The notes beneath the pieces were generated by a model. That model saw only the letters and a program-made list of their open reading frames with translations. It ran no database searches and was not told the DNA's origin. A stretch of 31,445 bases of DNA from the IMG/VR virus record IMGVR_UViG_3300009285_000378, positions 1 through 31,445 of that record; one strand, 5' to 3'. Positions within the stretch are counted from its first letter, which is position 1. Every line of letters begins with the position of its first letter. Source of the stretch: a virus. Made by a program: the position numbers and the translations under genes. This document shows, piece by piece, positions 1 to 31,445 of this stretch.

Positions 1-1688
1 GTTAGCAGTCCTCCAGTCGTCACATAAGGTATTCTGCCACTGGTCAGCCCCGTGGCTTTTAGAGAGCCAAATGTCCCCAATCCCGAGGTTGTAATAGCTA
101 AATCAGATAAATCAAGTCCAGTAGTTGTGTTAAATGTCAGTTTGGCACTACCTGCTAACAATCCACTTGCATTAATCGTATAGGGTATTTGTCCTTGACT
201 TAATAATGTATAAATATTATTTATATATGCTACATTCCATTTATGAGTACTGTCTCCTAAACTATAAGTTGCTGAAGTTAATGGCAACACATTCCCTACT
301 ATGTATCCTGACATTGCAACATTACCGCTTATATTTAATCCAGTAGTGAAAATATTAGTTACTCTGCTACCAACTTGACCAATGTTCCCTGTGGTATACA
401 TATTAGCAAATGTCGGGCTTGATGTTGTCTTTACTGCTTGGTCTTGTCCGTCAAGAAAAGCCCATTCATTTGTATCAAGAGTGTTTGCTCCTATAATAAA
501 CGACGTCCCTGTGATTGCTCCTGCAGAGAGAGCACCTGTAATATTAGTATTGCCTGTTAATTCCGTTAACCCTTCTACTAATAAACCTCTGCCTCCTACC
601 GCATTATTTATAAAATGAGCTGGTAAAACATTTAATCTCGAAGTTTCTAAATGAAGCAAATGGTCTGTTAACGCTCCGTCTGGCACAGCTGATGTATCCA
701 TTACCTCTAAAACGTGCCCTGACCAACCGCCAGTCATATTAAATAACATTCCTCCCACTGGATTAGTAAAGTTCCAAGTTAAAGTGTGTCCGCCCATTGA
801 AAGTGTGGTATTGCCATCGGGGTTGTCTATCTCATTAAGTTTGACTGCTGTTAAAAACCCATACCCTGTAATCTTATCATCTAAAAATCCTGCTGTGGGG
901 TCAGAGGCGTTGAGTTTGACGAGTTGGTCGGTGTCGGTTGGAGTGTAATATTCAAATCCAGTTTCAGTCCCGTTTACTTTTATGGCTAATCCAGCACTTC
1001 CTATAATAGTTGGTAAAGTCAGTGGAACTGCACTTGTAATCCCAAGATATAACAAGTCAGCATCGTTCTTTGTAATTCCAGCAATATCTACAACCCTTGT
1101 TTCGCTACTATTATCGTAATAATGCTTGTGTAAGTCATCAACATAGCCTCCACCCACTAATCTTAACAATTCTTTTTTAAGTTTAGATTCTGTATGGCTT
1201 TCTAAATCGTGATATTCTTTGTGATGCTGGTCTGGGCTCACGCCAAGCAATTCATCGTGCGATAGCAGTGGCTCTGGCTCTTTATTTAAAACATCTTCTA
1301 TGTTTTTTCTTTGTGTTGATATATCAGCATTTATATCTAAAATGTCAAGACCTATTGCTTCTATATTTTTTAGTATATTTTTATGGTCTTGGTCTGTGTG
1401 GGCTAATTGTGAAAATGGTAAGTCTTTAATATCTTTTTGTGAAAATGGTTCTGGCTTGTCCTTAACTTCGTTCCAATTAACTTCCCGAAGTCCTTTTTTT
1501 AATTCCAACATTAAATCGATATTGTCAAAATATGTTGGGTCAATTTCCAGTTGTTTTATAATAGTCGCCTTAGCTTCTTTCACGGCTTCTGGGTCAACAA
1601 TAAATCCTTCCAATTCTAATTGTTGGATAGCTTTGGCAAACTCCTGTTCAATCGTTTTCTTTATTTTTTTAATCTCTTTAAGTTCCAT
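1..1688 (-). CDS. Tail fibre / receptor-binding protein, 3' end outside window (partial)
   Basis: An open leftward frame starts at ATG 1686-1688 and runs without a stop for 562 codons through the left edge. The first ~140 residues are charged and probably helical (start MELKEIKKIKKTIEQ). A LLGVSPDQHH motif lies at 147-156, of a kind seen in phage structural proteins. The remainder is Gly/Thr/Ser-rich beta sequence. Around residue 480 there is a TYSLGDSTHKWNVAYI segment, typical of trimeric phage fibre shafts that often end in an intramolecular chaperone. The start overlaps the lysin stop by one base (TAATG), which suggests translational coupling. Role inferred: distal host recognition. The C-terminus, which would decide the subtype, is not in the window. 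Confidence 0.75.
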   Translation of the reverse strand, partial: MELKEIKKIKKTIEQEFAKAIQQLELEGFIVDPEAVKEAKATIIKQLEIDPTYFDNIDLMLELKKGLREVNWNEVKDKPEPFSQKDIKDLPFSQLAHTDQDHKNILKNIEAIGLDILDINADISTQRKNIEDVLNKEPEPLLSHDELLGVSPDQHHKEYHDLESHTESKLKKELLRLVGGGYVDDLHKHYYDNSSETRVVDIAGITKNDADLLYLGITSAVPLTLPTIIGSAGLAIKVNGTETGFEYYTPTDTDQLVKLNASDPTAGFLDDKITGYGFLTAVKLNEIDNPDGNTTLSMGGHTLTWNFTNPVGGMLFNMTGGWSGHVLEVMDTSAVPDGALTDHLLHLETSRLNVLPAHFINNAVGGRGLLVEGLTELTGNTNITGALSAGAITGTSFIIGANTLDTNEWAFLDGQDQAVKTTSSPTFANMYTTGNIGQVGSRVTNIFTTGLNISGNVAMSGYIVGNVLPLTSATYSLGDSTHKWNVAYINNIYTLLSQGQIPYTINASGLLAGSAKLTFNTTTGLDLSDLAITTSGLGTFGSLKATGLTSGRIPYVTTGGLL

Positions 1689-2326
1689 TATTTTTTAGAA
1701 ACTGATTTGATTAAACTGGCTATTATATTTTGTAGTATACTTTTTGATTCTGTTTTTGCTGGAGTTTTGGTTTCTGTTTTTTTAGTTGCTAATTCTTTTT
1801 GTACTTGTGCTTTTTCTTTCTGTGTCAAACTATCATAATATTTCATCGCCTCATCCATATACACCTCGTACTGTGTATTCCTTTTAATTGTAGCGTTTCT
1901 CGTTTGGTCACTCCACCCTCCGTGATGTGCGGCAAATAAGCTGTTCGTCTTATATCCAGCTTTTTGTAAATACTTTATCTCGGCTCTGACAAATTGGTCT
2001 TGTAGCTCTGGGCTTTTTTTAAATTCATCTGGGGTTACTTTTTTACCAAGGAACTTCATTGAGTTATCTTTTAGTGTAGCCTCCTTAATTTGATACGCAC
2101 CAATAGCCGAACCATAGTTTTTTTCACTAGCATAATTAAAAGCGTTATATGGGTCTTTCTCTCCTCGGCTTTCCATATACTTTATTGTCTGCCTTATCTT
2201 TTCCACTTCTGGGTCAAGTTGTATTTCAGGTTCCACAACTTCTTGTTTCTTTTTAGGAACATAAGTCAATGGATTATATGCGAGGTGCTCGGTGTTGTCT
2301 TGGATTGTGAATTGTTGTGGTTCCAT
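1688..2326 (-). CDS. Lytic transglycosylase-like / lysozyme-like muramidase
   Basis: 212 aa. Residues 44-85 carry the hallmarks of the lysozyme/SLT superfamily: helix IRQTIKYMESRGEKDPYNAF with candidate catalytic Glu52 in MESRG, then GSAIGAYQIKEATL (family GxYQI motif, 76-80), and a later FAAHHGGW helix. The C-terminal ~50 residues are a Lys/Thr-rich tail ending in a short amphipathic helix. There is no signal peptide or membrane segment. Lying between virion-protein genes and the fibre gene, it is more likely a virion-associated peptidoglycan-cutting enzyme used at entry than a holin-dependent endolysin, but I cannot exclude release lysis. No SD: the leader is an A/T hairpin running into the ATG. 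Confidence 0.72.
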   Translation of the reverse strand: MEPQQFTIQDNTEHLAYNPLTYVPKKKQEVVEPEIQLDPEVEKIRQTIKYMESRGEKDPYNAFNYASEKNYGSAIGAYQIKEATLKDNSMKFLGKKVTPDEFKKSPELQDQFVRAEIKYLQKAGYKTNSLFAAHHGGWSDQTRNATIKRNTQYEVYMDEAMKYYDSLTQKEKAQVQKELATKKTETKTPAKTESKSILQNIIASLIKSVSKK

Positions 2327-2346
2327 ATATTTATTATAAATATTTA

Positions 2347-4188
2347 CTAAAACTTTGGCAAGGGCTTGGATTTTTGCTGGCGATAACGATAGCCATATTG
2401 TCTCAAAACATCATCTTTAATTTCTGTTTTCTTGTTAGAAATAACATTGGCTTTTTGTTCAGAACTTAATCCTTGATAAACTGAATTTGTTTTTACTTTT
2501 ACAAACCAATCATTGAAGGCTTGATTATATTTATCGTTGGCTTCATTAAATATTTTTTCTCCATATTTAGTTTTAAAATCGTCTGTTGCTTTACTTTCAT
2601 TGATACTCCAATCACTAGTTACACTATAAGTGTTAGCGTTAATTCCAATGCCGTCCAAAATAACTGCAAGAACTGCTTGTGCAGAATTATCATCTTTCAA
2701 ATCTAAAGCGTTCTGTATAGAAATTGGTGTCCACATCTTAAATGTTTCGTTGCCCACTGTTGGTTTCTTGCCTTCAAAAGTTTGTCCTTTTAATATGTCA
2801 ACTAAAACCCTAGTCGGTGGTGCTGATTTTCCTGTTAAAAAATCCACAAGCACATCTAATCTATCTGCTTGTCCATATTCAGCTCCATATTTTTTAACCT
2901 CCCCTGTTGTAGAACTTTTTGTAGAATTAGAAACTAATCTTGAGGCTAAAGTGACTATCGAAGCCGCCCCACCAGTAATATCAAATCTTGTATTACCTAT
3001 TCTTATCTTTCCAAAATCGGCACTTCTTGGGTCTGTTTCTGCACTCCCTGGCTTCATTGCATTAGCCACCATCATTACTCCAGCAGTAACTCCAACTATT
3101 CTTAATAAATTGGTTGCCGCTTGCTTTCTAGCCATAGGAGAAATATCTTGTCCCAAGTGCCCAGTCAATACATCTATATTTCCCTTCAACATTTTAGGAG
3201 CCCACAAGATTAATCTTGCCAAGGTTGATTCTCCTTTCTTCCCCCATTGTCCACGAGCAGTTAGGGAGTTTACTAATTTACCCAAACTTTCTATTTGGTA
3301 TTGGTTGGTTATATCAACTCCGTTCTTCTTAAATTGTTCTGCCCAATTTTTGTACAATGAAGTTCTTGCTCTTAATGCTGAGCCAATAAAAGCCTGTTCT
3401 GACGCTTTAAAAAATCTTCCCAGTACTGGTATTCTCTCCATTATCGAAACTGGATATTGTTCTTCCCACTTAGCTATTATCTTTGACTTCTTATAACTTC
3501 CATCTAAAAAATATGGGTCAGAATAAATATCAGCCCACAGGGCGTCTTTAACATTCTCTCCCTTTAATGTTTCGTAGAAATCACCAAATGACTTGTTAGC
3601 CATATCCCACCATATTTTTGGTTTCACAATCAAAGTTTTTAATCCTTGCCTACCCATAAAAGAGTTGTCGAATGAAGCCACTGCAGCAATAGAATTTTCT
3701 GATATAGTTTTTACGGCATCAAGCAAAAGACTGGCTGTGGCGTGGGGCATATTGGTTTTTGATTCTTCTTTGAATTGCCCCATTCTTTTGGTCAACATTT
3801 CCCGAACAGTAAGATGTTCTGTTTTTAAACTTTCAAGGTAATTTTCATAAATAACTCTGGTTGCACCATAGTCTGCTTTGGCTTGTGGCGATTTCCATTC
3901 ACCATTAGCATCATTAAATTCTTTCCTTAATTCTATGGTGGCTTTGTTTAAGTTGAAGGCTTCTTTAATTTCGGTTTCCGATAATGCTAATTTCTTTAAT
4001 TCTTTATCAAATTCTTTTTGCAATATATCATATGCTTTCTTCCCTCTCTCTGCCCCAACAATTTTATTAAAGTATTTTAATCTCTGGTCAGAAGTCATTG
4101 ATGCTAAAACTTCTGGTGATATTTTACCAGATGTTATTTTGGATACGATTGCGTCAACTACCTCTTTGGGGACACATAGATTTGCCAT
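2347..4188 (-). CDS. Large virion protein, putative internal/ejected protein
   Basis: 613 aa, mostly helical and Lys/Glu-rich in the first 150 residues. The middle (about 345-400) has a short hydrophobic stretch (LLRIVGVTAGVMMVANAM) followed by FGKIRIGNTRFDITGGAASIVTL. The 'IGxTRxDITGG' pattern recurs in long structural or injected proteins of environmental podoviruses. That family memory is only approximate and no enzymatic motif is visible. It lies one base from the GNAT-containing large protein, in the block between tail genes and lysin where podoviruses encode proteins ejected with DNA. Role in DNA ejection is inferred from position and size. Confidence 0.5.
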   Translation of the reverse strand: MANLCVPKEVVDAIVSKITSGKISPEVLASMTSDQRLKYFNKIVGAERGKKAYDILQKEFDKELKKLALSETEIKEAFNLNKATIELRKEFNDANGEWKSPQAKADYGATRVIYENYLESLKTEHLTVREMLTKRMGQFKEESKTNMPHATASLLLDAVKTISENSIAAVASFDNSFMGRQGLKTLIVKPKIWWDMANKSFGDFYETLKGENVKDALWADIYSDPYFLDGSYKKSKIIAKWEEQYPVSIMERIPVLGRFFKASEQAFIGSALRARTSLYKNWAEQFKKNGVDITNQYQIESLGKLVNSLTARGQWGKKGESTLARLILWAPKMLKGNIDVLTGHLGQDISPMARKQAATNLLRIVGVTAGVMMVANAMKPGSAETDPRSADFGKIRIGNTRFDITGGAASIVTLASRLVSNSTKSSTTGEVKKYGAEYGQADRLDVLVDFLTGKSAPPTRVLVDILKGQTFEGKKPTVGNETFKMWTPISIQNALDLKDDNSAQAVLAVILDGIGINANTYSVTSDWSINESKATDDFKTKYGEKIFNEANDKYNQAFNDWFVKVKTNSVYQGLSSEQKANVISNKKTEIKDDVLRQYGYRYRQQKSKPLPKF

Positions 4189-4189
4189 A

Positions 4190-6166
4190 TTAGCATTGGA
4201 ACTTTTTAATAGTATTTATAACCCTCTCTTTCATATTTATCTTTCCCAGATTCTCTTTCTTTATTTTGTTTATTTCTTTTACAGCATCTACAATACTCAA
4301 CTCACCTGCACCAAGTTTTGAAGATTCAAGCTCTTGCCCAGCCAACGATACTGTTACTGGTTTTTCTGTAAGTCTCATTATCTGTTCTACTGTAAGGTTT
4401 GGGTTAAACTCTGCGTTGCCCATAAGTTTAGCAAAGCTAGCTTGTGTGCCACCCTTAGGAGCTGGCTTTTTCCCCAATGCTATATCTAAAGCCAGCTCTG
4501 GGTCTTTGGCTAATGTTTCCAAAAATACTCTTGTGTACTCTTTGTGATTTCCTTTTTCAAAAATTGGGTCTTCTTCCAATATCTTTACTCCTTCGGCTAT
4601 TTTGGATTCGGGGATGGGGGGTGTGGGCTTGGGCTTAGATTTTAATGTCATTGTCTCAGCAGTATCTTCAAAATCAAACTTCTTATAAAAAGCTCTGTTC
4701 CTTGAATTCTCAGGATACAATGTTATGTTTTTATTTGGATATTTGGTTTTGATATAATCAATCGCCTTAGTCATCATTTCTGTTCCAGTGCCAGTTCCTT
4801 TATTCTTTACATAAACATTAGATATTCCAATATCCCCAGTTGGCAATTCGTGGATAGTTAACTCTCCGTCTTTGTATTTGACTGGATAAGTTAATCCACT
4901 CTCGCTTGTTTTTGAACCATAGGATTTACCAACTTCTAAGTCTTTTATCGCTTTAGCCTTAACCTCTAATGCTGTTTTGGCTATTTGATATTTTGGTGAA
5001 AGACCAGAATGTTTTATACTATCATCAATAAGTTGTTTAATTTGTTTTTCCCCAACTTTTTCAAAATTCTTTGTAGTCTGTTCAATGGCTGATTTCATCG
5101 TTGGATGACTTTCGTTGCCGCTAACAAGCAATCCAGTTTTTGATTCTGTAACAGACCAACCACCTTTTGTCCCATTCGGATTTAATAATCTATGAGCAAA
5201 ACCATCAAAATTGTAAGGTAACTTAACTAGTTTTTCATTTATGGCTTCAACAAACTTATGTTCTTGCCCATTATACCAATAATTTTTCTCTGTTTGTGGC
5301 GTGGTTTTAATATTTTCTTTAGCAATCACTCCACGAGCCTCTAATTCCTTGGTTTTAGACGCTACGGCATCATTAACTATCTTGTTGAAATCTGGTTCTT
5401 CAATTTTTGTTTTTATAATTTCTTGTTCCTTAAGCTCTGGCTTATTCTTCAACACAGTCTGCTCGGCTGTTTTAGATTCTGTGATGGCTTCAGTTTTTAG
5501 TTTAACTATTTCTTCCTTGCCCAGTTTCTTAAATCCTTTCGACAGCTTTCCCATTACCTTACCACCCAATATAATCTGCCCAGCCAGAGTTCCGATTTCT
5601 TCAAATGCTGGTTTAAGCACATCTTTATCTTCTTGGTCGATAGGTAGCACATCAACAAACTTACCTGCTGGGAAGGCAGCAAGTTTTCCTGCGGCAGTGA
5701 ACACAGAATTAACCACGTCTGCACCTTGCTTAAGCACTGGTAGTTTTTCTGCAGAAGCAAATATAGCCGTCATAGGCAAGAATAACACCGAGGCACTGGC
5801 ACCTAAGGCGTTCATCACATCTGCTGTATTCTTAGCCCAGTTATCGCCCTCGGTCTTAAATACCTCTCCAATATCCGTCCCTGCGTGTTGCAAAGTGTCT
5901 GGTATAGTCTGTAGCCCTGCACTAAAAGCACTGCTTATCGTTTTTATAGGGTGCTTGATGGTTTCTACCAACTGGTTCCAAGAATCTTTAAAGTATGTGT
6001 TTTTGTTTTGTATGCCAGTCCAGTCAGAGAATGTATCTGTTTGTGGAATTATAGTCTGTTGCCCACTATACTTAGACACAATAGACCCAGGCACAAAACC
6101 ACTAGCAGTTTTATCTGCTTGTTGGCTTGTGTATTTTTTAACTATTGAACCTGGAGTAAATGTCAT
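4190..6166 (-). CDS. Large polyvalent virion protein with embedded GNAT-like acetyltransferase domain
   Basis: 658 aa. The N-terminus has a duplicated motif, PGSIVKKYTSQQ (5-16) and PGSIVSKYSGQQ (26-37). Residues 60-215 are helical with Ala/Gly-rich hydrophobic patches. About 295-370 resembles a large-polyvalent-protein-associated domain (FAHRLLNPNGTKGGWSVTESKTG). About 435-508 looks like the core of a GNAT fold: beta strands, NKGTGTGTEMM (acetyl-CoA-binding motif A at 455-465), helix, ITLYPENSRNRAFYKKFDFE (481-500) with Tyr494 in the usual AFYxKxGF position. The last 130 residues are helical. The stop is adjacent to the next gene's start. Probably packaged and delivered with DNA; an acetyl-transfer target is unknown. 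Either an active enzyme or a retained fold. Confidence 0.6.
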   Translation of the reverse strand: MTFTPGSIVKKYTSQQADKTASGFVPGSIVSKYSGQQTIIPQTDTFSDWTGIQNKNTYFKDSWNQLVETIKHPIKTISSAFSAGLQTIPDTLQHAGTDIGEVFKTEGDNWAKNTADVMNALGASASVLFLPMTAIFASAEKLPVLKQGADVVNSVFTAAGKLAAFPAGKFVDVLPIDQEDKDVLKPAFEEIGTLAGQIILGGKVMGKLSKGFKKLGKEEIVKLKTEAITESKTAEQTVLKNKPELKEQEIIKTKIEEPDFNKIVNDAVASKTKELEARGVIAKENIKTTPQTEKNYWYNGQEHKFVEAINEKLVKLPYNFDGFAHRLLNPNGTKGGWSVTESKTGLLVSGNESHPTMKSAIEQTTKNFEKVGEKQIKQLIDDSIKHSGLSPKYQIAKTALEVKAKAIKDLEVGKSYGSKTSESGLTYPVKYKDGELTIHELPTGDIGISNVYVKNKGTGTGTEMMTKAIDYIKTKYPNKNITLYPENSRNRAFYKKFDFEDTAETMTLKSKPKPTPPIPESKIAEGVKILEEDPIFEKGNHKEYTRVFLETLAKDPELALDIALGKKPAPKGGTQASFAKLMGNAEFNPNLTVEQIMRLTEKPVTVSLAGQELESSKLGAGELSIVDAVKEINKIKKENLGKINMKERVINTIKKFQC

Positions 6167-7846
6167 TTATTTGAATAGACTTGAGAATACATTTAATAAG
6201 TTAGAACCTGTATTTTGTGCTTTGTCAACTATATTCCCAACCTTGCTCACAACTTCGTTCCTGGAATATCCCTCCTTTGTAAGCTGTGAAATAAGATATG
6301 TCGATGTTGCCAAACCACCAAGAACCTTTCTAAGTTCTGCAATTCTATTATCTAATGCAGAATTTGTCGGAGATGTTGTTGCCGCAGTAGTTGTTTTAGG
6401 TGCTTCTACAACTACTTTTTTCATATTCAAGATATTAGCGTACAATTTATCCTGTTCCTTTTTAGTCAAAGTTATCCCTCTTTGGTAAGCCATATCTATT
6501 GCCTCATTTAATGCCTGTTGTGGTGTGGCATCTGCATTTATGGCTTCTTGGGCTATGTCTTCATAGCTTCCAGTTGCACTTACTCCATTTCCAGTCCCCA
6601 CCGTGCCCACAATCTTAGTATAAGGCACTCCGTCTTTTCCCTTGTACATCACATACAAAGATTTTGTCCCATCAGCATTTTCTACTTGTCCATTGGAAAG
6701 TATTTCATCTGTGGCGTTGTCTAATACAAATTGGGATATGCCAGGAGTGTATCCAGCTTGTGCTTCCATAGTAGATAAATTTGCTCTCATTTCTGGTGTG
6801 ATTAAAGATGGGTCAACATTTTGCAACATATTCATTGTGGCTGTCAAGTTGGCTCTGGCATTATCTGTGGCAGTGTTTTCCATCGTATTAGTAAGTTGCA
6901 TCATCTGGATAGCTTGGGAGAACTTATCGTCATAGGCAGCCTTGGCTGTGGTGTAGTCCTGTGACTTCGCTTCCATTATAGCATTGATGTTCGAAACTTT
7001 AAGATTGTATTCGTCTGTAAGATTTTTCTTATTATTTTCTAACGCAGCAATCTTTTCATCCCACAATCTACCTATCTTTTCCTGCTTGCTGGTAACAAAC
7101 TCCATAGACTCCAACTCATCACCCACTTTATACATATCAGCTTTCTTATTGGCTTTAGCATTGCTCAACTCTGTATTCACGGCATTTATCTGTGTCTGTA
7201 TGGCTGTGGTGCCCTCACTGCTTTGCAGGGCTTTTAAGGTTTCTTCCCTAGAATATGGGTCTGGTGCTGGTCCTGCTTCTGTTTTTAATTTATCAATCAC
7301 ACTCTGAGCTGTGGCAGTCTGGGCTTCGGTTGTTTTATTGACTAATTCTTCTTGTTGTGTTTTAAGTGCATCAGCTTTTGTTTTAGCTTCCGCATCTTTT
7401 TGTGCCTGTATCTGGGCGTTTTTTTCTTCGGTGCTGGTTACAGGGCTAGTGGCGGTGGGGATTATAGAAGGTTTGGTTGTTGTCCCAGCACCAGGTATAT
7501 TCAAATTCTGCCCAGCAATAATTATATTTGCGTTGGTTATTTGTGGATTAGCAGCCATTAGTTCAGCTATTGTTGTATTGTTCTTTTGGGCTAAGGCTCC
7601 GAGGGTGTCTCCACTTTGGATTTTGTAGGCAGTGGGTGTAGGTGTTGCAGTAGGCGTAGCAATAGGCTCACCAGTTTCTGGGTTAAACATATTATATGGG
7701 GTTTCATTTCTTATTAGGGGCTCTGTAGGCGTAGGCGTAGCGGGTACTCCTATACCATTCAAAACATCAATAGTCGGTGTCGACTTTCCTGACGCAGTAT
7801 TGGTGGCTACTATTTGTTTATATTGTTCTGGTGTTATGTTTGGCAT
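6167..7846 (-). CDS. LysM-domain virion protein
   Basis: 559 aa. A Pro/Thr-rich N-terminus contains YNMFNPETGEPI (51-62), which is closely repeated in the adjacent 47-aa membrane peptide. Residues 74-118 are a LysM peptidoglycan-binding domain (YKIQSGDTLGALAQKNNTT ... NANIIIAGQNLNIP). Residues ~130-330 form a long Lys/Glu/Gln-rich coiled coil. A beta-rich part follows (LYVMYKGKDGVPYTKIVGTVG), then a helical C-terminus. Together these suggest a cell-wall-contacting structural protein, possibly acting during ejection. It abuts the GNAT protein gene without a gap. No SD before ATG 7844-7846. Confidence 0.65.
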   Translation of the reverse strand: MPNITPEQYKQIVATNTASGKSTPTIDVLNGIGVPATPTPTEPLIRNETPYNMFNPETGEPIATPTATPTPTAYKIQSGDTLGALAQKNNTTIAELMAANPQITNANIIIAGQNLNIPGAGTTTKPSIIPTATSPVTSTEEKNAQIQAQKDAEAKTKADALKTQQEELVNKTTEAQTATAQSVIDKLKTEAGPAPDPYSREETLKALQSSEGTTAIQTQINAVNTELSNAKANKKADMYKVGDELESMEFVTSKQEKIGRLWDEKIAALENNKKNLTDEYNLKVSNINAIMEAKSQDYTTAKAAYDDKFSQAIQMMQLTNTMENTATDNARANLTATMNMLQNVDPSLITPEMRANLSTMEAQAGYTPGISQFVLDNATDEILSNGQVENADGTKSLYVMYKGKDGVPYTKIVGTVGTGNGVSATGSYEDIAQEAINADATPQQALNEAIDMAYQRGITLTKKEQDKLYANILNMKKVVVEAPKTTTAATTSPTNSALDNRIAELRKVLGGLATSTYLISQLTKEGYSRNEVVSKVGNIVDKAQNTGSNLLNVFSSLFK

Positions 7847-7863
7847 AAGTTTATGTTATTTAT

Positions 7864-8007
7864 CTATTTTATCCTCTCCCCTGTTTCTGGGTTAAAAAGG
7901 TTATAGTTTATATAGTTTCTTCCATTGAAATCATTATTATAAGTTAATATGCAATTTATGATAATTGCTAATGTGATAATGATAAATATTAAAAGTATTT
8001 TATTCAT
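7864..8007 (-). CDS. 47-aa single-span membrane peptide
   Basis: A short frame from ATG (8005-8007) to TAG fits between the fibre-like gene and the LysM gene. It begins MNKILLIFIIITLAIIINCI, a clear transmembrane helix (residues 4-20), followed by an Asn/Tyr-rich polar part. It ends with YNLFNPETGERIK. That ending repeats the YNMFNPETGEPI motif of the next gene almost exactly. Possible roles are a small holin- or spanin-like membrane protein, or an anchor. No family recognised. Gene spacing (3 bp from the upstream stop, 17 bp to the next start) supports it being real. Confidence 0.55.
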   Translation of the reverse strand: MNKILLIFIIITLAIIINCILTYNNDFNGRNYINYNLFNPETGERIK

Positions 8008-8010
8008 AGA

Positions 8011-8691
8011 TTATGGTATTGCATAAGCCTCAACCCCCTCTACATAAAATGTTATTTTTGATGTTGTCCCTTCTTGTATAATAAATCCTGTTCCGCTAAC
8101 GCCTGGGTCAAATGTATCTGCAAACATAGCTATTGCCTTACCCTGTGCATACGCCCATCCAGAAACTGTCCCCTGAACCACACTATTATATAATAATTCA
8201 ATTTGATTTATTGTGCTATTTAGTCTTACTCCGAATGTTGCTCCACTTATTAATAAAGTCGTTCCAGTAATTGACCCTCCACTAATCACTGGCGAAGATA
8301 TAGAAACCCCTGCCGCTATAGAATTTGCTTCTATATTTCCAAGCACATCGAAAGTCCCTGCCGACTGGTCCCACTTAGCACCTTGCCCTCCTGCGTAGTC
8401 CCCTATAATTACATCACCAATATCTGCCCCTGCTATAATAGTTTTGAATACAGAAACATTATTTGCATCATAAGAAGCAAAACCTATAGTGGCGTCATAC
8501 TCTGGGAATATTTCTACTCTGGCTCCATTCGTAGCAGATACATAAGATGCCCCCACTAATGCACTACCAATATATTTTCCGCCCACTACCGTTCCACCAT
8601 CGCTTGAGCCATTGCCAACTCCACCAGCATCGCTTAAAATGTCGTCTACTGTTCTGGGTAAGATTGTGTCGTCTTGAAATAATTCTGTCAT
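8011..8691 (-). CDS. Fibre-like beta structural protein
   Basis: 226 aa. After a short acidic N-terminus and a Gly/Ser linker (GGVGNGSSDGG, about 23-33) it is almost entirely beta-prone. It contains IGDYAGGQGAKWDQSAGTFDVLGNIEANSI, a segment type common in phage host-specificity and fibre proteins, followed by repeats of the form ISSPVISGGSITGTTLLISG. No enzymatic motif. Start and stop abut the neighbours (next stop at 8692). Most likely a short appendage or fibre subunit of the tail complex. Confidence 0.55.
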   Translation of the reverse strand: MTELFQDDTILPRTVDDILSDAGGVGNGSSDGGTVVGGKYIGSALVGASYVSATNGARVEIFPEYDATIGFASYDANNVSVFKTIIAGADIGDVIIGDYAGGQGAKWDQSAGTFDVLGNIEANSIAAGVSISSPVISGGSITGTTLLISGATFGVRLNSTINQIELLYNSVVQGTVSGWAYAQGKAIAMFADTFDPGVSGTGFIIQEGTTSKITFYVEGVEAYAIP

Positions 8692-9900
8692 TTACAAATA
8701 ATTTATTTCGCTGTAAGTGGAAATTATAGGGCTTGACAAACTTGTGTTCTGTGCTTTATATCTTGTCGCATAACCTTCATACAAATCCCTCTTTTCTTTT
8801 ATCGTTGCTTGTGAACTTCTTAAATGGACTTCGCCAAGCTCGGCTGATTTATACAGAATCAATCTTTGTTCATCTGTGTCCGAATTGACAAAATCTGTAT
8901 CTATTGTAGAGTTTTCAAGGTAAGCCCCAGCCACTGATTTCCAGCCATACTTTGAATAATAAACTAAATCAAAGTGTTCTCCTTTTTTAATTACCAGCCA
9001 ATTAAATCTATAATCTGTTTCAGACACCTTGCCTGCCGCTTTTGTCATATACAAAGCCACGTAGGTTATTGCGGTGTTTGTTGGAGTTCCTGTTAAGACT
9101 TTGTTGATTAAATCAAATCTTAATAAGTTCCAGCCATCTACAAATGCTGTGCCTTCATTGTTTGTGGTTATAGTAATTGTATTGTAGGCACTTGAAGAAC
9201 TTCCAACCCTGATAATAAAGTTAGTGACGTTTGTTTTACTTGATAAATAAGCCCAGACAAAGATTGAACCTTCTGAAAGATATGCAGATATATCTGTTGA
9301 TGGTATTGCGGAGTTTTGTATCCCAGCAGTTGTCCCACCAGCAGAACTGATGTCCCAGTTTACAGAAGCTGAACCTTTGATAAAGTTGGCACTATCTGAT
9401 GTTAGGTTTTCGCCATCACCAAATAATACCCAAGAGCCCACTGTGGTTAATGGGTCAAGTGATATTGAAAAATCATCTACTGGTCTTGAAAGTAAAACTT
9501 TCTTAACCGTATCTGTGTCTTGTATGGCAACCAAACTTTCACCATTCCAGTTGTTTAGATTAGTTCTTATCGGGTCGCCAATTTCATCTGTTCTTAAGTC
9601 TTGTTTGTATCTGTCAAATTCTTCTGCTGTAGTTTTACGCCAAGCATCATTTCTGTAACGATTGGTCTGTGGCTTTACATCAATAATCTTGTCACCCTTC
9701 AAGTCTGTTGGAGCGGCATATTGATAAATTTCATCAAATAGATTTGGGGACAATGCTGATTTTCTTATGCAGGAACGCAAATCGCAATCTGATATAACTT
9801 CTGTTACGGCTCTATTAAGAATTATATTTGCATCCACGTCCTTAAGAGTCCCAGAAACCATTGTTTGTAAATCTTGTTTGAGTTGTTGACGATTTTTCAT
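8692..9900 (-). CDS. Virion protein with jelly-roll (carbohydrate-binding-like) middle
   Basis: 402 aa in three parts. Residues 1-135 are helical/charged and resemble a head-tail connector or neck protein. About 150-315 is a Ser/Thr/Asn-rich beta domain (from VGSWVLFGDGENLTSDSANF to YRFNWLVIKKGEHFDL). Its strand pattern suggests a galactose-binding or concanavalin-like jelly roll. About 320-402 returns to a charged connector-like tail (IKEKRDLYEGYATRYKAQNTS). The middle looks like an insertion in a conserved structural scaffold, a known way to add surface adhesion. Position between the propeller-like and fibre-like genes fits a tail or neck component. Domain assignments are by eye. Confidence 0.5.
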   Translation of the reverse strand: MKNRQQLKQDLQTMVSGTLKDVDANIILNRAVTEVISDCDLRSCIRKSALSPNLFDEIYQYAAPTDLKGDKIIDVKPQTNRYRNDAWRKTTAEEFDRYKQDLRTDEIGDPIRTNLNNWNGESLVAIQDTDTVKKVLLSRPVDDFSISLDPLTTVGSWVLFGDGENLTSDSANFIKGSASVNWDISSAGGTTAGIQNSAIPSTDISAYLSEGSIFVWAYLSSKTNVTNFIIRVGSSSSAYNTITITTNNEGTAFVDGWNLLRFDLINKVLTGTPTNTAITYVALYMTKAAGKVSETDYRFNWLVIKKGEHFDLVYYSKYGWKSVAGAYLENSTIDTDFVNSDTDEQRLILYKSAELGEVHLRSSQATIKEKRDLYEGYATRYKAQNTSLSSPIISTYSEINYL

Positions 9901-9923
9901 AGTATTATATATTATTTTTTATA

Positions 9924-11396
9924 TCAATTTTCTTGACAGTAATGTCCAGAAATTAAAATTGACCTGATTTTACAAGCATTTGTTTCACTTCCATTTGCAA
10001 AACTTAAATCAAGCCGAAAATCTTCAATATTATAACTCTTATTCAAAACCTTATACAGAGTCAGATTTTCTTCTGAATCCAATATCTGTTCCAACTCTTG
10101 CGTTTCTTTACCCTTGTCGTAAGTCAAAGTAAAATCGCACCTAGCCCCCTCCCCTAATTCTTCTGTGTAAACAAATATTTTATCCATTACAGACTTGTAG
10201 CCAGGAATTGACATATCAAACGCCTTCAAGTTATACGTAGCATCAGTTGTGTAACCACTGGCTTGGGCTAAGCTATACCCAGTCGTAGCATTATGACTTG
10301 CTGTCAAAAGCGTCCCAAACGGATTACCAATTCCTCCCACAGTTGTTGTGTATGTTGAAGATGTCCTCTGAAAGAATACTGCTGGTAATTCTGGGTCTGC
10401 ACTGCCCCAATAATAAACTAATCCATCTGAAATCCAAACTATAAATCCCTTGTCTTCGCTTACTTGGTAGAATAATGGTAAAGAACCTTTGCACCTCTTA
10501 ATAGATTTTAATTGTGTTCCACTAATGTATCCAAAATTAAACTCGTTTAATGTACCAGAATCTTGCCACCACACATAAACAACTCCATTCTTTGTGTAGA
10601 GTGCACCAATCTTCCCATTGGTTTCCACTGGGTCGCCTTCCCAAGAAGTTGCTACCCTGTTCCAAGTATAAATCCCAGACTGGTTTAGGTTAGCCCCCGC
10701 AATGTTTGGTCTATTAACTGCAACCTTAATTTTGTTTTCATTAAAAGTGATTGAACTACAAACTGTGTCTTCGTAAAAATCTAATGCACTTCTATCTATC
10801 ACCGCTCCTGCGACAGAACCAATATATCTGCCATTAGTAAAATACATAACATCGCCTGCGATTACTGCTTGATGTGGGACTCCACCTACCAAGGTACCAG
10901 GGTCTCCAGTGGCTGTTCCACTCGCCCAGTCATCATCGAACGTCACATTCATATTATACTTCCCAATATCCCCAGCACTCCCAGAATGATTATAGAAATA
11001 ATATAAGTTTGTTTTGTAATAGCACACATCTTCTCCGTCTTCTGCTGTGACAGTGCCTTTGTCTATTAAGTGTGGAAATGGCGTGTCTGATGTATCGTCT
11101 TGTACTGTGGTTGAAGTAAACTTGTAAAGCCTTGCCCCACCAATAGCAAACGATGTATCTGCGGCAGTTACCATTTTTAGGAAAGACCTTACAGTTGTGG
11201 TTACTGCCCCTGCTTCTGTGCCATTAGTCAAGTCTGTTGGCTTTGGTCCCTGCGTTAAAACATTGGGGTCAATTAAATCTATATTATTCATATCTGAAGC
11301 CATATTCTTATTGCCCGTGAACGGATATGAATTGCGAAACCAAGCGGGGGCAAAACCAGAAAATGAATTAATTGTTATAGACCAAGCGTTCTCCAT
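9924..11396 (-). CDS. Beta-propeller-like tail protein, possible podovirus nozzle/stopper
   Basis: 490 aa, rich in aromatic, Gly, Thr and Asn residues. It has recurring blades of the type 'GxxYxxNGxVYVWW' (for example IGALYTKNGVVYVWW and DKGFIVWISDGLVYYWG), which suggest a beta-propeller. Podovirus nozzle proteins (T7 gp12, P22 gp10 class) are propellers of similar or larger size encoded among the tail genes. The C-terminus ends in SILISGHYCQEN. The start overlaps the upstream stop by one base. The nozzle identity is inference from fold impression and order; a generic tail protein is the alternative. Confidence 0.45.
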   Translation of the reverse strand: MENAWSITINSFSGFAPAWFRNSYPFTGNKNMASDMNNIDLIDPNVLTQGPKPTDLTNGTEAGAVTTTVRSFLKMVTAADTSFAIGGARLYKFTSTTVQDDTSDTPFPHLIDKGTVTAEDGEDVCYYKTNLYYFYNHSGSAGDIGKYNMNVTFDDDWASGTATGDPGTLVGGVPHQAVIAGDVMYFTNGRYIGSVAGAVIDRSALDFYEDTVCSSITFNENKIKVAVNRPNIAGANLNQSGIYTWNRVATSWEGDPVETNGKIGALYTKNGVVYVWWQDSGTLNEFNFGYISGTQLKSIKRCKGSLPLFYQVSEDKGFIVWISDGLVYYWGSADPELPAVFFQRTSSTYTTTVGGIGNPFGTLLTASHNATTGYSLAQASGYTTDATYNLKAFDMSIPGYKSVMDKIFVYTEELGEGARCDFTLTYDKGKETQELEQILDSEENLTLYKVLNKSYNIEDFRLDLSFANGSETNACKIRSILISGHYCQEN

Positions 11397-12301
11397 TATT
11401 TTATTTTACTTATTAATTCTATTGTTCCAACAATTACACTTCTTATTTTTTTAATCAATGGTTTTACCATAAGAATACTTTCTACAAAACTTATGGTTTC
11501 GGATACTACTATTGATAAAGCTGTATATATTGATAAAGCGTCTGATGTAGCGATTGAATCTGCAACAGTAGCAATCCCATCTGGTGTTAAGCATATAAAA
11601 TTACCATTTCCAGTAAATGTATAAATATCATATCCACCTGATTGTGTTTTTACATAAGTTCCTGTTGCACTTGATGTAGCTAATACGCCATCACTTTCGT
11701 CTGTTTTAAAGGAGATTATTACTACGCCTTTACCACCTGAATATGCATCATTATTTACAGAAGCTCCCCCGTTACCCAATCCATCAGTTCCAGCTCCTCC
11801 ACTTCCACCGTTACCTCCAACTGCATAAGTTACAGCCGCCCCTGATATTGAATTAGATGTTCCTATTCCGCCAGCGTTTGCACTGTTAGAGGCGTCTGCA
11901 CCATTTCCGCCTGCCCCCCCGCCTCCGCCTCCGTATGATAACCCTCCATTACCATTAGCACCTCCGTTTCCTCCTTGACTTCCTGTGCCACCAGTTGCAA
12001 CGTGTGCACCACAACCGCCACCACAACCGCCATTTACGCCAGCCGCATCTGCTTCTCCACCACCTCCGCCACCAGTTGCAGTTATTGTCCCAAAGGTAGA
12101 ATCACCCCCATTTCCCCCATTGTCTCCTGTGCCTCCACTTTTTACACCGCCAATACCAACAACAACTGGATATGTTTGTGTAACAACAGAATAAGTGGCA
12201 TTATATTGATAGCCACCTGCTCCGCCTCCACCTCCTATTCCTCCGTTCCAACCTCCTGCTCCGCCCCCCCCTATTGCAAGTATTTTAACATTTGATGGCA
12301 T
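11396..12301 (-). CDS. Glycine-rich adhesin-like protein
   Basis: 301 aa. Residues 1-195 are an extreme Gly-rich domain with many GGGG runs separated by short polar or hydrophobic pieces. This pattern is known from polyglycine-II sandwich receptor-binding proteins (T2/S16 gp38 style) and from glycine-rich domains of environmental phages. About 205-240 is a beta segment (GGYDIYTFTGNGNFI). The C-terminal 60 residues are hydrophobic/amphipathic, with many Ile/Val/Ser (VVSETISFVESILMVKPLIKKI), perhaps an attachment helix. Likely tail-tip or head-surface adhesin. Its start is SD-less. The stop overlaps the next start as TAATG. Confidence 0.6.
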   Translation of the reverse strand: MPSNVKILAIGGGGAGGWNGGIGGGGGAGGYQYNATYSVVTQTYPVVVGIGGVKSGGTGDNGGNGGDSTFGTITATGGGGGGEADAAGVNGGCGGGCGAHVATGGTGSQGGNGGANGNGGLSYGGGGGGAGGNGADASNSANAGGIGTSNSISGAAVTYAVGGNGGSGGAGTDGLGNGGASVNNDAYSGGKGVVIISFKTDESDGVLATSSATGTYVKTQSGGYDIYTFTGNGNFICLTPDGIATVADSIATSDALSIYTALSIVVSETISFVESILMVKPLIKKIRSVIVGTIELISKIK

Positions 12302-12335
12302 TTTTAAAAATTATTTAATAAATTAAACATACCTA

Positions 12336-12812
12336 CTAATTCCCCGTAACCTGAACCGTATATGTGGCTATAAGTTGTGAACCAGATGCTACAACTTTTG
12401 ATGTCGTTAATTTCCTACCCAACATCACCCCAGCAGAAGCGTCATTAAATATTCCAATTTCTTCTATTGTGTCTGTAGAACCACCAGAAGCTGTCCAAGT
12501 CTTTGTTAATTGCAAAGTGTCGTTTGTCTGGGTAGTTGTTGTTCTTGCAACCGTAGCCGCAGCTCTTTCTAATCCGTGGTTGACAATTTCTGTTGTTAGT
12601 GCTGTTAATGTAGCAGCTTCTGCTGTTGTGCCAGAGCCAACTGCTAAATATGTGAAGGCTACTTGTGAGCCAGTGTTTCCAATAAGCCCAGAAATAGCTG
12701 CTAAAGAAGCATTGGTTATTTTGTTCTTTCCACTGACTTCCCAGAGTATTTTTCCATTTGCGTCTTTGCAAATTAGGGTTACTCTACCTATTATTCTAAA
12801 TTTGTTTTTCAT
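12336..12812 (-). CDS. Small virion structural protein (fibre-family-like)
   Basis: 158 aa, beta-rich. The pattern 'YLAVGSGTTAEAATLTALTTEI', then a long Thr-rich part, then DTIEEIGIFNDASAGVMLGR, is shared with many small phage structural or fibre proteins in which the IxExGIF strand is conserved. No enzymatic residues. It sits 4 bp from the 97-aa Ig-like gene and has an A/T-rich, SD-less start (TTAGTATT before ATG). Probably a component of the neck or tail appendages. Confidence 0.45.
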   Translation of the reverse strand: MKNKFRIIGRVTLICKDANGKILWEVSGKNKITNASLAAISGLIGNTGSQVAFTYLAVGSGTTAEAATLTALTTEIVNHGLERAAATVARTTTTQTNDTLQLTKTWTASGGSTDTIEEIGIFNDASAGVMLGRKLTTSKVVASGSQLIATYTVQVTGN

Positions 12813-12816
12813 AATA

Positions 12817-13110
12817 CTAAGAAATTATTTCATTAACTTCGAAACTAATTGGCTCCCCATATAATTCTTGTGAAGCAAACGTAGCTTTCGGTTGTAAAAC
12901 ATAAGTCCCGACTTGGCTTAAGTCTCCAGTTATTGTTGTGTAGCTTGTTATGCCAGTTAAAGCTGTTTCCACTGTTGCTGTCCAAGTTACTGTTGTCCCG
13001 TCTGGTTTTGAAACCAAATACACAACGCTTGTGACACTCGACAAATCATAGTCTACTGTGACCTGAAGTTTCACCGCCAATGAACTTTTGAACGTGTGAG
13101 GGTTTAGCAT
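12817..13110 (-). CDS. Small Ig-like beta protein
   Basis: 97 aa: LQVTVDYDLSSVTSVVYLVSKPDG, TVTWTATVETALTGITSYT, TGDLSQVGTYVLQPKATF. The strand order, the central Trp in TVTW and the terminal GTYVLQP suggest a single Ig-like or related beta-sandwich, common as decoration or adaptor domains in phage virions. It lies in a run of three tiny structural genes separated by 4 bp each, indicating one transcript. Exact role unknown. Confidence 0.45.
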   Translation of the reverse strand: MLNPHTFKSSLAVKLQVTVDYDLSSVTSVVYLVSKPDGTTVTWTATVETALTGITSYTTITGDLSQVGTYVLQPKATFASQELYGEPISFEVNEIIS

Positions 13111-13114
13111 TTTA

Positions 13115-13504
13115 TTATTCTTCTACTTCTAAGATTATGAGAGCGGTCGCCAATCCGTCGGTTGTCTCCGTGGAAGTTACTGATACCCAAGTGCAAATAC
13201 ATACTGGGTCTAACCAAGCATAAGCATCACCATTCGCTGATAATGTTATTGAAGCAACGTGTGCTAATGTTTTCGTATTATCTCCAGCAACATTTGGAAT
13301 CAACATATTTGTTGCAAGCATTGTTGGGGTTACTGTGTCTTCTGATTCTCCACCAATATTTACTGTAAATACGTGGTTTCCAGAACTATGCGAACCCCTT
13401 CTAAATAAAAACCCTATCCTTTTTGCATTGCCTACATAAAACTTATTTGAAGTTGTTGTGGCTGCAACTGCATCTAGGGCTGTTATGACTGTAGTTTTTT
13501 TCAT
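13115..13504 (-). CDS. Small virion structural protein
   Basis: 129 aa, Ala/Thr-rich, beta-predicted (for example HVFTVNIGGESEDTVTPTML and GDAYAWLDPVCICTWVSVTS). No family recognised. It is the first gene after the HEG at 13584-13934 and has an elaborate leader (see 13512-13566). A head-fibre, decoration or completion role is possible but only from position. Start ATG 13502-13504 is SD-less. Confidence 0.45.
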   Translation of the reverse strand: MKKTTVITALDAVAATTTSNKFYVGNAKRIGFLFRRGSHSSGNHVFTVNIGGESEDTVTPTMLATNMLIPNVAGDNTKTLAHVASITLSANGDAYAWLDPVCICTWVSVTSTETTDGLATALIILEVEE

Positions 13505-13511
13505 CGTATTA

Positions 13512-13566
13512 TTTATTAAATTAATAAACCTAGGTTTGCCCTTCTACTGTTAAGCCACAGAGAAGG
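13512..13566 (-). promoter_or_regulatory. Structured leader of the 129-aa gene
   Basis: In the leftward transcript there is first a 10-bp stem with one bulge. CCTTCT pairs AGAAGG and CTGT pairs ACAG, with loop GGCTTA (plus positions 13540-13566). Next comes the palindrome AAACCTAGGTTT (13526-13537). Last is a 7-bp A/T hairpin, TTTATTA-ATT-TAATAAA (13512-13528), ending 7 nt before the AUG. The 15-base core of that hairpin recurs before the decoration gene. No U-tract follows the first stem, so it is not an obvious terminator. Confidence 0.4.
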
Positions 13567-13583
13567 ACGAAGAGAAGGTTGAA

Positions 13584-13934
13584 TTATTTTTTTCTTTTAC
13601 CACCACGATTTTGATATTGGTTATTCTCAACATCATATTTTTGATGGCAAGATGCACACAACCTTATATAATCATCTAAAATTCTTTTATAAGTGTGGTC
13701 TATATTAGCCCATTGATATTGTTGTGGTCTCAAATCTGTCCTACCGCACATTTCACAATATGAAGGCTTACCCTTCCAATGCTTCACCCACATATGTAGT
13801 GCCGAATATTTTGCTGTATCACCTTTCCAAAATCCATTTTTGATTCCAGATGTTTGAGGTCTTTTGATTCCCAATTGAGCTAATTTTATTTTTAATTTAT
13901 GTTCCTCTGTTTGAGGAAGTTTTCTTTTATCCAT
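13584..13934 (-). CDS. HNH homing endonuclease (free-standing)
   Basis: 116 aa. An N-terminal KLPQTEEHKLKIKLAQLGI segment resembles a NUMOD3-type DNA-binding piece. GFWKGDTAKYSALHMWV is followed by a zinc-stabilised HNH nuclease: Cys60-x2-Cys63, WANIDH (His80), then LCASCH (Cys93, Cys96, His97) and YD. It is clearly paralogous to the HEG at 15187-15759 (shared QWANIDHxY and DYIxLCxxCH). It sits between the beta-helix gene and a small structural gene, with no intron signs recognised. Likely a selfish nuclease that spreads to allelic sites. Confidence 0.8.
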   Translation of the reverse strand: MDKRKLPQTEEHKLKIKLAQLGIKRPQTSGIKNGFWKGDTAKYSALHMWVKHWKGKPSYCEMCGRTDLRPQQYQWANIDHTYKRILDDYIRLCASCHQKYDVENNQYQNRGGKRKK

Positions 13935-13965
13935 AATTAGTTAGTTTAATTATTTTTTGATTGGC

Positions 13966-13992
13966 TGGGGGAGAGAACTAACCCCTCCCCCA
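13966..13992. terminator. GC-rich 8-bp hairpin after the beta-helix gene
   Basis: TGGGGGAG (13966-13973) pairs perfectly with CTCCCCCA (13985-13992) across an 11-nt loop. This is the strongest GC stem in an AT-rich region, 32 bp past the beta-helix stop. There is no U-run on the 3' side in either direction, so it is not a canonical intrinsic terminator. It may protect the 3' end of the capsid/beta-helix mRNA or separate it from the HEG. Confidence 0.4.
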
Positions 13993-14023
13993 CTTACGTC
14001 TGCCGAACCAATTTACTTATTAC

Positions 14024-15028
14024 TTAGGTACATTGCAGCCCAATAGTTGCTGTGGCGACTTTTGCGTTCAAGCAACTAATCACCCCTGTTCCTGTAGCTA
14101 ATTTAGTTACATCGAATCCACAAGTATCTCCTGTAAGATTTATTGTGGCATTTGTTAATGATGCCCCTAAAGCAATAGCTACTGCTGGTGTTGAGCCAAG
14201 CATACTAGCAACAAATTGACAATCGTGGATTTCCATAACTCTTTCTAAATCTGCGTCTGCAGCAACTTTAATCATAACAGTTGCTGTTCCTCCTGCTTTT
14301 TTCCAGAATTTACAATTATCAAAATAAGCATCTCTTGTTACTCCAGCTCCGCTTGTTACAACGGAACCATCAACCAATACTGCTGGTCTTATTTTATCAC
14401 CAGAAACTGCATCGGCTAATGAGCCAAATGTACAGTTTTTGAAAACTGGCGAATCTCCACCAAGAACTAACTCTGCTACTGTGTCAGAATCTAGTTGTGT
14501 AGCGTTATAAAATTCACAATCCTCATAGTAGGCATATTCTCCGCCTTCACCTACTGTCCCAACAACCTGTGCATCAGTATTGTTGTTTATAAATTTAATA
14601 CCTCTAAAACTATTTCTAACTCCAATATTTTTTACTGCGAATGGAAGTGCTGTTGCAATACCATCTGCATAATTAATCTTGGTGCTCTGTCCGTATGGTC
14701 TGTGTATCCCTAACAAATAATCAAGTCCGATAAAGTGAACCCTATTATTTGAAACTGTCAACTGTGCGATTAATTCGTGAGTAGAATTTCCATCAAGAAT
14801 AATAACATCATTGTTATTACTTTCTGTCAAGGCATAAGCCTCGGCTAAATCTGTGGTAAATCTTACTCTACCATCAGAATCGTTCTTAAATATGTCCTGA
14901 AGGTGCTGGTAATTGCCCTCATCTGAATCGGCGGAGTTCATTACGATAAATACATTACCGAATGTTCCACCAACTGCAGCGTGAATGGCATCTAACATAG
15001 CCCTCCCGTATGATACATTTTGGTTCAT
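14024..15028 (-). CDS. Right-handed beta-helix-like head/decoration protein
   Basis: 334 aa. The middle and C-terminal parts show a repeated strand ladder: GIKFINNNTDAQVVG, YYEDCEFYNATQL, VFKNCTFGSL, AYFDNCKFWKKAG, MEIHDCQFVASML. These regular N/D-C-x-F turns are typical of right-handed parallel beta-helices. The N-terminus includes NDVIILDGNSTHEL. Encoded just downstream of the capsid gene (separated by a HEG), it is probably an abundant virion surface protein. The 'DSDEGNYQHLQDIF' start resembles proteins next to capsid genes in uncultured marine phages, from memory only. Start chosen at ATG 15026-15028, eight bases after a long stem. Confidence 0.55.
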   Translation of the reverse strand: MNQNVSYGRAMLDAIHAAVGGTFGNVFIVMNSADSDEGNYQHLQDIFKNDSDGRVRFTTDLAEAYALTESNNNDVIILDGNSTHELIAQLTVSNNRVHFIGLDYLLGIHRPYGQSTKINYADGIATALPFAVKNIGVRNSFRGIKFINNNTDAQVVGTVGEGGEYAYYEDCEFYNATQLDSDTVAELVLGGDSPVFKNCTFGSLADAVSGDKIRPAVLVDGSVVTSGAGVTRDAYFDNCKFWKKAGGTATVMIKVAADADLERVMEIHDCQFVASMLGSTPAVAIALGASLTNATINLTGDTCGFDVTKLATGTGVISCLNAKVATATIGLQCT

Positions 15029-15036
15029 TGTTTTTG

Positions 15037-15100
15037 ATGTGCGTTGAGTCCACCATCCACCCGTTGAGCGATAAATCGCCCATTACGTCTCATCGCACAT
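15037..15100 (-). promoter_or_regulatory. Long-stem structured leader of the beta-helix gene
   Basis: On the leftward RNA, ATGTGCGATGAG (15100-15089) pairs with CTCAACGCACAT (15048-15037): 11 of 12 pairs, one A-A mismatch. Inside lies the hairpin GCGA-TTTA-TCGC (15079-15068). The stem base is exactly 8 nt from the AUG at 15028, with the linker CAAAAACA. No SD is present. It may be a translation-control or ribosome-placing element, or a mark of HEG insertion next door. Confidence 0.45.
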
Positions 15101-15186
15101 ATTAGTTACTATTTACTAAGCTACTTGACAAAAACTCTCCATTCTTTTAATGGTTTTTAATAAGAGTATTGTTTACAGTAAAGAAA

Positions 15187-15759
15187 TTACAAGACTTTAT
15201 CTTTATCGAATTCTTCGTGACACCATCGACATAGTCCGATATAATCTTCTCTTTTTCTTGAATATTTATGGTCTATATTTGCCCACTGAATTGACCAACG
15301 CTTTTTTCCATTTTTTAAAAGTAGATATTCTCCCTTAGTCCCACAGTGTTCACACTCTTGGGGATTTCCAAATTCAGTTACTAAATGAATATGAATTGCG
15401 TAGTATCCAGCATTATCTCCTTTCCAATTTCTTGCATATTCACCAAATTTGGTATTAAAGAATCCCGCCTTTCTCATTTTGTCATACCATTCCTTATCCA
15501 TTTTTTTATCTTTATTCCAAGGAGAGGAGCCTTTCTTAAATTTGGTATTGCTATTATTTGGTTTTCCTTTTGACCATTTCCAGTAACAAACTTGAGAACA
15601 AAATCTTTTTTTCCATTTTCCAATCTTATCGCAAGATAAACATTTTTTTTCAATTCTTTTATCTTGAAATTTATAAAAGCATTTTCTTGAGCAAAAACTA
15701 TTTTGGTTTTTTGACCTTATAAGTTCTTTACTGCAAACAATACATTTTTGTGTAAGCAT
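15187..15759 (-). CDS. Zinc-finger/HNH homing endonuclease
   Basis: 190 aa. Two short Cys4-type zinc ribbons come first: Cys6/Cys9 with Cys23/Cys27, and Cys40/Cys43 with Cys54/Cys58. A basic NUMOD-like linker follows (FKKGSSPWNKDKK, 74-86). Then comes an HNH domain: Cys136-x2-Cys139, QWANIDH (His164) and LCRWCHEEFD (Cys177, Cys180, His181). It sits between capsid and beta-helix genes. A TATAAT (15782-15777, minus) upstream could give its own expression, though no good -35 is visible. The HNH half is paralogous to 13584-13934 and the PWNKDKK motif is shared with 20438-21088, showing module exchange between HEGs. Confidence 0.82.
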   Translation of the reverse strand: MLTQKCIVCSKELIRSKNQNSFCSRKCFYKFQDKRIEKKCLSCDKIGKWKKRFCSQVCYWKWSKGKPNNSNTKFKKGSSPWNKDKKMDKEWYDKMRKAGFFNTKFGEYARNWKGDNAGYYAIHIHLVTEFGNPQECEHCGTKGEYLLLKNGKKRWSIQWANIDHKYSRKREDYIGLCRWCHEEFDKDKVL

Positions 15760-15821
15760 AATATTTTTATTTAATTATTATACTTACATCTTATCAAAGA
15801 ACATTCCTATTGTCAACTATG

Positions 15822-16835
15822 TTAGGCTGTCCCCAGACCATCTGAAAATTTTATCCAAGCCGAACTGACAATCCCCATCCCATAAGAAGCACGGCTTCTT
15901 AGTTCCAAATCATCAGTCTGGATATCTTCAGCATTAGAACCAACTCCACCTGCCACCAAGTGTGGTTGTTCCCAGACTCCCAAATGAAATGAACTCATCA
16001 GAGATGAAGCAATTCCCCAGTATCCTCTCTTTGTAGAATCTGGAGCTCCTGCCGCTGTGGTTGCCAATCTTGGCAATATAACGTGTCGGTATTTACCTGC
16101 ATAGACGTTAATCACTCCTGCGTGAGCTGCGTCTGGTGCAGATGTGCTCTTAAGATATTCTCTTACTGTGTTAACCGCATTTGGGTCATCACTTGTAAAG
16201 ATTATATCAAAAGGTGCTGTAACTTTCTCGCCCAAGTTATTGAATGTGTTCTCAGTAATCAATCTTTCCATTCCTTCGATTGCACCCTTAGAAACTGCTG
16301 GGTTGTTTGCCAATCTGTTTCTGTAGGTTGTGCTTGAGCCAGACAATGGGTGGTCTGTATCAAATAACTGTTGGCTTGTGCTCTCACCAGTTACTAAACT
16401 TACTGTGACTCCATCAACATCAGTATATGAAGTTGCCGTGCCAAAAGTTAAGCGATGGGTTAAATCTAAATCCATCCTATTAGCACCTTTTCTGCCAGCG
16501 TTCTTTAGTCTTGCTACGATTTCAGGATACTTGTTTTGTGTCCTCATTTCGTAGGTGATACCAATATTCTCTCCAAAACGAGCCATTGTTATTACTTTTG
16601 AGTAACCCTGTTGCACCTTGCCTCTGCCTGCTTGGTCTCCTTCTCCTTTTCTTGCTAAATACTCATTTGAATCAATTTCACTAAATTCCCTTGTGTTTCC
16701 ACTGTTTGCTGGAATGTTAGTTACTTTTACCAACCCAGAGCCAATCATAGATTGCTCTACGGATTGATAAGATTCCTGCCAGATGACGCTCGCCAATTTG
16801 ACTAGGTCACCAAGCGAAATTGTTGTCAATTCCAT
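15822..16835 (-). CDS. Major capsid protein (HK97-fold type)
   Basis: 337 aa from ATG 16833-16835 (MELTTISLGDLVKLASVIWQESYQ). A 348-aa form from GTG 16866-16868 is possible. I prefer the ATG because the intervening bases form a leader hairpin and the context matches other starts. Features typical of podovirus/Mu-like capsids: an N-terminal helical arm, TREFSEIDSNEYLARKGEGDQ, ITMARFGENIGITYEMR, FDTDHPLSGSSTTYRNRL, and a C-terminal DDLELRSRASYGMGIVSSAW strand. Preceded by the decoration candidate and, further upstream, scaffold, as expected for a head module. Forms the icosahedral shell. Confidence 0.85.
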   Translation of the reverse strand: MELTTISLGDLVKLASVIWQESYQSVEQSMIGSGLVKVTNIPANSGNTREFSEIDSNEYLARKGEGDQAGRGKVQQGYSKVITMARFGENIGITYEMRTQNKYPEIVARLKNAGRKGANRMDLDLTHRLTFGTATSYTDVDGVTVSLVTGESTSQQLFDTDHPLSGSSTTYRNRLANNPAVSKGAIEGMERLITENTFNNLGEKVTAPFDIIFTSDDPNAVNTVREYLKSTSAPDAAHAGVINVYAGKYRHVILPRLATTAAGAPDSTKRGYWGIASSLMSSFHLGVWEQPHLVAGGVGSNAEDIQTDDLELRSRASYGMGIVSSAWIKFSDGLGTA

Positions 16836-16843
16836 CGATTTAA

Positions 16844-16889
16844 CTTTGTAGTAGCTTGTAAGGTCCACTTCGCTATGTTTGCTACAAAG
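16844..16889 (-). promoter_or_regulatory. Hairpin leader of the capsid gene
   Basis: In the leftward RNA, CTTTGTAG (16889-16882 complement) pairs with CTACAAAG (16851-16844 complement), 8 bp. Directly inside, TAGC pairs with GCTA across a 6-nt bulge on one side. The stem ends exactly 8 nt before ATG 16835 (linker TTAAATCG). It contains the alternative GTG start, which would be buried in the loop. Confidence 0.4.
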
Positions 16890-16909
16890 ATGTTAAATGT
16901 TAATAATAC

Positions 16910-17341
16910 TTATGCTCCAATTACTCCGCAACCTGCAACTCCCGTGTTTAATACAACTCTTGCTTTTGTTGTGGAAATAAATCCAACAACTTGAACAATG
17001 TCGTATGTTGAGGCTGCTCGGTTGACAGTCACTGCGTCTGTTAAATCGCAGTATAATCCTACGTCTGCTACTACTAGTGTAGCTGTTACTGTCGCTTCCC
17101 ATTCTACATAGTTTTCTACTGGGACTTCCACTTCCACTAATCTAGCAACTGCATAATCTGCATCTGCTGCTGTAATGGCGTGTCTAATTACCCCAACTAT
17201 TGTAGAAGGTGCTGAAGTTGATGTAGCTGCAATTAAATAACCAGAACTAAAAGCAACCAATGAGTCTTTCGACAACACTGTTGAAGTAGTAACTGGGAGC
17301 CACATAAACTTTGTACGCCCTCTTTTTTTAATAAATGACAT
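16910..17341 (-). CDS. Head decoration/stabilisation protein candidate
   Basis: 143 aa, small, beta-rich, Ala/Thr/Val-dominated. It starts MSFIKKRGRTKFMWLPVTTS and continues VLSKDSLVAFSSGYLIAATS ... IVGVIRHAITAADADYAVARLVEVEVP. This pattern (opening strand, 'GxLxxA', 'IxGVxxxxI') resembles DUF2190/gpD-like decoration proteins encoded just before major capsid genes. Its position, 75 bp ahead of the capsid start, supports this. Start is SD-less, with the same 15-base A/T palindrome seen before the 129-aa gene ending 9 nt from AUG. Confidence 0.6.
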   Translation of the reverse strand: MSFIKKRGRTKFMWLPVTTSTVLSKDSLVAFSSGYLIAATSTSAPSTIVGVIRHAITAADADYAVARLVEVEVPVENYVEWEATVTATLVVADVGLYCDLTDAVTVNRAASTYDIVQVVGFISTTKARVVLNTGVAGCGVIGA

Positions 17342-17350
17342 TGTAGTATT

Positions 17351-17446
17351 TTATTAAATTAATAATAATTCCTCTCTACAATGTTTTACGTGTTTCCCAC
17401 GAGTGTAGTAATTTTTTATAACAAGGAGTTCTTTTCTCCCGATTTG
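17351..17446 (-). promoter_or_regulatory. Remaining leader of the decoration gene
   Basis: Following the tRNA-like minihelix, the leftward RNA holds a weak GGAG/CTCC hairpin. Next is CTACA...TGTAG enclosing CGTG-GGAAA-CACG, and finally TTATTA-ATT-TAATAA (17351-17365), 9 nt before the AUG. No clear promoter or terminator was found here. Confidence 0.3.
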
Positions 17447-17488
17447 GTGACGCCTAGGAATCGAACCTAGGTTAAATCCACACGCCAC
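17447..17488 (-). ncRNA. tRNA-like acceptor/T-arm minihelix
   Basis: Read on the minus strand, GTGGCGT (17488-17482) pairs over 7 bp (two G-U) with GCGTCAC (17453-17447). Inside lies a perfect T-arm: CTAGG, loop TTCGATT, CCTAG (17470-17454). The loop has the canonical T-loop form TTCRANN. Only 11 nt (GTGGATTTAAC) separate the acceptor-like strand from the T-arm, so D- and anticodon arms are absent. It starts 6 bases after the stop of the 136-aa gene. It cannot be a translating tRNA. It may be a tRNA mimic, a decayed tRNA, or the 3' tRNA piece of an attachment site. Confidence 0.45.
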
Positions 17489-17494
17489 TTTTGA

Positions 17495-17905
17495 TTACTT
17501 TGTTTTCTTCACTTTCGGTTCTTCTGGCTTTGGTTGCTCATCGGCATCTTTCACAATTTGAAATATGGAAGAAAGTTGCCCCGCAGAAATATTCGTCGGT
17601 ACATCTTTATAATCCACCATATATAAATCTATGTCAATAGCCTCGTCATTTAGTTTCTGTAATTCTTCCTGAAACAATTTTAAATCTTCAAAAACATAAG
17701 TATTATCTTTTGTTTCTGGCTTGCCGTCTTTGTCTTTTTTTGCACAAGTTTCTGCCAAGGCAATTCTATCTTTTTCGTATCTTTCAAATTCTGGTTTTAA
17801 GATATTGATGTTTCTTGCAACTGCATAAGCAAATTTTAAACCTTGCAAATCTTTTACTTCACCAAAATTACGAATCAAATTTATTACTTCAAATCTTTTT
17901 AGCAT
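17495..17905 (-). CDS. Small head-region protein (DUF1617-like)
   Basis: 136 aa from ATG 17903-17905 (MLKRFEVINLIRNFGEVKDL). A TTG 18 bases upstream is less likely because it would overlap less well with the 4-bp gap to the upstream stop. The start 'hxxxEVIxxIR..LKFAYAVARNI..LKPE' recalls short phage proteins of the DUF1617 type, found among head-tail genes; this is a recollection, not a search. Helical, acidic middle, Lys/Pro-rich tail (KPEEPKVKKTK). Function unknown. Confidence 0.5.
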   Translation of the reverse strand: MLKRFEVINLIRNFGEVKDLQGLKFAYAVARNINILKPEFERYEKDRIALAETCAKKDKDGKPETKDNTYVFEDLKLFQEELQKLNDEAIDIDLYMVDYKDVPTNISAGQLSSIFQIVKDADEQPKPEEPKVKKTK

Positions 17906-17909
17906 AGTT

Positions 17910-18311
17910 TTATTTTTTGTCAATTAGTATTTTCTCCACATCATCTAATGTTTTTTCATCAGATGTTTTTCCCCAAAGTTTATCGTTAGCCATTTTCAAA
18001 GTAAGGTTTATTGACTCATTCAATTTAAGAAATAAATAATCAATGTCATTTATTTTGATTCTTCGTTCCAATAATATCGCCAACATTTCTGCAACCATTA
18101 CTTTCATTAATTCTTCCCTTAATGACGTTGCATCTTTGGGTTCGTCAGATACTTGGATTACAGCAACTTCTTGCGTGATTATTTTTTCTTTACCTCCTTC
18201 AAAAATTAGCTTGATAACTTCCTTACCTTTAGTGGTTTTTTCTTCAAGTAAAACTGCATCCGTTATTTTGTCTTGCTCGAGGTACTTATTTACAAATTGT
18301 TTGATGTCCAT
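17910..18311 (-). CDS. Hypothetical helical protein in head module
   Basis: 133 aa from ATG 18309-18311 (MDIKQFVNKYLEQDKITDAVL). A longer frame reaches 18425 but would overlap the upstream gene by over 100 bp. The N-terminal half has a small beta segment (GKEVIKLIFEGGKEKIITQEVAVIQVSDEP); the C-terminal half is long helices (VMVAEMLAILLERRIKINDI). No motif recognised. It pairs with the next gene at a 4-bp gap, so the two may function together as a small head or tail-assembly pair. Confidence 0.5.
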   Translation of the reverse strand: MDIKQFVNKYLEQDKITDAVLLEEKTTKGKEVIKLIFEGGKEKIITQEVAVIQVSDEPKDATSLREELMKVMVAEMLAILLERRIKINDIDYLFLKLNESINLTLKMANDKLWGKTSDEKTLDDVEKILIDKK

Positions 18312-18318
18312 AGTTGGT

Positions 18319-18612
18319 TTAGTTTTCATCTTTTTCATCTTGAAAATTATTTGTTGGAACCCATTTTGTAGTTCCATCAGACATCCTGCAAAGTTTTTCT
18401 TTTTCGTTTTGTTCCAAGATTGCAATCACTTCTGCACCCTCAAACATAACAACTTTTTTATCTGAAAGAAATCCTGCACCAGCTGTGGTCTCGGCAACTT
18501 TATCAATTTTTACTGGCGGGTCTTTCACTATTGGTGTTTCTTCTACTACTATTAGTCCTGTTTTTTTTGCTACTGATTTTACGTTCTTTGCTCCTTTTGG
18601 TCTTGGGCTCAT
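18319..18612 (-). CDS. Hypothetical protein, 97 aa
   Basis: Basic N-terminus (MSPRPKGAKNVKSVAKK) followed by a small SH3-like or beta part (KKVVMFEGAEVIAILEQNEKEKLCRMSDGTTKWVPTNNF) and an acidic end. The 'W-V-P' strand near the C-terminus would fit an SH3-like barrel. Its ATG lies just after a run of eight A residues inside the preceding frame, so it may be reached by slippage from that frame (see 18503-18748). Confidence 0.45.
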   Translation of the reverse strand: MSPRPKGAKNVKSVAKKTGLIVVEETPIVKDPPVKIDKVAETTAGAGFLSDKKVVMFEGAEVIAILEQNEKEKLCRMSDGTTKWVPTNNFQDEKDEN

Positions 18613-18748
18613 TTTTTTTATTTTTAATTAATAATATTTCTTTTATAAAATCTTGAAACTCTTTTGTAACCTGCCTTAACCCCTTATATTCGCACTCTGT
18701 TATAAGGCGTTGTTTTCTGCCTATAACTATTTTAATTTTATTAAACAT
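18503..18748 (-). CDS. Hypothetical 81-aa frame overlapping the next gene by 110 bp
   Basis: It starts 1 bp after the 182-aa gene's stop (MFNKIKIVIGRKQRLITECE ... FQDFIKEILLIKNKK). The first ~45 residues look like normal protein. After an A8 tract (18612-18619 region) the frame becomes a Lys/Arg/Ser/Asn-rich out-of-frame copy of the next gene (KTKRSKERKISSKKNRTNSS), which looks like shadow sequence. A +1 slip at the A-run would join the good N-terminal part to the 97-aa gene. Either a real overlapping gene, a slippage fusion, or a one-base assembly error. Confidence 0.4.
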   Translation of the reverse strand: MFNKIKIVIGRKQRLITECEYKGLRQVTKEFQDFIKEILLIKNKKNEPKTKRSKERKISSKKNRTNSSRRNTNSERPASKN

Positions 18749-18749
18749 A

Positions 18750-19298
18750 TCAGTTAATAAATTTCACCCCTACTGCAACTTTTTCTCCGTTGTCGGTTCT
18801 AATAACATTCAACAACATTTCCCCAGTTACTTCATCCTCTGTTCTGGAAACGATATTTGCCTCAACTTGCTGATAACCTTTTACATAATCAGAATAAGCC
18901 ATATCGGATTCTGAACCATCTGCAAATGTTAATTTAACATTTTGCTTTTCTCTCCAGATATAATTACCTCCAATGTTTTCTTTATAAACTTCATTCATTG
19001 TCATTTTCCATCCAATCACAACTTTGCCGCCTATAAGATTTAATCTAACATTCTTTGGAAGTTTGGCTTGGTTTCTGGAGTAATATGTTGAAAGTGATTT
19101 CTTATCTGCAACCTCCAACAACATACTATTTTGCTTGGCTAACTCATCAACCTTATCCATCAATGCTTTTAGCAAAGCAGATTCTGATTTTGGTTCTACT
19201 GGTGTTGATTGCTGTGGTTGTTCAGTGGTTGTTAATGATGGTTGGGATACGTTTGGTGTCTCTACTTTTTCTTCTTCGATTTTTGTTTCTGTTTCCAT
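18750..19298 (-). CDS. Hypothetical protein, coiled coil plus beta domain
   Basis: 182 aa. Disordered Glu/Thr/Pro/Gln-rich N-terminus (1-40), short coiled coil (41-65, ALLKALMDKVDELAKQNSML), then a beta-rich domain (80-182: KNVRLNLIGGKVVIGWKMT ... EVTGEMLLNVIRTDNGEKVAVGVKF). No family named. Position between scaffold and capsid suggests a head-assembly or minor virion role. Confidence 0.5.
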   Translation of the reverse strand: METETKIEEEKVETPNVSQPSLTTTEQPQQSTPVEPKSESALLKALMDKVDELAKQNSMLLEVADKKSLSTYYSRNQAKLPKNVRLNLIGGKVVIGWKMTMNEVYKENIGGNYIWREKQNVKLTFADGSESDMAYSDYVKGYQQVEANIVSRTEDEVTGEMLLNVIRTDNGEKVAVGVKFIN

Positions 19299-19317
19299 TT
19301 TATTTTAGTTTAATTAA

Positions 19318-19980
19318 TTATAAAATTTTGTGCTTACGAAGTGTGGCTTCAGAAATTCCGAACTCCTTTGCCGCTGCTTTTCCAGTATCAGACAACTTGC
19401 TTCCATCATCTTGCTTAAACTCTGTCCCACCAGACGAAGACATTACATCGGTTGAAAACAAGTTTGGTTTGCCCCCACCCGTTGAAAGCAATACGGCATC
19501 ATTTACCAACTGATTTAATTCCTTTTCATCTTTTGGATTAGCATTAAGTCTATTATAATTAAACTCAATTTTCTTGGCTAATTCCACATTGCTTCCAGCA
19601 ACACGATTAATTAAACTAATTACTTTTTGCTTATTATTCTCGGCTGATAATTGACTAAACTTTTGGTTCATAGTTTCTTCTAACTTTACAATATTGCCTT
19701 TTAGTCCATCAATTACTGCGTCCTTCTCTTCTGCCTTTTTTCTAAGATTACCAAAGTTCAAACTCTTATCATCTAACTTAGCCATTTTCTCTTCTAACTC
19801 AGTTTTGGCTCTTTCTGCCTCTTCGAGTTTTATATTAGCTTCGTCTATCTCTGCTTGCCTTGTGGCGTTGGCTTCTTCCACAAGCCTTGTGGCTTCTTGC
19901 TCTACCTTTAATTGGACTTCCTCCTCTGTTAGAAGACCCTCAATCGCATTTCCTTTTTCATCAAAATAAGTTTCACTCAT
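19318..19980 (-). CDS. Head scaffolding protein
   Basis: 220 aa, very Glu/Lys/Ala-rich with a long coiled coil at about 20-120 (EEVQLKVEQEATRLVEEANA, RAKTELEEKMAKLDDKSLN). It has a disordered Gly/Ser stretch and a small basic C-terminal helix (GISEATLRKHKIL), the usual capsid-binding end of scaffolds. Position between portal and capsid genes matches canonical head modules. Start ATG 19978-19980 follows A-rich AAAAAACA; the leader carries a pseudoknot candidate. Confidence 0.72.
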   Translation of the reverse strand: MSETYFDEKGNAIEGLLTEEEVQLKVEQEATRLVEEANATRQAEIDEANIKLEEAERAKTELEEKMAKLDDKSLNFGNLRKKAEEKDAVIDGLKGNIVKLEETMNQKFSQLSAENNKQKVISLINRVAGSNVELAKKIEFNYNRLNANPKDEKELNQLVNDAVLLSTGGGKPNLFSTDVMSSSGGTEFKQDDGSKLSDTGKAAAKEFGISEATLRKHKIL

Positions 19981-20005
19981 TGTTTTTTTTATTTTAATAT
20001 TATTT

Positions 20006-20059
20006 GACTATTTTTAACTGAGAAATGATGACCCGCATTTCTTGAAACGGGATATAGTC
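20006..20059 (-). promoter_or_regulatory. H-type pseudoknot in the scaffold leader
   Basis: Leftward RNA, 5' to 3': outer strand GACTAT (20059-20054), CCCG, TTTCA, AGAAATG, CGGG, TCAT, CATTTCT, then ATAGTC (20011-20006). CCCG/CGGG forms stem 1. AGAAATG lies in its loop and pairs 7/7 with CATTTCT beyond it, forming stem 2; the outer 6 bp close the element. Loop lengths (5, 0, 4 nt) are sterically possible. It lies between the 118-aa gene's stop and the scaffold start. It could be a riboregulator; it matches no riboswitch class I recognise. Confidence 0.45.
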
Positions 20060-20075
20060 GACCATTAATTTATTT

Positions 20076-20432
20076 TTATAATAATCCATCCTGTTTTTCT
20101 TCCCTATCGAAACGTGACAGGGACAAAGATTTTTGCTGAATAAAAAAGTTTTTCAGCTTATTAATCATATCAATGTGACCCCTACAAAACATCAACATCT
20201 CTACGTTTTGTGCAATTTCGCCTGCATATTTCAATTCCTCTAAAAGAAAAATATCTAAATCTTTAGAAAAATACTTTTCATAAAAAATATCGTAATCTGA
20301 TGCTTTAACCATTGCCTCATCATCAGACATTGTTTCTTTCCCTATCGCTAATAATCTTTCCAAAGAAACTGTTTCTAAAAACACTTTATTAGCATCAGCA
20401 GCCCCCTTCAATATATCTTCTTTTTTTTGCAT
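20076..20432 (-). CDS. Hypothetical helical protein
   Basis: 118 aa, mostly helical, mildly acidic: MQKKEDILKGAADANKVFLE ... LLAIGKETMSDDEAMVKASD ... YAGEIAQNVEMLMFCRGHID. No Cys/His cluster or nuclease motif. Located between portal-side genes and scaffold, where small head-assembly proteins are common. Start follows TTTAATATTT, no SD. Confidence 0.5.
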   Translation of the reverse strand: MQKKEDILKGAADANKVFLETVSLERLLAIGKETMSDDEAMVKASDYDIFYEKYFSKDLDIFLLEELKYAGEIAQNVEMLMFCRGHIDMINKLKNFFIQQKSLSLSRFDREEKQDGLL

Positions 20433-20437
20433 AAATA

Positions 20438-21088
20438 TTAAATTATTTTTCTACCAATAAATTCTTCTATTTGCTCTAATGTATTATTTTTAATTCCGTA
20501 TCTTTTGTGAAACTCCCTATGAGACTCTTTCGATAAAGTAATTCCGTTATTTATTGCAAATCTTAATTCGGGATACGAAGAAAAGTTTTGGATATGATGT
20601 GCTACCAAATTGCCACTTCTGATTCCTGTTTTTTGGTCTGTATAATTGTCTCTTGCGTATACTGCACCACCCCACAACTTATATTCTATACTGTGTCTAA
20701 TTATTTGATTGTTAGGGGTCTTTCCATCCTTCCAATTATAATGTTTTTCTTGTGAGTTAAAACCTTTTTTACCTTTGTTAAAAGGAGTATGTCCTTTTTG
20801 AAAACCTTGCGTAGATTTGTGCGGACCCGCCCCGCTATGTCCCTTCATATTAGAAGTGTCCTTAAATTTATAGTGTTTATCTTTATTCCAAGGGATTTTA
20901 CCCTTTCCATTTGGTCTCTCTTTAAATGGAAACTTTTTATCTTTATTCCACGGAGTGCGACCCTTCATATTAGAGGTATCTTTAATTTTATATCCCTTTT
21001 TATCTTTGTTCCACGGGACACTACCCTTCATTAGAAGTATTTTTGGCTTAAATGGCAACCCAGTTAATTTATAATATCCCCTTGGCAT
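20438..21088 (-). CDS. HNH homing endonuclease with tandem PWNKD repeats
   Basis: 216 aa. The N-terminal half carries basic repeats with PWNKD at 25, 46 and 66, period 20-21 residues, separated by KIKDTSNMKG-type linkers; KDTSN recurs at 36 and 76. They probably lie along the DNA like NUMOD3 repeats. Then come KGHTPFNKGKKGFNSQEKHY and a C-terminal HNH nuclease: YARDNYTDQ, GNLVAHHIQNFSSYPELRFA (His-His), NNGITLSKESHREFHKRYG. Inserted between zinc ribbon and the 118-aa gene, next to portal. The repeat array is longer than in the other HEGs here. Confidence 0.8.
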   Translation of the reverse strand: MPRGYYKLTGLPFKPKILLMKGSVPWNKDKKGYKIKDTSNMKGRTPWNKDKKFPFKERPNGKGKIPWNKDKHYKFKDTSNMKGHSGAGPHKSTQGFQKGHTPFNKGKKGFNSQEKHYNWKDGKTPNNQIIRHSIEYKLWGGAVYARDNYTDQKTGIRSGNLVAHHIQNFSSYPELRFAINNGITLSKESHREFHKRYGIKNNTLEQIEEFIGRKII

Positions 21089-21089
21089 A

Positions 21090-21251
21090 TTATTTTTTAA
21101 TACCCATAATTCTACACACTACTGTTCCACAAACAGGACACACGCCTTTCATCAATAGTCTTTTTTTACCTCCTCTACCATTTACTTCTATTTCTTTGCC
21201 ATCTTTTATTTCTACTTTTGCTTTACACCTCATACAAAAACCTTCTGCCAT
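21090..21251 (-). CDS. Small zinc ribbon protein (DUF5679-like)
   Basis: 53 aa from ATG 21249-21251. It reads MAEGFCMRCKAKVEIKDGKE ... GVCPVCGTVVCRIMG, with Cys-x2-Cys at 6/9 and 38/41. The layout (FCMxCKAKxEIKDxKE, then RxxxKGxCPVCGT) closely follows DUF5679, a short zinc ribbon I recall from several uncultured bacterial groups and their phages. One base separates it from the downstream HEG start. Function unknown; zinc binding and nucleic-acid contact are plausible. Confidence 0.65.
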   Translation of the reverse strand: MAEGFCMRCKAKVEIKDGKEIEVNGRGGKKRLLMKGVCPVCGTVVCRIMGIKK

Positions 21252-21272
21252 ATTTTTTTTATTTATTTAATA

Positions 21273-23261
21273 TTATTGCAAATTTGCTGAATTTAAATCG
21301 TTCATTGTTTTTGAAACGTCCACTGCAGGTGCTTTTATATTTGTCCCCCCTGGCGTTCCTGGGATTCCTGCCATACTTCCCGATTCTCCAGGATTAACTT
21401 GTTGCATCGGCTGTTGTGCCTGAAACAATTTACTTGGGTCATCGCCCCATACAGAAGCAAATTGTTCCTTCAAATACTCTTGGTTTAGTGGCAACTGCAA
21501 AGCCATCGCGTCAGCAATCTTCTGCCTAAACATCAACTTGTTCAATTCAGATGATTTCTTTTCTCTTGGATTAATCACAATCGTCCACAAGTATTTTGCT
21601 TGTTTTAATTCTTCTGGATTTATCACGATAATCCTTGTTGGTTTTCCAGTTTCCATTTTCATTCTTGCCTCTTCTGCCATTAAGTCATCCACTGAAACTT
21701 TCTCATCAGTTGGGACAATATATCTTATCCCCGCCCCCTCGTTTTGGATACTTCGTTCTCTGGAAATAATCCTGTATCTGTTTTTGATTTCGTTCCTTGC
21801 GTCATCTACAACAGTGTCGAGGGGATTAAACCAATTTTGTAGAATATTGAACAATCTTAATCCAGCAATTTTCTTTTCCATTAAGGAAACTGCCAGTATA
21901 CTCACGCCCAACATAATCCTTGCCTGTCTTTGCAATTCAATAACCTGTGTAGCAGTTTGTGTGCCTTGCTCTCGCATTCCTGAAAAAGTTTGTGATACTG
22001 TGTTCTGGTCAACAAAGTTCTTAATTTCCTGTATCATAGAAAATTCTCCGTTGGTCACACCTTGAACTGCTAATTCAGATACTGGTTTCAACGAACCTGC
22101 TGGCACGCCCATTGTAATCTTTCCTGGAGCCAAGACATCTTGTGGGATAAGCACACCACTGGTGTTCAGGTATGGTGGTTTAAATGAACTATAAGTTTTT
22201 AGCGAAGCCATCCTCAACATTTCATCTAACAAGGCAACCGTGTTTTTGTTTTTGAATATGAATGATTTTCCATAAGCAAAGTCTGCCCTGATTGGTTCTA
22301 GGTTTTGCTGTTCTATGTTAAACCTGCGTCCCCAAGGCAAAGGGTAACCGAGTGGGAGCATCGGTACGCCATTAATCAATATTTGAAACTCATTATGTCT
22401 TACATCCTGATATTTAATAATCTCGACTTCGCCCTCGGGATTATCTTGTAAACTCCAATTACCATCTAAGTATGTTTCATTGACAGAACCTAATATCTGT
22501 GTTTTTGTTCTACCAACATATTTCCACATCTCCCACTCGCCATAAATAGATTTACACTCTTCATAAGTTTTTGTTTGAACTGTATAAATATAGGGTTGAT
22601 TCTGCATTAAGTATTCTCGCATATTACCCAAGAATACATCCTTTCCAGAAATTAAGTTTCGCACTGGCTGACCCTCGGTTTCTTCTACCGAATGCTTCCA
22701 GTTTCGGGTGTTAAACTTTCCATCATATTCTTCGGTAATTGTTTTCTCCAGCAAAGTTTCCTTTTTCCAAACCTCTTCCACAAAGACTGTGCCCTGTTTA
22801 AATAATTCATAGATTCTCATTAATTGCTTTTCTTCGTCATTTTCGATTTCTCCCGTTTTTTCCATTATATCCTCGATGGCATTTCCAAGTGCCGAAATCT
22901 TTACATTATTTTGGTCGTAAGCAATTACATCTGGAGAAAGGTTCAAAGAAATTATTGATGAAACCAATGCAAAAAGTTTTGTCCTTAGCATCCCTGTTTG
23001 GAATTTTATATCTGTGCGATTGCGTTTTGGCTCCTGATATGTATTTGCAATCCGCTCGTTAATTTGCCACATTTGCAAAAAATTCATACCATCCCATTCC
23101 TCACGGGGTCTATCACGCTCATCTTTTGCGAACTTAATCTTAACAAGTAAATTTTTCAAATACGTCATTTGCTCTGGCGTATAATTAGGTTTATCCATAA
23201 TATCTACCTTCTTGTCTGTAGATAAAACGGACGGTGCTTTTATTTCTTCTTGTTTATTCAT
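21273..23261 (-). CDS. Portal protein
   Basis: 662 aa, the size of podovirus-type portals. Helical N-terminus (KNLLVKIKFAKDERDRPREE), wing region with alternating strands, the conserved crown/stem helix segment VSQTFSGMREQGTQTATQVI then ELQRQARIMLG. The 'TATQVIELQRQA' pattern is widespread in P22/epsilon15-like portals. The C-terminus is Gln/Pro/Gly-rich and disordered. The ring forms the DNA channel at one vertex and docks terminase. Start ATG overlaps the HEG's TGA as ATGA, meaning the upstream HEG runs right into it. Confidence 0.85.
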   Translation of the reverse strand: MNKQEEIKAPSVLSTDKKVDIMDKPNYTPEQMTYLKNLLVKIKFAKDERDRPREEWDGMNFLQMWQINERIANTYQEPKRNRTDIKFQTGMLRTKLFALVSSIISLNLSPDVIAYDQNNVKISALGNAIEDIMEKTGEIENDEEKQLMRIYELFKQGTVFVEEVWKKETLLEKTITEEYDGKFNTRNWKHSVEETEGQPVRNLISGKDVFLGNMREYLMQNQPYIYTVQTKTYEECKSIYGEWEMWKYVGRTKTQILGSVNETYLDGNWSLQDNPEGEVEIIKYQDVRHNEFQILINGVPMLPLGYPLPWGRRFNIEQQNLEPIRADFAYGKSFIFKNKNTVALLDEMLRMASLKTYSSFKPPYLNTSGVLIPQDVLAPGKITMGVPAGSLKPVSELAVQGVTNGEFSMIQEIKNFVDQNTVSQTFSGMREQGTQTATQVIELQRQARIMLGVSILAVSLMEKKIAGLRLFNILQNWFNPLDTVVDDARNEIKNRYRIISRERSIQNEGAGIRYIVPTDEKVSVDDLMAEEARMKMETGKPTRIIVINPEELKQAKYLWTIVINPREKKSSELNKLMFRQKIADAMALQLPLNQEYLKEQFASVWGDDPSKLFQAQQPMQQVNPGESGSMAGIPGTPGGTNIKAPAVDVSKTMNDLNSANLQ

Positions 23262-24058
23262 AATTTTATTTTGTTAATACACTCCTCAATATTTTTATTA
23301 ATTTCACATTCCCAGAAACGATATACCTTATACCCATTTTCTGTTAAGATTTTATTTTGGTTTGCGTCTCGCTCTTTGCTCTTAACCCATTCTGGATGGT
23401 GCGTGGGACATCCGTGATAATAGCAACCGTCTGCATATACAACTATTTTTTGTTCTGATAAGTGAAAATCAACTCTTGATATTTTGCATAATGGTACTTG
23501 TTTTTTAAAGTTTATCCCCCGATTGACAAGTTCTTGTTCTATTTTCAATTCAATACCAGTATCTTTAAATTTTCTGTTAGGATGTGCGATATTCCACTCT
23601 CTTGCTTTTTTTCTTACTTCTGGACTAATAATTCTTCCTAACATTTTTTCCCTCATCATTTGTTTCCATTCTTCTGTATGATTATAAGACCCCTTTATCA
23701 TCCCCTTAGAAAAATGATTACCAAGATTGTCGCCTTTTTTAAATCCATTTGTTGGCTGATGCCCTTTTTTAAATCCGAATTGTTTTACCTTATGAGCTTC
23801 TTTAACTTTTTTACCCATTTTCATTCTTGCCTCTTCTGTGTGATGTTTCCCTCGCATCGGACTATTTTCTAACATAAAAAATCTATGATTATCTTTCCAT
23901 TCTTGAGTATGTTTTTTACCATACATAGGATTATTGTCTCCACTATTTCTTTTTCTAGCAACTTCCCTTAATTCTGGATTTTTTATATATATAATAGAAT
24001 TTGCTTTTCCTATTTTTCTCTTATGTTCTTCGGTTTGTTTATATCCTTTTCTTGACAT
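23258..24058 (-). CDS. NUMOD3 + Vsr-like (EDxHD-type) homing endonuclease
   Basis: 266 aa. The N-terminus shows NUMOD3-like repeats (NPMYGKKHTQEWKD 43-56, SPMRGKHHTEEARMKM 66-81, HTEEWKQMM about 127-135). The C-terminal ~100 residues are a very-short-patch-repair-like PD-(D/E)XK nuclease: GIELKIEQEL (Glu170), CKISRVDFHL (Asp197), VVYADGCYYHGCP (His215), and NGYKVYRFWE. This is the EDxHD homing endonuclease architecture (I-Bth0305I type). Lies between terL and portal. Unlike its neighbours it has an SD-like GGGGAG 7 nt before ATG, suggesting foreign origin. Confidence 0.8.
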   Translation of the reverse strand: MSRKGYKQTEEHKRKIGKANSIIYIKNPELREVARKRNSGDNNPMYGKKHTQEWKDNHRFFMLENSPMRGKHHTEEARMKMGKKVKEAHKVKQFGFKKGHQPTNGFKKGDNLGNHFSKGMIKGSYNHTEEWKQMMREKMLGRIISPEVRKKAREWNIAHPNRKFKDTGIELKIEQELVNRGINFKKQVPLCKISRVDFHLSEQKIVVYADGCYYHGCPTHHPEWVKSKERDANQNKILTENGYKVYRFWECEINKNIEECINKIKL

Positions 24059-24070
24059 ATTATTTCTCCC

Positions 24071-24111
24071 CGTATTCCCTACCCAACCTTACGAGTAAGG
24101 TAGGAAATACG
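24071..24111 (-). promoter_or_regulatory. Long hairpin before the Vsr-like HEG
   Basis: CGTATTCCCTA (24071-24081) pairs with TAGGAAATACG (24101-24111), 10 of 11. Inside, CCTTA pairs TAAGG around CGAG. The element lies between the terL stop and the HEG start, 12 nt upstream of ATG and directly before the SD-like GGGGAG. It could end the terL message (no U-run) or repress HEG translation, as structured leaders do for some T4 HEGs. Confidence 0.4.
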
Positions 24112-24164
24112 AAGCGTAAGGTTAATTATATTCTTCGTATTCAACTATTTATTTTATTATACCA

Positions 24165-25733
24165 CTAACTAGGAAAAATTTCGTGGGGGTCAAACGAACC
24201 TTCGTTTTGGCGTTTCAGGGCTTCCCACTCAACATCATCAAGTCCGCTTGGTCTACCTTGAATTGACCCAATTCCCACTGCCATCATTCTCATAGCATCT
24301 GATGGATTACTAGCCCAATTATGCAAGGGTCTTTGCTTGAATGTTCCTAATTTTTCGTCGAATTCTTTTCTATATTCTCCGAGTGCCTTTATTAATCTAT
24401 TACAATTAGATTCGTCAAAAAAACATTTTGGCAAAACATTACGTACCGCCTCAATCCCATCCTCCACCCCCAACTTCTCCACCACATTAAAACTAATTCC
24501 CATCTTTTCAGCCGTAGCCCTTCTAGTGTTTCCACTCCCAAATTCTTGTACCTCTATATCGTGTGGGGCATTGTGCGAGTTATACAAATATCCTTTTTCC
24601 TTTAGGAGTTTTGCGTAGTGCGAAATGCCCTCTCCTGAACTTTCATAATAATCTATAACCCTAATTTCAAACCCCGTTGATTGCGTAAAAACTATTGATG
24701 TAGCATCACCCACGCCTATATCCCACCAAGTATCCACTCTTATTTTTGGGTCATACGGAATTCTTAAGATATGTCCGTGCTCTCGCAACCAATCCATCTG
24801 CTTGCCATAATAAGAACCTTCAATATTCGCCGCAAAACTTTCCTCAGGTGTGCTCGGAAATTCCGAGCCCATAGCATCTTTCATCAACTCTTTCTTCTTC
24901 TGGTACCACGCCATTTGCCCTGGCGTAAACTTGTAATCTACTTCGGCTTCTAATTTTCTAAAATATTCTTTTGTTTCTTTTGTTAAAATTGTGGGCGTAT
25001 CTATGCTATATTCCTTTTTCACATACCACGGAAAGAAGAAAAACTTCCAATCCATTGGCGATAATTCCTTTCCTTCTTTTTGAAAATCCATTGCTTGCTT
25101 ACAAATATCGTAGAACACACCAAAACTTCCCTTACTTGTCGACTCTATCGTTATCATCTGCCCCTGATGAACCGTATTTAATGCTCCAGTTTTAATCTCC
25201 TGTGCCTTGTCTGGCTCACGCTGGTCAATCGTAGCCAACTCAGTCAGGTGTAAATTCTGCAAAGTTCCCGAACGCAAAGATGTTCCAATATAAATAGATG
25301 CTTCGTTATCTCCTCTTTTAAATTTTAAAGTCCTGGCATTATCTTGGTCTAGCTTAAATTCGTTCTTCAACCATTCTGGTAAATTATTCCAAGCGTATCT
25401 AATTTTTGAATCAAATATTTTTCCTGCATCATTTATTGTATGGGCGATGGTAGCAGAATCTTTCATCCCAAATATGGTGTCGTCCAGGTCTAAAATACAA
25501 AAAAAAGTAGTTACCCCGTGCTGCCTTGCTTTTAAAATTATATTAAAGTACCACAAGTTATCAAACAAATATTCCTGGATTTCATTCATCACAAACTTTA
25601 CGTGATTGCCCTGGTCGTCCTTAATCCAATACAGATTATTTATCCTCCACTTCCTATCAGCCAGATGCTCCTTAATTGTAGCAAGGTCTATTGCACTAGT
25701 CTCTTCGCTTGATAAAACTCTTTGTTTTTCCAT
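24165..25733 (-). CDS. terL: Terminase large subunit (packaging ATPase/nuclease)
   Basis: 522 aa. ATPase part: KARQHGVTT (68-76) as the Walker A variant and LHLTELA (161-167) with Glu165 as Walker B/catalytic Glu, then ITIESTSKG (C-motif-like, 194-202). RNase H-like nuclease part: DTWWDIGVGDATSIV (Asp338), DIEVQEFGSGNTRRATAEKM (Asp392) and NPSDAMRMMAVG (Asp479). Pumps DNA into the procapsid through portal and cuts concatemers. Overlaps the small-subunit gene by 38 bp. Start ATG 25731-25733 in context TACAAA, no SD. Confidence 0.92.
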   Translation of the reverse strand: MEKQRVLSSEETSAIDLATIKEHLADRKWRINNLYWIKDDQGNHVKFVMNEIQEYLFDNLWYFNIILKARQHGVTTFFCILDLDDTIFGMKDSATIAHTINDAGKIFDSKIRYAWNNLPEWLKNEFKLDQDNARTLKFKRGDNEASIYIGTSLRSGTLQNLHLTELATIDQREPDKAQEIKTGALNTVHQGQMITIESTSKGSFGVFYDICKQAMDFQKEGKELSPMDWKFFFFPWYVKKEYSIDTPTILTKETKEYFRKLEAEVDYKFTPGQMAWYQKKKELMKDAMGSEFPSTPEESFAANIEGSYYGKQMDWLREHGHILRIPYDPKIRVDTWWDIGVGDATSIVFTQSTGFEIRVIDYYESSGEGISHYAKLLKEKGYLYNSHNAPHDIEVQEFGSGNTRRATAEKMGISFNVVEKLGVEDGIEAVRNVLPKCFFDESNCNRLIKALGEYRKEFDEKLGTFKQRPLHNWASNPSDAMRMMAVGIGSIQGRPSGLDDVEWEALKRQNEGSFDPHEIFPS

Positions 25734-26211
25734 TTTGTATAGTATCTAAAATGTCTCCTAGCGGACCATTAATTTTAGTTTCGTTTTTATCAACCCATCC
25801 TGGGAAACTATTCTTTAAAGCAAAGATAGCACCCACGCACTGGTTCTTTCCAAACAATCTTTTCTCCATTGAATTTTCAATCCTGGTTCTGGCTGTCTGG
25901 ATTACATCACCAAACTTATTAGAATTTTTGTAGTTAATCAATGTGGCTCGGCTTATTCCTAAAGATAGGGCTAAGCCAGAATTTGTGTAAGGAATTGGTT
26001 CCCCTTTCTTGTCCCCAGCATCGCACTCCTTAAAATATTTGTTGACACGCTCCCTTAATGCGTTGACACTTTTTATCTTTAATTTGTCCTTGTCATAATC
26101 ACGAACTCCGCCCAGGGTTTTTCTAGACACGGCATTTATTGGAGGTGCTACAATTATTTCGGTCATAGACTCACTGACCTCTGGTAAATTTTCTTGGATG
26201 TCTTCTTGCAT
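25696..26211 (-). CDS. terS: Terminase small subunit
   Basis: 171 aa from ATG 26209-26211 (MQEDIQENLPEVSESMTEII). The frame stays open 32 codons upstream but that part lies in a structured leader. DNA-binding region about 75-100: YTNSGLALSLGISRATLINY, a helix-turn-helix. Then the conserved RIENSMEKRLFGKNQCVGAI and FALKNSFPGWVDKNET, matching the gp3-like packaging family whose members end with 'FaLKNxFGWxDK'. Recognises the pac/cos site and loads TerL. Partner gene terL overlaps by 38 bp. Confidence 0.85.
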   Translation of the reverse strand: MQEDIQENLPEVSESMTEIIVAPPINAVSRKTLGGVRDYDKDKLKIKSVNALRERVNKYFKECDAGDKKGEPIPYTNSGLALSLGISRATLINYKNSNKFGDVIQTARTRIENSMEKRLFGKNQCVGAIFALKNSFPGWVDKNETKINGPLGDILDTIQNGKTKSFIKRRD

Positions 26212-26219
26212 AGTTTTTA

Positions 26220-26304
26220 TTTTCTTTAGCCGCTTTTGAAAGCAGCTTCGCTTGAATCCATAAAGGATACAAAGTGGTTCGACTTGAAAAGTCGCTAAAA
26301 AAAA
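26220..26304 (-). promoter_or_regulatory. Four-branched structured leader of terS
   Basis: Leftward RNA: UUUUUUUUAGC (26304-26294) pairs with GCUAAAGAAAA (26230-26220), 11 bp with one U-G. Inside are three hairpins: GACTT-TTC-AAGTC (26293-26281), ATCC-TTTAT-GGAT (26268-26256, extendable by 2 bp past a mismatch), and TGCTT-TCAA-AAGCG (26244-26231, one U-G). Both wobble pairs become C-A mismatches on the opposite strand, so the fold is specific to the terS transcript. The base ends 8 nt before the AUG. Resembles a cloverleaf but is not a tRNA (4-nt third loop, no T-loop). Confidence 0.5.
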
Positions 26305-26322
26305 CAATAAAAAACTGCAAAA

Positions 26323-26475
26323 TTATTCTGCAGCGTCTTCTTCAGATTCTTCTTCCTCAGTTATTAAATCAATGTCATCTTCTTCGTCTGGTAAAATGGT
26401 TTCTACAAAATCTCCTGACATCTTTTTGTATTTAGTTAATAATTTTTCTAAAACTTCACGAGGCGTACCATCCAT
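26323..26475 (-). CDS. Small acidic protein, 50 aa
   Basis: ATG 26473-26475 to TAA. Sequence: MDGTPREVLEKLLTKYKKMS, then DFVETILPDEEDDID and a Glu/Asp-rich tail (EEEESEEDAAE). Short helix followed by a highly acidic C-terminus, like DNA-mimic or adaptor peptides, but no family recognised. Leader TAAAAACT before ATG is identical to the eight bases before terS. Lies between the nuclease gene and terS, so likely co-transcribed with packaging genes. Confidence 0.5.
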   Translation of the reverse strand: MDGTPREVLEKLLTKYKKMSGDFVETILPDEEDDIDLITEEEESEEDAAE

Positions 26476-26495
26476 AGTTTTTATCTTTGCTTTTA

Positions 26496-26526
26496 TTATT
26501 ACACTTATTTTTACCTTGTCAAGCCC
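26496..26526 (-). promoter_or_regulatory. Possible late promoter, GGGCTTGACA -35
   Basis: On the minus strand a run of seven G leads into GCTTGACA (TTGACA 26522-26517), followed 18 bp later by TAATAA, a weak -10. The GCTTGACA start recurs at 30104, 30784 and 30896 on the plus strand. It could start the acidic-protein/terS/terL transcript. The -10 match is poor, so confidence is low. Confidence 0.35.
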
Positions 26527-26529
26527 CCC

Positions 26530-26871
26530 CTAAAAACATTCTATGACTTTATTAAATTCATCTATTGTTTTTATAATAAAATACATTCCGCCCGCTCGCC
26601 TAATTTCAATTTCTGCTTTTTTCTGGTCGGGACTTTGAACACCATCAGTAGATTTTATTTCTAGCCCAAGCCATAAACCATTCTTGCATAAAATTATATC
26701 TGGGGCACCTTTTTTATTGTTTTGTATAAAACCCTTACTACCATTCGGTCTAGAAAATGAACCAAAAAAGGAATTATTTCTTATTGTATAAATATCTTTA
26801 TACCATTTTAAATTTTGCAAAATAGTTTTCTGCAAATCTTTTTCGGAAACTTTTTCTGTTTTCTTTTTCAT
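26530..26871 (-). CDS. VRR-NUC nuclease
   Basis: 113 aa, the whole of a minimal VRR-NUC (PD-(D/E)XK superfamily) domain. Helix SEKDLQKTILQNLKWYKDIY, then GAPDIILCKNGLWLGLEIKS (Asp of PD and the E-x-K pair) and STDGVQSPDQKKAEIEIRRA (the conserved QSxxQ). Small phage VRR-NUC proteins act as structure-specific endonucleases, for example on Holliday junctions before packaging. First gene of the left arm. A consensus promoter ends so close to its ATG that the message would be essentially leaderless. Confidence 0.82.
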   Translation of the reverse strand: MKKKTEKVSEKDLQKTILQNLKWYKDIYTIRNNSFFGSFSRPNGSKGFIQNNKKGAPDIILCKNGLWLGLEIKSTDGVQSPDQKKAEIEIRRAGGMYFIIKTIDEFNKVIECF

Positions 26872-26878
26872 TAATTAT

Positions 26879-26907
26879 ATTATAAATCTTGTAAAAAACT
26901 TTGTCAA
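26879..26907 (-). promoter_or_regulatory. Consensus leftward promoter
   Basis: Minus strand: TTGACA (26907-26902), 17-bp spacer, TATAAT (26884-26879), a perfect sigma-70 match. The predicted start is about 26872, one base from the nuclease ATG, so the RNA would be leaderless. Confidence 0.8.
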
Positions 26908-26915
26908 AACAAAAG

Positions 26916-26933
26916 TTATCCACCTGTGCATAA
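26916..26933. promoter_or_regulatory. Dyad between divergent promoters (operator or paired DnaA boxes)
   Basis: TTATCCACC followed directly by TGTGCATAA: an inverted pair TTATnCAC-CT-GTGnATAA. The right half, read on the minus strand, is TTATGCACA, matching the DnaA-box consensus TTWTNCACA. The left half differs at the last base. It lies between the two -35 elements (8 bp from one, 9 from the other), so a bound protein could control both arms. Confidence 0.5.
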
Positions 26934-26942
26934 GTTGGATAT

Positions 26943-26972
26943 TTGACAACACTATTGGATAAAAAGTATAAT
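26943..26972 (+). promoter_or_regulatory. Consensus rightward early promoter
   Basis: TTGACA (26943-26948), 18-bp spacer, TATAAT (26967-26972). Start about 26979. Drives the structured leader, zinc-finger genes and replication gene. Confidence 0.78.
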
Positions 26973-27003
26973 ATATTTACAGACTAATTAAGTATCGTTT
27001 TTT

Positions 27004-27138
27004 ATGGACAACTTTCAATCACTTTCGAAAACAACAAGGGGATGTGTAAACGTGCGAGCATTAATTTCTCGCTGTAGCTGTGATTGGCTACGTCCAACGT
27101 TTTCACGTTCCCTTTTTGCGTTTGAAAATTATTATTAA
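27004..27138 (+). CDS. Possible 44-aa early peptide (or non-coding leader)
   Basis: ATG 27004 to TAA 27138 encodes MDNFQSLSKTTRGCVNVRAL, then ISRCSCDWLRPTFSRSLFAF and ENYY. Three Cys and several Arg, no recognised family. It is the first frame after the early promoter. Its second half coincides with a compact three-hairpin structure (27049-27109) with above-local GC, which argues that selection may act on RNA rather than protein. Kept as an alternative. Confidence 0.25.
   Translation: MDNFQSLSKTTRGCVNVRALISRCSCDWLRPTFSRSLFAFENYY
27049..27109 (+). ncRNA. Three-way-junction RNA element in the early leader
   Basis: AACGTG (27049-27054) pairs with CACGTT (27104-27109), enclosing CGAG/CTCG (27055-27058 with 27068-27071) and GTAGC/GCTAC (27074-27078 with 27087-27091). 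An alternative local hairpin, AACGT-TTTC-ACGTT (27096-27109), is followed by CCCTTTTT, a weak terminator shape. The two 3' pairings exclude each other, as in attenuators. About 40 nt ahead of the first zinc-finger gene. Not a known riboswitch to me. Confidence 0.42.
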
Positions 27139-27148
27139 ATAAAACATT

Positions 27149-27274
27149 ATGGAAAAAACAAATATTTTTTGTAGAAGGTGCAATAAAAAAGTTTTAGTAA
27201 AAAATCTATGGAAACACACATCGAAGAAGTGCAAAGTGGAACACCTATATCAATCAAACAACCGAAAAGATTAA
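27149..27274 (+). CDS. Tiny zinc-finger protein, 41 aa
   Basis: ATG 27149 to TAA 27274: MEKTNIFCRRCNKKVLVKNL then WKHTSKKCKVEHLYQSNNRK. The Cys8-x2-Cys11 ... His23-x4-Cys28 spacing fits a single CCHC-type zinc finger. Basic throughout, so DNA or RNA binding is likely. It overlaps the next frame by 67 bp in a different phase. SD-less start (AAAACATT before ATG). Confidence 0.45.
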   Translation: MEKTNIFCRRCNKKVLVKNLWKHTSKKCKVEHLYQSNNRKD

Positions 27275-27480
27275 AAAAAATACGCAATAAATGTGCGACC
27301 TGTACCACAGACATAACTGGAGTAGAAAAGTGGGACAATGGAAAAGTTTGGTGCGTTAAATGTTTTAGAGTTATTGAAAAAGAAAGACAAAAAATAAAAG
27401 ATGAGGAAAGAAAAAACTGGTTTAAACCAGGTATGAGCGAGGATGAATATTACCATAAAATATTTGATTTATTTTGTTAA
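27208..27480 (+). CDS. Zinc ribbon protein, 90 aa
   Basis: Cys-x2-Cys pairs at about 30/33 (NKCATC) and 50/53 (VWCVKC), 'CATCTTDITGVEKWDNGKVWCVKC', form a classic four-Cys ribbon. Then comes a charged helix (FRVIEKERQKIKDEERKNWF) and SEDEYYHKIF. The only in-frame ATG before the ribbon is 27208, inside the preceding 41-aa gene. The real start could differ if initiation is non-AUG. Early-gene position suggests a DNA-binding or transcription-related helper. Confidence 0.55.
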   Translation: METHIEEVQSGTPISIKQPKRLKKIRNKCATCTTDITGVEKWDNGKVWCVKCFRVIEKERQKIKDEERKNWFKPGMSEDEYYHKIFDLFC

Positions 27481-27523
27481 TTAACACCTATTTTGAAAAT
27501 AAATAATCAATTAGGCAAATCCA

Positions 27524-27952
27524 ATGAAAGAACTAAAGTTCTTGGAATATTTCGAAAGTAGCCAAAAAAGTTTTGCGGTGAATATGTTGCTAAAGCCAAT
27601 AAGAGCTAGAGTAACAGATATAAATAGTGTAACAAGTTGGATACGAAGCGACTGCGACTCAAGGCTTGGTTGGGGAAAATCCCAGCAAGTTGGACAAATA
27701 CTTGTTGCTATTGAAGATAAAGATGCCTTACAAGAGGCTATAAATTATTATATTGAATGGGAAAAACTTTCTTTTGCAGAAAAAGAAAAAATTAAGCAAG
27801 AAAATAATAAGACATATATAGAAAATTCTATGGCTGGGAAAAAACCGACAGAGAAGCAAATAGCTTTTATAAAGTCGAAAGGTTTTGAAATTCCTGGAGA
27901 TAAGTTGGAATGCTCAAGATTAATCACTAAGATAATAGAAAATAATCTATGA
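27524..27952 (+). CDS. Hypothetical early protein, 142 aa
   Basis: MKELKFLEYFESSQKSFAVN ... SRLGWGKSQQVGQILVAIED ... and a C-terminal block KKPTEKQIAFIKSKGFEIPG, with ECSRLITKI. The 'PTEKQxxFIKxxG...S.LI' element is a small helical module seen at the ends of several phage DNA-metabolism proteins. The last codons overlap the primase-helicase start (ATGA at 27949), so the two are translationally coupled. A replication accessory role is plausible from that coupling only. Confidence 0.5.
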   Translation: MKELKFLEYFESSQKSFAVNMLLKPIRARVTDINSVTSWIRSDCDSRLGWGKSQQVGQILVAIEDKDALQEAINYYIEWEKLSFAEKEKIKQENNKTYIENSMAGKKPTEKQIAFIKSKGFEIPGDKLECSRLITKIIENNL

Positions 27953-29916
27953 GCTACGATTTATTTCCACAACAATTAAGAGACCAAAAACAATGGGTGC
28001 TTTGGAAATTCGAAGAAGTCCCAGGTAAATTAAAGCCCACAAAAGTCCCATATAAAGCAATAGGACAGAAAGCCGCCAGCACCAGACCAGAAGATTGGAA
28101 TACTTTTGAAGAGTGTAAAAAACTTTTAGACACCAAAGAGTTTGACGGCTTAGGATATGTATTTTCGAGCCAAGTTGTTGGCATAGACTTAGACCATTGC
28201 TTCAAAATAGACGGGAGCTTGAAGGGTTGGGCTGAAGAAATTTTAAAAAACTTTCCAGGGTATGTAGAATATTCCCCATCTGGTACTGGACTACACGACT
28301 TGCTTATATGTGATGTTGATTTTACTGGGGCTAAGGCATATATGGTCACACAAGAGGGTGAAGAAGATGGAGATATAGAAAGATATTGTAAAAGTAGATA
28401 CTTTACAGTAACTGGAAATATTTATAATAACAGAAATAGCCTAAACTCTTGCGATAAAGAAAAATTCTTAACCTGGCACCAATCTTTAATAAAAGATAAG
28501 CCAGTCGAAATAACCACCTGCAATTATGACGACCTAGTCCCAGAAGATAAAAAGATTATAGAGGTGGCGTGTAGGTCAAAAAACGGAAAAAAATTCTCAG
28601 ACCTATACCAAGGTAATTGGCAACAATACTTCAATTCACAATCTGAAGCTGATATGAGTTTTGTGGGGATGCTAACTTTCTTTTGCCGAAACAATCCAGT
28701 CATAATAAACAGGATATTCAGAACGTCTGGGCTAATGAGGGACAAGTGGAATAGACAAGATTATAGAGATGAGATGATTAAGAAATGCTATAGCCAAGAA
28801 GTAATGAATTGGGATAATGGAATAGAGAGGCAAACAGAGCCAAAGCTAGAAAGAAAAATTACCCCAATCAATATGATTCTTGATATGGAGGAAAAAGAAG
28901 AACCGTTTATTCTAGATGGGATGATTGTGGAAAACTCTGTTAATGCACTAACAGCTAATAATGGCAAAGGAAAATCACTAGTTGCTCTAAAGATGATAGA
29001 GGCGATTGTAAAAGGGGAAAAATTCCTCGGCGAATTTAATACTAAAAAAACTAAAACTCTTATCTTAGATTTAGAGATGAGTGAAAACGACATCATCCAG
29101 AGAAGTAAAAGTATAATCCACGAGAAAATGGAGGGGCTGGACTTCTACTACTGTCAGATGTTTAATATTGATAACCCAGATGACCTTAAATGGCTCACAA
29201 ATAACATTAGAGATAAAGGATATGGGTTGGTAGTGTTCGATACACTTAGTGCTATCCACGAAAGAGAAGAAAACAGCAATTCTGAAATGAATCTAGTAAA
29301 TAAAAAGCTGATAGAACTTTGTAATAAACACGGAGTAACAGTATTATTTTTACATCACCACAAGAAGCCACAGAAGGACGAAATACAAAACCAGGCTAGT
29401 TCCAGGGGGGCTGGAGCCATAATAGATAAAGCGGCTAGTCACCTGCTTTTAGATAGTAAAGAATCTATTGTGGCAATAGGGGAGGAGGGCGGAGAAAAGA
29501 TTGGGCTTAGGGGGCTTCACGTGACAATAGAGCAAATGAAACCTAGGCAATGGAAGAAATATGATAGGTTCTCAATTAATACATATTATAACCCAGCCAC
29601 CAAAAAAACAAACTTTGAGTTTGTTGGGTTTGATAGTAAAGAAGACAACGCCCTGGCTAAAACAAAGACACTACTTTTAAGCAAAATGGAGGTTGGGGAA
29701 GAATATTTAATGAGGCAGTTAAAGGAAATGGTTGGGAAGAGTTCTAATTTATATGCAGCAATTAAAGAACTAACCGAGGTAGACAAAATTATTGGGTCAA
29801 GGAGCCCACAAGACGAGGAAACCGACGAAAGTGGAAGGAAAATTCAGAAAAACTCTAAAATCTTCTTTCTGACCTCTAAAACAGAAGTTGTTCAAGCTGT
29901 TCAAAACCTTGTTTGA
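27949..29916 (+). CDS. Primase-polymerase fused to RecA-like helicase
   Basis: 655 aa. N-terminal AEP/PrimPol-like domain: GLGYVFSSQVVGIDLDHC with Asp80 and Asp82, YSPSGTGLH (109-116, SGxGxH metal/nucleotide motif), IERYCKSRYFTVTGN (143-157), then a helical bundle to about 290. C-terminal RepA/AAA_25-type helicase: Walker A ANNGKGKS (336-343), Walker B LVVFDT (427-432), LFLHHHKK (466-473), ASSRGAGAI (483-491). Architecture like phage NrS-1-type replication proteins, which prime, polymerise and unwind. No separate DNA polymerase is in the window. First iteron lies inside its last codons. Confidence 0.85.
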   Translation: MSYDLFPQQLRDQKQWVLWKFEEVPGKLKPTKVPYKAIGQKAASTRPEDWNTFEECKKLLDTKEFDGLGYVFSSQVVGIDLDHCFKIDGSLKGWAEEILKNFPGYVEYSPSGTGLHDLLICDVDFTGAKAYMVTQEGEEDGDIERYCKSRYFTVTGNIYNNRNSLNSCDKEKFLTWHQSLIKDKPVEITTCNYDDLVPEDKKIIEVACRSKNGKKFSDLYQGNWQQYFNSQSEADMSFVGMLTFFCRNNPVIINRIFRTSGLMRDKWNRQDYRDEMIKKCYSQEVMNWDNGIERQTEPKLERKITPINMILDMEEKEEPFILDGMIVENSVNALTANNGKGKSLVALKMIEAIVKGEKFLGEFNTKKTKTLILDLEMSENDIIQRSKSIIHEKMEGLDFYYCQMFNIDNPDDLKWLTNNIRDKGYGLVVFDTLSAIHEREENSNSEMNLVNKKLIELCNKHGVTVLFLHHHKKPQKDEIQNQASSRGAGAIIDKAASHLLLDSKESIVAIGEEGGEKIGLRGLHVTIEQMKPRQWKKYDRFSINTYYNPATKKTNFEFVGFDSKEDNALAKTKTLLLSKMEVGEEYLMRQLKEMVGKSSNLYAAIKELTEVDKIIGSRSPQDEETDESGRKIQKNSKIFFLTSKTEVVQAVQNLV

Positions 29917-30100
29917 ACAACATTTCTATAGGAGGATTGCCAAAGTTGTTCAAGCTGTTCAAAACCAGGGGGAATAAGAATATTTGTTTAATGATTAAAT
30001 CCCTACATTTGTAGGGTTTAACCTAAACAATTATTCAGTTTTATAAAGAGTTGTAAGTTGTTCAAACACTATAGGCTGAACAACTCTTTTTGAACAACTC
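29885..30100 (+). repeat. TGTTCAA iteron cluster, candidate replication origin
   Basis: A 24-bp direct repeat beginning AAGTTGTTCAAGC occurs at 29885-29908 and 29943-29966 (58-bp period). Each holds two TGTTCAA copies. Further copies: TTGAACAA (29913-29920), AAGTTGTTCAAA (30055-30066), and inverted CTGAACAACTC (30076-30086) and TTGAACAACTC (30090-30100). GTTGTTCA and TGAACAAC near 30057-30084 can also form an 8-bp hairpin. Iterons following a Rep-like primase-helicase are typical of self-recognised origins. Confidence 0.6.
29995..30021. terminator. Long hairpin between iteron blocks
   Basis: TTAAA-(T)-CCCTACA, loop TT, TGTAGGG-TTTAA: 12 bp with a single bulged T. Sits 79 bp after the primase-helicase stop, between the direct and inverted iterons. 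No U-run follows directly, so it may be an origin hairpin or primer site rather than a terminator. Confidence 0.45.
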
Positions 30101-30322
30101 TTTGCTTGACAGGGCTTGGCTAAATGTGGCGTAATATGTAAGTGTTTAAAAATGGGAAAATTTATGGTCAGATTTGTTGACAAAAGTTTAGAATATGTTT
30201 TGGTATACCCCCTCCCCTTCTATGCTATTGCTAGGGCATTTGTAAAACAACGCATATTTTTCCAGACAGTATCGGTATCCCTATTTGGCACGGGGTGGGC
30301 TTCCGTTTCGGGGCATACGGGG

Positions 30323-30567
30323 GGCGTGGGCGTGTGCCATACAATACATATATATAAATAAAATAATATAAATTAAAATGTTATGGCGTGGGCGTGTGCC
30401 ATATTTGGTTTATGATTTAATATAATATTTTTTTTATGTGGTTCTGGTTTTGGCTCTGGCTCTGGCATTGATCGGCTCTGGCATTATCCGATTATGATTT
30501 TATTATAAAATACTTTATTGGTGTTGGCTCTGGGATAGAACGGTTGAACATAACAAGCGTGGGCGTG
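30323..30567. repeat. GCGTGGGCGTG repeat set
   Basis: An exact 19-bp repeat, GGCGTGGGCGTGTGCCATA, lies at 30323-30341 and 30385-30403. GCGTGGGCGTGGGC follows at 30557-30570, and shorter GCGTGG copies lie near 30652 (GCGTGGCGTGG) and 30758. The second copy is bordered by ATGGC...GCCAT, a short inverted repeat. A second family, GGCTCTGG, occurs four times between 30452 and 30530. Possible binding-site array or second regulatory/origin region. Confidence 0.55.
30436..30471 (+). CDS. Tryptophan-alternating 11-aa micro-frame (speculative)
   Basis: ATG-TGG-TTC-TGG-TTT-TGG-CTC-TGG-CTC-TGG-CAT-TGA encodes MWFWFWLWLWH. A TATAAT (30421-30426) lies 9 bp before the ATG, so a transcript would be nearly leaderless. 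Five Trp in eleven residues, strictly alternating with Phe/Leu. Could be a Trp-sensing leader peptide, a membrane-active peptide, or chance from the TGGCTC repeat. No -35 seen. Confidence 0.2.
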   Translation: MWFWFWLWLWH

Positions 30568-30897
30568 GGCTATTTTATACCGTAATCAAATTACAAACAA
30601 CACACTATTTTAATTTGTAAAGACCCTATTTTAGGCATTTGCTGGGCTTTTGCGTGGCGTGGTCTTAAAAACTTCGCACAAAAAGGCACTGCCATTGCAT
30701 TTAAATTATAGAGTTGATGTTTTGTATGTCCAGTTTTGGGTGGGGGCGTTTTTATGCGTGGTCAATATATTACAACACACGGGCTTGACAGACATTTTTC
30801 ATTTTTTTCCATAGTAAAATACAATTATATGTCAATTATAGTCGTGATTTTAGTTGTCAAGTTTTTCTAAAAGTCGTGTTATAATATGGGTTAGGGC

Positions 30898-30926
30898 TTG
30901 ACACGAATAGCATAATATAATATACT
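30898..30926 (+). promoter_or_regulatory. Strong rightward promoter before the 82-aa gene
   Basis: TTGACA (30898-30903), 17-bp spacer, TATACT (30921-30926); preceded by GGGC. Start about 30933, giving an ~80-nt leader to the ATG at 31014. A second possible extended -10 (TGTTATAAT, near 30878-30886) lies just upstream. Confidence 0.7.
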
Positions 30927-31013
30927 TAACTTGTAATAAGGATAACAAATCAATCACAAAGAAAGTCCCTTAAAATTAAAACATAAACGGGGCAAGGCAA
31001 GGGCATAAATAAA

Positions 31014-31262
31014 ATGCAAACAAAGTTCGAAAAAGAATTGCAACAGTTAAAACCTTGGGATGAGGTTCAATTTACCCGTTCCATTGGTAGGGGTTATGAT
31101 AAAATAACAACATCGGGACACGGATATTTAGTAGTGCCAAAAACAGATATTTTCGCAAGTAACGCAAAAGCAATTTGCGAATATGGATTTATTGGTAAAT
31201 TAGCTTATTACTTGGAGGAGGATAGCGAATTATCAAAGTTCTGTAAATCTATTGGAGAATAA
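31014..31262 (+). CDS. Small phage protein, 82 aa
   Basis: MQTKFEKELQQLKPWDEVQF ... SGHGYLVVPKTDI ... AICEYGFIGKLAYYLEEDSE, then LSKFCKSIGE. The layout 'xGHGYLxV...ICEYGxxGxxxYLEEDxExxxF' recurs in small proteins of phages and plasmids from diverse bacteria, as I recall; function not established. Leader GGGCATAAATAAA, no close SD. Has its own strong promoter. Probably an accessory early protein. Confidence 0.6.
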   Translation: MQTKFEKELQQLKPWDEVQFTRSIGRGYDKITTSGHGYLVVPKTDIFASNAKAICEYGFIGKLAYYLEEDSELSKFCKSIGE

Positions 31263-31310
31263 ATCTTATAAATTGGCTTTACGGCTTAACTTATAAGATT
31301 GAGCCGTAAA
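31262..31310 (+). terminator. Two mutually exclusive hairpins after the 82-aa gene
   Basis: Hairpin A: AATCTTATAA (31262-31271) with TTATAAGATT (31291-31300), 10 bp. Hairpin B: TTTACGGCT (31278-31286) with AGCCGTAAA (31302-31310), 9 bp. B's 5' arm is in A's loop and its 3' arm lies 1 nt beyond A, so both cannot form together (1 nt cannot cross a 10-bp stem). Terminator/anti-terminator-like, but no U-run. Confidence 0.45.
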
Positions 31311-31445
31311 ATTAGTTAACCGCCATTGCCGTTCCGCTTTATGTTTTAATTTTAGGAAATTATTAACCGCCAACACTGGAAAAAATAACAGTTAGTATTC
31401 TGTGAGTTGTCCGCTTTACGCAGGCGGATAACGCAGGGCACATTA
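31311..31445. other. Repeat-containing right edge
   Basis: TTAACCGCCA occurs at 31316-31325 and 31363-31372, TCCGCTTTA at 31333-31341 and 31409-31417, and TCCGC...GCGGA forms a small hairpin near 31409-31427. No gene seen; the stretch continues past the window. Confidence 0.4.

Follow-up and report, generated by a model that had tools for sequence, protein, structure and literature searches.

A conserved leader RNA with a predicted two-tetrad G-quadruplex upstream of a beta-helix gene in phages without Shine-Dalgarno sequences

Pseudoknots in the leaders of T4 gene 32 and of S15 serve the autoregulation of a phage and a ribosomal-protein gene, respectively, and in the filamentous phages fd and M13, the gene II mRNA operator is a G-rich structure bound by the gene V protein. 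Two-tetrad G-quadruplexes (G4s) clamped by duplexes are known from Spinach and Mango, aptamers that were selected in vitro. In 5′UTRs, an RNA G4 combined with an upstream hairpin raised translation up to 12-fold in E. coli and in vitro, an effect of the engineered constructs that reportedly depended on neither ribosome affinity nor mRNA lifetime (Lee et al. 2024, PMC11087576). Isolated two-tetrad RNA G4s mostly dimerise or fail to form intramolecularly, and the existence of natural single-molecule two-tetrad RNA quadruplexes is an open question in the literature (PMC11602125).

Here, we describe a G-rich folded leader, which appears to be a control element of a new kind, in a phage sequence that was analysed over its full 31,445 nt (the window; IMG/VR record IMGVR_UViG_3300009285_000378). 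This phage is devoid of Shine-Dalgarno (SD) sequences, in agreement with the initial annotation: SD 4-mers were present in 9% of the window leaders compared to 3% after shuffling, and none of the leaders carried a strong SD. The leaders and gene given below with coordinate ranges lie on the minus strand of the window.

The beta-helix leader element and its conservation

The element spans 64 nt (15037..15100) between two late structural genes, capsid and beta-helix, in a region of strong local folds near the start codon of the latter. According to minimum free energy (MFE) and G4-model folds, it forms a hairpin with a block of four GG runs on its 3′ strand, and its predicted fold energy is -33.7 kcal/mol with a G-quadruplex energy model and -22.5 kcal/mol without. 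The outer helix P1 is predicted to pair ATGTGCGATGAG (5′ strand, 15089..15100) with CTCAACGCACAT (3′ strand, 15037..15048) through 11 bp and one A.A mismatch. It encloses a 3-bp helix, P1b (CGT/ACG), which in turn surrounds AA and the P2 hairpin (TGGGCGA TTTA TCGCTCA; together 15062..15087), followed by the four-GG block GGTGGATGGTGG (15050..15061), a candidate two-tetrad G4. An A-rich unstructured linker of 8 nt, CAAAAACA (15029..15036), leads directly to the AUG of the downstream gene (14024..15028). The encoded protein was modelled by AlphaFold2 as a right-handed beta-helix (pLDDT 81, pTM 0.86), with pectin methylesterases, a Geobacillus virus ORF and phage tailspikes as best Foldseek matches. 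Compared to shuffled sequences, the leader is unusually stable (z -2.6). Its own four-GG block arises in 2.7% of shuffles, so that this single instance could be due to chance.

Relatives were traced by following the beta-helix leader through IMG/VR, which revealed orthologues of the element in dozens of phages. A covariance model of class A leaders gave no match in the window because the window element belongs to the class with P1b and AA; its assignment relied on the gene that it precedes, its position and its class B/C anatomy. Across relatives, 91.0% of P1/P2 positions were paired compared to 64.5±2.6 in shuffled controls, with covariation scores of 0.739 and 0.216±0.038, respectively. Both sides changed in all seven pairs of P1, and the signal collapsed in control slides of one to three columns. 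With P1 anchored in 47 leaders, pairing reached 68%, and swapping the partners lowered it to 48±2.3. P1b showed complementarity in all class B/C members (16/16), with nine pair combinations (hand-placed anchors). Some relatives carry P1-P1b with a conserved CAACAUAAGAAC loop instead of P1-P1b-P2. The GG block, 11-14 nt in size, interrupts the 3′ strand of the helix (P1, P1b, P2), and four GG runs with loops of 1-3 nt were found in 30 of 43 leaders downstream of capsid genes, where 0.41 would be expected. The beta-helix leader is thus well supported, by comparative sequence analysis, as a conserved cis-acting structured RNA.

The element precedes almost only the beta-helix gene. It was present in 39 beta-helix leaders compared to 4 of ~915 other ORF starts, and three blind DNA-pattern scans of IMG/VR retrieved 16 loci, 15 of them before the beta-helix gene family. 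The exception is the unrelated phage L085, whose capsid is different and which carries the same element before a different late gene. Scanning the window, 12 related loci and one isolated element with Rfam 15 revealed no RNA family at the element, and the sole match above gathering threshold in the scanned loci was a tRNA in L007. An intrinsic terminator was rejected, since what comes after P1 in the window, as in most members, is not a U run but an A-rich stretch (such as CAAAAACA) and the AUG. A riboswitch, which would be expected before a metabolic or transport gene, appears unlikely since the downstream gene encodes a virion-type beta-helix protein.

SD use in the element-bearing groups was 3-9%, approximately at shuffled levels, compared to 52-68% in the SD group. 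Searching GTDB genomes with the beta-helix alignment led to a contig of a Woesebacteria metagenome-assembled genome (MAG), and there are relatives that use UGA as a glycine codon. Together, these two observations indicate that the element-bearing SD-less phages probably infect CPR bacteria, which are very hard to culture. The capsid as query gave no host match in GTDB genomes, and INPHARED contained no capsid or beta-helix relatives.

The four-GG block as a candidate G-quadruplex

Parsing the block in 58 leaders yielded 37 distinct versions, with exactly four GG runs in 49 leaders and five in the remaining nine. The GG runs persist, and the loops between them change in both length and sequence (AC/UC/U/UU/CU/A/AA/UGC/CA and others). 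Only three GG runs were found in four relatives (L004, L008, L036, and L041). MFE structures computed with G4 energies contained a G4 in 57/58 leaders compared to 0.3 expected in shuffles, with a mean gain of 6.9 kcal/mol, a result that is partly circular as the 58 leaders were chosen for the motif. These predictions indicate that the GG block likely folds as a two-tetrad G4 clamped between helices. Since isolated two-tetrad RNA G4s generally dimerise or fail to fold within one molecule, stability would here have to come from the flanking helices. The relatives provide a natural sequence set in which evolution preserved exactly four GG runs together with the two helices beside them and changed nearly all else, which makes the question of a monomeric two-tetrad G4 directly testable.

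Spacing to the start codon and other late leaders

The initial annotation had proposed that strong stems ending 7-9 nt before the AUG position the ribosome on late messages. Spacings of exactly 8 nt were indeed observed for beta-helix (stem base 15037, AUG 15028) and capsid (16844 and 16835). In contrast, the 8 nt claimed for terS did not hold, as the thermodynamic 3′ end varied with the folding window, being 16 nt from the AUG when 60 nt upstream were folded and 5 nt with 100-140 nt. The decoration and 129-aa gene leaders do share the 15-mer TTATTAATTTAATAA (17351..17365 and 13513..13527, respectively), but these AT palindromes did not coincide with the MFE 3′ ends; windows of 100 nt gave spacers of 1 and 14 for the 129-aa and decoration leaders, respectively, and the decoration stem engulfs the AUG when folded in context. 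Per-position domain energies were rejected as a measure of stem ends; they are uninformative because nested energy carries over.

Of 30 window leaders, six had a 7-9-nt spacer, and dinucleotide shuffles gave 3.7±1.9 (P=0.20); a spacer of exactly 8 nt was observed in three compared to 1.2 in shuffles (P=0.12). In homologues, the beta-helix stem was kept but not its distance to the AUG, with linkers of 1-24 nt (median 10, mode 8). Similar frequencies in shuffles and variable distances in homologues rule out the 7-9-nt spacing as a general rule, and with it a stem base at fixed distance as common ribosome-positioning device. A second leader type, an apparent H-type pseudoknot in related SD-less phages, ends 7-11 nt before the AUG, so that a spatial constraint may still apply. 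Folded leaders also precede the beta-helix gene in SD-using relatives, which argues against a role purely as a replacement of the SD.

The idea of structured leaders before late virion genes stood up to comparison with relatives for beta-helix and capsid, the former through covariation in dozens of them and the latter in a subset, whereas terS, decoration, and the 129-aa gene lack evidence of conservation. Based on sequence comparison, the capsid leader represents a second conserved hairpin of narrower distribution, with a GACCU pentaloop closed by G-U (16844..16889). It is kept in five relatives (L003, L022, L024, L090, and L025, the last with a GCCCU loop), with compensatory changes in P3 (GUG/UAC, ACG/UGU, CCG/UGG, UCG/UGA, and GCG/UGC). 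No single consensus was found for all capsid leaders, and the GACCU class emerged after sorting them into classes. Several leader folds (G4 hairpin, apparent pseudoknot, and GACCU hairpin) recur before the same late genes.

Stability relative to shuffles was not unusual for the capsid (z +0.2) and decoration (z -1.3) leaders. The terS leader, a predicted multibranched fold with a T-run/A-run closing stem (approximately 26219..26310), reached z -4.3, partly due to pairing of the A-rich linker with a T run that follows an apparent upstream terminator; a similar fold was absent at the putative terS starts of L003, L016, L023, and L024. Other unusually stable leaders were those of HNH ORF 24058 (z -3.4), the 129-aa gene (z -3.3), and HNH ORF 13934 (z -2.8). 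For the decoration leader, no conserved structure was found in the relatives compared, and its palindrome is absent from the closest relative, L003. The 129-aa leader sequence is common to L003 only, as an identical stretch and therefore without covariation information.

A possible role in translation initiation and comparison with known systems

We consider it fairly probable that the element is a cis-acting initiation-control RNA with a duplex-clamped two-tetrad G4 before the beta-helix AUG in SD-less phages. The window carries one instance of this conserved leader, in which the GG block between P1b and P1 on the 3′ strand would fold as a G4 clamped by the helices. Such a compact fold could act on translation initiation as barrier and insulator, leaving an unpaired A-rich start region immediately 3′ of it in mRNAs without SD. 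We infer G4 formation and, with less certainty, the effect on initiation; the element may act as an enhancer rather than a repressor.

The competing reading that deserves most attention, although we regard it as rather unlikely, is an operator at which a phage protein (the beta-helix product, the capsid or a single-strand-binding protein) binds the leader and represses translation, as in filamentous-phage gene II control and RNA-phage coat operators. On this reading, the protein would contact the GG block and the loops, whether or not a G4 forms. Such an operator would suit the near-constant tie to one gene, the several unrelated folds preceding the beta-helix gene and the class-specific conserved loops (CAACAUAAGAAC), but not the freely varying loop bases of the GG block, which would be unusual for a site read by sequence, nor the occurrence of the element before a different late gene in a phage with a different capsid. 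Less plausible still is a function in mRNA processing or stability, with the fold protecting a processed late transcript at its 5′ end, or marking a capsid/beta-helix processing site that sets their ratio. The position between two late structural genes and the strong folds near the start codon agree with such a function, which needs no SD competition; however, no processing motif was identified, and the model requires neither a G4 nor closeness to the AUG.

That the G-rich block (GGAGGUGG in some leaders) is a hidden SD pairing with the 16S 3′ end appears very improbable. While AAGGAGGUGG is present in L005, L007, and L031, the commonest block is of the GGUGGUGG type, which is mismatched to the anti-SD, and U outnumbers A at the second loop base. 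Moreover, 16-31 nt (median 22) separate the last GG from the AUG, which exceeds SD range, and the GG blocks fail to place a match to the anti-SD at the required 4-12 nt from the start codon. The null of the initial annotation, chance stems in A/T-rich leaders, accounts for the statistic on 7-9-nt spacing (P=0.20) and possibly for the decoration, 129-aa, and terS leaders; as an explanation of all cases, it deserves hardly any credence, since covariation and GG-run conservation exclude it for the beta-helix leader.

Beyond initiation control by a clamped G4, we tentatively propose, and hold it quite possible, that the leaders form a natural RNA family of CPR phages: an intramolecular two-tetrad G4, clamped by a covarying outer stem on one side and an inner hairpin on the other, would lie just ahead of the start codon of a virion gene and drive or gate its initiation independently of an SD. 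If true, it would, as far as we found, be the first leader RNA in phages that is both conserved and defined by a G4. The element points to how SD-less phages control the translation start of virion genes.

The T4 gene 32 and S15 leaders resemble the element in that they fold close to the start of a protein-coding gene, but no sequence or structure relation to them was found, and Rfam scans were negative. With the fd/M13 gene II operator the element shares a G-quadruplex-type leader that lies near a start codon in a phage mRNA; it differs in being clamped by covarying stems and in the type of gene, with no known kinship. As in Spinach and Mango, a G4, here predicted, is set between A-form helices, whereas the phage element has no known ligand, is natural and is conserved in phage genomes. 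The constructs of Lee et al. 2024 (PMC11087576) likewise have both a hairpin and an RNA G4 ahead of a bacterial start codon. In contrast to these engineered leaders, which contain an SD and carry the G4 46 bp upstream of it, the phage element is natural and SD-less; its predicted G4 forms part of the hairpin's 3′ strand, and the AUG follows the last GG at a distance of 16-31 nt.

Stem spacing and other leaders of the window

Following the proposal in the initial annotation that stems ending 7-9 nt before the AUG position the ribosome in a phage without Shine-Dalgarno (SD) sequences, the leaders of 30 minus-strand window genes were folded. A stem end 8 nt before the AUG was recovered for the beta-helix and capsid genes but not for terS, whose stem ended at 5 or 16 nt depending on how much sequence was folded. 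The AT palindromes taken as stem ends in the decoration and 129-aa leaders did not behave as such: their thermodynamic 3' ends lie elsewhere, and in context the decoration stem includes the gene's own AUG. Spacers of 7-9 nt were found in 6/30 leaders compared to 3.7±1.9 after dinucleotide shuffling (P=0.20), and spacers of exactly 8 nt in 3 leaders compared to 1.2 in shuffles (P=0.12). Such spacers are thus no more frequent than expected by chance. The lack of SD sequences was borne out, with an SD 4-mer in 9% of window leaders (3% in shuffled leaders) and no strong ones.

No conservation of the decoration and terS leaders was found in the relatives compared, and an identical stretch of the 129-aa leader is common to the window and the related IMG/VR locus L003 only. 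The capsid-leader hairpin (16844-16889), whose GACCU or GCCCU loop is closed by G-U, is also present in five related loci (L003, L022, L024, L025, L090) with compensatory pairs in its P3 helix (GUG/UAC, ACG/UGU, CCG/UGG, UCG/UGA, GCG/UGC). In the window and L003, the outer 8-bp stem of this hairpin stops 7-8 nt short of the start codon. The hairpin is missing from many relatives with only 2-30 nt between the decoration and capsid genes, and a different hairpin with loop UAAACAAUCA is present in the capsid leaders of three others (L014, L018, L028). A CTGCA...TGCAG hairpin followed by T runs (26302-26335), after the ORF at 26323-26475, is an apparent intrinsic terminator; in the fold, its T run is base-paired to the A-rich linker of terS.

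A conserved folded leader close to the beta-helix AUG

A capsid search of IMG/VR yielded 27 loci, then 53 by profile, with gene order as in the window. The window HNH genes are missing from several relatives, such as L003, in which the capsid to beta-helix gap is 78 nt. The leader of the gene after capsid showed a recurring anatomy of complementary arms around a short stretch of UAUG or AA, an internal hairpin, and, immediately 5' of the 3' arm, a G-rich block. The set was enlarged by beta-helix protein searches and three blind DNA-pattern scans, and all counts take in sequences related to one another.

The window copy (minus strand) comprises P1 (15100-15089 with 15048-15037), P1b (15087-15085 with 15064-15062), P2 (15082-15076 with 15071-15065), and the four-GG block GGTGGATGGTGG (15061-15050), followed by a linker (15036-15029) before the AUG. 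It folds at -33.7 kcal/mol with G-quadruplex (G4) energies and at -22.5 without. Its GG motif arises in 2.7% of shuffles of this leader, not significant taken alone, and the copy was assigned to the element because of its orthologous gene, position, and class anatomy. A model of anatomical class A did not detect it, consistent with the window's class.

Homologues show strong covariation in P1 and P2. In the 12-sequence alignment A5, 91.0% of positions were paired compared to 64.5±2.6%, with a covariation score of 0.739 compared to 0.216±0.038. Double changes were seen in every one of the seven P1 pairs and in P2 pairs such as GC/AU/CG, and each control slide by 1-3 columns collapsed. Across 47 anchored leaders, 68% of P1 positions were paired compared to 48±2.3% after swapping 3' strands among sequences. 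P1 lies within 0-1 nt of the last GG in 50/58 leaders. Classes B and C, the window included, were anchored by hand and have a 3-bp P1b closing straight onto the first GG; it is complementary in 16/16 members, the hand-placed boundaries making the shuffle P optimistic (CGU/ACG in the window; elsewhere GAG/CUC, GAU/AUC, GGU/ACU, AGU/ACU, GGG/CCC, GGU/ACC, AAG/CUU, AGG/CCU). Hardly any 5'-strand nucleotide stands opposite the block in these classes, which is therefore a bulge in a nearly continuous helix. Class C carries a near-invariant loop, CAACAUAAGAAC, in place of P2. A folded leader close to the AUG is thus conserved.

Four GG runs with 1-3-nt spacing were present in 30/43 leaders (0.41 expected by shuffling) and in 53/66 SGYG-type leaders overall. 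Of the 13 motif-free ones, eight have a different N-terminus (FPNG-type or similar), most of these belonging to the SD-using group; another of the 13, L029, is a spurious entry. The 58 parsed leaders contain 37 distinct blocks, with exactly four GG runs in 49 and five in nine, joined by varied loops (AC, UC, U, UU, CU, A, AA, UGC, CA, UA, UUU, and others). ViennaRNA with G4 energies predicted a G4 in 57/58 compared to 0.3 in shuffles, the average gain being 6.9 kcal/mol. Because the motif was the selection criterion for these leaders, what is informative here is the contrast with shuffles and the fact that the stems are compatible with a G4. Because the GG runs alone are kept, the block probably forms a two-tetrad G4. 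The chief caution is that GG-run RNAs in isolation tend not to give stable intramolecular two-tetrad G4s; exceptions reportedly involve additional interactions (PMC11602125), which the two flanking helices could supply.

Gene specificity, related folds, and hosts

At 958 ORF starts in the loci, the motif was found at 39 beta-helix leaders and five others; one of the latter (L058) is the beta-helix gene itself read from another start, so that four in ~915 remain. Among the blind-pattern loci, 15/16 have it before the beta-helix gene family. The remaining locus, L085, is in an unrelated phage whose terminase and capsid are different; there the element stands in front of another gene, two genes past capsid, and the RNA is therefore portable. 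The downstream product is a right-handed beta-helix (predicted structure, pLDDT 81) with Foldseek matches to pectin methylesterases, Geobacillus virus ORF18, and tailspikes.

Element-bearing groups show 3-9% SD use, compared to 52-68% in element-free relatives. A second leader type, ~85 nt before the beta-helix AUG and apparently an H-type pseudoknot, occurs in SD-less phages whose capsid differs (L095, L098, L106, L108, L111, L117, L123, L126, L149, L164, L166). Its stems differ complementarily between sequences, e.g. GUCUCUC/GAGAGAC and GUCCUUC/GAAGGAC, and in most of them its 3' stem stops 7-11 nt short of the AUG; for L108 and L111 this holds only on a second reading of the stem by eye. 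Seven further loci (L144, L151, L154, L155, L159, L162, L167) use SD sequences and likewise carry a folded leader ahead of the beta-helix gene; GGCAG...UUGAGA and a strong AGGAG are among the elements that recur in them.

A 28-nt inverted repeat (15166-15193 and 15716-15743; 89% complementary, 522 nt apart) lies inside and beside the HNH ORF 15187-15759, inserted between capsid and beta-helix. A strong GGGGGAG/CTCCCCC hairpin (~13957-13995) sits between the beta-helix stop and the HNH ORF 13584-13934, and a very strong one containing GGGGAG (24068-24114; -27 kcal/mol, z -3.4) ends 9 nt upstream of the start codon of the NUMOD3/DUF559 homing-type ORF 23258-24058. In locus L082 (5001-6487), the match to capsid residues 1-203 is spread over 1487 nt, which suggests that the gene holds an insertion or intron.

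No cultured relatives of the capsid or beta-helix were found. One related contig, L092, belongs to a Candidatus Woesebacteria MAG, placed by binning alone. Three loci whose beta-helix proteins are closely homologous to that of the window (L137, L138, L153) read UGA in frame (4, 8, and 14 times) where relatives have Gly and evidently use genetic code 25; as this code is known in Gracilibacteria and Absconditabacteria, it points to probable hosts there. Together, the Woesebacteria contig and the code-25 loci point to CPR hosts for this group of phages; the window itself is read with translation table 11.

Possible role in translation initiation

Since leaders of SD-using relatives also fold at this gene and another SD-less lineage uses an apparent pseudoknot, our data suggest that the beta-helix gene is under gene-specific control by whichever fold is available. 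A rival explanation is that the leader is a protein operator. Our own reading is that the folded leader would act on translation initiation. In the only bacterial experiments found among open PMC papers, a 5'UTR hairpin combined with an RNA G4 gives higher translation with no increase in ribosome affinity, RBS accessibility, or mRNA lifetime, and the proposed cause is a physical barrier biasing ribosome movement towards the AUG (PMC11087576).
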